A stretch of 64,000 nt of DNA from Cinnamomum chago (lineage: Eukaryota > Streptophyta > Magnoliopsida > Laurales > Lauraceae), in NCBI GenBank assembly GCA_038049695.1, contig CP142452.1:48194501-48258500 (forward strand), written 5' to 3'. Below are positions 1-64,000 of this stretch, piece after piece (within the stretch, counting starts at the first letter, position 1; each line of letters starts with the position of its first letter). Under the pieces are notes generated by a model. That model ran no database searches, was not told where the DNA came from, and saw only the letters and a list, made by a program, of their open reading frames with translations. A program made the translations under genes and the position numbers.

Positions 1-243
1 ATGGGTTTTCTGCACTCAGCGAGCACAGGCGAAAGCCTGTCCGCTCGAGCGACCAGGCCACTGCTTGGTCCGAGCGCAGACAGAGAGCTGTCCGCTCGAG
101 CGACCTTATGGTCCACTCGAACGAACTACCCACTGTCTGATCTGGGGCAAGGCAGATAGTTTTCCGCCCGAGCAACCTTATGGTCCGCTCGAGCGAACTA
201 TCTCGCTCGAGCGAAGTGTCAATTCCGCTCGAGCGAACCTGCC
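1..243. repeat. LTR palindrome cassette, XhoI-core type
   Basis: At least five copies of a dyad centred on CTCGAG are clustered here, for example TCGCTCGAGCGA at 203-214, a perfect 12-bp palindrome. They are embedded in imperfect tandem repeats that also carry GGTCCGCTCGAGCGAAC-like text. The same cassette type is present at 22109-22315 and, inverted, at 62765-62995. Confidence 0.85.
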
Positions 244-1611
244 AGATTCAAGGAAAAAGAATTGTTCTAGTTATGTATTTTCTTGAAGGTTGTAAAATTA
301 GACTATGTTAAGGGTTTTGACTTGACATTGTGTAAATGGAACTTCGAAATGCAACCCAACTTCGGGGACACCAATTCTTGTACATTCCAACTTTTGGGGT
401 CCCAATTACACAAAGGTCAATTAATAGCCTTAACACATGCTTGACAGAGTCCGTATTTGAATTTATGTTTTGGTACGATAACTACCATCGTGCACTCGTT
501 TTGGATTTCAAGTGTAAGCTCGTTTGAAGGTTTGTTTCAAGAATCAAATGGGGATCACTTCTTAAGCGTGTTGTGCAAATAATTATGCATCCTTGCTAGC
601 CGTGTCTTGTCTTGCTTTGATAAGTGATTTCCCCTTTTTACCTCGATACGTTTAGACTGTGTTTCGCATGTTTTGTGCATTCATGAATTTAAGTGAACAC
701 CACTGAGCTTGGACTGCCCTTTCAGTTTGATCCACTGTCTGGGGGTCCTTAAACATGTGGACTGTCTGCAGACTAGTCGTGTATTTTATTACACATCGTG
801 CGTGTCCGGTTCCGCGGCCGGAAATCCCCGTATATGTGGGAATCGTGTCGTGATTATATTATGTATATCGTGCTTGTCGTGCGTGCTTGCTCTTTTCATT
901 ATAAATGATAGAGAAAGGATGGGCTCCTTGTAGAATGTAACTATTCATGATATTATATGTATCCATGCTAGTTTGTTTTAGTATCTCAGCTTTGTTATGT
1001 ATTCTCGAAAATGTATCTCAATCATTGTACTAATTCAAATAAGGGATTTGCTTATATGTTTTCTTAAAACGTTTATTGTTTCATGCTTGCACCTAAATTG
1101 ATTACCTGCCAAACCGTCGTGTTTGATCCTTGTTTGTTGGTGCCCAGGTGCAGGAGACGTTGCCTTTTAGGAGGAGTGTCCGGAGGAGGCTCTTGAGCCA
1201 CCCCTAGCTAGAGAGTGGCAGCCCGACGATGTAAATTAGACGTCGGGCGGGTTCTTGAGTTTCGTCATTTTGTCATGGGGTTTCTTTTATTATTTTGAGA
1301 ATTGTATTGGCCTTTGTTGGCCTCTTATGGGATGTAACTAACTTAACTTACTTTCGTGTTAGTCTCATAACTTGAATTATGATGGGATTACCTTGTTAAC
1401 TCCTTTCTTTTGATACTATGTCTTGTTATCATTTGTCATAGCACTTAAAAATTTATTGGTGCTTATCTTGATGTGATTTGCTACACGCTTCCGCAAACTT
1501 GTTCATGTGAGTTAGATTCCGTGTGTGTAAGGGAATCCTCACCGCGGGAACCTGTGGGAAAACACACCATCACACGTCGCGGGCCCGAGAATCCGTTCTG
1601 GGGTCGCGACA
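1..1611 (+). mobile_element. Tekay-type Ty3/gypsy LTR, 3' part (subfamily A)
   Basis: This is the distal part of a long LTR, cut by the window edge. It is homologous, in the same order, to 22109-22486 plus 49026-50209 and to the LTRs at 26192-29156 and 32866-35866. It ends in the family terminus GGGTCGCGACA. The next bases do not form a primer binding site, so it is either the 3' LTR of an element lying to the left or a solo LTR. A palindrome cassette occupies about 1-243. Short open frames here recur in the other LTR copies and are not genes. Confidence 0.85.
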
Positions 1612-2640
1612 TAAGTCTTCATGCGAGTTAGGGTATGATCCCGACACTTACATGAGACTGTTGACACAAAGTTTGCAAAGTCGTTTCGCCGACTAAGCCT
1701 CAACATCTCGTGTCCATGAAGACATCGATCCCCCTTGATATCTCTTTGAGGAGTCACCCGTCAAGGATCCAGGAAGCTCCTCCAATTGGTATGATTTCTC
1801 TGGTGATGAAGAGGAATTGTCCGATGAGACAGACACGCGATTTTCTGGCCTGGAAGAACTGTCGTCTCCAAAAGAAGTATCCTACTTCGACCCAGTTTCA
1901 ACAGGTGATTGGGATCATCTCATTACAAGTCTTGAAAAGAGTAGCGATAAAAAGGACCCATGGACAAAAATAAAGCCTTGCTCTATAAATGCCTTTGGAA
2001 CTCCAGAAGGTCTTGTTAAGTTGGAAGCCTCCAAAAACATTGTGGAGGAACCACTTTCAAACCTTCCAACAGAAGATCTTGTTCAAAAGATAGACTTGGG
2101 GACACCTGATAACCCACGTCCTGTATTCATAAGTAAGAATATAAAGGATGATGAGTTACCCGAGTATATCTGTTTTCTTGGTGAGTTCATTGATTGTTTT
2201 GCATGGTCTTATGCTGAAATGCCTGGTTTAGACCCCAAAATAGCAGTAAGAAAAATCAATCTACAAAAAGACATCAACCTGTCAAAGAAGGCCAAAGAAG
2301 ATTCTGTCCTGATGTGATGGATAAGCTTGAACAAGAAGTTCAGAAACTCAAAAGCGTTGGCTTCATCTGTGAAGAAGTACATGCTGGTCTTTGTGGAGCT
2401 CATCAGGCCGGTCCTAAGCTCTACGATCAGATAAAAAGGTTAGGTTATTATTGGCCCACCATGGTAGCAGACGCTAAGCAATTTGCTAAACGCTGCTGAT
2501 AGTGCCAACTTCATGGAGATTATGTCCACATGCCTCCAGAATGGCTACATCCCATAGCGATCTCATGGCCTTTCGAAGCCTGGGGTATGTATAGACACCT
2601 CATTTTGGCCCCCTATGATAGCCTCAAATACTTATCATAT
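1612..2640 (+). mobile_element. Tat-type Ty3/gypsy pol fossil
   Basis: Translated segments resemble the Tat/Ogre branch of Ty3/gypsy. An acidic stretch leads into the region just before reverse transcriptase (DLGTPDNPRPVFISKN, then FIDCFAWSYAEMPGLDP). Further on is the zinc-binding start of integrase (GPKLYDQIKRLGYYWPTMV) followed by HPIAISWPFEAWGM. The parts seen are the pre-RT region and the integrase N-terminus; most of reverse transcriptase and RNase H is not recognisable. The element is badly broken. No terminal repeats can be assigned. It may be the target into which the LTR at 1-1611 inserted, but no left flank is visible to test this. Confidence 0.75.
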
Positions 2641-3114
2641 ATAATGATGCCTCCATTTCACCCATAATTGAATGGTTAATGGCATAATTCAGATTAATTA
2701 ATGACGATAAAGATGCTTGTTGATAATTTTAGACTTAGTTCGACGATTCATAGAAATTGTGAGAGAAAAGGACAAATCACGTTGAGATCTCGAGTTCAAC
2801 CCACTACTCATACAAGGAATGGACTACAACACCACCCAAGCCCCTTCCAGACTACATAGAACACACTCTGGTTGTTCCTAAAAAGATTACACTTGGTTTG
2901 CCTAAGTACGATATGATTAGCCTGAATTAGGAGGTTAGAATCATTGATCCAAGTATCCCTTAATTTTTCTGACCTCTGACCATTAGGATCTATAGACCAA
3001 AATACTCTACATTCCGAGAGCTTTCCGACAATATATAGAACGTCCAAATCGGACAAACAGACCAAAAGATATGGCCCTCGGAAGAGTACACAAGTGGACC
3101 GGCACCAGGGACAC

Positions 3115-3427
3115 ACTTGGGCGCCAATATAGGTGCGCCCAAGTCCCAAACTGCACTTGGGCGCACACACAGGTGCGCCCAAGTTCCAAGGTCACACTTG
3201 GGTGCACACACAGGTGCGTCCAAATCCCTGGTTGCTTTAGGAAGCACTTTAGTGCATATATTAGGTTGGTTCCGCTCCACTCTTCAAAGTTCCGACCCAA
3301 TCTCAATCCAAGAACAATCCAAAACCAAACCCCAAGCCCATTCGACCCGAAAAATGACATGGGCGTACCTTTATGTGCGTCCAAGTTCTAAAAATCCACT
3401 TGGGCGCCCCCACAAGTGCGCCTAAGT
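3115..3427. repeat. Cluster of five 30-bp dyad modules (10-bp arms, 10-bp spacer)
   Basis: Modules lie at 3115-3144, 3155-3184, 3196-3225, 3357-3386 and 3398-3427. Each has a left arm close to ACTTGGGCGC, a 10-base spacer and a right arm close to GCGCCCAAGT, the reverse complement of the left arm. The spacer sequence varies but its length is exactly ten in all five. Degenerate right-half copies follow near 3509 and 3534. Confidence 0.9.
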
Positions 3428-3643
3428 CCAGTTTCCACTGTTTCGGTCCGAATTTGATTCGAAAACAATCTGAACTGAACCCTAAGCCCACTTAGCCCCA
3501 AAATAAAACCAGGTGCGCCCGAGTTCCAAAACCAACATGGTGCGCCCAAGTTCCCGAAATCCTAAATCTATCTTGGTTTGCGTGAAGCCTCTAGAAACTC
3601 GTGCACATAGCAACCCTAAACCCCTCCTCCACACCAAAACCTC

Positions 3644-3650
3644 TATAAAA
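3644..3650 (+). promoter_or_regulatory. Candidate TATA box
   Basis: CTCTATAAAAAG is the best TATA-like match in this non-coding block and lies about 215 bases downstream of the first dyad cluster. This spacing is compatible with a retroelement U3 promoter. It is only a sequence match; no transcription start can be inferred. Confidence 0.4.
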
Positions 3651-4139
3651 AGATCTCTTATATCATTTACAAAGGAGGCTACCAAAAAAAAAAAAAAAAA
3701 ACTAAAAGAAAAGAGAGTAGCCACCATAACCAAAAAGAGAGCTTTAGATCTAGAAGGAAGAAGAAGAAGAGGAGCTTTCTGGTTTCCAAGATTAACAATG
3801 GAGAAGGCTTGTGAAGGCCATGGACTTGTGCGAAAGCTTCGATCTAGGACTTGAAGGATACGATTCAAACTGGTATTTCTAAATTAGGTTCTCTTCCATT
3901 GATATTCAACAACATTAATGCTTAGAAACATGCTTAGGATCATGCATGCATTGTAGATCTGCATTAATAGTAGTGCTTTTTCAGTAGATTTAATACTTAG
4001 CAGCCATCTATCATTAGTAACATGCTTAGGAGCATCCCTACTCTGTAGATCTGCATTATTTCTAGCATTCTGAACTCGTGAATAGGGTAGACTTTGCATC
4101 CATCTCGTCTTCATTAAGGAAAATCCGAAAAATAAAAAA

Positions 4140-4830
4140 AATGTGCAACAGAACACTTGGCCGCAACTATTTGTGCGCCTAAGTGTCTGCATTGGGTTCC
4201 AACCCCGATTTTCATATAAAGCGTATTTTATTTCCTAGATCCGAATTCATTTTCATACATATTGATATCAGGACCTTCGGATCTGTAATTTCGCATTCCA
4301 AATCGCACGAAAAGTATTGAGAAAAGAGACAAAAGAGGAAGAAAGGTGCAGGAAAACACTTGGGCGCAATTGTGTGTGCGCCTAAGTTTCTGGATAGGGC
4401 TTTTGCCCCAATTTCCAATTTCGTGCGCATTCTAGTTCTTAGATCCGAGTCTATCTTCATATACATTGATATTAAAGCCTTCGGATCCACAAAAAACGTT
4501 GAAAGAATCGAAGGAATACCAAAATATATTACTAAGAGGTAAATAAAAAAAAGACAGTGTACTTGGGCGCCACTGTGGGTGCGCCCAAGTTCCTGCCAAA
4601 GAGACCCGCCTCTTGGACTTTGGTCCTCGTGTCATTACTTCCGAATCCGAAGGTTATTATATCAACAATTCATGTTATGACCTTATATTTAGTCACGAAG
4701 GGTCAAAAATCGAATTGGAATATCGTAGAAAATTGCAAATGCATCACAACCCGCAGAGGACACACAGTGGCGCCCAAGTTGTGCAGAGGCACTTGGGCGC
4801 CCCTGTGTGTGCGCCCAAGTCCCCATTTCA
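4140..4830. repeat. Tandem array of about 205-bp units, each with one dyad module
   Basis: Dyad modules occur at 4155-4184, 4358-4387, 4561-4590 and 4791-4820, giving spacings of 203, 203 and 230. Between modules the units share a GATCCGA...CATTGATAT...CTTCGGATC segment (near 4240, 4440 and, weaker, 4635). The shared interval shows that the whole unit, and not only the module, was duplicated. Confidence 0.75.
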
Positions 4831-4962
4831 TTTTTCGGCCCGCATTTTCCATACCTTTGCATTCCATTTAGCTTGTTGTTTTATTTTTGTGGTGATTTCA
4901 ATTGACTACTAAACCTCTAGACTTCGAATCATCGAATCATCATCATTTTAGGTTAGGATAAA

Positions 4963-5226
4963 TTGCATAAAACACCAAAGAAATCATAAAATCATAAAAC
5001 ACTTCCCTTCTCATCTTGCTCTTTAGTAATTAGAGAAGAGAACAAAAAGATTAAAAGAAGTAGTAGAATTCGAACGATAGACACTATGTAAAGGATCATA
5101 ATTTGCTCTTTAGTTTAGGTTGCATTGCTATTGCATAAAAAACACCAAAAAAATCATAAAATCTTAAAACTCTTCCCTTCTCATCTTACTCTTTAGTAAT
5201 TAGAGAAGAGAACAAAAAAATTAAAA
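4963..5226. repeat. Direct duplication, offset about 168 bp
   Basis: The segment beginning TTGCATAAAACACCAAA near 4963 is repeated near 5131 with few differences. Both copies run on through CTTCCCTTCTCATCTT and TTAGAGAAGAGAACAAAA. It is non-coding. Confidence 0.8.
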
Positions 5227-5299
5227 TAAATAGAAACATCCAAAAAAGAGTAGATAGCAAGTAGATAAACCTAGGTTATTGAATTTGCACCTAAGCAAA

Positions 5300-5860
5300 T
5301 TCGTACACTTAAAAATAATACGTAATCAAAACATCTAATTTAACCTAAATTAAAAATATCCAATTAAAACACCTAAATCAATCTTAATTAAAACCATTAA
5401 CCTGAATCCTAATTTTCAAACTCTAATTAATTAAACCCAAATAAATCAACCCTAATAAAACACCTTAACTAAAATCCTTAATCAACAATCTTTAAGCAAA
5501 CCTTTAATAAAATCCTAGTAAATAAACTCCTAACAAAACCCTAATTAACAAAACCATAATTGAAATTCTAATTAATAAGCCTAAATAAATTAAAACCCCT
5601 AATTAATTCAAAACCCTAACTAATAAACCTTAATCACTCAAAGATCCAATTAAAATCTCAATTAATAAATTTAAACAACGAACCTTTAATTCAAGCCTAA
5701 ATTGACAAAGTCAAATCAACAAAATCGTAACTAGAACCTCATACTTAAACCAAACCATAATTCAAACCATAACCAACACAATTCTAATCGATAACCTTAA
5801 CTAAATTCAAACTTTAAGGCCATAGCCAAAATCTAATTAATACAATAAGACGAAACCCCA
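5300..5860. repeat. AT-rich low-complexity tract
   Basis: This is degenerate text built on CTAATTAA, AACCTTAAT and AAACCCTAAT variants with no regular period. No coding potential is seen. The AACCCTAA words are scattered single occurrences and do not form a telomere-like array. Confidence 0.6.
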
Positions 5861-5954
5861 TCCGGAAAACAAAAGACATTCCCCAACCAATATACGAATC
5901 CGACTTAGAAACACCCTAGAATCGAACGAATCAGTAGCTCCACAACAGGCAGAC

Positions 5955-5984
5955 ACTTGGGCGCCACCACAGGTGCGCCCAAGT
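5955..5984. repeat. Isolated 30-bp dyad module
   Basis: Left arm ACTTGGGCGC at 5955-5964, 10-base spacer, right arm GCGCCCAAGT at 5975-5984. It is the last copy of the type found at 3115-4820, about 1.1 kb away from its nearest relative. Confidence 0.85.
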
Positions 5985-6129
5985 TACCCCAGAAACCTGT
6001 GTGCACCCCAACTTCTTGTTCCAATTCCAAAGCACGGTTCGGTTGTACTTCAACTCCCGAACACAAACCACTGCCACATTTAAGGTTTATCAGCCCGGGA
6101 TACATAATTATTAACATAGATCCCCTGAG

Positions 6130-6372
6130 TAGAGAAGCGCTATATGGTGCAGGAGAAGGAAATGACTGCTGTGGTCCATTGCCTTAGAACTTGGAGACAT
6201 TACTTGTTGGGGTCCAAGTTCGTTGTGAAGACGGATAACGTGGCGACCAATTACTTCCTCTCTCAGAAGAAGCTATCGCCAAAGCAAGCTCGTTGGCAAG
6301 ATTTCTTGGTGGAGTTCAATATGGTGTTGGAGTACAAGCCAGGTCGAACTAATCAAGTGGCCGACGCGCTAA
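6130..6372 (+). mobile_element. Chromovirus RNase H fragment
   Basis: Translation matches the RNase H end of a Ty3/gypsy chromovirus: EKEMTAVVHCLRTWRHYLLG, then KLSPKQARWQDFL, then LEYKPGRTNQVADALS. The wording differs from the Tekay RNase H elsewhere in the window and is closer to the CRM/Galadriel/Reina side of the chromoviruses. Only this fragment is present. It stops abruptly against the Sirevirus LTR at 6373. Confidence 0.75.
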
Positions 6373-7254
6373 GCCCAGGTCGACCGGGGAAAGGTACAGG
6401 TTGACCGGGGACTCGCAGGAACTCAATTTTTGAGTAAAAATGAGGTTCATTCCTTTGGAAAAGATGTGGATCAAAGTGGAACTAAGAGCCACTCTTGAGG
6501 AGTTTGGAGACAAAAAAAAAGGGGAATGAACAAGAGAGATCAAGGGCTCATTAGTGAAGCTAAAGCTTGGATCAATGAAGTTAAATTTCTAAGTAAGATT
6601 TACTTTTATTAATCATATGTTATATGCTTTGTTTAAATTATTGGTAAATGAATTTTAGCATGATAACTATGATGTGTTGAATCCTTTCTTCATTTAATCT
6701 TTGATCTAAGTCGGATTGGATTCTTCACCTTGATTTTAAACCAAGTTTGTTTTAAAATCTTCTTTAATCATGCTTAGCCAAAATCTTTGATTTCTTTTAC
6801 AGCATGATTCATTTACTTGGTTGAATCTTTATTTGTTCTTTTCATTCATTTGAACCTTAGTTAAATTAGTTTGGTTTTGAATACAACATTGCACATGCAC
6901 CACATGTTTAGAGTTAATTAGTTTCATACAACTTGTGAGCCCTTGATTTTCATTTCGTCAACAAGTTTGTATTCATACATGTGATTTTCATTTCACTTCA
7001 ATCAAAACCTTTTATGTGCCTTAAACTTTTAAATGCTTTGAGCATATATTGATTGCTCTTACTTTTTAACTTGATTGAAGTTATCACACACACACACACA
7101 TCATGAGCATGCACCTTTGCATTCATATAGTGTTTGTGTCAGTTAGTTTTTCAATTTCATATCGGCCTATTTTAGAGGCATTGTAATTGAGCTTAAATTG
7201 TATCTCTTTTTGTGTTTGTGTAGACACTAGTTTGAGAGAAATCTTTCTTATTGT

Positions 7255-7430
7255 AAAGGTTATTGCTTAGCCTAAGAAAAGCATAGTGTAGAGGTTATTG
7301 CTTAGCCTTGGAAAAGCATCTTGTAAAGTTTATTGCTTAGCCTAGAAAAGCACATTGATATGTTGTTGTTTAGCCTAGAAAAACATTGTTGTAATGGTTT
7401 ATGCTTAGCATTTTTGAAAAGCATAGATAG
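7255..7430 (+). repeat. Five short TTGCTTAGCC...AAAAGCA repeats upstream of the TATA box
   Basis: Units of about 30-45 bp share TTGCTTAGCCTA and GAAAAGCA. TGCTT and AAGCA are complementary, so each unit can fold as a small stem-loop. The same array is at 17218-17396, inverted at 46885-47025 and in a divergent three-copy form at 52005-52115. In every case it sits just upstream of the TATA box. Confidence 0.8.
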
Positions 7431-7494
7431 TGGAAATCCGGTGGGGTGTTGGTTTACAAGGAGGTAGTGGATGTAGGCATTGAGGCCGAACCAC

Positions 7495-7501
7495 TATAAA
7501 T
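7495..7501 (+). promoter_or_regulatory. Sirevirus LTR TATA box
   Basis: TATAAAT lies within GCCGAACCACTATAAATC, which is conserved in all four Sirevirus-type LTRs of the window (17464-17470, 52180-52186 and, inverted, 46805-46811). The strong local conservation supports a core promoter. Confidence 0.7.
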
Positions 7502-7678
7502 CTTTGTGTGATGGTGTATGGTTATGGTGATTATTTTTATTAGCTTTCACATTTTGTTTGATAATCATCACTAGTGGCTAGTTAATTTTAAAGAAATTAA
7601 AATTTCGCTTAATTGGTCACTAACTTGTAGCTCACCCTATTCACCGCCCCTCTAGGGTTAGGATCCCGGACTTTCAAT

Positions 7679-7690
7679 TGGTATCAGACC
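7679..7690 (+). other. Primer binding site (initiator Met tRNA type)
   Basis: TGGTATCAGACC starts two bases after the LTR terminus and matches the complement of the plant initiator Met tRNA 3' end except at one position. It fixes the 5' LTR end at 7676. Confidence 0.85.
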
Positions 7691-7775
7691 CTCGTGCTCT
7701 ATATTAGGATCAAGTGTTTTGAAACTCTTGATTAGGTGTAAAAACCTAGAGTCAAAACCCTAGTGCTGTGTTTTC

Positions 7776-9262
7776 ATGAAAATCATTAGAATGGATTCCA
7801 CTATGTTAGATTGTGTAGATTCTTGTATAGATTCTTCTGGACCCCTCATTCTTTCATCTATTGGAGATTCAAACCTTCAAATTAATGAATCTCAATTTGA
7901 TTTAAAATAAGAAGAAAATGTTGAAAATGAAGATGACGTTCAAAAAGCTTATGATGATTTATATACATTTTCCTTAGAGCTTGTTAAGAAAATAAAAAAT
8001 TAAAAGAAGAATCTAAAAAGCTAAACAAAGAATTAGTTTCTTCAAAAGATGAACTTAGAGAGAAAGAAGAAGTAATACATTGTTTAGACTCTAAGCGTAT
8101 GATCTCTTTGCTTAACCTATCTAATATTAAAGATGATCTAAATGAATTAAAAATAGGAAATGATGATCTTAATAAGGAAAATTCAAAACTAAGAGATCAA
8201 TTACAAAGGCAAGACAAAAATATTAACAACCTAGAATCCAAGTTGACTATTTCTAAGGAAAATTTATCTAATGCTCAAAATAAGATAAAAACTCTAGAAT
8301 TTGGATCTAATGTAATTAATGAACTTAAATTTAATTTAAAACTTGCCCATGAAGAACTAAACAACTATAAGGGAATTGAAAAAGATTTATTAAAAGTTAA
8401 AAATAAAAATTCAACCCTTATAAACCAAGTCACTCAACTATAAAGCTACAAACAAAAGTATGAGTGCAAATTTACCCAAGTTGAAGAGAAATTTGAAAAA
8501 TTATTTAGACTGGGTAAATCTCAAAGAGATAGGACGGGTCTTGGATTTGATAGGTATATTTCACATGACCCTAGCTTCACCAACACATTTGTGAAAAGTG
8601 AGTCCTCATTCTCTAGTACTCATTCTTCCTTGCCCATGACTAAATGTAATTATTGTGGCATTAAAGGGCATTTTAGGTTTGAGTGCAAACTAAGAAGAAG
8701 CCATGTGTCTAAACCCATCTATGAACCCAAGAAAGTAGAATAAAAATCTACGAAGGGTAAGACACTAAAAATCAAAGAAGACTCCAAGAAGATCAAACAA
8801 GTTATATCAATTAAAAAGGAGTCTCCTAAGATAGATTCTAAAAAGGTTTAAAAAGTTAAACCAAGTATAAAAGAATCTATAAACAAAAAGCTTCTCAACC
8901 TATCTCCCTTAAGTCAACCCATGAAAGAACTTTTGAAGAAAGTAGCAAAGTTAAATTTAAAATTCAAAAGTCGAATAAAGGGAGGAAATAAGAAGAAAAG
9001 AAAAATGAATCAATCCCCTAAGAAACAAACTCACCAACCTCAAAAGACTAATCACCAATCTAAGCTAAATTTAGTCAAATCTAAATATCAAGGTGATAAG
9101 TCCAAATTAAAAATTTATCAAGTCAAATCTCCTAAAGTTGGTGGGACTTCTAAACTAGACCTCAAAGTTCAACTTTCTCAAGACCTTAGGTGGATTCCTA
9201 AAGTTAGATACTTAGACAAACCTTTAGGCCTTGAACCTCCTTTACCAACCTATCCTTTATAG
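7776..9262 (+). mobile_element. gag region of the Sirevirus-type element (fossil)
   Basis: The region encodes a highly charged, Asn/Lys/Glu-rich protein with a long predicted coiled coil (roughly 8100-8440, regular Leu/Ile/Val spacing). A single zinc knuckle CNYCGIKGHFRFEC (8645-8686; C-x2-C-x4-H-x4-C) follows, then a strongly basic Lys-rich tail ending near 9262. This is the layout expected of Sirevirus Gag, which is long and coiled-coil bearing: the knuckle binds RNA and the coiled coil drives particle assembly. The region is broken at several places. The usual N-terminal DUF4219/UBN2 homology seen at 52499-53450 is not evident here. Confidence 0.7.
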
Positions 9263-11352
9263 TTAAATCATTTTGTTGGTCATATTTACATTTGCATTTT
9301 GTTCTGTTATAGTTACATTTCTTAAAATGCAATGTTTATTTGTGATCAATTGATTTTGCCTTCATACACCATTCTAGTTACATATCATGTTTTCCAAAAT
9401 CGTTTTATTATAATTTCATCATGTTAGATTTGTTTTTTGCTCACATTTAGTTATATCTCTTGTATTGCATTTCTATATATGACCAATTGATTGTGATTTC
9501 AAAAGCTTTCATAGCTAGATTATTCATGATCGATTGTTGTTGCAAAATCATTTGTGTGGATGTCATAGTTAGATTATTTTTAAAAACAAATGATTTGAAT
9601 CAATTTGGATTTTCCATGGATTTCTAAGTTATACTTTAATATGGAAAATTATTATTTTGAAAAATCAACTTGTATGTGTTTCAAATAAGTTATATCTTTT
9701 AAAATGCAAAGTTAAAAATTGATAATGTGTTATCTTCAAAATCATTCTTTTTATACTCATTGTTGGATTTTGTTTATTAAAATGATTTGAAGATTGTATG
9801 AATGGAAATGCCCTAAAACTTCATTAGTTATAATCATCATCGAAGCATGTTCCATGTTCTCATTTCCTTATACATTTGATTATATCATCTTAGAAATGGA
9901 AATGAATGTTGTTATAAGCTATTTGCATCTTTGCTCATTTAGTTACATTCTTTTTATATGCAAATGTCATTTGGTTCCATGTATGGTTGTGATCTTAGTT
10001 ATATTTGTAGATACCATACTAGAACTCAAATCCATCCTTTATGCTTTCTAGTCATTTTTTTTAAAATTGATGGTTATGATGTTGATTCATGTATATTCTC
10101 TAAGTGATGCCATCCTTATACATGTTTCAACTTCAAAGTAGTGATCTTGATCATATGAACCTCTTTATAATCCATTTATTGTATTTCATAGTTATATCTA
10201 TTGTTTGATGGATATCATTTAGATGTTGAATTCATATGATTTTGACACTTTGAAAATTGCATGCATCACCAAGCTATATCCTTTTATATAATTTATCTTG
10301 TTCATCTCTATGCTCATTAGTTATATCATTAAAAGTGATGAATATTCATTCATGATGCTAGATGGAATTTTTGTGTTTGTCACATCCTTGCTCTTAATCA
10401 TGTTGTCATATTCAATTGGTTTCAATTAGTATCATTTTCGATTGTTGTCATATCCAATTGATGTCATTTCTTGAGAATGTGATAGAGCTTGTGTACATTG
10501 GATTGAACTTCAGAGTAAATATGTTTTCATTCCATGTCATATTCCATCATCATCATAATTTTGATGTTTACCACCTCTCTTGCTCATATAGGTAAATCTC
10601 ATGACCACTATGTTTATGTAATCATAATCTTGGTTGGTTAATGGTTGAGGTAGGCCTCATGTTTGAATTTCATTTCACTCATATTGCACATGATAGTCAT
10701 ATTTAATGATTGGATGAAATGATTTCAAAACATTCATAGCATATGATTTTCATAGTTAAATTAATTGATGCTATGTTTAGTAAACCCCAGTATCATCATG
10801 GATAGCTCTAATTTGGATTTTTTTTCTAGTAGTATATTCTTTTTAACTCCATTTTAGAGTGATTGATTTAATAGTCTTATCATTGAATCTCAATTGGTAT
10901 TCTTTATTCCAATTGGTATCCATGATCACTTTTCTCCTTGACCTTGCTCTTTAGATTGGTAATTTGATCATATTGAGCTCTATAGTTAAACGTGTCTAAT
11001 CATTTCCTTGAAGTTTACCCTCAATTGGTAAAACCATCGTCTTCTTGCACCAAATAGTTAAGTCTTTATCAAAAGTTTGACAAAAGGAGAGAATGGACTG
11101 AGGGAGAGTGTAAACCTTCATAGGAAGTATTATTTTTTTTTATCAAATTGACCTTTGTATTGACTTTGAAACCTTAGAGACTACTTCCATACATGATACC
11201 CTGTTGTGTATGTCATTTTCGATTTCTTTTGTTAACAGGTGCTACTAAAAGGTATTTTTCTTATTTCATGTGTGTAAGTACCTTTGCAATTTAATGTCAA
11301 AGGAGGAGAGAGCATTCAAGTTGTCTACAGGGGGAGAGAATGTCCAAGCTTC
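9263..11352 (+). mobile_element. AT-rich non-coding part of the Sirevirus-type element
   Basis: About 2 kb lies between gag and the purine-rich 3' tracts. No retroviral domain is recognisable on either strand. The word TTAGTTATAT or close variants recurs at irregular 60-150 bp intervals (for example near 9450, 9690, 9990, 10190 and 10320). Purine tracts AAAGGAGGAGAGAG and ACAGGGGGAGAGAA (11298-11340) mark its 3' end. Confidence 0.6.
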
Positions 11353-11989
11353 CTAAGTGTCACGCCCCCGAACCAGAACCTCGGGGGCGGGAAATGGGAT
11401 TAAGCATAAAATATATTTTACTTCTCCCAGGATCCGCGTGTGTGAAGACAACACATTCTGAATATTTTGCGGAAGCATGGCGTTACGACCCGAAGTCCGT
11501 GGCCATCGGATTCCGCGTCGCACTCAACCTTCAGCATATCGCTATTATATCAGGAGTCATATCAGACTGGAGTAACCAACACAATAAATTACAGAGCTGA
11601 CAGTAACAGGATATTACATTCCCAAATATGTTCAAGTTACAATTATCAATGTACGTTAATTAAGAATCCCAAGGAAAAGGCTAACAAAAGCCATACAACA
11701 AGAAGCTATAAACTACTACCCAAATGTGACGTAGCTCCGATGTCGAGCTCAATGTCTACATGACATAGCCGACAAACCAACCTGCAAGGCATGGCTCCAC
11801 AGCCAACAAAACACTCAACTCGGGGCGAAGAAATCTGAACCTGAGTACCAAAAGTAGTGGGCCAGACACGACGGTCTGGCAGGTGGATGAAAAGATAACA
11901 AATATACTGAAGAATAAAACATAAGATACATCATGCTATTCGATCAAATGCTGCATATAATTAAACGGGTGCAAAAGTCGGGAATCTCG

Positions 11990-12625
11990 GGGAAAACCTG
12001 TATTCATTTCAAGCATGGGTAAAACATGAATATCTAACAAAACATGTGTTCATTTACATATCATCTATAATCATAGATATTTGACAATCGGGTGTTCGTC
12101 TAAAACATGTATAAATATAGCGGTATGGCCAAAACAACGTTCATTTGAGACTTAAGTAAAAACATGAGTATACAACAACCAGGTATTCATAGCAGTCTAG
12201 CAAAACCAATATCCATTTGAAACCTATGTAGAAATGCGGATATTTAACAAACCGGATATCGTTTAAAACAGGTATAAACGTAGGGATCTGGCAAACCAGT
12301 GTCATTTGAAACATATTTCAAAGCATGGATACTTAACAAATCGGGTATCATTTAAAATAGGTATAAACATAGGAAATCTGGCAAACAAGTGTCATTTGAA
12401 ACATATTTCAAAGCATGGATATTTAACAAATCGGGTATCATTTAAAAACAAGTATAAACATAGATATCTGACAACCAAATGTCCTTTAAAGCAAGCTCGG
12501 ATATTTAACAATTCGGGTATTCCTTTAAAACATGTGTAATCATATAAATCTAGCAAAATCATTGATCGTTTGAAACATATGTAAAAGCATGGGTATTTAA
12601 CTAATCGGGTAATCATTTAAAACAT
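11990..12625 (-). repeat. Tandem array of about 90-bp units inside a solo LTR
   Basis: Six to seven diverged units share AAAGCATGGATATTTAAC, TCGGGTATCATTTAAA and TCTGGCAAAC. Two clear neighbours are offset by exactly 90 bp (12321 and 12411). The homologous solo LTR has the same array at about 41600-42110. The 3.1-kb LTR at 57242-60357 lacks it. Confidence 0.8.
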
Positions 12626-13494
12626 GTGCGGGTACAAAGAACAGAAAATAATATAATAATAACTGAATTTACATTGGAGAATATTAGCACTTGTTTAAAT
12701 AACAACTTTCATAAAGGAAACGAATCATTTATCGGAAAGCAAGTAAGCAATATAAAACATGTCGGGTATCCAAGGAATCGGGAACTGGCAAGATGGCAAT
12801 CACAAGAAGCTAAGTCCTCTATCACCGAAGTGACAAGAGTATAACGGGACGTTGGTCTCAGTCACACAAGGTGAGGAGACTCAACGTAAATCATATATAC
12901 AATATAAATATACGGGAACGGGACCACGGTAGCGAACCGGGTATCGGGACGGGACCACGGCAATAACCGGGTATCAGGATCCAAACTGCAGCTGGCGGGA
13001 CGCGAGAGGGATTTCCAAGTCGGTGGATCAAACCGACAAGGTATCCAAGCTTAGTGATGCCGACTCATAGGTCAAATAACAAATCGGGACATATGCAAGT
13101 AATTCGAGTACAGTAAATAAACGGGTAAAACGGGGGTGCTCAAGGGCACACTGTCATTTCATATCGGGAATACATCTCGGGACAAATAACTGTTACTAGA
13201 GTAACTTCAATGCTTTCGGGAAAACAAGTCATATAATGCAAATCTTGGAAATGAGGTGAAACAATACTATAACAATTTCGGGAAAAATATTAATTTCAAG
13301 ATCTATTTAAGTGAATAGGGGTCCTGTATGTCGATTATAATAATTTACTTGGTACTCCTTGAGTTTGAAGACATTCCGGGCTCCTTATGCACTTTGGATT
13401 TTCAACACTTCGAATGACATTCTCGTGATATGGTTTCTTTCTCGGATGGCCTCATACAATGCCTAGTGAATCTCCTTTGATCGACAAAGCTCAA

Positions 13495-13850
13495 CGCTCG
13501 AACGAACCGGAGAGTTCGTTCGAGCGGGGAGCTTTTCGAAATCTGGGGAATTTCGGTTACCTGGTGGTTAGCTGCCGCTGGGGCAGGCGGCTAGCCGCTG
13601 GCTGACCGCGGCTGGGCTGCAGAAATGCAGCTTACTGGAAAGCTGACCGCCAAGTGCGGTTACCTGGCGGTTGGCCGCCGATGGGGTCGGCGGTTAGCCG
13701 CTAGCTAACCGTGAGGCTGACCGTGTTTTTAGGTGGAAAATGATGCTCTCTGGAAAAGGAACCGTGACATCTCGGCTACCTGGCGCTTAGCCGCCAGTCA
13801 CCAGGAGGCTAGCCGCCGGGTGACCGCAGGCTGACCGCCAGTGCGGGAAT
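13495..13850 (-). repeat. Mixed palindrome cassette (XhoI-like plus NheI-core types)
   Basis: A perfect inverted repeat with 13-bp arms, CGCTCGAACGAAC (13495-13507) and GTTCGTTCGAGCG (13514-13526), is followed by an array of NheI-core dyads. The best example is GCGGCTAGCCGC at 13587-13598. Two cassette types that are separate elsewhere are joined here. Confidence 0.85.
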
Positions 13851-15572
13851 CACCCACTATGTTCATATTTGAGTCATTTTCCTCCTCAAAACCATCCTCC
13901 TCACTTCCACTTAATCCTTGCCACATAACTGAGCTGAAAGCTCCTTCAATGCAACTATTTACACTTCTCCAAAAACCCAACTTGTGATCATTCATCACTT
14001 CATTCCTCCACATCCCATCCATACCAAGAAGGAAGGAAACCATTTCACAAGCATTCATTTAGGATATAACCCAAGGACAATACATGCTAAACCAACATGT
14101 TTACAAAACATTAAATGACTTAGCCAACCACATTCCTCATGAAAACTCCAATGAAAAAGTAAAACTAAACATCTCCTTTCTTCTCACTTAAAACCAAACC
14201 AAAGGGAAGAATCCCCATTGTATACAAGGGTCCATTTGCCATAATCAAGGGGTAATTAAAAACCCTTGATCCCATTTCCAAGACAATAGATTAGTTGGCC
14301 AAACTCTTTAAATGAGCTTCTATTTCAAATCCATACAAGCTAGTAAACATAAACATGGGTGGGGAAACCAACCCCATTCATTTCAAGACCATGTGAGCAA
14401 CTTTGACAATTTGAAAGAATATCTTTCCAAGAAACTAACAAGAGAGAAACAACCATTGATATGCAATTTCGAAATCAATATATATATGGCAAGAAGCATA
14501 TGTGAAAACATGTATCCAATGATCAAGGACAAGTAATAAAATTTAGGATTTTCTCATAAAACTTTGATAACATTCAAACCATCCATTCATCCACTTGCCT
14601 TGGGTCCCAAGCTAGCAAATCAAGCCTCTAATCACCTCTCAAGCTCAAGATCAACAATCTCTACAAAAACCCCCAAAACAAACCCTAAAATGGGTTAAAC
14701 AAAGGAAGACAATGAATGGGCTCATACCAAGCTAGGAAATAGAACTTGAGGGAAAGCCATTGCACAAAAAGGGAAAATGGGAAGGAGTCTTTACCTCTAG
14801 AGTCATGAATCAACAAGAAGAAGCTTGCAATAGGGGCTGCCCACCTTGGTTTCCCACAAAAATGGTGTCAAACAAGAGGGGAGATGAAGGAGAAGAAGTT
14901 GCCGGAGCTTCCTCATCGGATTGGTGGCTTGGAGGCTCCATAAGAGTAAGAGAAATGGAAGAAATGAAGAAGAAGGGCTGCTGGCACTGTAGCTGGGAGG
15001 TTTCAGTCGATGGAATGGAGAAATGAGGGAGAAAGAGAGTGGAGTCACTTATATAATGGGTGGGTGTGGGTCCCACTACACTCAAAGCTTGCAAAGGGTA
15101 AAACATCTATTTGTGGGCCTCGGATGCGATCGACGAAGGAGAGAAAGATGTTTCTCAAAAAATCTAGTTTCCAAAAAGTATAACTTTGGCATGGTTTCGA
15201 GATCTCGAAATTTGGGTCCATATTTGGTGTGAAAAGACTGTTTTGCCCTCCGGGCTGGAAAAAACTGATTTTCGGAGCTTCGAATGGGTACGGAGTGAAC
15301 ACGGAAGTTGTAGAGGTTAACAAAATGAGTCAAATGAGGCTAAAACAAGAATTATCAGGAATTCAAATAATCTCCCAATCTCGCGCAAAGTCACTAAAAG
15401 AACCCCCAAAGGGTCCCACTAATCACAAAGGCCCTCAAAATTCCCCAAAACTAGAGAAAAACCATTCTAGCTCACAAACTCAACCCAACAAATACTAATC
15501 CCACTAAAAGAAACTAATCCACAAATAAACAACACTAATCCAAGAGATTAGGGGTCGGGTTCTCACACTAAG

Positions 15573-15872
15573 GGGAGATATTGTATGATCTTCTACAGGG
15601 GGAGAGAGTGCATGGTCAAAGGGGAGAGTTAAAACAAAAAAAAGATTGGGAGTTAAAGAAGATGCTTGGCTAATGAAAGAAAGATGAAAAGAAACCTTGA
15701 AGAATGATCAAGGTCCAAGCATCAAGAAGATTGAAGAAAAAGACCTAGAGCCCAAGCCAAGTTAAAGGAGCATCCAAGAGATTTCAAGGCCTGTCCAGCT
15801 TAGGGGGAGCTGAAAACTTAGTGTGTAAATTCAGGGTTGAGTAAGTTGCCATCAAATTGCAAAGGGGGAGAT
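15573..15872 (+). promoter_or_regulatory. Multiple polypurine tracts of the Sirevirus-type element
   Basis: Purine runs AGGGGGAGAGAG (near 15597), AAAGGGGAGAG (near 15618), AGGGGGAG (near 15801) and AAAGGGGGAGA (15860-15871) precede the 3' LTR. The last directly abuts the LTR start and is the likely plus-strand primer. Repeated polypurine tracts are a known Sirevirus trait. Confidence 0.75.
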
Positions 15873-17643
15873 TGTTACAGATTTTGTATATTGCAATTTG
15901 ATGGTTGCATTATCATTTTAGCATCATTTGAATTTTCACACATGCATTGATTTAGAAATTCTTGAAATCTTGATTTACACATGCATGTTTTGATTTTAAA
16001 CTTGGATGCATTTAAATTTGAAAAGAAGTTTTATGAATCAAGTAAGCCTATGAGTTTTAAATCTTTCAAATCATTTTAGGCTTTTTATGCTTCATGTTTT
16101 TAAACCTCTTAGTTTGATTTAAATCATGATTCCAAGCTTGATTCAGTGGCCCAAAATTCCCCTCAAAGAAATACTTTGAAATATGCATTTTTTTCGGGGA
16201 AATTGGTCCCTGGGGCCGGGTCGACCTGCAGTGTGCTCGGTCGACCGAGCCCATGGACCCGGTCGACCGAGCACTCTGCAGGTCGACCCGAAAAGAGCCG
16301 TTGGAGCTCTTTCTCAAACGATCATATTTATGACCGTTAAGCCCAGGTCAACCGGGGAAAGGTGCAGTTCGACCGGGGACTCACAGGAACTCAATTTTTT
16401 AGTATAAAATAAGGTTCATTCCATTGGAAAAGATGTGGATCAAAGTAGAACTAAGAGCCACTCTTAAGGAGTTTGGAGACAAGAAAAAGGGGAATGAACT
16501 AAGAGAGACCAAGGGGTAATTAGTGAAGCTAAATCTTGGATCATTGAAGTTAAATCTCTAAGTAAGCTTTACTTTTATTAATCATATGTTATATGCTTTG
16601 TTTAAATTATTGTTAAATGAATTTTAGCATGATAACTATGATGTGTTGAATCCATTCTTCATTGAATCTTTGATCTAAGTTGGATTGGATTCTTCACCTT
16701 GATTTCAAACCAAGTTTGTTTTAAAATCTTCTTTAATCATGCTTAGCCAAAATATTTGATTTCTTTTATAGCATGATTCATTTACTTGGTTGAATCTTTA
16801 TTTGTTGTTTTCATTCATTTGAACCTTAGTTAAATTAGTTTGGTCTTGAAAACAACATTGCACATGCATCACATGTTTAGAGTTAATTAGTTACATACAA
16901 CTTGTGAGCCCTTGATTTTCATTTCATCAACAAGTTTGTATTCATATATGTGATTTGCATTTTACTTCAATCAAAAGCTTTTATGTTCCTTAAACTTTTA
17001 AATGCTTTGAGCATATATTGATTGATCTTACTTTTTAACTTGATTAAAGTTATCACACACACACACACATCATGAGCATACACCTTTGCATTCATATAGT
17101 GTTTGTGTGAGTTAGTTTTTCAATTTCATATCGGCCTATTTTAGAGGCATTGTAATTGAGCTTAAATTGTATCTCTTTTTGTGTTTGTGTAGACACTAGT
17201 TTGAGAGAAATCTTTCTTATTGTAAAGGTTATTGCTTAGCCTAAGAAAAGCATAGTGTAGAGGTTATTGCTTAGCCTTGGAAAAGCATCTTGTAAAGTTT
17301 ATTGCTTAGCCTAGAAAAGCACATTGATATGTTGTTGTTTAGCCTAGAAAAACATTGTTGTAATGGTTTATGCTTAGCATTTTTGAAAAGCATAGATAGT
17401 AGAAATCCGGTGGGGTGTTGGTTTACAAGGAGGTAGTGGATGTAGGCATTGAGGCCGAACCACTATAAATCTTTGTGTGATGGTGTATGGTTATGGTGAT
17501 TATTTTTATTAGCTTCCGCATTTTGTTTGATAATCATCACTAGTGGCTAGTTAATTTTAAAGAAATTAAAATTTGGCTTAATTGGTCACTAATTGTAGCT
17601 TACCCTATTCACCCCCCTCTATGGTTAGGATCCCGGACTTTCG
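15873..17643 (+). mobile_element. Sirevirus 3' LTR
   Basis: It begins TGTTACAGATTTTG after the polypurine tract and ends in GGACTTTCG, equivalent to the 5' LTR end. At 1771 bp it is complete. It holds a SalI-core palindrome cassette (16205-16385), a (CA)n run near 17055, the stem-loop repeats (17218-17396) and the TATA box (17464-17470). Its reverse-orientation relative is the solo LTR at 46630-48323. Confidence 0.9.
16205..16385. repeat. Palindrome cassette, SalI-core type, with a long inverted repeat
   Basis: GCTCGGTCGACCGAGC at 16235-16250 is a perfect 16-bp palindrome. It is part of a larger inverted repeat: 16217-16247 pairs with 16260-16290, 31-base arms with one mismatch and a 12-base spacer. 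More GTCGAC-type half sites follow at 16345-16375. It lies about 1.1-1.3 kb upstream of the TATA box. Confidence 0.9.
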
Positions 17644-20111
17644 ACAACAGCATCATAGACCACAGCAACAGCAACAGGCCCACCAACAGGGACAGAATCT
17701 GAATCAGCGTCCCCCACAGTAGAACTGAGACGTCTAACAAGGTAGGCCACATTAAGCTAAGAATAGGCCATAACATCGAGGGCAAATCTATGCGGTCAAT
17801 AGGGCAGATGCAGAGGCAGCAGGCAATGTAGTAGAAGGTACACTCCTCGTTTGTGGGAATAAAGCTAGGATTTTATTTGACCCTAGCTCTACACACACAT
17901 TTTTGTCTCATGCATTTTCTAAGTTGATTGATGTGAATGAAAGAGAACTTGAATATATTTTGACTGTGGCAACCCCAGTAGGTAAACAAGTTATTTGTAG
18001 AATATTTTATCCTAGTTGTGCAGTTCAGATAGGAGAAGTGGTGTTAACCGTAGACCTTATTTTATTGGAGATGCATGATTCTGATGTCATCCTAGGGATG
18101 GGCTGGTTGGCAAGGTACCATGCCACGATGGATTGTTTCCATAAGACCCTTACTTTTAAATTAGATGAGACACCAGCAGGAGTGTTTTTCAGGGAGAGAG
18201 GAGAAATCCCCGTGCAGGGTTTGTCTCAACGTTGAAGGCTGATAGACTATTAAGAGGTGGATGTGAAGTCTATTTGGCGTTTATCACGGAGGATAAACGG
18301 TCCCAAGGGGTGGAGGAGATCCCTATTGTTTGGGAATTCCCTAATGTTTATCTGGAGGAGATTCTAGGATTGCCACCCATTAGAGAGATTGATTTCACTA
18401 TTGAGTTATTACCAGGGACCACTCCGATTTCAATTGCACCTTATAGAATGGTTCCGGCAAAATTGCGAGAATTGAAGATACAATTACAGGAGTTGTTAGA
18501 CAAAGGTTTTGTGAGACCAAGCATTTCACCATGGAGAGCTCCAATTTTGTTCGTCAAGAAGAAGGATGGTTCAATGAGGATGTGCATAAATTACAGGAGA
18601 TTGAATCAAGTGACCACCAAGAACAAATATCCATTGCCAAGGATATATGAACGGTTTGATCAGTTACAAGGTGCTTCGTATTTTTTGAAGATTGATTTGA
18701 GATCCGGTTACCATCAGCACCGAACAGACTGCAGATGCATGTACTACCGTGACCGTCTATGCGTTCCCAACATTGAAGATTTGACGAATGATATCATGAC
18801 CAAGGCCCACAGTACGAAGTACTCTATGCATCCAGGTAGTACGAAGATGTATCAGAATTTGAAAGGCAGATTTTGGTGAAATAACATGAAGAGAGAGATT
18901 GCAGCGTTTGTCTCCCGCTACATGACTTGTCAGTTGATAAAGGCAGAACATTAGAAGCCTCCAGGGTTGTTACAACCATTAGAGATCCCGGAATGGAAAT
19001 GGGAGCACATTATTATGGATTTTATTTCGGGACTACCGAGGACCAGCAGAGGCAACGATGCGATATGGGTCATTGTTGAACGTCTCACCAAGTCAGCTCA
19101 TTTCATTCCTATGAGGATAGGAAAGAAGATGCACATGCTACCTTTGGCAGAGTTGTTTGTCAACGAGATTGTCAGCTGATATGGATAGCCAGTTTCTATC
19201 ACATCTGATAGAGATAGCAGATTCACCTCGACATTCTGGAAGACACTACATTATTCCATGGGTACGAAACTACAGTTCAGCACGGCTTATCACCCGCAGA
19301 CAGGTGGCCAATTAAAGAGGACCATTCAGACTCTTGAGGATATGCTCCGTGCTTGTGTATTGGATTTTAAGACCCAATGGGCTAAGACATTACCATTATG
19401 TGAATTTGCTTAAAATAACAGTTACCATTCGAGCATTGGGATGACGCCTTTCGAGGCATTGTATGACAGAAGGTAGGACACCGGTATGTTGGGAAGAAGT
19501 TGGCATTCAAGGTATTCATGGACCAACCATAGTGAGTGAGACCAGTGACAAAGTCAAGCTAAACCAAGAATGTCTGAAAGTGGCTCGGAGTAGACAGAAA
19601 AGTTATGCAGACTCTCATCGAAGGGATTTACAGTTCGTTGAAGGAGACAAAGTTTTCTTGAAGGTGTCACCTAGAGGGGAACATTGAGATTTGGGTAGAA
19701 GGGCAAGCTATCATGGAGGTACATTGGACCGTACGACATTGTGAGTAAGATTGGTGATGTGGTTTATAGATTAGCCTTACCACCTGAACTATCCGGCGTA
19801 CACAACGTCTTCCATGTATCAATGTTGAAGAAGTACGTCCCCGACCCTTTGCATGTACTCCGGCATGAACATTTGGAAATTCAAGAGGATGCTACCTATG
19901 TGGAGAAGCCTGTTCAGATCATTGATACGAAAGAACAAGAGTTGAGGACACGGACCATTCATTGGGTAAAAGTGATTTGGGAGAATCATGGACCGGAAGA
20001 AGCAAAGTGGGAATTGCGAGATCAAGTACAGAAGAAGTATCCACATCTACTACCTGAGGTGAGTTGTGTATTCCATTTGGTGGACCAAATGTCCTAATAA
20101 GGGGTCGAGGA
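17644..20111 (+). mobile_element. Tekay-type chromovirus internal region (fossil, subfamily B)
   Basis: Recognisable parts in order are: a Gln-rich gag tail (17644-17740); a retropepsin-type protease (about 17860-18200; FDPSSTHTF, then DVILGMGWL); the N-terminal part of reverse transcriptase (about 18340-18720; [31 protein letters not shown]); integrase zinc-binding and core segments (about 18740-19480; [14 protein letters not shown]); and a C-terminal chromodomain-like segment (about 19900-20060; WVKVIWENHGPEEAKWEL). The chromodomain is the Tekay hallmark and is thought to steer integration into heterochromatin. RNase H is not recognisable. The region has many breaks. A purine tract (20099-20111) leads into the 3' LTR. 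The Sirevirus-type element ends inside its gag tail. Confidence 0.85.
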
Positions 20112-20779
20112 TGTAAGACCCTGTCCCAAGTGACCTCGATTAGTGTTAATTAAATCAAGTTTTAGTTCTAAGCGTGATTAGTGAATTTTGGTTAAGTTGG
20201 GAATAAAATAGCTTCTGATATAGCTTTGGGAATTTTGAGTGCCTTTGTGCTTAGTGGGGCCCTTTGGGGGTTCCTTTTATGACTTTGCATTTACTTGGGG
20301 GATTATCTGAAATTCATGTGTTTATTATTTTAATCCTATTTTATTTATCTCATTAATCCCTACAATTTTCATGTTGATCCCGTGCCCGTTCAAGACCCCG
20401 AAACCCGACCTTCTTAGCATTAAGGGCAAAACAGTCTTTTACACTAAATATGTACCCAAGATTTGATACCGAAACCCGCGAAACATATACTTTTTGGAAA
20501 CTAAATATTTCGACAATCACTTTTCTCTTCTTCGTCGAATTCGTTCGAAGTCCCAAAAACAATGACTTCAGCCCACAAAGATTTCAAGTGGTGGAGCCCA
20601 CTCTTGACTTGTATAGAAGGAGAACCCTCCTTCTCTTTACCCTTTTCTAGTTCAAGCTCCAACCACCAACTAGGGTTTTCCCCTTTCTCTTCTTTCTCTA
20701 ACCTTTCCACCTCAACCACTATCAAATCTTGCACCAATAAGCAAATGGAGGTCATCTTCTTCTTCCTCTCCTTGAGAGT
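20112..20779 (+). mobile_element. Start of the 3' LTR of the Tekay subfamily B element
   Basis: The LTR begins TGTAAGACCCTGTCCC right after the purine tract. It resembles the start of the minus-strand LTR at 57242-60357. It is interrupted at 20780 by another Tekay LTR. Its remainder is not in the window and would lie beyond the whole nested stack on the right. Confidence 0.8.
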
Positions 20780-22486
20780 TGTTAGACTCCTACCCAAGCT
20801 AACCCGATTAGTATGTGCTTAGTTCTAAGTGGGTTTAGTTACCGTTGGGTTAGAAAATAATTAGTTTTAGTCTGGACATAGCTTTGGGAATTTTGGGAAC
20901 ATTTAGTGTTAGTCAGACACGCTCAGGGAGGCCTGAGTGTACGTGTAAGCTGGGGAGAATCATTTTGATTTTTCATTTTGATTATAATTTTTATTTCATT
21001 TGAATGGTTTTAATATTCGTTACAACTTTCGTTTTCAGCCCGTCCGTATTTGAAGCCCAAAAACCCAAGTTTAGGCCCAAAAAGGGTGAAATTGTCTTTT
21101 TATACCCAAATTTGGACACAAACTTCGAAATCTCAAAACCATGCCAAAATTATACTTTTTGGAAACTAGATTTTTCGAGGATCATTTTATCCTTCTTCCT
21201 CGAGTTCGTTTAGGAACCGCAAGATCATGTTTTTGTCAATGCAAGGATTAGACCTAATGGGTCCCATTTGTAAAGTACTTAAGTCATCTTCCTTCTCCCT
21301 CCTTTCATTCTAAATCCCTAACCCAGAGAACCAAGCTCAAAGAGAAAACGCTCTTTTCCTCTATCTTTCCCCATCTTGCATACCCTAGCTATGAGTTTCC
21401 AAATGAAATTCTAAGACCACCGCTCTCTTCCTCTCATCCCAAGCTTCCTATTGATGTCTTTTTCTTGAAAGTTATAGTTGGGCAAGCTCTCCATTGTCTT
21501 CATCTCTTCTTGTTTGGGCATCTCTAGGTAAGAGCTTTAACCCATCTTTTTCATGGAGCCTTTTTAGTTCCTAAAGATCTTGTTTTTTTCATACATGCAA
21601 ACCCATTCGTGGAATTGGATTTCTTTGTTTTCATTTTTGTTGAGTTTTGAATAGATTCTCATGGGGTTTTTGTAGTGTTTGGCTTAGCTCTTGAGTAGGA
21701 GTGCTTGAAGAGTGTTTGTGTGGCATTTGGGCAAAAAGGCAAGTAATCTCTATGGTTCAATGTTGCATGTGTGTTTGTGAATTACATTGTTATTCTTGAA
21801 AGTTTGTATATAAAATTGTTAATAATCTTCATTGTTATGTTTTCCATGGATTCTTTTTATGTGATTTCCATTCAAGTACATGTATTAATGTCAAGTGCCT
21901 TTCTAAATCTTTAGATTTCTACTTGTTTTCAAATCCTTGTCTCATTTGAAAACTTGGATTTGTTTTGATAGAGAATGGTGATTGTGGATTATGTGGTATG
22001 GAAATGTAAAAATTGACCCTTGGAGAGCATGGAGACTCAAGGGATTACATGTGGTATAAGGTTGAGAAGAGGGAAAGAAATGTATTAGAAACTATGCATC
22101 AGAAGGGCAGTTTCTGCACTCAGCGCACAGGCAGAAGCCTGTTCGCCCACTATCTGGTCCGGGCGCAGACAGAAGTCTGTTTGCTCGAGCAACCCTTGGG
22201 TCCGCTCTAGCGAACAGTCCACTGTCTGGCCTACAGAAAGACAGAGAGTTGTTCGCTTATGCGACCCTTGTGGTCCGCTCGAGCGAAGTATCAATTTCGC
22301 TCAAGCGAACCTGCTAGATTCAGAAATGAATTTTGTTTCCATTTGTGTATTTTCTTGAAGATTGAAAACTAGACTTTGTTAAGAGCTTAAACCTGTCACC
22401 GTGTAAATGGAACTCCTAAATGCAACCCAACCTTGGGAGCACCAATTCATGTTTATTCTTGACATTTGGGTCCTAATCAGACAAAT
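20780..22486 (+). mobile_element. Tekay subfamily A 5' LTR, first part
   Basis: The LTR begins TGTTAGACTCC at 20780, inside the LTR above. It runs to 22486, where the copia element is inserted, and continues at 49026-50209. The two parts sum to about 2.89 kb, near the 2965 and 3001 bp of the complete LTRs at 26192 and 32866. The block at 21015-21215 is conserved in all Tekay LTRs here. Confidence 0.88.
22109..22315. repeat. Palindrome cassette, XhoI-core type
   Basis: Dyads around CTCGAG and close variants (GCTCGAGCAACC, GCTCGAGCGAAG) lie in imperfect tandem text that also contains CTGTCTGG and GACAGA. The cassette occupies the same slot, about 1.3-1.5 kb from the LTR start, that holds NheI-core dyads in the LTRs at 26192 and 32866. 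Confidence 0.85.
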
Positions 22487-24165
22487 TGTTAGATTGTATG
22501 GACTCAATCCATCAGTTGATGTAATAAATTGATTAATTTCTTTATTTATCAATAAAATCATGCTTTCCTTTCATGAGATGAATGGTATTTTATTAGTTAA
22601 TGCACATAACCAATACATATGATATGATGGTTCATGAGCTGAACCGGGTCTCATTAGTATATTAGATGTGATATATGTATATAGATGAGATCCACATACG
22701 AGAGATATGTGTCACAAATCTTATACTTAAAAATATCTTCACAACCAGTGATGAGACTGGGCATTTCATCTGATAAGGTTGCAGCACTTTGATCACTATA
22801 AGATAGTGTGATTTGTCTCGATCATCAGAATGTAAGATTCTGGATCATAGTGCTAGTACATTGGATGTATTGAAGGACCATGAGAAGCACCTTATGAAAT
22901 ATTGTCTCGATTTAAGGACTGCTCTCATAATTCCCTAGTAATAGGCTCTCAATCCTGAGACATTGATGAACTCAAGTTTCTATCTATTCATTTGCTTTGA
23001 GTCACCAATGAGTGAGGCCAACTGTAGGTCAACACCTCGGTGTCTTGGGTATTTGGTAGTAGGACTGTGGGAACATACAATGATCAAGATGGAATCTATC
23101 TATATTATCCCCTTGTGCCAATTAATGGATTTATCATTAGTAAGTGCGCACCCATCTCGATTAAGAGTTAATTGGATGGTACTGATGATCACTGTGATTA
23201 ATTGGGGCTCAAGGATAATAAGATGTGGATCTAAGATTGGATATGGCAGATTTATTCCAATTGATCCATGGATAATGATAGAGGGGCCTACTTGTGGTAA
23301 TTGAGAAGTTTATGGTCTTCATTGTAATTTATTCCTAAGACTGGAGTGCAATTGCATTTATATAGTGGTGTTATTTACAATTAACTGTGGGCCCAGATTG
23401 CACATTAGATGTGGGGTCGCGTGTCCCAGTTGGAGCCAGCTTTCTAAGGAATCCCTAGTAGTCCCCACGCTAGCCCAAGATATTAGAAAGTTACTAATTT
23501 TACTTGTGCTCTAAAAGGAATGAATTAGAAAGTTATTATTTCTATTTGAAGTGTGACTTCTAATAGTGGTAATAGTAAGCTACTAATTTGTATGGAAGTG
23601 TGACTTCTAATGCAAATTAGTAAGAGAGTTAAAAGAGGAGTGACGAGGGCTATAAATAAGGGAATAAACACCCTTGGACGTTCTACACATTGATTCACAC
23701 CCAGCTCTCTTTATTTGTGCTAGTGTTGCACAATTTTCTCCTATTCTCTCTCTTTTAGTTCTCTTCTAGTTCCTTGAAGTTTCTAGTAGGGTTTTCTCTT
23801 GGAGATCCCACCCATCTTCTTGAGAAAAGAGATCTGATAGAGGGTCATAGCGTGGAAGACAACAAGGTCTTGGAGATCTCTAATTGCTTCAAGAAGAGTT
23901 CTTGTTCTAGTTGATTGTCTTCTCCTCTATTAGAACACTACCGGGCTCCAAAGGTATAATATGCTTCTCCTCTTGTGGTAGATTATTTTGTTGCATGTAG
24001 TTGATGATTTCTATCTTCTACATAGGTTATATTGCTGTACATGATTGATGAGAATGAGGGATTGCATCCTGGATATGGTTAATGGCCTTCTGGATACTTG
24101 ATCCCTAAGTCAAGTGGATCAAAAAGAATTGAAAATCTATCCACGAGGCCCACCTCCTTCCAACA
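22487..24165 (+). mobile_element. copia 5' LTR
   Basis: Begins TGTTAGATTGTATGG and ends CCTTCCAACA, 1679 bp. The site where a solo LTR lies in the 3' copy is empty here: a single CCCCA at 23463-23467 is followed by the GCTAGCCC that occurs beyond the guest in the other LTR. The TATA-like CTATAAATAAGG is near 23650. A 113-residue open frame near 22963 recurs in the 3' LTR and is not a gene. Confidence 0.93.
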
Positions 24166-24167
24166 AT

Positions 24168-24180
24168 TGGTATCAGAGCC
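24168..24180 (+). other. copia primer binding site
   Basis: TGGTATCAGAGCC, a perfect match to the complement of the plant initiator Met tRNA 3' end, starts two bases after the LTR. Confidence 0.92.
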
Positions 24181-26055
24181 ATACCTCATCTCTAATCATG
24201 TTAGATCGGTGATCTAGATCTAATCTTTGCAGGAGATGCGAAGAGGATAGACCTAGGGCTATGTCAAGATCAGTTATGATTGAGTTTGTTCACTTTATGT
24301 AGTAAATTCATGTTTGGATAGTCACAAAAGGGTTTAATTATGATGGAAGGATGGTAGGATGCCATTCAGAGCCTTCAAAAGTGTTTTTGAGGTGTTAGTA
24401 CTCGAATTGAAAAAAACCTAATTTTCTGCCTTCGTTAGGCGGGTCGACCTGGCCCCACGCTCGGTCGACCGAGTGCCGGTAGGGTCGGTCGGCTGAGCCC
24501 TCTTGGCAGTTGACCGGGAATACAGGATCACTTTATTCTTTGATCCGAATTTTTTGGTCTGGGGGTGCTGCGCCCGAGTCCCCGCCGGGTGCGCTGCCCC
24601 CTGGGCTCCCTCGAGCTGACCGGGCAGCTCGACCCTGCCGGGGGACACCCCCAGACCCCCTCTGCGAAGTGCATATATTAAAAGGGTGGTTACTTTTGGC
24701 ATCTTATTTTTCCATTGTGGTTTGGTAACCTAGTTTTGTGAGATGCTTTGTTGTATGAGATACTAACTTGCAGCTAATAATGTCCTCTCCATATGGCCCA
24801 CAAGTCTTTTACTTTTTTTTATGGTTATTGGTTTATTTGAGGCTAAGTGTAAAGGGCATCATGGTTTCTTTGGTTTCCTGTGAAAGGGCAAGGCATGGTG
24901 AATTTCCCTATAGCCCTTTTATTTCCATGTTAAGATTACCATGTAAGTCACATAATTGAGGCATAGGAATTTATGTAATTTTTCTAAATTTGTAAATTCT
25001 GGTGATGTTCGAGACGAGGAAGGAAAGTAAAGTTGGAATCCTAATCAAAGAGTTTGAAGATTACCAAAAGCCTTTTGGTGATGCCCAAAGAGTTTGAGGA
25101 TGCCCAAAGTTTTGGAAAGTCTAGAAGTCCAAGAAGTCTATTCCGCATGGGCCATGTGGAGGAGAAGACTAGTTTCTAATTTTAGCACTTTCTATTTATG
25201 GATGAATGCTTGATTTAGATAGTATCCAAATCTGATCCAAACATAGCAATTACCAAAATTGGTCAAATCAAATTAATTTTCGGAAAGAGTTCTAACTAGA
25301 GTTGGTGGGCCCATGAGATGGATTCATTGCTAACACTAATTTAAGAAACTAGACTTTCCATAAAATAACTTGACTTGGAACCAATCATTGGTCATATCAT
25401 GAGATGATTTGATATCTATAATTGTGGGCCCAAATACCTAAAAGGAAATCCTCAATTCTAAAATATTAAGTGGGAGCGGGGCATTTAAATTTAGAAATCC
25501 ACATGGTTTTCCACCATAGGTCCATTGTAAGGAAAGTATTAGCCTCGCGCCATCTTGAGAATGGTCATTCCCCACGAAGGGCTTTTACTTGTCCAGTTAC
25601 TGGATATGGATCTCCTATGGATAGTGTTGGTGAGACAGGGTGGGGGCCCACTCCCCAAGGAGGAGCTGCCCGCAACGGTTGTCATGTAATGCTAGTTGGT
25701 AGGTCACACTTAACTAAAATAATGATATAGTATTCCAAAGGATTTGCCTCAAGTATTTTAGAAACCAAAGCTAATCGGGAGTCATTCATTATTTGGTATG
25801 AGATACCTAGATAATAATGAATGAAGGGGATCGTGGATAGTTAGTCCTAATCCTAGTTATGACCAACTTTGATCCGCACCAATCTAGTGGGTATTTGCAC
25901 TCCCCAAGGAGGCATACCCAGGGGATTGGGATTCCGATGTATTCTAAATTTAGTGGTTATGAGGATTCCCACATAAATTTGGCAGAATACTAAACCCTAA
26001 TGTCACTTAAATTCATTAATTGAATGTATGGTTATGTGATACAGTTTTTCAAGCA
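24181..26055 (+). mobile_element. copia 5' leader, non-coding
   Basis: About 1.9 kb without recognisable domains separates the PBS from gag. It contains a SalI-core dyad (CTCGGTCGACCGAG, 24460-24473) with neighbouring half sites (24430-24520). A GC-rich structured block follows at 24556-24657, closed by perfect 12-bp complementary arms (24556-24567 and 24646-24657). The rest is ordinary-looking unannotated leader. Confidence 0.7.
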
Positions 26056-26186
26056 TGAATTCAAATACTTTCAATCCACTTGCGACCATCCTCAACCAGA
26101 ATAACTTCGTGGGATCCAACTATGGAGACTGGAAACGGAACTTGGACATTGTCTTGACCGCCTCAGGTTATAAATATGTCCTTACC
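26056..26186 (+). mobile_element. copia gag, N-terminal part
   Basis: Encodes the conserved copia Gag start, including NFVGSNYGDWKRNLDIVL and ASGYKYVLTK. The Tekay element is inserted directly after this. Gag homology resumes on the other side at 35872. Confidence 0.85.
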
Positions 26187-27379
26187 AAAACTCTTAGACC
26201 CCGACGCAGACCAAGTCGATTAGTGTGCGATTAGTATGTGTTTAGTCCTAAGTGGGTTTAGTCGTTGTTGGGTTAGAAGTAATTAGTTTAGTTTTGGACA
26301 TAGCTTTGGGAATTTTGAGAGCGTTTATATTAGTCAGATACACTCAGGAAGGCCTGAGTGCACATGTAAGCTTAGGAAGATCATGTTGGTTTCCGTGTGA
26401 TTGTGATTTTGATTTCATTCGAATGATTTTTCTATGAGTTACAACTTTCGTTTTTAGCCCATTCATGTTTGAAGCCCAAAAACCCAAGTTTTGGCCCAAA
26501 GAGGGTAAAATTGTCTTTTATGAACAAATCTGGACACAATTTTCGAGATCTCAGAACCATGTCAAAAATATACTTTTTGGAAACTAGATATTTCGAGGAT
26601 CGTTTTATCCTTCTTCGTCGAAGTCATCCGAGGTCCGCAAGATCGTGTTTTGGTCACTTCAAGATTCAGCTAGTTGGGGCCCATTGTCTTCACTTAATCC
26701 CCCTCTCCCTCTCTTTTCATTCACTTTACCAATTCTCTGCAATTTCTGAACCTAGGGCAAGGAAAACCCTTTTCTCTTCCTCTTCAATTTCCTCTTGCAT
26801 GAGCTAGCTAGAAGACTCCAAATAGAATTCCAAGACCATCATCTTCTTCATCTCCTTGCAAGCTTTCCATTGATACCAATTTCTTGGAGTTTCTTGTGGA
26901 ACAAGCTCTACATTTTCTTCATTCCTTCTTGTGTGGCCATTTCTAGGTAAGAGCTTCAACCCATGTTTTTCATGAAGTATTTTGGTTCCTTAAAGATCAT
27001 GTTTTTCATGTTTTCAAACCCTTTTGTCGAAATGGGTTCCTTGTTCCCATTTTAAGTGAGTTTGTGTGGTTTTCTTGGGTTTCCTTGTAGCATTGGATAG
27101 CTTGAGTGAAGTGCTTGAAATGGACTGTTAGCTTTGGTCAAGGCAAGTAATCTCTATAGGTCCATTGTGCATGTGTATTTTAAGCTTCCTTGTTGTTTTA
27201 GAAATCTTGCATATAAATATGTTTATAAGCTTCATGATCATGTTTTCCTTGGGTTGAATGTTTGAAATTGGGAAAAATGTGTGTTTTGTCCCTGGGAGAG
27301 CATGTAGGCTCAGGGAGTGCTAGTGGAATGAGGAACAAGAAGAAAGGAAGGAAGAAATGTAAAAATCTGAACTGGACTG

Positions 27380-27815
27380 CATTTTCCGGTGCAGTTCAAT
27401 CAGCCGTCGGTCGGCTGGCGGCTAGCCTAAATCCTCATTTCGGTTAACCGTGAGCTGACCGAGCTCGGCGGTTCCCTTCCCAGAGGCTGACATTGCGACC
27501 GTGGGTTACGATCAGCGAGCGGCTAGCCGCCATACCCCATCTCGGCTAACCGCTGGCCAACCGCGCGTTGTCGGTTCCTTTTCCCGAGAGCAACATTTCA
27601 GACTGGGTTTCAACGGTCAGCCCTTTGGTCAACTTACGGCTAACCGCCAAGTCCCAGTTCGGCTAACCGTGAGCTAACCGCAGTTAGTTCGATTCCTTTT
27701 CCAGAGAGCTGCACTGAACCTGGTTTTCCAGCGGTCAGCTTGTCGGTCAGTTGGCGGCTAGCCGCTAGACCCTAGTTCGGCTAGCCGACACCTGACCGCG
27801 AGGTGACCGAAATTG
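27380..27815. repeat. Palindrome cassette, NheI-core type
   Basis: About four imperfect units of roughly 110 bp each carry a GGTCAGC...GGCTAGCCG...GGCTAACCG...GCTGACCG pattern. GCGGCTAGCCGC at 27519-27530 is a perfect 12-bp palindrome. The units are joined by GGTTCCCTTCCCAGAG-like linkers. Confidence 0.88.
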
Positions 27816-28428
27816 ACAAATCTCTTGTTTTGAAGAGTTTTTGCAAGAATGAAAACTAGAACATGTTAAGTGGCCTTTAGCCTGATATTATGCACTCGAA
27901 ACCCGAGATGTCCTTGAACTTCTGGGGCACCAATTCTGTTTTAATTCCAACATCTAGGCTTCGGCTGCACAACGATCAACCAAAGGTCCTTGCATGAGCT
28001 TGATAGGCTTTGTATTCGTACTTTGGTTTCGATATAATGAATATCATCGTGTACTCGTTTTGAAGATGTGTTTCAAGAAAAAGGGGATCACTTCCTAAGC
28101 GTGTTATGCATATTAATTATGCCCTTGCTAGTCGTGTTTATCGTGTTTTGATAAGTGATTTCCCCCTTTTTATCTCGACATGTTTTGATAGTGTTTCGCG
28201 TGTTTTGTGCATTCGTGAATTAAGTAACACCACTGAGCTTGGACTGCCCTTTCAGTTTGATCCACTGTCTGGGGGTCCTTAAACATGGGGACTGTCTGCA
28301 GACTGGTCGTGTATTTATTACACATCGTGCGTGTCCGGTTCCGCGGCCGGAATTCCCATCTTTGTGGGAAATCGTGTCGTGCTTATATTATGTATATTGT
28401 GCTTGTCGTGCGTGCTTGCTCTTTTCAT

Positions 28429-28437
28429 TATATAAAT
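28429..28437 (+). promoter_or_regulatory. Candidate TATA box of the Tekay LTR
   Basis: TATATAAAT is preceded by TTTTCAT and followed by GATAGAGAAAGG. The inverted counterpart in the LTR at 61400-63587 is nearly the same, but the copies at 35140 and 49513 are weaker. It lies about 600-1050 bases downstream of the cassette. This is a sequence match only. Confidence 0.4.
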
Positions 28438-29160
28438 GATAGAGAAAGGATTGGCTCTTTGTGGATTGTAACTATTCATGAGATATTATGTACCCATGCT
28501 AGTTTGTTTTAGTATCCCAGCTTGTTATGTATTATCGAAAGTGTATCTCAGACATTGTAGTATTTTAAATCAAGGATTTGCTTATATGTTTCTTAAACGT
28601 TATTGTTTCATGCTTGCACCTAAATTGATTACCTGCCAAACCGTTGTGTTTGACCCTTGTTTGTTGGTGCCCAGGTGCAGGAGACGTTGCCTTTGAGGAG
28701 GAGCGTCAGGAGGAGGCTTGTGAGCCGACCCCTGTGAGAGAGTGGCAACCCGACGATGTCATCTAGACGTCGGGCAGGTTCTTGAGTCTCGTCATCTTTT
28801 GTTGGGTTTTCTTTTGTTATTTTGGAGAAGTGTATTGGCCTCTGTTGGCCTCTTATGGAATTGTAACAAAACTTAACTTACTTTGATTTAGTCTTATAAC
28901 TTGAATATTAATGGGAATGCCATGTTAACTTCTTTCTTTGATACTATGTCTTGTTATTATTTGTCATGGCACTTAAATATTTTATTGGTGCTCAGCTTGA
29001 TGTGTTTTGCTACACGCTTCTGCATACTTGATCATGTGAGTCAGATTCCGCGTGTCTTTGGGAATCCTCACCGCGGGAACCTGTGGGAAAGTAAATTTCC
29101 AATGTAAACAATCAACACACGTCGTGGGCCCGGGGATCCATTATGGGGTCGCGACAGGAC

Positions 29161-29177
29161 TGGTATCAGAGCGGGAC
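29161..29177 (+). other. Tekay primer binding site
   Basis: TGGTATCAGAGCGGGAC begins four bases after the LTR end; its first 12 bases match the complement of initiator Met tRNA. The same site is at 50214-50230. Confidence 0.9.
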
Positions 29178-29429
29178 ATGTTTCAGGCACTTAAAAGAAA
29201 CTAGAAAGGTCTTAGGAACGTGGCGAGGATTCGTGAGTTCGATAGACCACCTCAGCAGCAGAATCATATTAGACCACCTCAGCAGCAGCAGCAGGCTAGG
29301 CCACCGGCACAGAATCAGAATGCTCGTCCTCCACAGCAGAATATGCATGGCCAAGGAAGGCAGAATCAAGTACCAAACAGACTACAGATGCATGGACATT
29401 TGTATTATCTCAACCGTGCAGATGCTGAA

Positions 29430-29810
29430 GCTGCAGGAGACGTGGTAGAAGGTAAACTTCTTGTTCGTGGGGTAGAAGCCCAGATTTTATTTGATCCTGG
29501 ATCCACACATTCCTTTGCATCTCCTAGTTTTGCTAAGTTGATTGATGCACCATGTAGCGAATTGAATTACATTTTAGTAGTGACCACTCCAGTAGGGAAA
29601 CAAGTTGTGTGTAGAAACCATTACCCTAGTTGTACAGTTTTGTTAGGAGATGTTAATTTACCGGCCAACCTCATAGTTTTGGACATGCATGATTTTGATG
29701 TCATTTTAGGCATGGATTGGTTAGATGCATATCATGCCATTATGGATTGTTTTAGTAAGACCATCACATTCAGATTCCAAGGGCCACAGGCAGAATTGAT
29801 ATTTCAGGGG
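29430..29810 (+). mobile_element. Tekay protease region
   Basis: Retropepsin-like segment with the active-site triad written FDPGSTHSF (DPGS in place of the common DTGA/DSGA, normal for Tekay) and a downstream DVILGMDWL motif. Protease would cut the polyprotein into its functional parts. Upstream lies a Gln/Pro-rich stretch typical of the gag end. Confidence 0.88.
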
Positions 29811-29929
29811 AACAGGTGAAAATCTCAGGCAGGGTTTATTTCAGTTTTGAAGGCAAGCAGATTAGTTCAGAGTGGTTGTCAGGCATTTATTGCGTTTATC
29901 ACGGAGGATAAACAGTCCCAAAGGGTGGA

Positions 29930-31290
29930 GGATATCCCCATTGGGTGTGAATTTTTGGATGTTTTTCCAGAAGAAATCCCGGGTTTACCACCAATTAGAG
30001 AAGTTGAGTTCACGATTGAGCTCCTTCCAGGGACAACTCCGATCTCGATTGCACCATACAGGATGGCTCCAGCAGAGATGGGTGTGCTAAAGCTCCAATT
30101 GCAGGATTTGTTGAGCAAAGGTTTTATTAGGCCAAGTGTTTCACCGTGGGGAGCACCGGTGTTATTTGTGAAAAAGAAGGATGGAAGTTTAAGAATGTGC
30201 AAAGATTACAGGAAGTTGAACCATGTGACGGTGAAGAACAAATATCCATTGCCAAGGATAGACGAATTGTTTGATCAATTGCAAGGAGCAGCCTATTTTT
30301 CCAAGATAGACTTGAGGTCAGGGTACCATCAGTTGAGAGTTAGAGACTCAGATGTTCAGAAGACAGCTTTTAGAACAAGATATGGGCACTATGAGTTCTT
30401 CGTGATGCCTTTTGGTTTGACAAATGCACCCGTAGTCTTTATGGCTTTGATGAACAAGGTCTTCGCACCTTATTTGGACCACTCTACAGTAGTGTTTATT
30501 GACGATGTCCTTGTGTATTCCAAGAGTAAGAAGGAACATGAAGAACATTTGAGGACAGCGTTGCAGCTCTTAAGGGACAACCAGTTATATACAAAACTCA
30601 GTAAGTGTGAATTCTGGTTAGAGCAAGTTGCTTTTCTAGGCCACATCATCTCCAGAGAATTTTTAGCAGTTGATCCAGCTAAGATAGAGGCAGTTGTTAG
30701 TTGGGTGAGGCCAAGTAGTGTGACCGAAATTAGAAGCTTTTTGGGGTTAGCCGGCTACTACAGAAGATTTGTCCAAGGTTTTTCGTCCATTGCAGCCCCG
30801 TTGACAAAATTGACTAAGAAGAATGTCCCATTTGTTTGGACTGATCAGTGTGAAACCAGTTTTCAGGAGTTGAAGGAAAGGTTAACCACAGCTCCAATCC
30901 TTACATTACCCTCGAGCAACGATGGATTTATTCTTTATACAGATGCTTCGAATGTGGGACTGGGTTGTGATGCAAGAGGGCAAGGTGATTGCTTATGGCT
31001 CGAGACAGTTGAAGGACCATGAGAAGAATTATGCGACTCACGACTTGGAGTTGGCAGCAGTTGTTTTTGCATTGAAGATGTGGAGACACTACCTCTACGG
31101 AGAGAGATTTGAGGTCCATTCAGATCCCCGAAGTTTATAGTATTTGTTCTCGCAGAAGGAATTGAATATGAGGCAGAGAAGGTGGATGGAGTATATCAAA
31201 GATTATGACTTTCCAATCAAGAATCATCCATGCAAAGTGAATGTGGTAGCTGATGCTTTGAGCAGGAAATCAGTGGTTATGGCTAGTTTA
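29930..31290 (+). mobile_element. Tekay reverse transcriptase and RNase H region
   Basis: Reverse transcriptase motifs appear in order: [66 protein letters not shown] and the catalytic box [10 protein letters not shown] near 30495. RNase H follows with [11 protein letters not shown], then [20 protein letters not shown] and NVVADALSRK. This order and wording are those of Tekay/Del chromoviruses. Together they would copy the element RNA into DNA. The region is a fossil. Confidence 0.9.
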
Positions 31291-31479
31291 AGAGGAATGG
31301 GTGTCTTACAGCAGTTTGAAGAGTTGGGTGTAGAAGTACAAACCCTGAGATTGGGTGCGATGTTAGCGAACATGACAGTATCAGAACCTACCTTCATTCA
31401 GAAGATCAAGGAAAATCAGTTGCAAGACCCAGACTTGGCCAAGACAGTACAAGTTATTACTGAACGTCCCGATTTCAAG

Positions 31480-32640
31480 ATGGTGAATTGGATATTGTAT
31501 TTCCGTGACCGGTTGTGTGTGCTGAATGTGGATGATTTGAAGAATGAGATAATGAACGAAGCTCACAGCACGAGATATTCTATGCATCCGGGTAGCACGA
31601 AGATGTACCACAATTTGAAGAATAGATTTTGGTGGAACAACATGAAGAGAGAGATAGCAGCTTTTGTGTCTCGTTGTCTAACTTCAGTTGATCAAGGCAG
31701 AGCATCAGAAGCCTCCAGGCTTGTTACAACCGTTGGAAATTCCGGAGTGGAAATGGGAGCACATCACCATGGATTTCGTTTCCGGTTTGCCAAATACCAA
31801 GAAGGGGAATAATGCAATTTGGATCATTGTAGATCGTCTGACAAAGTCTGCTCACTTCATTCCGATGAAGACAGGGAATATGATGCATATGGCACCACTT
31901 GCGAAGTTATTTGTCGATGAGATTGTTAGTAAACATGGCCAGCCCGTCTCTATTACTTCAGACAGAGACAGTAGGTTTGTTTCAAAGTTTTGGAAAACTC
32001 TTCATGAGTCAATGGGTACTAAACTTCAGTTCAGCACAACTTATCATCCTCAGACCGATGGTTAGTCAGCAAGGACGATGCAGACTCTCGAAGACAAGTT
32101 GCGTGCTTGTGTATTGGATTTCAAGATTCTGTGGGATGAGTACTTACCTCTTTGTGAATTCGCTTATAACAATAGTTACCATTCGAGCATTGGCATGGCA
32201 CCTTTCGAGGCACTTTATGGTAGAAGATCCAGAACTCCGGTTTGCTAGGAAGAAGTCGGTGAACGTAGTTTTCATGGACCGACGATAGTTGGAGAGACAA
32301 GTGACAATGTGAAGCTGATTCAGGAACAGTTGAAGATCGCCCGAAGTAGGCAGAAGAGTTATGCAGATACTCGCCGAAGAGAGTTGCAGTTTCAAGTGGG
32401 TGACAAGGTGTTCTTGAAGATCTCACTAGTTAGAGGGGCGTTGAGGTTCGGACAGATGGGAAAATTGTCTGGAAGGTTTATTGGTCCGTATGAGATTTTG
32501 AGCAAGATTGGAGATGTTGCTTATAGACTTGCGTTACCGCCGGAACACTCCGGGGTACACAATGTATTTCATGTTTCTATGCTCAAGAAATATGTCTCTA
32601 GTCCTGCACACATACTACAGCATGAGCCTTTTATTGATTC
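31480..32640 (+). mobile_element. Tekay integrase region
   Basis: The HHCC zinc-binding segment ([20 protein letters not shown]) is followed by the catalytic core ([39 protein letters not shown]) and the C-terminal GPY/F-like part (GRFIGPYEILSKIGDVAYRL, HNVFHVSMLKKYV). Integrase joins element ends to chromosomal DNA and makes the 5-bp target duplications seen around this family. Confidence 0.9.
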
Positions 32641-32810
32641 GGGAAGATGCCTCGTATGTGGAAAGACCGATCAAGATCATTGACACCAAGGAGCAAGAAT
32701 TGCGAAACCGGACTATTCATTGGGTCAAGGTACTTTGGGAAAACCACGAGACAGAGGAAGCCACCTGGGAATTGAGAGAGTAAGTGCAGAGGAAGTATCC
32801 ACAGCTTTTA
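32640..32810 (+). mobile_element. Tekay chromodomain segment
   Basis: IIDTKEQELRNRTIHWVKVL, then ATWEL, at the polyprotein end matches the C-terminal chromodomain of Tekay elements. In the family it recognises modified histones and biases insertion into heterochromatin. That fits the dense nesting here. Confidence 0.82.
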
Positions 32811-32850
32811 CCAGAGGTAATTGTTTGATTTATTTGGTGGACCAAATATC

Positions 32851-32865
32851 CTAAGGGGTGGAGGA
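32851..32865 (+). promoter_or_regulatory. Tekay polypurine tract
   Basis: CTAAGGGGTGGAGGA directly abuts the 3' LTR start. A near-identical tract sits inverted at 60358-60372 and a related one at 20099-20111. Confidence 0.85.
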
Positions 32866-35800
32866 TGTTAGACCCCAACCCAGACCAAGTAGATTAGTGT
32901 GCGATTAGTATGTGTTTAGTCCTAAGTGGGTTTAGTCGTTGTTGGGTTAGAAGTAATTAGTTTAGTCTTGGACATAGCTTTGGGAATTTTGAGAACGTTT
33001 AGTATTAGTCAGATACACTAAGGAAGGCCTGAGTGCACGTGTAAGCTTGGGAAGATCGTGTTGGTTTCCGTGTGATTGTGATTTTAATTTCATTCGAATG
33101 ATTTTTCTATGAGTTATAACTTTCGTTTTTAGCCCATTCATGTTTGAAGCCCAAAAACCCAAGTTTTGGCCCAAAGAGGGTAAAATTGTCTTTTATGCAC
33201 AAATCTGGACATAATTTTTGAGATCTCAAAACCATGTCAAAAATATATTTTTTGGAAACTAGATATTTCTAGGATCGTTTTATCCTTCTTCTTCGAAGTC
33301 ATCCGAGGTCCGCAAGATCGTGTTTTGGTCACTTCAAGATTCAGCTAGTTGGGGCCCATTGTCTTCACTTAGTCCCCCTCTCCGTCTCTTTTCATTCACT
33401 TTACCAATTCTCTGCAATTTCTGAACCTAGGGCAAGGAAAACCCTTTTCTCTTCCTCTTCAATTTCCTCTTGCATGAGCTAGCTAGAAGACTACAAATAG
33501 AATTCCAAGACCATCATCTTCTTCATCTCCTTGCAAGCTTTCCATTGATACCAATTTCTTGGAGTTTCTTATGGAACAAGCTCTACATTTTCTTCATTCC
33601 TTCTTGTGTGGCCATTTCTAGGTAAGAGCTTCAACCCATGTTTTTCATGAAGTATTTTGGTTCCTTAAAGATCATGTTTTTCATGTTTTCAAACCCTTTT
33701 GTCGAAATGGGTTCCTTGTTCCCATTTTGAGTGAGTTTGTGTGGTTTTCTTGGGTTTCCTTGTAGCATTGGATAGCTTGAGTGAAGTGCTTGAGAAGGAT
33801 TGTTAGCTTTGGTCAAGGCAAGTAATCTCTATAGGACCATTGTGCATGTGTATTTTAAGCTTCCTTGTTGTTTTAGAAATCTTGCATATAAATATGTTTA
33901 TAAGCTTCATGATCATGTTTTCCTTGGATTGAATGTTTGCAATTGGGAAAAATGTGTGTTTTGTCCCTTGGAGAGCATGTAGGCTCAGGGAGTGCTACTG
34001 GAATGAGGAACAAGAAGAAAGGAAGGAAGAAATGTAAAAATCTGAACTGGACTGCATTTTCCGGTGCAGTTCGGTCAGCCGTCGGTCGGCTGGCGGCTAG
34101 CCGAAATCCTAATTTCAGTTAACCGCGAGCTGACCGAGCTCGGCGGTTCCCTTCCCAGAGGCTAACATTGCGACCGTGGGTTACAGTCAGCCTGACGGTC
34201 AGCGAGCGACTAGCCGCCATACCCCATCTCGGCTAACCGCTGGCCAACCGGGCGTTGTCGGTTCCTTTTCCCGAGAGCAACATTTCAGACTGGGTTTCAG
34301 CGGTCAGCCCTACGGTCAGCTTACGGCTAACCGCCAAGTCCCAGTTCGGCTAACCGTAAGCTAACCGCAGTTAGTTGGGTTCCTTTTCCAGAGAGCTGCA
34401 CTGAACCTGGTTTTCCAGCGGTCAGCTTGTCGGTCAGCTGGTAGCTAGCTGCTAGACCCTAGCTCGGCTAGCCGACACTTGACTTCGAGGTGACCGAAAT
34501 TGACAAATTTCTTTTTTTTAAGAGTTTTTGCAAGAATGAAAACTAGAACATGTTAAGTGGCCTTTAGCCTGATATTATGCACTCGAAACCCGAGATGTCC
34601 TTGAACTTTTGGGGCACCAATTCTATTTTAATTCCAACATCTGGGTTTCGGCTGCACAATGATCAACCAAAGGTCCTTGCATGAGCTTGATTGGCTTTGT
34701 ATTCGTACTTTGGTTTCGATATAATGAATATCATCGTGTACTCGTTTTGAAGTTTAAGTACAAGCTCGTTTTGAAGACGTGTTTCAAAAAAAAGGGGATC
34801 ACTTCCTAAGCGTGTTATGCATATTAATTATGCCCTTACTAGTCGTGTTTACCGTGTTTTCATAAGTGATTTCCCCATTTTTATCTCGACATGTTTTGAT
34901 AGTGTTTCGCGTGTTTTGTGCATTCGTGAATTAAGTAACACCACTGAGCTTGGACTGCCCTTTCAGTTTGATCCACTGTCTGGGGGTCCTTAAACATGTG
35001 GACTATCTGCAGACTGGTCGTGTATTTATTACACATCGTGCGTGTCCGGTTCCGCGGCCGGAATTCCCGTCTTTGTGGGAAATCTTGTCGTGCTTATATT
35101 ATGTATATCGTGCTTGTCGTGCGTGCTTGCTCTTTTCATTGTATGAATGATAGAGAACGGATGGGCTCTTTGTGGATTATAACTATTCATGATATATTAT
35201 GTACCCATGCTAGTTTGTTTTAGTATCCCAGCTTGTTATGTATTATTGAAAGTGTATCTCAGACATTGTAGTATTTTAAATCAAGGATTTGCTTATATGT
35301 TTCTTAAACGTTATTGTTTCATGCTTGCACCTAAATTGATTACCTGCCAAACCGTTGTGTTTGACCCTTGTTTGTTGGTGCCCAGGTGCAGGAGACGTTG
35401 CCTTTGAGGAGGAGCGTCAGGAGGAGGCTTGTGAGCCAACCCCTGTGAGAGAGTGGCAGCCCGACGATATCATCTAGACGTCGGGCGGGTTCTTGAGTCT
35501 CGTCATCTTTTGTTGGGATTTCTTTTGTTATTTTGGAGAAGTGTATTGGCCTCTGTTGGCCTCTTATGGAATTGTAACAAAACTTAACTTACTTTGAATT
35601 AGTCTTATAACTTGAATATTAATGGGAATTTCATGTTTGCTTCTTTCTTTGATACTATGTCTTGTTATTATTTGTCATGGCACTTAAATATTTTATTGGT
35701 GTTCAGCTTGATGTGTTTTGCTACACGCTTCCGCATACTTGATCGTGTGAGTCAGATTCCGCGTGTCTTTGGGAATCCTCACCACGGGAACCTGTGGGAA

Positions 35801-35866
35801 AGTAAATTTCCAATGTAAACAATCAACACACGTCGCGGGCCCGAGGATCGTTCCAGGGTCACGACA
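32866..35866 (+). mobile_element. Tekay 3' LTR (subfamily A)
   Basis: Starts TGTTAGACCCC and ends GGGTCACGACA. It is collinear with the 5' LTR, with a NheI-core cassette at 34050-34500. It differs from the 5' copy by scattered substitutions and a few short length differences, including within the cassette and near 34755. Open frames at 34950-35400 recur in the 5' LTR and are not genes. Confidence 0.94.
34050..34500. repeat. Palindrome cassette, NheI-core type, 3' LTR copy
   Basis: Same four-unit arrangement as 27380-27815 with visibly more differences than the flanking LTR sequence, including one extra short GGTCAGC-type segment near 34190. Confidence 0.88.
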
Positions 35867-35871
35867 AAAAC

Positions 35872-36309
35872 CCCCCTTGATGAGCCTGGCCTGGATGCAT
35901 CAGAAGAAGAAAAGGAACTTTAGACCAAATGGGCCAAAGACGATGAGATGGCCAGATGCAACATTCCGGCATCCATGTCTAGTGTTTTGCAACACCAACA
36001 TCAATCCTATAAGACTACATACGATATTATATCGAACTTAAAGGAGATGTTTGCGGAATAGGGCTGGCCTGGTAGGCGGTAGATATGAGGGTGCTCATTA
36101 GCACCAAAATGGCTGAAGGTACATCAGTACAGGAACACATGTTGAAAATGATGGACTCATTAAATGAGTTAGATGTACTGGGAGCTACGATTGATGCAAA
36201 ATCGCAGGTCAACATAATCCTTGAGTCACTACTAGAGTCATCCAACAATTTCAAGGTTAATTATAATATGAATAAGATGAATCTGACTCTGGCAAAGCTG
36301 TCTAGCCAA
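35872..36309 (+). mobile_element. copia gag, middle part
   Basis: Gag homology resumes after the Tekay element: DASEEEKEL, then a VLQHQHQSYKTTYDI-like segment and MAEGTSVQEHMLKMMDSLNE with NELDVLGATIDA. This is the UBN2-type core of copia Gag. It stops at the solo LTR inserted at 36315. Confidence 0.87.
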
Positions 36310-38304
36310 CTGCCTGAAAGTTCATGCATAACAGATCTGAACTTGGACGTCCATGGCTGGTATGGTTTTTCAGAGCTTTTAAAACAAAACCAAATCTGAT
36401 CTGGCAGCCATGAAACATGCATAAAAACTCCATGAAATCATGATCAACATGTGTATAATGCAAGGAGATGATAGAGGACTAATACCTTGATGATATGAAT
36501 GCCTCAAATCTCTGAAAAGAAAGCCTTCAAAGGTCTGAACTCAGCCTGTAACCAGCAATGTATGTTGTAGGAATTTCTGCAATAGTTTCTCCTTTGATCT
36601 TCTCTTCTATTCCACAACCTAATCTGATTGGCTTTGATTGTTTGATCAGAATATGGATTCCAAGAAGGGTTTTCTAAATCTACAATTTGTGGAAAAGGCC
36701 CAGGACCTGATCTCCTCTCTCCAATGAAGAAGAAGAAGGCAGCAATGGGCTGGGCGTGAGTGTGCTTCTCTCTTTGGCAGCCAATGTGTTTCACGCCTAG
36801 GGTAGAATTCTATCCTTGCTTTCTATGTTGCACGCCCAAGGGTAGTTTCTCTCTATTTATAAAGATCACATTCCTTTTAAGAGTTCTCTTTCTAATAGGA
36901 ATGACAATCCCATAAAATAAGCAACCAGCTCCTTTAGTTGTGCAACACTTTCTAATTAAAGATACTAAAAATTAGTAAACTTTAATTATAGGAATTCTTA
37001 CCCAAAGAGGAGTTCTTCCTTCCAAGTAAAGATACCTAGTCAAACTTGGAAACCTCACACAAGTGGCTCCCCTTATGGCTGGCCCATAAGATAGATAAAC
37101 ACACCATGGCCCACTAGTTAATAATTTAGCTAGAGTTAAATTCATATATGCCATCAAAAGCCTATTTGAATTTAAACTCAAAATTATTCTTCCACAAAAT
37201 TAATTCAACCTCATTTCATTTAATTAAATTAGGAAACCATGCCAATATAGGAAAGTGGCTAGAAGAGGGACCAAAAGACATATTTGCCCTTGGCTCCCAA
37301 AATGACCAAAATGTCCATGCTAACCCCATAGCAACATTAAGATCATTTTAACCCTAACTCATTCCACTAAAGAGTTATGGTTGCACTCCAGGGACAAATA
37401 TTAAATTGCAAATAAAGCTCATCATAAACTGACGATTGTCTTTGACCTACCAAGTACAATGACCACAATGCCCCTCTATGTAACATCCATAATCAAGTAG
37501 GTTAACCGATGCACTATCTACCTTCTTGATTACATCTCATCCTTAGAACTTCATACCCTTGACTTAATCATCATCAGGATATCATTCTCTTGATCCAAGG
37601 AGCGACCCTCAAGTTCAATATCCATATGGAACTTCTATATACTAAGATCTTAGATTCTGATGATTAATTGGATAATTCCAAGGGGACGATCATTCCATCA
37701 CACGATGGCATAGATTCCATATTGTGTTTGCACGTCCTAACTAATCAAGCCCGAGTACCCAAAACACAGAGCTGTTGACCCATGAACAGGATCTCACCCA
37801 TAGTGAATTAAAGTACAAGAACTCGACTTCGCCAGTTCATCCACAAATGCTCAAGATTAAGAGCACTGGTCACTCAGTAGCAAGAGGTGAATTGATCTCT
37901 CTCTGTGATAGTACTATTTTAGAGATCACACCTACAAGTGGTCCTGTTCAATGCATGACACATGCACTAATGAGATAAATCCGGAAAAGCCTCCCGTGAC
38001 TTAGGTAAGTCACCCTGAATACAGGAGAGTATCTCATTATAACTTATACCAAGATGAAGTGCCCAACTCCATCTCTTAGTTATGAACAAGTTTATTGTTT
38101 CAAGTGTCCATGACTCAGACCTTACTGTGTGTAGCCACTACACACCCAAGTCATTACTAGAAAACAATGGGCCTTACACAACCATACATATACACAAGTA
38201 ATAAGAGAAAGATGTCATTCTATTAAATAACCAATAAATATCCAGTAACAGAGATGTGAGTGCAGTCAGTGGGCTTTAGGGCATACACCAATCCCAACAC
38301 TGCC
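36310..38304 (-). mobile_element. Solo copia LTR with CTGCC target duplication
   Basis: The LTR is 36315-38299 (1985 bp), minus orientation. On the minus strand it begins TGTTGGGATTGGTGTATGCC and ends GAACTTTCA. CTGCC is present at 36310-36314 and 38300-38304. The minus strand has a good TATA box, TATAAATAGAG (36851-36861). The start sequence is typical of a plant copia family different from the host. No coding region belongs to it. It has no palindrome cassette that I can see. Confidence 0.92.
36851..36861 (-). promoter_or_regulatory. TATA box of the solo copia LTR
   Basis: TATAAATAGAG on the minus strand, followed by GAGAAAC, is a strong plant TATA match about 1.4 kb from the LTR start. 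Confidence 0.65.
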
Positions 38305-38724
38305 CTAGTGACAGAAAAGTTAGATACCAAGTCGAAGCCGAAAGGCAAAGGGCGGAAAGGCAAAAGGAAATTAGTTCCGAAAGGTTCTAAGGTGGAGAAT
38401 GGTCCTAGTGGTGGCGTGGCCAAGGCTAAGGGTTCAGGGTCAAAAGGAAAGTGTTTCCATTGTCGTAAGATAGGACATTGGAAAAGGAATTGTCCAGAGT
38501 ATCTGTCTAAGAAGAAGACCTCAGGTATGATTGAGTCACTTATTTCTGAAGTTAGTTTTGCAATTGGTACTTCAAAATCTTGGTGTGTGGACTCCGGGGC
38601 AACTAATCACTTATGTAATTCGTTGCAGGGGTTCAGGGAAACCAGGAGGCTTAGTGACGAAGAAATCATTGTCAACCTAGGATCTGACGCTAAGGCAGAG
38701 GCTGTTTCAATGGGAGTTATTACT
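38305..38724 (+). mobile_element. copia gag end and protease start
   Basis: A basic Lys/Gly-rich stretch leads to a zinc knuckle CFHCRKIGHWKRNC (about 38454-38495). After it comes the protease active site in WCVDSGATNHLCNS (about 38580-38622), the usual copia wording. Homology stops at the solo LTR inserted at 38730 and the polyprotein continues at 42721. Confidence 0.9.
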
Positions 38725-40264
38725 TTATGTGTGAGAACCCGACCCCTAATCTTTTGGATTAGTGTTGTTTTATTTGTGGATTAGTTTCTTTTAGTGGGAT
38801 TAGTATTTGTTGGGTTGAGCTTGTGAGCTAGAATGGTTTTTCTCTAGTTTTGGGGAATTTTGAGGGCCTTTGTGATTGGTGGGACCCTTTGGGGGTTCTT
38901 TTAGTGACTTTGCACGAAGTTGGGAGATTATTCGAAATTCCTGATAATTATTTTCTTAGCCTCATTTGACTTATTTTGTTATTCTCTACAACTTTCGTGT
39001 TCACTCCGTACCCATTCGAAGCTCCGAAAATCAGTTTTTCCAGCCCTGAGGGCAAAATCGGTCTTTTCACATTAAATCTGGACCCAAATTTTGAGATATC
39101 AGAACCATGCGAAAACTATACTTTTTGAAAACTAGATTTTATGAGAAACATTTTTCTCTTCTTCGTCGATCGCATCCGAGGCCCACAAATAGATGTTTTA
39201 CCCTTTGGCAAGTTCTAAGTGTGATGGGGCCCACACCCACCCATTATAAGAGGACTCCACTCTCTCTTCTCCCTCATTTTCTCCACTCCATCGGCTGCAA
39301 CTTCCCAGCTACAGTGCCAGCAGCCCTTCTTCTTCTTTTCTTCCATTTCTCTTGCTCTAATGGAGCCTCCAAGCCACCAATCCAACGAGGGAACTCCGAC
39401 AACTTCTTCTCCTTCATCCCCTCTCTTGTTTGACACCATTTTCGTGGGAAACCAAGGTGGACAGCCCCTATTGCAAGCTTCTTCTTGTTGATTCATGACT
39501 CTAGAGGTAAAGACTCCTTCCCATTTACCTTTATTGTGCAATGGCTTTCCCTTAAGTTCTATTTCCTAGCTTGGTTTGAGCCCATTCCTTGTCCTTCATT
39601 GTTTGACCCATTTTAGGGTTTGTTTTGGGGTTTTTGTAGAGATTGTTGATCTTGAGCTTGAGAGGTGATTAGCGGCTTGATTTGCTAGATTGGAACCCAT
39701 GGCAAGTGGATGAATGGATGGTTTGAATGTTATTAAGTTTTATGAGAAAAACCTAAATCTTATTACTTGTTCTTGATAATGTGATATATGTTTCCACATA
39801 TGCTTCTTGTCATATTTCTATTGATTTCGGAAATGCATATTAATGGTTGTTTCTCTCTTGGAAATCTCTTGGAAATGTATGCATTTCATTTGGTCAAGGT
39901 TTGCTTATATGGTTTTATAATGAATGGGGTTGGTTTTCCATTCATGTTTATGTTTACTAGCTTGCATTGATTTGACATTGATGCTCATTTGAAGAGTTTT
40001 GCTAAATCATCTTTTGTTAAGGAAATGTGGATTAATAGTCTTGATTTATCTCTAGATTCTTGGCTCAAATGGACCCTTGTGTATATTGGGGATTCTTCCC
40101 TTTGTTTAATGTGAAATGAGAAGAAAGAGGTGTTTAGATTTAATTTGTAATGGAGTTTTGATGGGAGTTTTATTGTAGTTAAGATGTTGTTGAAGCAAGG
40201 AAAAACTCAGTTTGTTTATGTGTTGGAAGGAAAGGAAAAAGGGAGAAAAATCCAGTTCCCGAAC

Positions 40265-40320
40265 CTGCTTTACGCCCAGGTCCGATCGATCGGACGTGCA
40301 GGCCGATCGATCGGACTGTC
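40265..40320. repeat. Palindrome cassette, ClaI-core type
   Basis: GTCCGATCGATCGGAC at 40280-40295 is a perfect 16-bp palindrome. A second copy, CCGATCGATCGG at 40303-40314, is a perfect 12-bp palindrome, with CAGG just before each. This is the shortest cassette in the window and the only one with this core. Confidence 0.9.
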
Positions 40321-41599
40321 TTTAACTGTAAGGCTTTTCAGGTTGAGTCCAGTGAAATTAGATATTGTTTTTTTTTTCTTTTTTTGGAAACATTTGGGCT
40401 TTCTATGAGTCATAGGGGTATATACCTTAGTGTTAAGACTAATTGTACCCTAATCTAAGGTCTCTAAGACTAGGGAACTAAAAGAAAAGAATGGTGATGA
40501 TCTAGGCACTAATTCTTGGTTTTAGGTGGGACCCTGGCTACCCTTTTTGGACTGTTTGGACCATGTGTGAGAATGTCTTGAGCCGACACGCCTCACGGTT
40601 GGTTCGGTGGCATCGAAGTTCAATCCATTTCAATCTTGAACGGGATGGAACGACGCGATATCTTCTTTATATCTAAACACAAGTCTTTCCCTTGGTTATC
40701 GCGAATTCTATTCCTTTCGGTGACTGAATAGGTTGCTCGATGTTTCCGGATTAATGTCATGCCTAGGATGGACCGCTTATAGTCTCGATTTTTCTATTAG
40801 TACTACCCATAAGCTCATTTTAAGTTTTGGAAATAGTAAAAGTGCATAAGGAGCCCGGAATGTCTTCAAACTCAAGGAGTACCAAGTAAATATTGTAATC
40901 GACATACGGGACCCCTATTCACTTAAATAGATCTTGAAACCTATATTTTACCCGAAATTGTAGTAGTTCATTGTTTCACCTCATTTCCAAGATTTGCATT
41001 ACATGACTTGTTTTCCCGAAAGCATTGAAGTTACACTAGTAACAGTTATTGTCCCGAAATGTATTGCCCGACATGAAATGACAGTGTGCCCTTGAGCACC
41101 CCCGTTTTACCCGTCTATTTATTGTACTTGATTTACTTGTATATGTCCCGATTTGTTATTTGACCTATGAGTCGGCATCACTAAGCTTTGATAACCTTGT
41201 CGGTTTGATCCACCGACTTGGAGATCCCCCTCCCGTCCCGCTAGCTGCAGTTTGGATCCCGATACCCGGTTATTACCGTGGTCCCGTCCCGATACCCGGT
41301 TCGCTACCGTGGTCCCGTTCCCATATATTTATATTGTATATATGATTTTCGTTGAGTCTCCTCACCTTGTGTGACTGAGACCAACGTCCCGTTATACTCT
41401 TGTCACTTCGGTGATAGAGGACTTAGCTTTTTGTGATTGCCATCTTGCCAGTTCCCGATTCCTTGGATACCCGACACGTTTTATATTGCTTACTTGCTTT
41501 CCGATAAATGATTCGTTTCCTTTATGAAAGTTGTTATTTAAACAAGTGTTCATATTCTCCAATGTAAATTCAGTTATTATGATATTGTTTTCTGTTCTT

Positions 41600-42110
41600 T
41601 GTACACACACATGTTTTAAATGAATGCCGGTTGGGTGTACACCCATGCTTTTACATATGTTTCAAACGATCCATGATTTTGCTAGATTTACATGATTACA
41701 CATGTTTTAAATGAATACCCGAATTGTGAAATATCCATGCTTTGAAATATGTGTAAATGAATACTAGTTTTGTCAGATTTCTTTGGTTACACCGGTTTTA
41801 AATGAACACCCGGTTTGCTAAATATCCGTATTTTCACATATGTTTCAAATGGACATTGGTTTGCCAGACTGCTATGAATACCTGGTTTGTTGTATACTTA
41901 CGTTTTTACCTAAGTCTCAAATGAACGTTTGTTTTGTCAAACCACTATATTTATACATGTTTTAGACGAGCACCCGATTGTCAAAATCTATGTTTATAGA
42001 TGGTGTAAATGAACACATGTTTTATTAGATATTCATGTTTTACCCATGCTTGAAACGAATACATGTTTTGCCTGAGATCCACGATTTTGCACCCGTTTAA
42101 TTATATGCAG
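41600..42110 (+). repeat. Tandem array of about 90-bp units in the subfamily C LTR
   Basis: Diverged units share ACATATGTTTCAAATGAAC-like text, CCCGATTTGT-like text and ATATCCATGCTTT. Inverted, this is the array at 11990-12625. Confidence 0.7.
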
Positions 42111-42720
42111 CATTTGATCGAATAGCACGATTTATCATATGTTTTATTCTTCAGTATATTTATGATCTTTTCATCCACCTGCCAGACCGTCGTGTCTGAC
42201 CCACTACTTTTGGTACTCAAGTTCAGATTTCTTCGTCCCGAGATGAGTGCTTGGGTTGGCTGTGGAGCCATGTTTTGCAGGTTGTTTTGTCAGCTATGTC
42301 ATGTAGACATTGAGCTTGACATCAGAGCTACGTCATATTTGGGGTAGTGATTATAGCTTATTGTTGTATGGCTTTTATTAGCCCTTTTCTTGGGATTCTT
42401 AATTAATGTACATTGATAATTGTAACTTGAACATATATGGGAATGTAATATCCTGTTACTGTCAGCTCTGTAATTTATTGTGATGGTTTACTCCAGTCTG
42501 ATATGATTCTTGATATAATAGCTATATGCTAGAGGTTGAGTGCGACGCGGAATCCGATGGCCACGGACTCTGGGTCGTAGCACCACGAAAGCTTCCGCAA
42601 AATATTCAGAATGTAGTGGAATGTGTTGTCTTCACACACGTGGATCTTGGGAGAAAAATATATTTATGCTTAATCCCATTTCGCGCCCCCGATGTCTCGG
42701 AGTGGGGGCGTGACATTATG

Positions 42721-43740
42721 TTTTTTAAACAATAAATTGGTTTTGTCAGATACATTATATGTACCGTCTGTACGGCATAATTTAATTTCAGTTTCTAGTT
42801 TGGTGAATAACAATTATTCCATTACTTTTGGTACTGAAGTTGTCATAAAGAGGAATGGTACTTTTATATATTCTGGCGAGGTAACCAATAGGCTTTATTT
42901 ATTAACTCCCACAATGTATGAGATACATGATACTGAAACAATTAATAGACCATCATTGAAGAGGAAGTCACCTTCATCTAATCCAACAAAACTTTGGCAC
43001 TTGAGGCTAGGTCATATAAATCTAAATAGGATTGACAGGCTAGTCAAAGATGGTATCTTGCCTTCATTTGTGGTAGAACCAATGCCTATCAGCGAATCCT
43101 GTCTGGAAGGCAAAATGACCAAAAGACCCTTTTCATCTAAGGCCAATAGGGCCAAAGATTTATTGGAATTAGTGCATATTGACGTGTGTGGACCCATTAA
43201 TGTCTCGGCCAGAGGAGGATATTGGTATTTCATCACTTTCACAAATGATTACTCAAGATATGGATACATATACCTTATGCACCGCAAGTCCGAGGCTTTT
43301 GAAAAGTTCAAAGAGTTTCGAGCGGAAGCGGAAAAACAATAATGTAAGAGTATCAAGACTCTTCGATCAGATCGAGGAGGGGAATATATCTCTGCTGATT
43401 TTATGGGATACTTATCAGAAAATGGGATTCTATCCCAGTTGTCTGCTCCTGGTATGCCTCAACAGAATGGAGTAGCAGAAAGAAAGAACATGACTCTTTT
43501 AGATATGATTAGGTCTATGCTAAGTTTCTCAGGATTACCTATATCCTTTTGGGGATACGCCTTGGATACTGCAATGTACATACTAAATCTCGTACCATCT
43601 AAGTCTGTACCTAAGACTCCCCGGGAGTTGTGGTCTGGGCGAAAGCCTAGTCTACAACATTTACACATTTGGGGTTGTCCGGCACACGTGCTAAAGGTTA
43701 AGACGGATAAGTTGGAAATGAAGTAGGAAGTATGCACGTT
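42721..43740 (+). mobile_element. copia integrase region
   Basis: The part after protease (TLYVPSVRHNLISVSSLV) leads to the pre-integrase HHCC segment (LWHLRLGHINLNRIDRLV, SCLEGKMTKRPFSS) and the catalytic core ([48 protein letters not shown]). The C-terminal part has WGCPAHVLK. These motifs are those of Ty1/copia integrase. The region is a fossil with a few breaks. Confidence 0.9.
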
Positions 43741-44159
43741 TGTAGGATATCTTAATGGAACTAAAGGTTGGTTATTTTATAATCTTAGAGAGCAGAAAGT
43801 GCTGGTAAGCACTAATGCGGTTTTTCTGGAGGAAGATTATATGACTGACCGGAAATCTTTAGAAAATGTGATCTTGGAAGAAATTCAAGAGCAAACAATT
43901 CCAAATCCAAGTATGACCGAACCTGAGGAAGAAGCGCCCTTACCGGACCCAGTAGTTACACCAGTACCTCGTCGTAGTGGGAGGATTGTCAGACCCCCTG
44001 ACAGATTCTCGTTATTGGGAGAGTCTTTCGAGGCAGTCCCGGAAGAACAGGAACAAAATCCCTGTAACTATGATGAAGCAATTAATGACATAGATTCAGG
44101 GCGTTGGGAAGATGCTATGAAAGCTGAGATGGAGTCTATGTACTCCAATCAGCTCTAGA

Positions 44160-44880
44160 CACCTGTGGACTTGCCTGCCAATATGAAACCTATTGGGTGC
44201 AAGTGGGTCTACAAGAGAAAGAGAGGACCAGATGGTAGAGTGGAGACCTTTCAGGCCAGGCTTGTTGCGAAAGGGTATACTCAGAAAGAGGGTATCGATT
44301 ATGAGGAAACCTTCACGCCGGTAACCATGCTCAAGTCCATCAGGATACTCTTATCCATTGCGGCCCATCTCGATTATGAGATTTGGCAAATGGATGTCAA
44401 GACAGTTATTCTCAACGGCCATCTTGAGGAAGACATCTATATGGTGCAGCCAGACGATTTTGTAGCTAAAAACCAAGAGCAAAAAGTTCGCAAGCTGTAG
44501 AAGTCTATTTATGGACTGAAGCAGGCATCCCGAAGCTGGAACATCCGTTTTGACCAGGTAATATAGTCATTTGGTTTTTGTCAAAATCCGGATGAGTCAT
44601 GTGTGTACACGAAAAGTGAAGGTAATAAGGTAGTCTTTCTGGTTTTATATGTCGATGACATCCTACTCCTTGGGAAAGATGTGGGAATGTTGTCAACAGT
44701 GAAAGTTTGGTTGGCAAAGACTTTTTAAATGAAGGACTTGGGAGAAGCTAGCTACATCCTAGGGATCAAACTCCATCGAGACCGGAAAATAGGATGATTG
44801 GCTTATCCCAAGCTGCATACATTGATAAGGTACCGGTACGATTTGCTATGCAAGACTCCAAGAAGGGTATTACACCTTTT
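44160..44880 (+). mobile_element. copia reverse transcriptase region
   Basis: Motifs in order: IGCKWVYKRKRGPDG, ARLVAKGYTQKEGIDYEETF, IWQMDVKTVILNGHLEEDIY, then LYGLKQASRSW-like text and the catalytic box LYVDDILLLG near 44646. Upstream (43800-44160) is the usual Pro/Glu-rich linker with RRSGRIVRPPDRF. It is broken in several places. Confidence 0.9.
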
Positions 44881-45099
44881 AGGCATGGAGTGCACCTTTC
44901 CAAGGATTAGTGTCCTAAGACACCTGAGGAAAAGGAACAGATGAGGTCGATACCATACGCTTTGGTTGTTGGTAGCCCCATGTATGATATGCTGTGTACT
45001 AGACCGGATATCTGTCATGCAGTGGGCCTAGTCAGCAGATATCAGTCTAACCCAGGACCTGAACATTGGATTGCTGTAAAATGTCTTCTCAAAATACTT

Positions 45100-45635
45100 G
45101 AGAAGGACTAGAGATTACATGTTATTTTATGGCAGTGATGAGCTGATTCCAGTTGGATACACAGATTCTAACTTCATGTCAGATAAGGATTCCAGAAAAC
45201 CCACCTCTAGTTATGTATTTATGCTTGGTGGCGGAGCTATCAGCTAGAGGAGTATAAAACAGGAATGTACCGCTGATTCCACCTCGGAGGCTGAATATGT
45301 AGCGGCTTGTGAAGCAGCTAAGGAAGCAGTATGGCTCAAGAGATTCCTTATGGAACTTGGGGTGGTACCTTTGGCACGACAGCCGTTCACAGTTTACTGT
45401 GACAGCAGCGGAGCAGTCGCTCAGTCCAAGGAGCCCAGAAGCCATAAAAGCCAAAAGCATGTACAAAGGAAATATCATTTAGTCAGAGAGATTGTGCAGA
45501 GAGGTGATAATGCTATTATCAAGATAGCCTCTGCAGACAATTTGACAGATCCCTTTACTAAGCCATTGACTACCAAAGTCTTTAAGCAGTATGTTGACGG
45601 GAAGGGCATGAGATGCAACCCTGACTGGAATTGAG
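45100..45635 (+). mobile_element. copia RNase H region
   Basis: The segments STSEAEYVAACEAAKEAVWL, VYCDSSGAVAQSKEPRSHKS and HLVREIVQRGD followed by SADNLTDPFTKPL are the copia RNase H and polyprotein end. They run to within 15 bases of the polypurine tract. Confidence 0.9.
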
Positions 45636-45636
45636 C

Positions 45637-45649
45637 CCAAGTGGGACAT
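45637..45649 (+). promoter_or_regulatory. copia polypurine tract
   Basis: AAGTGGGACA-type tract (45639-45648) immediately before the 3' LTR, in the position and wording usual for plant copia elements. Confidence 0.8.
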
Positions 45650-46624
45650 TCTTAAATTGTATGGACTCAATCCATCAGTTGATGTAATAAATTGATTAAT
45701 TTCTTTATTTATCAATAAAATCATGCTTTCCTTTCATGAGATGAATGATATTTTATTACTTAATGCACATAACCAATACATATGACATGATGGTTCATGA
45801 GATGAACCGGGTCTCATTATTATATTAGATGTGATATATGTATATGGATGAGATCTACTACGGGAGACATGTGTCACAAATCTTATACTTAAAAATATCT
45901 TCACAACCAGTGATGAGAATGGGCATCTCATCTGATAAGGTTGCAGCACTTTGATCACTATGAGATAGTGTGATTTGTCTCAATCATCAGAATGTAAGAT
46001 TCTGGATCATAGTGCTGGTACATTGGATGTATTGAAGGACCATGAGAAGCACCTTATGAAATACTGTCTCGATTTAAGGACTACTCTCATAATTCCCTAA
46101 CAATAGGCTCTCAATCTTGAGTCATTGATGAGCTCAAGTTTCTATCTATTCATTTGCTTTGAGTCACCAATGAGTGAGGCCAACTGTAGGTCAACACCTC
46201 AGTGTCTTGGGTATGTGGTAGTAGGATTGTGGGAACATACAATGATCAAGATAGAATCTATCTATATTATCCCCTTGTGCCGATTAATGGATTTATCATT
46301 AGTAAGTGCGCACCCATCTCGATTAAGAGTTAATTGGATGCTACTGATGATCACTATGATTAATTGGGGCTCAAGGATAATAAGATGTGGATCTAAGATT
46401 GGATATGACAGATTTCTTCCAATTGATCCATGGATAATGATAGAGGGGCCTACTTGTAGTAATTGGGAAGTTTATGGTCTTCATTGTAATTTATTCCTAA
46501 GACTGGAGTGCAATTACATTTATATAGTGGTGTTATTTGCAATTGACTGTGGGCCCAGACTGCACATGAGATGTGGGGTCGTGTGTCCCAGTTGGAGCCA
46601 GCTTTCTAAGGAATCCCTAGTGGT

Positions 46625-48328
46625 CCCCATGAAAGTCCTGGGATCCGAACCCTAGAGGGGAGGTGAATAGGGTGAACTTCATTTATGACCAATTATAACC
46701 AATTTTAACTTATTTAAAACAAACTAGTCACATGTGATGATTAATCATACAAGATGCGGAAGCTAACAAAATAATCACCACAAAGCAATCACCATCACAC
46801 AAGGATTTATAGTGGTTCGGCCTCAATGCCTACATCCACTACCGGCTTGTGAACCAACACCCCACCGGATTTCCACTATTTATGCTTTTCAATAGGCTAA
46901 GCAATAACCTTTACAATGTTGTTTTTCTAGGCTCAACAACAACCTTTACAAGATGCTTTTCAAGGCTAAGCAATAACCTTTACAATGTGCTTTTCTAAGG
47001 CTAAGCAATAACCTTTACAAATGAGGATTTTCTCTAAGAAGGTGTCTCTTCAAGAACACTCTAAGAGATACAATTTAAGCTCAAATAAAATGCCTCTATA
47101 TAGGCTGATGTGAAGGTGTAATTCAAATTACAAACATACACTAAACTAGGCTAAAGTGTGTGTACAAGTGAATGAATGTTATACTTCAATCAATTTCAAC
47201 AATGAAGCTCTAAAAAGTATGCTTGATGCAATTTAAAATTAAGGCTTTAGAAAATGATGATTGCAGGTGAATGCTAATCACATGAAGAATTCAAATAACT
47301 TAAAGAAATGATCTAAAACAAGTTGTATGAATAGTAAGGTCTAAGAACACATGTGATTTAGGCATGAGACTTTGCAAACCATTTTTAATATACCAAAGAT
47401 GATAATGAGTTTTCAAAACAACTCTCTAAGTACTAGAAATCATGCATAAATGGAAATACAAAGATTTAAACATGCATTGATTCTACTTTTAATGGAAATA
47501 AAAAATGATAAGTAAGATGTACCTTTTTAAAACTCAAGTATTTGATTTCCAAATAGCCCTCTAGCCTTTCCAACTTCTTCCCCTTTCTTTTGCTCCAATA
47601 TGGTCTCAAAGGTTCATTTTTCAAGCACCAAAGAAGGTTGGAAAGAATGGACTTTATAATGAAAAACAGTCCAACGGCTAGTCCCCGGTCGACCTGGAAA
47701 CAGGTCTCGGTCGACGGGGAAAGAACAACGGTCATATTTCTGACCGTTGGAGCTTCAGGGACCCTGACGACCTGCAGTGTTGCCGGTCGACCGGGATCTG
47801 TGGGCCGGTCGACCGGCAACACTGCTGGTCGACCAAAATTCCCAAAAATCTATGTTTTCAAAGTATTTCTTGGGGGAACTTTTGGCCACTGAATCGAGCT
47901 TGAAAAACATGTTTTAAAAACAACCTAAGATGATTAAAAACATGAAACACGAAAAGCCTAAAATGATTCGAAACTTTAAAACCAAAGGCTAGCTTAATTT
48001 CTAAAAACTCTTTTCACAAATAAATGCATACAAAAGTGATTCTGAAAGAGATGAATGTATGCAAGGCACAAACCTAAATTCTCAATATGATTTCTCAAAA
48101 GTAAAGCACAAAGAAATAGGTTTTCAAAAGAGTTTGGATTCTAAAACAAATGCATCCAAGTATAAAACCAAAACATGCATAAATCAATACTTTTGAAAAT
48201 CTTAAAAACAATGCATGTGATAAACAAGATTTCAAGTTTTTCTAAAACAATGCATGTGTGAAAATTCAAATGATGCTAAAGAGAAAATGCATCCATCAAA
48301 TTGCAAATACAAAATTCCTAACACCCCA
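46625..48328 (-). mobile_element. Solo Sirevirus LTR with CCCCA target duplication
   Basis: The LTR is 46630-48323 (1694 bp), minus orientation; on the minus strand it begins TGTTAGGAATTTTG and ends GGACTTTCA. CCCCA flanks it at 46625-46629 and 48324-48328. The 5' LTR of the host copia keeps the uninterrupted target (23463-23467). It is homologous to 15873-17643, including the inverted TATA region (46805-46811) and stem-loop repeats (46885-47025). It carries its own SalI-core cassette. Confidence 0.96.
47675..47840. repeat. Palindrome cassette, SalI-core type, with a 21-bp inverted repeat
   Basis: Arms 47774-47794 and 47805-47825 are perfectly complementary over 21 bases, with a 10-base spacer, and each contains CCGGTCGACCGG. 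Extra half sites lie at 47683-47715. It is at the homologous place to 16205-16385, but the sequence between and around the dyads has changed. Confidence 0.9.
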
Positions 48329-49025
48329 CACTAGCCCAAGATATTAGAAAGTAACTAATCTTACTTGAGCTCCAAAAGGAAGGAATTAGAAAGTTATTAT
48401 TTCTATTTGAAGTGGGACTTCTAATAGTGGTAATACTAAGCTACTAATTTGTGTGGAAGTGTGACTTATAATACAAATTAGTAAGAGAGTTAAAAAAGGA
48501 GTGATGAGGGCTATAAATAAGGGAATAAACACCTTGGACATTCTATACATTGATTCACGCCCAGCTCTCTTTATTTGTGCAAGTGTTGCACAATTTTCTC
48601 CTCTTCTCTCTCTTTTATTTCTCTTCTAGTTCCTTGGAGTTTCTAGTAGGGTTTTCTCTTGGAGATCCCACCCATCTTCTTGAGAAAAGAGATCTGATAG
48701 AGGGTCATAGAGTGGAAGACAACAAGGTCTTGGAGATCTCTAATTGCTTCAAGAAGAGTTCTTGTTCTAGTTGATTGTCTTCTCCTCGATTAGAGCACTA
48801 CCGGGCTCCAAAGGTATAATCTGCTTCTCCTCTTGTGGTAGATTATTTTGTTGCATGTAGTTGTTGGTTTCTATCTTCTAGATAGGTTATATTGATGTAC
48901 ATGATTGATGAGAATGAGGGATTGCATCCTGGATATGGTTAATGGCCTTATGGATACTTGATCCCTGAGTCAAGTGGGTAAAAAAGAATTGAAAATCTAT
49001 CCACGAGGCCCGCCTCCTTCCAACA

Positions 49026-50209
49026 CAAAGGTCAATGAAAGGTCTTAGCGTAAGCTTGACAGACTTCGTGTTTGAACTTCAGTTTTGGTATGATAAGTAC
49101 CTTCATATGCTCGTTGAATTTCAAGTATAAGATCGTTTGAAGACTTATTTCAAGTATAAAAAGGGGACCACTTCTTAAATTCGTTTGCATATATAATTAT
49201 GACTTTTGCTAGTTGTGCCTTGTTTTGTTTTGATAAGTGATTTTCCCCCTTTTATCTTGGCGTGTTTAGACCGTGTTTTGCGTGTTTTATGCATTCATGA
49301 ATTCAAGTGAACACCACTGAGCTTGGACTGCGCCTTCAGTTTGATTCACTGTTTGGGGGTCGTTAAACATGTGGACTATCTGCAGATTGAAAGTGTATTC
49401 TATTACACATCGAGCGTGTCCGGTTCGACGGCCGGAATCCTCATATATGTGGGAATCGTGTATTGTTTATATTATGTATATTGTGCTCGTTGTGGGTGCT
49501 TACTCTTGTCATTATGTATGATGGAGAAAGGATGGGCTCAATGTGGATTTTTACTATTCATGATATTATAAGTATTCATGCTATCTTGCTTTAGCATCTT
49601 AGCTTTTTTGTATTCCTCGAAAATATATCCCAGTTAAGTAATTGTTTCAAATTCAGTAATTTATTCGTTATGATTTTCTTAAAACATCTATTGTTCCATG
49701 CTCATACCTAAATTGATTACCTGCCAAACCGTCGTATTTGATGCTCGTTGTTTTGGTGCCCAGGTACAGGTGACATTGCCTATGAGGAGGAGCGTCAAGA
49801 GGAGGTTGTTGAGCCACCCCCAGTCAGAGAGTGGCAACTCGACGATGTCAACTAGACGTCGGGTGGGATCTTGAATTTCGCTTCATTTTGTTATAGGTTT
49901 TTTTGATTTTTTTGCGAATCGTGTTGGCCTCTTATAGGTTGTAACAAAACTTAACTTACTTTTGTGTTAACCCCCAAAACTTGAATTATGATGGAAATGT
50001 CATGTTATAATTCCTTCTTCTGATATCTTGGACTTGATGCTATTTAATTGTTGCACTTGAAATTTTATTTGTGCTTGTCTTGATTTGATTTGCTACACGC
50101 TTCCGCAAACTTTATCGTGTGAGCTAGATTCCACGTGTCTCGGAATCCTCACCGCGGGAACCTGTGGGAAACACATCACAGGCCCGGGCCTGGATCTGGG
50201 GTCGCGATA
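49026..50209 (+). mobile_element. Tekay subfamily A 5' LTR, second part
   Basis: Continuation of 20780-22486 beyond the copia element, collinear with 27970-29156 and with 410-1611. It ends GGGTCGCGATA, followed after four bases by the PBS, which makes this a 5' LTR. Confidence 0.9.
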
Positions 50210-50213
50210 GGAT

Positions 50214-50230
50214 TGGTATCAGAGCGGGAC
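50214..50230 (+). other. Tekay primer binding site
   Basis: TGGTATCAGAGCGGGAC, identical to the site at 29161-29177. Confidence 0.9.
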
Positions 50231-50366
50231 TTGTTTCAGGCACTTAAAGGAAACTAGAAAATCCTAGGAACGTAGCGAGGATTCTTGAGTTCGATAGATT
50301 CATTAGTATAGAACCTAAGAAACCCTCAAACCATATTTGTTGTGTACTAACTCTTTGTTTTACAGC

Positions 50367-50869
50367 ATCATGCCTCCAAGAAAAGCTCCAAGTAACAATG
50401 TTTCAGGTAGTAATCAGTATGATAGAGATTCGACTAATACACCCACAGCTACACAGTTCCAAGAGATTATGCAAGCTATGCTAGAACAACAAAGGCAAGC
50501 AAATGAGACCCAAGCAAAATTTTAGGAACAGATGGCAAAGAAAGATGAGGAAATGGCTCAAGTCCAGAGACAACTCTTGGATGTTTTGTAGAACAAGCCT
50601 CAAGTTCCACAAGCTCAACCTTTGGGTCCACAGATTGTTATCCACAATAGGGGTCATGACCCTAATATGTTATTTGAGAGGTTCAGGAAGAGAGTACCGA
50701 AGGAATTCTCAGGTCACGAGGACCTATTAGTTGCAGATGACTGCTTGGCAAACACTGAGAAGATCTTTGACGTCTTCACATGTATAGGGAGACAAAAGGT
50801 CAACCTCGCAGATTCATTGTTTTATGGACTTGCAGATCGGTGACGGCAAACAATCAAGGACCCATATAT
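50367..50869 (+). mobile_element. Tekay gag, N-terminal part (fossil)
   Basis: Begins MPPRKAPSNN after the PBS and leader, the usual Tekay Gag start. A Gln-rich coiled-coil-like stretch (QFQEIMQAMLEQQRQANETQ) and the retrotransposon gag start (GHDPNMLFERFRKRVPKEF) follow. It is broken, and interrupted at 50870 by the Sirevirus. This is the only Tekay Gag start in the window. Confidence 0.85.
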
Positions 50870-52418
50870 TGTTAGGGTTTTCATTAGTTTGCAATTAGAT
50901 TGGATACATTCATTTTCATAAGCTTGATCTCTCATACTTCTTTATTGGAATCTTCTTGCATTATTTTTAACTTAGCATCAAAGGTTTTTACTCATACATG
51001 TTTTGATTTGCTATTTTAAATTAAAAGAAAAACTCTCTTTATCAAACATGTTAGTTTTTAGTCTAGCTTAGTTCTCCAAGACCAAACTTCCCTCTTAAAA
51101 TCATTTTTCAAGTCTTTTAAAAATAGGAAAAGTTCAGTCAGCCGAACTTGGTTCGGTCAGCTGTCGGTTCCGGATCCAGAATGTAAAATTTGTATATCAG
51201 GGAATGTCGGTCAGCTTGTTGGTCTGTTGTCGGTCGACCGAACTACTGCTTGGTGAACCGACACCTTTACAATAGTCCGAAATTTTCAAAAATATAGCTA
51301 TTGGATTATGACCATTGAGTTCGGTCGACTGAACTCCATTTGTCGGTCGACCGACAATAGATCCGTTGGAGACAAAATTCCTTATAAAAGAACCCTTCCT
51401 TGGTTTTTGGGCCAACACTTTTGAAACTTTTGAGGGCCAAGGAAGATGGGACATTCATGCTAAGCTAGAAGGAAGTTAGGAGGGAAAATCATCATGACAA
51501 ACCTTTGATCTTTCATTGGGTTTGCTCTTCTTATCTTATTTTATTCATCCTTACTTTCAAATCTTTAATTTCTTCAAATGGCATGATTAAATTATTCAAA
51601 GTGTTCAAATGTTGAGTGTTTAAACATGCTTTGATTTTAAAATATGTTTATCATTTTAACTTCATCATTTGATTAGTAATCTTACATGTTTAGACATTTA
51701 ATGTTTCTTTCAAACTTGTTAGTTTCATCTTAAACTTCCTAAAAACAAGTTTGTTCATTATTTCAAAAGATATGTTTAGTTACTCTATCTCTCATTTACA
51801 TCATTCATGAGCATTGAATTTCAAATGAGATAGAAGTAGTTTTAAGGTATATGTATCATTTATTGATCTTTGCATTTATCATGCATATGCCTTAGTTTGA
51901 TTACAACTTTCATATCAGCCTATGTTAAGAGGCATTTAATTGTTTTCACTTGCATCTCATAGTATGCTAGTTAGGCATAGTTCTTGAGATTAAAAATCTT
52001 GTTGTAAAGGTTTATGCTTAGCCTATTGAAAAGCATATGAGGCTGTATAGGTTAATGCTTAGCCTTAAGTAAAAAGCATTTGTGGTTGTAAGGTTGGAGG
52101 TTAGCCTAAACCTTAGTATTGATAGTGGAACTCCGGTAGAAACACAGGGAGTGGATGTAGGTATGATTGGCCGAACCACTATAAATTTCCTTGTTATGGT
52201 GATTGTGTGGATGATGCACTTATATTTATTCTTTTCTTATCAATATCAACTTTGATTGTATTCATTGGTTCTTTACTTGGTATTAGACTTTTCATCAATA
52301 ATCAAGTTAATGAACTATTAAAACATAATTTATTTTGGTTTAAAGAAGAATTGGGCATTGGAATTGAGTGTACCCTATTCACCGCCCCCCCCCCCTAGGG
52401 TTCGGTTCTGGACTTTCA
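50870..52418 (+). mobile_element. Sirevirus 5' LTR
   Basis: 1549 bp, from TGTTAGGGTTTTCATTAG to GGACTTTCA. It has a palindrome cassette (51130-51365), three stem-loop repeats (52005-52115), TATA box TATAAAT (52180-52186) in CCGAACCACTATAAAT, and a C11 run (52385-52395). It is clearly related to the LTRs at 6373 and 15873 in its 3' half and much less in its 5' half. Confidence 0.92.
51130..51365. repeat. Palindrome cassette, SalI-core type
   Basis: TGTCGGTCGACCGACA at 51341-51356 is a perfect 16-bp palindrome. Variants around TTCGGTCGACTGAAC (about 51319) and TCGGTCGACCGAAC (about 51230) accompany GGTCAGC dyads of the kind found in the Tekay NheI-core cassette. Confidence 0.88.
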
Positions 52419-52420
52419 AT

Positions 52421-52432
52421 TGGTATCCAAGC
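52421..52432 (+). other. Sirevirus primer binding site
   Basis: TGGTATCCAAGC two bases after the LTR. The first seven bases match the initiator Met tRNA complement; the remainder is altered. Confidence 0.7.
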
Positions 52433-52498
52433 TTGGGTGCTCTTGTCTAGGTCTAACTAACCTTGAGAGAATCCTAGAGTGTTTTCATTAGTTTCCAT

Positions 52499-53450
52499 TA
52501 TGCAAACTCATTTGGGAGAAGGAAATGTTACAAATAGACCACCCTTGTTTAATGGAACACATTATCGCTACTGGAAAATTAGAATGCAAGTGTTCTTAGA
52601 ATCCCAAAACTTAGATGTGTGGAATATCATAGAAGAAGGCTATCATCCTCCTACTATCACTGAGCAAGACACGGAAGGATATGTCATCTCCATTAAACCA
52701 AAGCCTAAGAGAGAATGGACTCAAGGAGAAAAGGATAGGGCTAATTTAAATGCTAAGGCAAAGAATTCTTTGTATTGTGCCTTATCTCAAGAGGAATTTA
52801 ATAGAGTAATCAATTACAAAACGGCTAAGGAAGTTTGGGATACCTTAGAGACTACTCATGAAGGAACGGATCAAGTCGAGATAGCTAAAATTCAAATGTT
52901 GACATCTAAATTTGAAGATATCAAGATGCTCGAGGAAGAAACATTTGATGAATTCTATTCTAAATTCATGGAGATTGTCAACTCTCTTATAGGTCTTGGA
53001 GAGAACATGGATGAGTCCAAGGCTGTGAGGAAAATCTTAAGATCTCTTCCTAAAAGGTTCAAACCCAAGATTGTAGCCATATCGGAAATAAAAAATGTTG
53101 ACAAAATTAAACTCGAAGAGCTAATAGGAAATCTTCCTACCTATGAACTAGATCTAGAAGTTCCCAGCAAAAAGAAATGTGTAGCCTTTTCATCTCAATT
53201 AAAGGAAAATGAGAGTGATGATGACAATGCCTTGTTTGTTAAAAAATTTAAAAAATTCTTTACAAACAACAGGAGTAATAGAAATTCAGATGAATCTAAA
53301 AGTCCTAGATTCCAAAGAAATTCCAAAGGATCCCTTAAGAAGGATTTCAATGTTACCATTGCAAGGGGTTTGGTCACATTGCTCAAAATTGCTCTACCCC
53401 TAAAGAATCTGAAAAGGGAGATAGCAAAGGTAAGAAAGTTTTAAAAATAA
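52499..53450 (+). mobile_element. Sirevirus gag region
   Basis: The N-terminal DUF4219-like segment (RPPLFNGTHYRYWKIRMQVF) is followed by the UBN2 region (AKEVWDTLETTHEGTDQV, ILRSLPKRFKPKIVAI). An acidic/basic hinge and a zinc-knuckle-bearing tail lie near 53350-53400. Gag would form the cytoplasmic particle. A charged coiled-coil-rich stretch continues to about 54000, as is usual for the long Sirevirus Gag. Broken. Confidence 0.9.
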
Positions 53451-54020
53451 CTTGGGATGAAGAAGATGAAGGTAGTGATCATAATGAATCCCAAAATGAT
53501 GAAGATGAAAATTCCCCTAATTGGCTTCTCTTTACATCTATTGAAGAAGACAATGAGCATAATAGTCTAATAGATGAAACATTAGGGAAAGAGCAACTAA
53601 ATGATGAAATTAATGAAATCCAACAAGCCTATGATGAACTATATGAAAATTGGGAAATCTTGATTAAGAAAAAAAAATCTTAAAAGAAGAAACCAAAAGG
53701 CTTGTGATTATTATGAAAGATGAAAGAAGAACTTTAGAACACAAGATGACTACTTTAACTGAAAATCTAGCTCATGCTCAAAAGGAAATTCATAATTTAC
53801 AATTCAAACTTGAATCTGGTAAACTTGAAACAAACTCCCTTCAAATGAAGCTCACTAAAGGTAAATTTGTTGTTTACAAATTCACATTAGGTAATGACAA
53901 ATTTTACCAAATGTTGGGTATGCATAAAATTTTTGGAGACAAGAATGGGTTAGGTTTTGAGGGTTCCTCTAGCAAAAAAAAAATGACTTTCAAAATTTTA
54001 CTAGGACCTTTCATAAACCT

Positions 54021-55480
54021 ATGGAAGAGAAAAACTATACTTGTAGATGGACTTGCCACTTTTGCAATCGTAGTGGCCATCTAGTTCCTAATTGCCCATA
54101 CAAAATTAGATTGTCCTTTGAAAATCCCACTAGAGTGCTTTTTAAGTTTATTCCTAAGATCATCCCTCCTAAATCTCCTTTGTCTAGTTGGACAATTAAA
54201 GATAAAACTTTTAAGAGTCTTTTAGTTCAAACTGCCTTGAAAGCCAAAGAAAATCCTACTTGGTTCTTAGATAGTGGTTGTTCCAAACACATGACAGGAG
54301 ATCGATCTAGATTCAACTCATTTGTAGATTATGATGGAGGAAATGTATTTTTTGGAGATAACAGTAAAGCTCAAATCATTGGCAAAGGATGTGTGAAAGG
54401 AGATCAAATGCCCAACTTAAATGATGTTTTTCTAGTGGAAGGATTGAAGCATAATCTTCTTAGCATAAGTCAACTATGTGACAAAGGAAACAAGGTCATT
54501 TTCGATAGTCAATCTTGCAAAGTTATTGATGATAAATCAAATCAAGTCATTCTCATTGGTTTTAAAACTAAAGGAAACATCTATATCATAGAAGAACGTA
54601 ATGAAAATGAGTCTAGGTGCTTGATAACAAAAGAGCAAGAAAATTACTTATGGCATCAAAGGTTGGGTCACATAAACTTCAAGTTAATGAGGATCTTATC
54701 GAAGAATGAAATTGTGAGAGGAATTCCTAAGTTGAATGATGAAAAATCTGATATCTGTAAATCCTGTCAACTAGGGAAACAAATCAAGAAAAGCTTCAAA
54801 GGTTTAAAGGATATATCATCCTCGCGTCCTCTTGAATTAATCCATATGGACTTGATAGGGCATGCACCTGTGCAGAGTATTGGAGGAAAGAAATTTATTC
54901 TAGTTATGGTAGATGATTATTCACGGTTTGGATGGATTGCTTTTCTTCATGCTAAATCAGATACCGTAGAAAATATCATTAGAATTTGCAGCAAGATTCA
55001 AGTTGAAAAAGATTGCAAAATTCGTAAGATTAGAAGTGATCATGGAGGTGAGTTTCAAAATGAAAAATTTGCCAAATTTTGTGATACTCATGGCATTGAT
55101 CACCAATTCTCTGCTCTAAAAACACCTCAACAAAATGGAGTGGCTTAAAGGAGAAATAGAGTGATTCAAGAAATGGCTAGGACTATGCTCAATGAAAAGC
55201 ATCTATCTCGCAATCTATGGGCTGAAGCTGCTAACACTGCTTGTTATCTTATAAACAGAGTTTATCTAACAAAAAATACCAACAAAACCCCCTATGAACT
55301 TTACTTTGGAAGAAAACCTAATTTGGGGTATTTGAAAGTGTTTGGTAGCAAATGTTACATCTTGAGAGATAGAGAACAATTGGAAAATTTTGAGCCTAAG
55401 TCTGATGGAGGAATTTTTCTAGGATACTCTGATAGAAGTAAGGCTTATAGAGTATTCAATCATAAAACCATGACCATAAT
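54021..55480 (+). mobile_element. Sirevirus protease and integrase region
   Basis: Protease active site WFLDSGCSKHMTGD (about 54260-54302) is followed by the pre-integrase HHCC segment (LWHQRLGHINFKLMRIL, CKSCQLGKQIKKSF) and the integrase core (LELIHMDLIGHAPVQSIGGK, MVDDYSRFGWIAFL, RSDHGGEFQNEKF, TPQQNGVA). The C-terminal part is near FGRKPNLGYLKVFGSKCYIL. Wording is typical of Sireviruses. Fossil. Confidence 0.92.
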
Positions 55481-55759
55481 GAAATCAGCTCATATTGTTA
55501 TTGATGAATCAAATCAACTTGGAAAAACTTTACAAGATGACGATGAAGCTGAAATTACCATTGAACCATTTATTCCAAAAGAAAAAGAAAATGTCCTTCC
55601 ATCTACAGTTATTATACCAACCAGATTAATGAAGAATCATCCCTTGGATAATGTAATTGGAAACATCAAAAGTGGGGTCATGACTCGGAGACAAGTTCAA
55701 AATTTATGTGCTCATTACTCTTTTGTCTCTCAAATCGAGCCTAAGAATTTCTCTGAGGC

Positions 55760-56400
55760 TGAATCTAAATTCGAATGGATGGAGGCAATGCAAGAAAAAC
55801 TAAGTCAATTTAAGAAGAATTATGTTTGGGATCTTGTTCCTCTACCTAACGAAAAAAACCCAGTAGGGACAAAATGGATTTATAAAAACAAGTCTGATGA
55901 ATCTGGAAATGTTATAAGGAACAAGGCAAGAGTAGTTGCCAAAGGATATGCTCAAATAGAAGGAATTGACTTTGAAGAAATATTTGCCCTTGTAGCTCAT
56001 TTGGAATCCATATGAATATTAATGGCATATGCTAGTAGTATGGGAATCAAACTATTTCAAATGGATGTTAAGAGTACTTTCCTAATTGGTGAAATTGAGG
56101 AAGATGTGTATGTAACACAACCAGAAGGCTTTGAAGATCCTCATCACCCTGAATATGTGTATAAACTCAAGAAAGCACTCTATGGTTTAAAACAAGCACC
56201 AAGGGCGTGGTATGAAAAGTCACTAATCATTTGATTGAAAATGAGTTTAATTGTGGAAAGGTTGACAAGACTCTCTTTATTAAAAAGATTAATCCAGACA
56301 TTATTGTTGCTCAAATTTATGTTGATGATATAGTCTTTGGATCAACTTCAGATAAACTTGCCTAAGGATTTTCAGAGTTAATGAGTTCCACATTTGAGAT
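55760..56400 (+). mobile_element. Sirevirus reverse transcriptase region
   Basis: Motifs in order: [90 protein letters not shown] and the catalytic box QIYVDDIVFGS near 56313. Broken in several places. Confidence 0.92.
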
Positions 56401-57241
56401 GAGTTTGGTCGGTCCTCTGCAATTTTTTCTTGGACTTCAAGTTAATCAGACTGAAAAGGGTAATTTCCTTAGTCAGTCCAAATTGGCCTTAGAAATTGTC
56501 AAGAAGTTCGGATTAGGAAACTCCAAGACTAGTTGTAATCCCATAGGATCTACATCTAAACTTTCCAATGATCCTCAAGGCGAAAAGGTAGACCAAAAAC
56601 TCTACAGAAGCATGATAGGAAGCTTACTTTACCTTACTACCAGCAGACCGGACCTTTCTTTTAGTATTGGGATATGTGCTAGGTACCAATCTGATCCTCG
56701 GGAATCTCACCTCAAAGCTGTCAAACGTATCATCAAAAACATTCATGGGACTACTAATTATGGTATTCGGTATCCTAGTGATTCAACATTACAATTGATT
56801 GGATACAGTGATGCTGATTGGGCAGGATCCATAGATGATAGAAAGAGCACTAGTGGTTGTTGCTATTTCATAGGAATTGTTTAGTTGCTTAGCACAGTAA
56901 AAAACAGAATTCGGTATCACTATCTACTGCATAAGTTGAATACATAGTGGCAGGAAGTTATTGTGCTCAACTATTGTCGATGAAACAAACTCTTTTAGAT
57001 TATAATGTTCTACAACAATGTATGCCTATCATGTGTGATAACTCTAGTGCCATTAGTATCTCCAAAAATCCTGTCCAACATTCACGCACCAAGCAAATTG
57101 ACATTTGATACCATTTTCTGCATGACCATGCTGATCAAGGCACAATAGAGTTGCTTTGTGTCCCCATTGATACCCAATTGGCTGATTTCTTTACAAAACC
57201 CCTTGGCAATGAATGTTTTATCAATTTGAGGCATCAATTGG
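56400..57241 (+). mobile_element. Sirevirus RT end and RNase H region
   Basis: SLVGPLQFFLGLQVNQTEKG, YRSMIGSLLYLTTSRPDLSF and GYSDADWAGSIDDRKSTSGC mark the RT connection and RNase H start. Copia RNase H text continues to FFTKPLGNECF-like residues just before the Tekay LTR at 57242. Confidence 0.9.
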
Positions 57242-60200
57242 TGTCGCGACCACGGACCGGGCCCCGTGGGACTAATCCGGGACCAGGACGGTAATGTGGT
57301 GCGGTGAGTGTACACATTTATTTAATTTCCCACAGGTGTCCGCGGTGAGGATATCACAACCATATACGAATATTTCTTTTAAGTGCGGAAGCGTGCAATA
57401 AATCAAATAGTCAAACCATCTCTAGTCATAAGGACCATAACACAAGTATAAACATTGTATCAGAATGAGCAATGATCATCAGTACGTTTCCCGAAAGTGA
57501 GTTAGAGTTTTAAACAAACGTTCATTTTAGTACATTCCCAAAAATAGAGGCCAACAAAGGCCAATGTAAACAAAATATCAATCCCCTAAAGAATGGTTAA
57601 ATGTTCCCCAAAATATCACGTCTCTCGTAGCAACCAATGTCTAAATGACATCATCAGCATGCCACTCAACTAGGCGTTGTGGTTCACCGACCGCATCCTT
57701 AAGCTTCGCCTCGGGATAGACAACGTCTGGACCTGAGTACCAAAGAGTGGGTCAAACACGACGGTTTGACAAATGGGTGAAAAGAGATAACAATTCAATA
57801 ATAAATACATTTACCTTTAAAAGCATTTAAACCTGTTCGATCAATAACTTCATTACAGAATCAAATCATTTAATGAAAGCATAAGTATAGTGTAAAACAT
57901 GTATGGGTATCCAAGGAAATCAGGGAAACAAGCAAGATGGCAACCACACAAAGCTAAGTCCTCTATCACTAAAGTGACAGAGCAATAACTAGGCACTGAT
58001 CTCAGTCACTCGAGGTGAGGAGAAACAGTGGATCTTATAAATACATATACATATACTATACATGACCACTGTAGCGAGCCGGGCATCGGGAACCACAGTA
58101 GCAATCTGCGGCATTGGGACAAGACCACGGTAATGACCAGGTAGCGGGATCCAAACTATAGCTAGCAGGACAAGAGGGGGATCTCCAAATCAGGTGATCA
58201 GACTGACAAGGTTATCCAAGCTTAGTGGTGCCAACTCATAGGTCAAATATTTGAAATCAAGACATGTGCAAATAAATCAAGTACAAGTAAATAAACGGGC
58301 CGGACAAGAATGCTCAAAGGCATAACTTTCATTTCATGTCGGGCAATGCATTTCGAGACAAGTGACTGTTACTAGTGTAACTTCAATGCTTTAGGGAAAA
58401 CAACTCATGTAATGCAAGTCTCGGGAATAAGGAAATACAATGAAATATTACAATTTCGGTTAAAATAGTGATTCCAAGATTTATTTAAGGTGAATAGGGG
58501 TCCCGTATGTCGATTGTAATAACGACTTGGTACTCCTTGAGTTTGAAGACATTCCGGGCTCCTTATACACTTTAGGGTTTTCAAAACTTTAAATGAGCTT
58601 ATAGATACTACCAGACGGTACGATTAAAGTCAAAAGTATAGACAATTCAATCCTAAGTACAATGTTAATCCTGACGCATCGGGCAACCTACTCAGTCATC
58701 GAAAGGGATAGGAGTCGCGATACTCAAGCAAATAGACTTCGTGCGTAGATATAAAGAAGGTATCGCGTTGTCCCATACCGTTCAAGATTGAATTAGATTG
58801 GATTCCGATACAACCGGAATAACCATGAAAAACGTCGGCTCAAGACTTCCTCACATATAGTCAAATGAGCCCAAAAAGGGTAGCCAAAGTCCCACCAAAG
58901 TCCATCCAGAAATAGGGTAAAAATCTCTCCCAGGAAGGATTTCACAGTTGGCTCGGTCGACCCCGTACACAGTAGCCCCGGTCGACCTAAGGAGGTCAGG
59001 TCGACCTGGTCCCTGTGTGCCCGGTCGACCGAGCCCATGGCCGGTCGACCTGCAGTTGTAACTGAAGAAAGGAGAATAGTGTTTTTGTCAGGTTCCAGAG
59101 AACCTGACCCTGTGTCGCTGGTCGACCGAGTCCCCGAGCCGGTCGACCACGTGCACTGCGGAACAGAACCCAGGTTCGGTTTTGCAGTGAGCTGGGTCCT
59201 TCTCTTTTTACCTCCTTCCAATAAATAAACAACCAACAAAGAATAGAGACAGCAATAGATATAAACCAATGTTTTCAAGACATTAAATGAGCTAGCAAGA
59301 TTCATTATGAGCATTTATTTCAACAATACAAATAAAAAAAAACATGAGTAAAATCACTTCGTACTTCATCAATTCATTTATAGCTCAGAACATCTAATCA
59401 TCCACTTGCCTTTGGTCTCTAATCAAGCAAATCCAAGTCTCTAATCACCTCTCAAGCTCAAATCCAAGCTACAAGCACAAACCCCCAAAACAAACCCTAA
59501 AATGGGTCAAACAATGAATGAAGAAGTTAGAACTCACTATAATGAAAAGGAGCTTCTCAAGGACTAGAAGAATACAAATCTAGAAGATGGAGAAGATTGC
59601 TTGCTTGGATGACCTTCAAATAGCAAGAGTTAGCTCAAAGAAGATCTTGGAATGAGAGGTTTTCTTCACAAATGGTATCAATAGGAAGCTTGCAAGGTGG
59701 GGAAGAGAATGATAACCTCCATTTCTTGATTGATGCTAGTTTGGTGTGGATTGGAGATGGAGAGAACAAGAAGAAGAAGAGAAAGTTGTAAGAGGAAACC
59801 CTAGGCTGCCTTTTGTGCTGGAAAAGGGAAATGGAAGATGGGTTCTCCTTATATAAGCAATGAGAATGGGTCCCACTACTTAAGAACTCTTTGGGCTGAA
59901 ATCATGTCTTTCGGGACTTCAAATGAATTCGACGAAGAAGGAAGAAATGATCGCCGAAATATCTAGTTTCTAAAAAGTATATGTTTCGTGGGTTTCGGGG
60001 ATATCAAATTTTGGGTACAGATTTAGTGTGGAAAGACTGTTTTGCCCTCAAGGCTAGTAAATCGGGTTTTGGGGTCTTGAATGGGAACAGGATCAACATG
60101 AAAGTTGTCAGGATTAACGAGAAAAATGAAACGGGATAAAAACACAAATCAAAACAATTCCGAAAAATCCCCTAAGTAAAAGCAAAGTCCTAAATGGAAC

Positions 60201-60357
60201 CCCAAAGGGCCCCGCTAGACCCCAAAGCACTCAAAATTCCCCAAAACTATAACAAAAGCTATTCCAAACCCAACTTAGCCAAAATCACTAATCAAGCTTA
60301 GAACTAACATGCGACTTAATTAACACTAATCGGGTTCACTCGGGTTGGGGTCTTACA
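57242..60357 (-). mobile_element. Tekay 3' LTR, minus strand (subfamily B)
   Basis: Shares its start with the LTR at 20112-20779 and its distal half with the two subfamily C solo LTRs, but lacks their 90-bp array. It holds the conserved LTR block (59895-60130) and a SalI-core cassette (58950-59170). Confidence 0.9.
58950..59170. repeat. Palindrome cassette, SalI-core type, in a Tekay LTR
   Basis: Six or more GGTCGACC dyads lie here, including CCCGGTCGACCGAGC (about 59020), GGCCGGTCGACC (about 59040), CTGGTCGACCGAGTC (about 59119) and CCGGTCGACCACG (about 59141). The same core and neighbouring words (GGTCGACCTGCAG) occur in the Sirevirus LTR at 16219-16233, an unrelated superfamily. Confidence 0.9.
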
Positions 60358-60372
60358 TCCTCCACCCCTTAG
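60358..60372 (-). promoter_or_regulatory. Tekay polypurine tract, minus strand
   Basis: Complement reads CTAAGGGGTGGAGGA, the same as at 32851-32865, abutting the LTR start. Confidence 0.88.
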
Positions 60373-61399
60373 GGCATTTGGTCCTCCAAATGAAATATAA
60401 GACTCACCTCTGGTAGTAGATGTAGATACTTCTTCTGCACTTGATCTCGTAATTCCCATGTTGCCTCTTCCGGTCCGTGATTCTCCCATAGTACCTTTAC
60501 CCACTGAATAGACAGTGTCCTCAACTCTTGTTCCTTTGTATCAATGATCTGTATGGGCTTCTCAACATAGGTAGCATCTTCTCTGATTTCCAAAGGTTCA
60601 TGCCGGAGTACATGTGACGGATCGTGGACATACTTCTTCAACATAGACACATAAAAAATGTTGTGTACGTCGGATAGCTCAGGTGGTAAGGCTAACCTAT
60701 AAGCCACGTCACCGATCTTGCTCACAATGTCATATGGCCCAATGTATCTCCATGATGACTTGCCCTTCTGTCCAAATCTCAATGTTCCTCTCGTAGGTGA
60801 CACTTTCAAGAAAACCTTGTCTCCTTCCTTGAATTGTAAATCTCTGCGGTGGGAATCTGTATAGCTCTTCTGTCTACTTCGAGACACTTTCAGGCGTTCT
60901 TGAATCAACTTGATTTTGTAGCTGGTCTCACTTACAATAGTCGGTCCATGGAAACTGTGAATGCCGACTTCTTCCCAACATACAGGTGTCCTACACCTTC
61001 TGCCATACAATGCCTCGAAAGGCGCCATGCCAATGCTCGAATCGTAGCTATTGTTGTAAGCAAACTCACACAACGGTAATGTCTCATCCCATTGAGTCTT
61101 AAAGTCTAACACACAAGCACGAAGCATATCCTCAAGAGTCTGAATTGTTCTCATTGATTGACCATCTGTCTGCGGGTGATAAGTCGTGCTAAACTATAGT
61201 TTCGTGCCCATAGACTCATGTAGCGTCCTCCAGAACCTTGAGACGAATCTGCTGTCTCTGTCGGATGTGATAGAAATGGTTGTCCATGTCGACTAGGAAT
61301 CTCGTTGACAAACAACTCTGTCAAAGGTAGCATGTGCATCTTCTTCCCCGTCCTCATAGCAATGAAATGAGCTGACTTGATGAGACGGTCCATAAGGAC
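60373..61399 (-). mobile_element. Tekay integrase and chromodomain region, minus strand
   Basis: On the minus strand the integrase core ([52 protein letters not shown]) is followed by the C-terminal part (WRYIGPYDIVSKIGDVAYRL, SMLKKYVHDPSHVLRHEP). The chromodomain (IIDTKEQELRTLSIQWVKVL, ATWELRDQVQKKYLHLLPE) is in about 60400-60560. It is the best preserved Tekay C-terminus in the window. Confidence 0.92.
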
Positions 61400-63587
61400 T
61401 GTCGCGACCCCGGAACGGATCCCGGGCCCGCGACGTGCGTTGTGTTGTTGTTTGCATTGGAGATATACTTTCCCACAGGTTCCCGCGGTGAGGATTCCCA
61501 AAGACATGCGGAATATAACTCACACGATCAAATATGCGGAAGCGTGTAGCAAAACACATCAAGATGAGCACAAATAAATTTTTAAGTGCTAAAACAAAAT
61601 AATCACTAGACATTGTATCAAAGGAAGAAGTTAAAAATGGCATTCCCATAAAAATTCAAGTTATAAGACTAACACGAAAGTAAGTTAAGTTTTTGTTACA
61701 ACCCATAAGAGGCCAACAGAGGCCAATACACTTCTCCAAAATAATCAAAAGAAACCCCAAGACAAAAGATGACGAGACTCAAGAACCCGCCCGACGTCTA
61801 GATGACATCGTCGGGCTGCCACTCTCTCACAGGGGTTGGCTCACAAGCCTCCTCCTGACGCTCCTCCTCAAAGGCAACGTCTCCTGCACCTGGGCACCAA
61901 CAAACAAGGGTCAAACACAACGGTTTGGCAGGTAATCAATTTAGGTGCAAGCATGAAACACTAAACGTTTTAGAAACATAAAAGCAAATCCCTGATTTGA
62001 AATACTACAATGACTGAGATACATTTACAAAAATATTTCATTGAGCTGAGATGCTAAAACAAACTAGCATGAGTACATAATATATAATGAATAGTCATCA
62101 TCCACAAAGAGCCTATCCTTTTTCTATCATTTATATAATGAAAAGAGCAAGCACGCACGACAAGCACGATATACATAATATAATCACGACACGATTTCCC
62201 ACAAAGACGGGAATTCCGGCCGCGGAACCGGACACGCACGATGTGTAATAAATACACGACCAGTCTGCAGACAGTCCACATGTTTAAAGACCCCCAGACA
62301 GTGGATCAAACCGAAAGGACAGTCCAAGCTCAGTGGTGTTTACTTAATCCATGAATGCACAAAACACGCGAAACACTATCAAAACTTGTCAAGATAAAAA
62401 GGGGGAAGTCACTTATCAAAACACGACGAACACGACTAGCAAAACACGCTTAGGAAGTGATCCCTGTTTTCTTGAAACAATTCTTCAAAACAAGCTTATA
62501 TTTGAAATCCAAAACTAGTACACGATGGCACTTATCGTACCAAAACGGAATTCAAACACGAAATCTGACAAGCATGTGTTAAGGCTGCTAATTGACCTTT
62601 GTGTAATTGAGACTCCAATGTCGAAATATATAAGAGTTCGTGTCCCCGAAGTTGGGTTGCATTTCGAAGTTCCATTTACACAATGTCAAGTCAAAACCCT
62701 TAAGATAGTCTAGTTTTTCAACCTTCACGAAAATACACATGAAAATAATTCTTCTTCCTGAATCTGGCAGGTTCGCTCGAGCGAACTTTATAAGGCGATG
62801 ACACTTCGCTCGAGCGAGACAGTTCGTTCGAGCGGATAATAAGTGCGCTCGAACGGACAGCTCTCTGTCTTGCTCCAGATTATAAAGAGGGCAGTTCGCT
62901 CGAGCGGACAACTCTCTGTCTGCGCTCGGACCAAACAGAGGCTTGGTCGCTCGAGCGGACCAGCTTCTGCCTGAGCTCGCAGAGTGCAGAAACTACCTTT
63001 CTCTTGTACAACCTCCACTACATTTTTCTCCTTCTTCTCATCCATCAATCACATACAATCCCTTGAGCCTTCATGCTCACCAAGGGTTCATTTATCACCA
63101 TTTTACACATCCAAATCCAATAAAACATAACCATGAAGCTTGTAAACAAATTTAATGCACAATTTCTAAAATACAATGAAATCAAAATACACATGCATCA
63201 TTTCCTAGAGAGATTACTTGCCTTGCCCAATGCTAACAATCCTTCTCAAGCACTTCACTCAAGCTATTCCAATGCTACAAGGAAACCCAAGAAAACCACA
63301 CTAACTCACTCAAAATGGAAACAAAGAACCCATTTTAACAAAAGGGTTTGAACACATGAAAAACATGATCTTTAAGAACTAAAAAGACCTCATGAATAAC
63401 ATGGATCGAAACTCTTACCTAGAAATAGTCAAACAAGAGGGAGGAAGGAAATGAAGAGCTTTCCCAACTTTAGCTTTCAAGAAGAAGATATCAATAGGAA
63501 GCTTGAGATGAGAGGAAGAAGGTGATGGTCTTGGAATCTCCTTTGGAGTCTTCTAGCTAGCTCATGCAAGAGGAATGAAGTGGAAGG
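61400..63587 (-). mobile_element. Tekay LTR, minus strand (subfamily A), split by another LTR
   Basis: The LTR terminus (GGTCGCGACA on the minus strand) is at 61400, inside the Tekay integrase region. The LTR runs to 63587, where a plus-strand LTR begins. About 2.2 of the expected 3.0 kb is visible. It carries the inverted TATA-like site (near 62129) and an XhoI-core cassette. Whether it is solo or part of an element cannot be told. Confidence 0.88.
62765..62995. repeat. Palindrome cassette, XhoI-core type
   Basis: GTTCGCTCGAGCGAAC at 62771-62786 is a perfect 16-bp palindrome. Further CTCGAG dyads lie near 62809, 62901 and 62950, with TTCGAGCG variants between. Inverted, it is collinear with 1-243. 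Confidence 0.92.
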
Positions 63588-64000
63588 TGTTAGACCCCGA
63601 CCCAGACCAAGTCGATTAGTGTGCGATTAGTATGTGTTTAGTCCTAAGTGAGTTTAGTTGTTGTTGGGTTAGAAGTAATTAGTTTAGTCTTGGACATAGC
63701 TTTGGGAATTTTGAGAACGTTCAGTATTAATTAGACACACTCAAGAAGGCCTGAGTGCACGTGTAAGCTTGGGAAGATCGTATCGATTTCCGTGTAATTG
63801 TGATTTTGATTTCATTTGAATGATGTTCCGACGTGTTGCAACTTTCGTTTTAAGCCCATTCATGTTTGAAGCCCAAAAACCCATGTTTTGGCCCAAGAGG
63901 GTAAAATTGTCTTTTAGGCACAAATCTGGACACAATTTTCGAGATCTCAAAACCATGTCAAAAATATACTTTTTGGAAACTAGATTTTTCAACGATCGTT
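63588..64000 (+). mobile_element. Start of a Tekay LTR (subfamily A), cut by the window edge
   Basis: Begins TGTTAGACCCCGACCC and is collinear with 26192-26600 and 32866-33280, including the first part of the conserved block (from 63835). It is inserted in the minus-strand LTR above. Its right end and any target duplication lie outside. Confidence 0.9.

Follow-up and report, generated by a model that had tools for sequence, protein, structure and literature searches.

Palindrome arrays in the LTRs of the window

The 64,000-nucleotide stretch of Cinnamomum chago contig CP142452.1 analyzed here (the window) contains LTR retrotransposons of the Ty3/gypsy and Ty1/copia groups, and many of their LTRs carry arrays of palindromes. 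We distinguish these arrays by their core as X (XhoI), N (NheI/HpaI), SalI, or ClaI, and refer to the position that they occupy in gypsy LTRs as the slot. Ty3-type reverse transcriptase and integrase domains adjoin the A-type LTRs and the LTR at 58–60 kb. For the Tekay chromovirus assignment made by the initial annotation, a chromodomain check gave a Chromo match solely in 60369–61193 (E 0.0028, short of Pfam's cut-off), and a Pfam search of 29207–31022 gave no family. The LTRs and arrays are located as follows:

1..1611, plus strand: A-family LTR, 3' part, truncated by the window edge
39..243, plus strand: X-type array in LTR part 1..1611
11358..15567, minus strand: LTR B, with minus-strand end motifs that match A
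13495..13850, minus strand: mixed array in LTR B: an imperfect X-type pair and N-type units (162 bp match the N array of LTR L053 at 78%)
16205..16385, unstranded: SalI-core array in a copia (Sirevirus-like) LTR
20783..22485, plus strand: LTR D, first part; a diverged A relative (~76% in the proximal flank)
22109..22315, plus strand: X-type array of LTR D
26192..29156, plus strand: A-family 5' LTR with end motifs, first G mutated; primer site TGGTATCAGAGC at 29161; 95.5% match to 32866–35866
27380..27815, plus strand: N-type array in 5' LTR 26192..29156
32866..35866, plus strand: A-family 3' LTR, partner of 26192..29156 in one element
34050..34500, plus strand: N-type array in 3' LTR 32866..35866
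38730..42715, plus strand: LTR C, flanks 88–91% to B
40265..40320, plus strand: ClaI-core array, two palindromes, in LTR C
47675..47840, unstranded: SalI-core array in a copia (Sirevirus-like) LTR
49023..50213, plus strand: remainder of LTR D, followed by a primer site at 50214
51201..51382, unstranded: SalI-core array with copia-type genes downstream of it
57242..60300, minus strand: gypsy LTR with approximate start position, a relative of B and C
58924..59178, minus strand: SalI-core array in gypsy LTR 57242..60300
61400..63586, minus strand: A-family LTR, broken at ~63587 by the plus-strand start of another A LTR
62765..62995, minus strand: X-type array in LTR 61400..63586

LTR D is split by a nested copia element, so that 20783–22485 resumes at 49023–50213.

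A palindrome search of the window recovered the clusters where the initial annotation had placed them. Its generalization that every long LTR carries one does not hold, since the copia LTR at 22485–24165 is devoid of such palindromes, and the length of 12–16 bp that it had given is too narrow because many palindromes are 10 bp long and one reaches 18 bp. In total, the window contains 44 perfect palindromes (at least 10 bp, at least 50% GC), whereas 50 block-wise Markov shuffles yielded 12.3 on average and never more than 20. Per 500 bp, the slots of 40 A-family LTRs average 4.6 palindromes that are 10 bp or longer, with a minimum of 1; the corresponding values are 0.47 when these slots are shuffled and 0.68 for the proximal flank. 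Palindromes in both window and slots thus far outnumber those in shuffled sequence, which rules out the chance origin that had initially been considered.

Replacement of the array module in A-family LTRs

A-family LTRs were sampled from contig 1 among copies with an intact start motif, and the 54 with both flanks (52 of 60 genome copies plus two from the window) were typed by their array; a de-duplicated set of 40 was used for Fst and for the slot palindrome density given above. Motif hits numbered 2080 + 1980 for A-family LTR starts and 748 + 777 for B/C ends. These 54 LTRs comprise 29 of type X, 25 of type N, and none with both, and the array type is concordant in all eight LTR pairs that could be tested. 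The palindrome cluster begins ca. 1.17–1.2 kb past the start motif, with one to nine perfect cores per LTR (counting perfect copies within the LTR). Downstream of the slot, a putative TATA motif is found at a nearly fixed offset in 53 of the 54 LTRs, and the observed/expected ratio of CpG within the slot is 1.09. A-family LTRs also display AGGTAAGAG at ~757 and TTGGTGCCCAG at ~2487, which could be read as splice-like.

Differentiation between X- and N-type LTRs is concentrated around the array. Fst reaches 0.31–0.65 over ca. 900–1850 bp (eight module windows, 0/500 permutations each) and ranges from 0 to 0.14 in 20 flank windows, where it is small but real in ten (at most 12/500 permutations). 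A tree of the module separates the array types by a single change, compared to nine and seven type changes on the trees of the two flanks, of which at least six and at least four, respectively, are forced by well supported branches. The two flanks remain correlated with each other across the module (Mantel r = 0.50), while the array tracks them weakly (r = 0.20 and 0.12), and we therefore conclude that the module between them is replaced. Three pairs of LTRs illustrate such swaps directly, with proximal flanks that are 94–98% alike, opposite array types, and nearly coincident edges at ca. 930–940 and 1850–1870. The edges of the module thus lie near 935 and 1855, and the exchanged unit of ca. 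900 bp consists of the array together with diverged homologous shoulders rather than of the bare array.

These results bear out the earlier proposal of a replaceable module: With the slot excluded, array type does not track the LTR tree of the sampled A-family copies perfectly, and the module has been replaced repeatedly. It is very improbable that the types merely mark two old subfamilies that diverged gradually, as this plain drift is contradicted in our sample by the near-zero flank Fst, the changes forced on the flank trees, and the swap pairs. Such a history would fit the clustering of type on the flank trees beyond chance (i.e., fewer changes than in most shuffles) and the slight differentiation of half of the flank windows. 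From these two observations we conclude that swaps are not constant. A tie between array type and the start of the internal region found no support: Fst there is −0.10 to 0.01 across 13 elements (five X, eight N), a weak test because the alignment mixes two internal classes, and both array types are present in both classes among 12 elements.

Palindromes as candidate protein-binding sites

The palindromes themselves are conserved at the level of single bases. In N arrays, palindrome columns are less variable than the columns between them (0.040 versus 0.143; 0/2000 permutations), and the same applies more moderately to X arrays (0.095 versus 0.175; 35/2000 permutations), in both cases with CpG columns included. 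It is hence rather improbable that the slot is a neutral tandem-repeat region that grows and shrinks by slippage with functionless palindromes as a by-product. The tandem-like N units of ca. 115 bp and the variable array length would suit such a region; however, the palindromes are precisely the conserved columns, CpGs included, and the same cores recur in the motifs reported for Sireviruses of other hosts (PMC2829016).

The arrays could alternatively act as RNA, either as hairpins for dimerization or packaging, as the initial annotation had considered, or as precursors of small RNAs processed from hairpins, a role that has been suggested for maize Sireviruses. Predicted folding of 250-base slot pieces indeed surpasses that of shuffles (mean z of −3.9 for ten X and −2.3 for ten N arrays) with flanks near 0, and passages in PMC5311732 and PMC10760457 describe palindrome regions of maize Sireviruses as small-RNA hotspots. 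However, strong folding is expected of any array made up of repeated palindromes, and there is no clear excess of the changes expected to preserve a hairpin, though this is a weak test: Compensatory double changes occur in 14 of 876 cells in X (1.0% in controls; 21 non-compensatory) and in 0 of 430 cells in N, and single changes that preserve a G-U pair are not favored (30/98 and 5/30). Conserved palindrome bases without such an excess favor protein-bound DNA over RNA, and we consider a role as RNA unlikely. The protein-binding array that had been suggested earlier is thus favored, if indirectly, by base-level conservation and by the position upstream of the TATA motif.

We lean, with modest confidence, towards the slot being a swappable U3 enhancer module with a palindrome array that is exchanged by recombination at conserved edges. 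The slot would form an exchangeable upstream regulatory module of Ty3/gypsy LTRs, placed between two conserved blocks and upstream of the conserved TATA motif, with a core of palindromic DNA sites, at each of which a dimeric host protein probably binds. The slot could be filled by any of several non-homologous arrays (X, N, SalI, and ClaI), which would be swapped among element lineages by recombination ending in the conserved blocks, most likely through template switching between two RNAs packed into the same particle. A lineage could in this way acquire a new switch while retaining the rest of its LTR. A LOB-domain protein, which would recognize GCGGC half-sites, is a conceivable binder, for which a literature search gave no direct support. 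The N core may resemble a GCC-box. A literature search with the literal core words gave matches dominated by cloning primers.

Arrays shared with copia elements and relation to known systems

In the gypsy family related to LTRs B and C, SalI, ClaI, X, and N plus X arrays are all found. The exclusivity of array types fails there, as LTR B is a mixture of N and X with a single perfect NheI-type palindrome (13587) and an imperfect X part, and LTR L001 combines an X array with one ClaI-type palindrome. For the SalI-core array at 58924..59178, 40 genome copies (84–100%) were scored out of 1271 first-look candidates. Of the claim that gypsy and copia elements use the same cores, the SalI core stands, and it alone is common to both in the window. 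A 26-base stretch shared between this gypsy array and Sirevirus-type arrays suggests that the SalI core may have moved between copia and gypsy by sequence exchange, which is suggested at most because 2 of 120 spacer shuffles scored as well; the common core could equally well stem from a host factor used by both groups.

One conceivable route is that the slot is a landing site where leftover arrays of copia insertions turn into gypsy arrays, which would account for the SalI type. Eight of 62 A-family LTRs are interrupted, five of them by Sirevirus-like insertions that all fall at 958–1620 within the module and three by insertions outside it (two gypsy, one of unassigned kind). However, this sample is very small, the shared stretch is matched by the spacer shuffles just mentioned, and in a self-comparison of the window the gypsy SalI array is not flanked by any further Sirevirus sequence, making this route highly improbable.

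The closest known counterparts are the repeated-motif (RM) boxes of Sireviruses described by Bousios et al. 2010 (PMC2829016), i.e., CpG-rich palindromic LTR arrays that lie upstream of the TATA box and form CpG islands, with at least eight copies per element and a cluster beginning 200–400 bp into the LTR. The arrays described here share with them a cluster of repeated palindromes within the LTR, the CpG-rich setting upstream of a (here putative) TATA motif, and even individual sequences: the Vitis motif CGGTCGACCG is exactly our SalI core, and the Citrus motif includes CGGCTWRCCG, our N core. The CGG-CCG core typical of RM boxes, lacking from one of the 13 motifs published there, is present in N (CGGCTAGCCG and CGGTTAACCG) and SalI (CGGTCGACCG) and absent from X (CGCTCGAGCG) and ClaI (CCGATCGATCGG). 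In contrast to RM boxes, our arrays reside in Ty3/gypsy LTRs, lie deeper in the LTR, and come as discrete, exchanged alternatives. The relevant passages call RM boxes specific to Sireviruses relative to other Ty1/copia elements, a comparison apparently made without gypsy elements. The small-RNA hotspots of maize Sireviruses (Bousios et al. 2016, as cited in PMC5311732 and PMC10760457) are likewise palindrome-rich variable regions in the regulatory part of the LTR, though of another superfamily, and as far as these passages go, discrete exchanged types are described only here.

Exchange of LTR blocks has precedents. Subfamilies of LTR7/HERVH have swapped blocks by recombination in at least six events, each with its own binding-site module (PMC8912925), and their blocks have conflicting trees like the module and flanks studied here. 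Those LTRs are human and retrovirus-derived, with many blocks instead of one slot and with demonstrated expression, whereas our system was studied at the sequence level and, relative to the part of that work considered, is the one with palindrome arrays. In plants, Tnt1/Retrolyc1/Retrosol (PMC1838419) and crapaud (PMC10787394) form U3-defined subfamilies, with U3 recombinants noted for the latter. Such groups, which differ mainly in U3 and share the rest, similarly point to modular evolution, while palindrome arrays and a two-flank test of the slot are, compared to the passages cited, found only here.

More speculatively, a single host palindrome-binding protein system might serve both Ty1/copia and Ty3/gypsy elements, with gypsy elements keeping a multi-allelic plug-in array slot across families, in the manner of a selfish element's serotype or mating-type cassette. 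Its alleles would be swapped whole through the conserved edges and balanced by selection for variety, e.g., by escape from sequence-directed silencing. We regard this scenario as possible rather than probable.

Plant LTR elements are known to alter their regulatory regions, though the unit and route of change are seldom visible. The LTR slot described here resembles an exchangeable gene switch, and its arrays broaden a motif type known earlier from another group of elements. The presence of this Sirevirus-type palindrome in Ty3/gypsy LTRs points to a common host factor. Because one genome offers thousands of copies with a single slot, several discrete arrays that are not homologous, and two edges where recombination occurs, it becomes testable whether a change of array alters the timing of element expression or silencing and whether selection keeps several arrays in play.

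Palindrome arrays in the window and across the genome

The palindrome clusters listed in the initial annotation are present in the window (contig 2, 48194501-48258500), where 44 palindromes were counted compared to a mean of 12.3 and a maximum of 20 in 50 shuffles, i.e., an excess. LTRs were delimited by self-comparison of the window and by their end motifs. Those of family A start with TGTTAGACCCC and end with GGGTCGCGACA followed by the primer site TGGTATCAGAGC, and LTR B was placed on the minus strand because its minus-strand reading ends in GGGGGCGTGACA as A does. Arrays with XhoI cores are called X and those with NheI/HpaI cores N; SalI and ClaI cores define further types.

Features of the window
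11358-15567, minus strand: LTR B
16205-16385: copia SalI array
18169-20097: Ty3-type domains, upstream of LTR D
20783-22485 and 49023-50213, plus strand: LTR D
22485-49025: copia element directly adjoining the X array of LTR D
26192-29156 and 32866-35866: pair of A LTRs, with Ty3-type domains between them (31141-32683)
38730-42715, plus strand: LTR C
42.7-44.2 and 52.5-56.0 kb: genes with copia domain matches
~57.2-60.3 kb, minus strand: gypsy LTR related to B and C, with a SalI array at 58.9 kb
60369-61193: Ty3-type domains adjoining this 58-60 kb LTR
63586-63590: start of a plus-strand A LTR within the minus-strand A LTR that holds the 62765-62995 array, a nested insertion continuing past the window edge

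We searched the genome (1.06 Gb, 14 contigs) with the 34-base A start motif, which had 2080 + 1980 matches with at most two mismatches. Sixty stretches, 20 of them picked as likely LTR pairs, were fetched from 100 places listed, all on contig 1 and free of mismatches, so that the sample is biased to well-preserved copies. Together with two window LTRs these made 62 A LTRs (fetched copies carry L numbers), of which 54 were kept after removal of eight interrupted ones. Array type was assigned from the number of perfect cores of each kind in the slot, a ~900-bp module about 935-1855 after the LTR start; 29 of the 54 carried X, 25 carried N and none both. Genome-wide, X and N are of roughly equal abundance since their array-end markers (at most two mismatches, tandem copies included) gave similar counts, i.e., 1032 + 1002 and 913 + 833 matches.

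Some copies form regular runs. Outside the window, 19 matches to the N array-end marker lie on one strand of contig 1 (39287921-39428103) at a regular spacing of 7745 or ~7873 bp, a satellite-like arrangement of whole elements in tandem, and shorter runs of the A start motif were seen on the same contig at 42006537-42024939 (four at 6134 bp) and 48252364-48283739 (five at ~7844 bp). The first 1.3 kb of internal DNA divided 12 elements into two classes splitting after ~166 bp (L005, L015, L019, L035, L011, L013, L017 and L024; L007, L043, L058 and the window element), with a single LTR pool common to both and X and N arrays found in each. Eight of the 62 A LTRs hold insertions: the five Sirevirus-like ones (L014, L023, L031, L053, L055) are all within the module, at 958-1620 from the start motif, and the other three (L020, L041, L052) lie outside it. 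Whether nested elements prefer particular regions and palindromes is a subject of PMC6911290.

Replacement of the module

The initial annotation had proposed that the palindrome cassette is replaceable, and the comparison of module and flanks bears this out. After removal of the second LTR of eight pairs and of six near-copies, 40 LTRs remained (23 X, 17 N). Among these, Fst between X and N was 0.31-0.65 in eight windows from 897 to 1852 (0/500 permutations each) compared to 0 to 0.14 in 20 flank windows, though the flanks are also weakly differentiated, since 10 of the 20 were exceeded by at most 12/500 permutations. The module tree has a single X/N split with full support, whereas array type must change nine times on the proximal-flank tree (at least six forced by starred branches) and seven times on the distal-flank tree (at least four forced). 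Shuffled labels gave ~13 changes, so array type is clustered on the flank trees yet far from one split. Distances on either side of the module (400-890 and 2250-2650) correlated with r 0.50, and array distances correlated with proximal and distal flank distances at r 0.20 and 0.12; the middle changes while its two sides tend to remain together.

Three pairs illustrate the swap. The proximal flanks (400-890) of L059 (X) and L032 (N) are 97.8% alike; across the module the two LTRs differ, and past ~1860 they resemble each other once more. L005/L062 (94.1%) and L027/L045 (95.5%) follow the same left-side pattern, the latter pair being similar on the right up to ~2220 and less so beyond. Left edges fall at ~930-940, directly past a conserved GGCAAGTAATCT block, and right edges at ~1850-1870. 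For 17 LTRs, the closest relative in the proximal flank matched at 94% or more, and five of the 17 have a neighbour of opposite type. Array type agreed in all eight testable pairs (of 11), and this speaks against conversion of one LTR after insertion as a frequent event. Replacement of the module is thus supported.

U3-defined subfamilies are known from Tnt1 relatives (PMC1838419) and crapaud (PMC10787394) and mosaic LTR evolution from HERVH (PMC8912925), and template switching has been proposed for complex plant elements (PMC1950507). Swapping of palindrome arrays in a single slot of Ty3/gypsy LTRs was not described in the literature that we searched, which mostly excluded subscription papers.

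Array types across families and superfamilies

Breakpoints also fall inside the module, since the right shoulders of the X arrays of the L007 group (X3) and of L061/L064 (X2) resemble N (0.80-0.86) more than X1 (0.66). LTR D, ~76% similar to A in the proximal flank, holds an X array, and the B/C/58 kb family, with flanks 72-91% alike, holds several types.

Slot content in the B/C/58 kb family
N plus X: LTR B
ClaI: LTR C and L041
SalI: 58.9 kb
X: L004; also L001, with one ClaI-type palindrome

Because the same types recur across the slots of A, D and B/C/58 kb, they predate these families or move between them. L003 has XhoI-core palindromes and no match to window LTRs at E 1e-8, and X arrays may thus occur in a further family.

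The word GGTCGACCGAGCCCATGG (182 + 177 matches genome-wide) is present in both the copia SalI array at 16205-16385 and the 58.9 kb gypsy array, and at least four of its places among 100 matches listed are in gypsy SalI arrays. A 26-base stretch common to the 58.9 kb gypsy and Sirevirus-type arrays scored 13.8, with 2/120 gypsy-spacer shuffles as good (12 SalI arrays, both strands; mostly Sirevirus-like by similarity, with LTR status confirmed for part only). These likenesses are suggestive, though no proof, of an exchange of SalI array sequence between copia and gypsy elements. SalI and N cores recur across hosts as well as superfamilies, as they match Sirevirus motifs given for Vitis (CGGTCGACCG) and Citrus (including CGGCTWRCCG) in PMC2829016.

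Possible role of the array

Sireviruses are known to carry palindromic RM boxes upstream of their TATA box, and among Ty1/copia elements such boxes have been termed Sirevirus-specific (PMC2829016). In 53 of 54 A LTRs, a TATA motif lies 120-260 bp (mostly 199-201 bp) past the ACCACTGAG anchor, with the array ending ~650 bp upstream of it. Observed/expected CpG in A LTRs is 1.09 in the slot, 0.02 at 500-900 after the start motif and 1.02 at 1900-2300.

Slots are predicted to fold into RNA hairpins (10 X slots, mean z -3.9; 10 N slots, mean z -2.3), but any array of repeated palindromes would likewise fold on paper. Compensatory changes showed no clear excess (X 14/876 cells, 1.6%, vs 1.0% in controls; N 0/430), and changes preserving G-U pairs were not favoured (30/98; 5/30). 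With CpGs included, variation in N arrays was 0.040 in palindrome columns vs 0.143 between them (0/2000 permutations) and, more weakly, 0.095 vs 0.175 in X arrays (35/2000). Sequence-specific DNA recognition is favoured because palindrome columns are conserved without clear excess of compensatory or G-U-keeping changes. We infer such a function for the array, and the palindromes would presumably be recognised by a dimeric protein.
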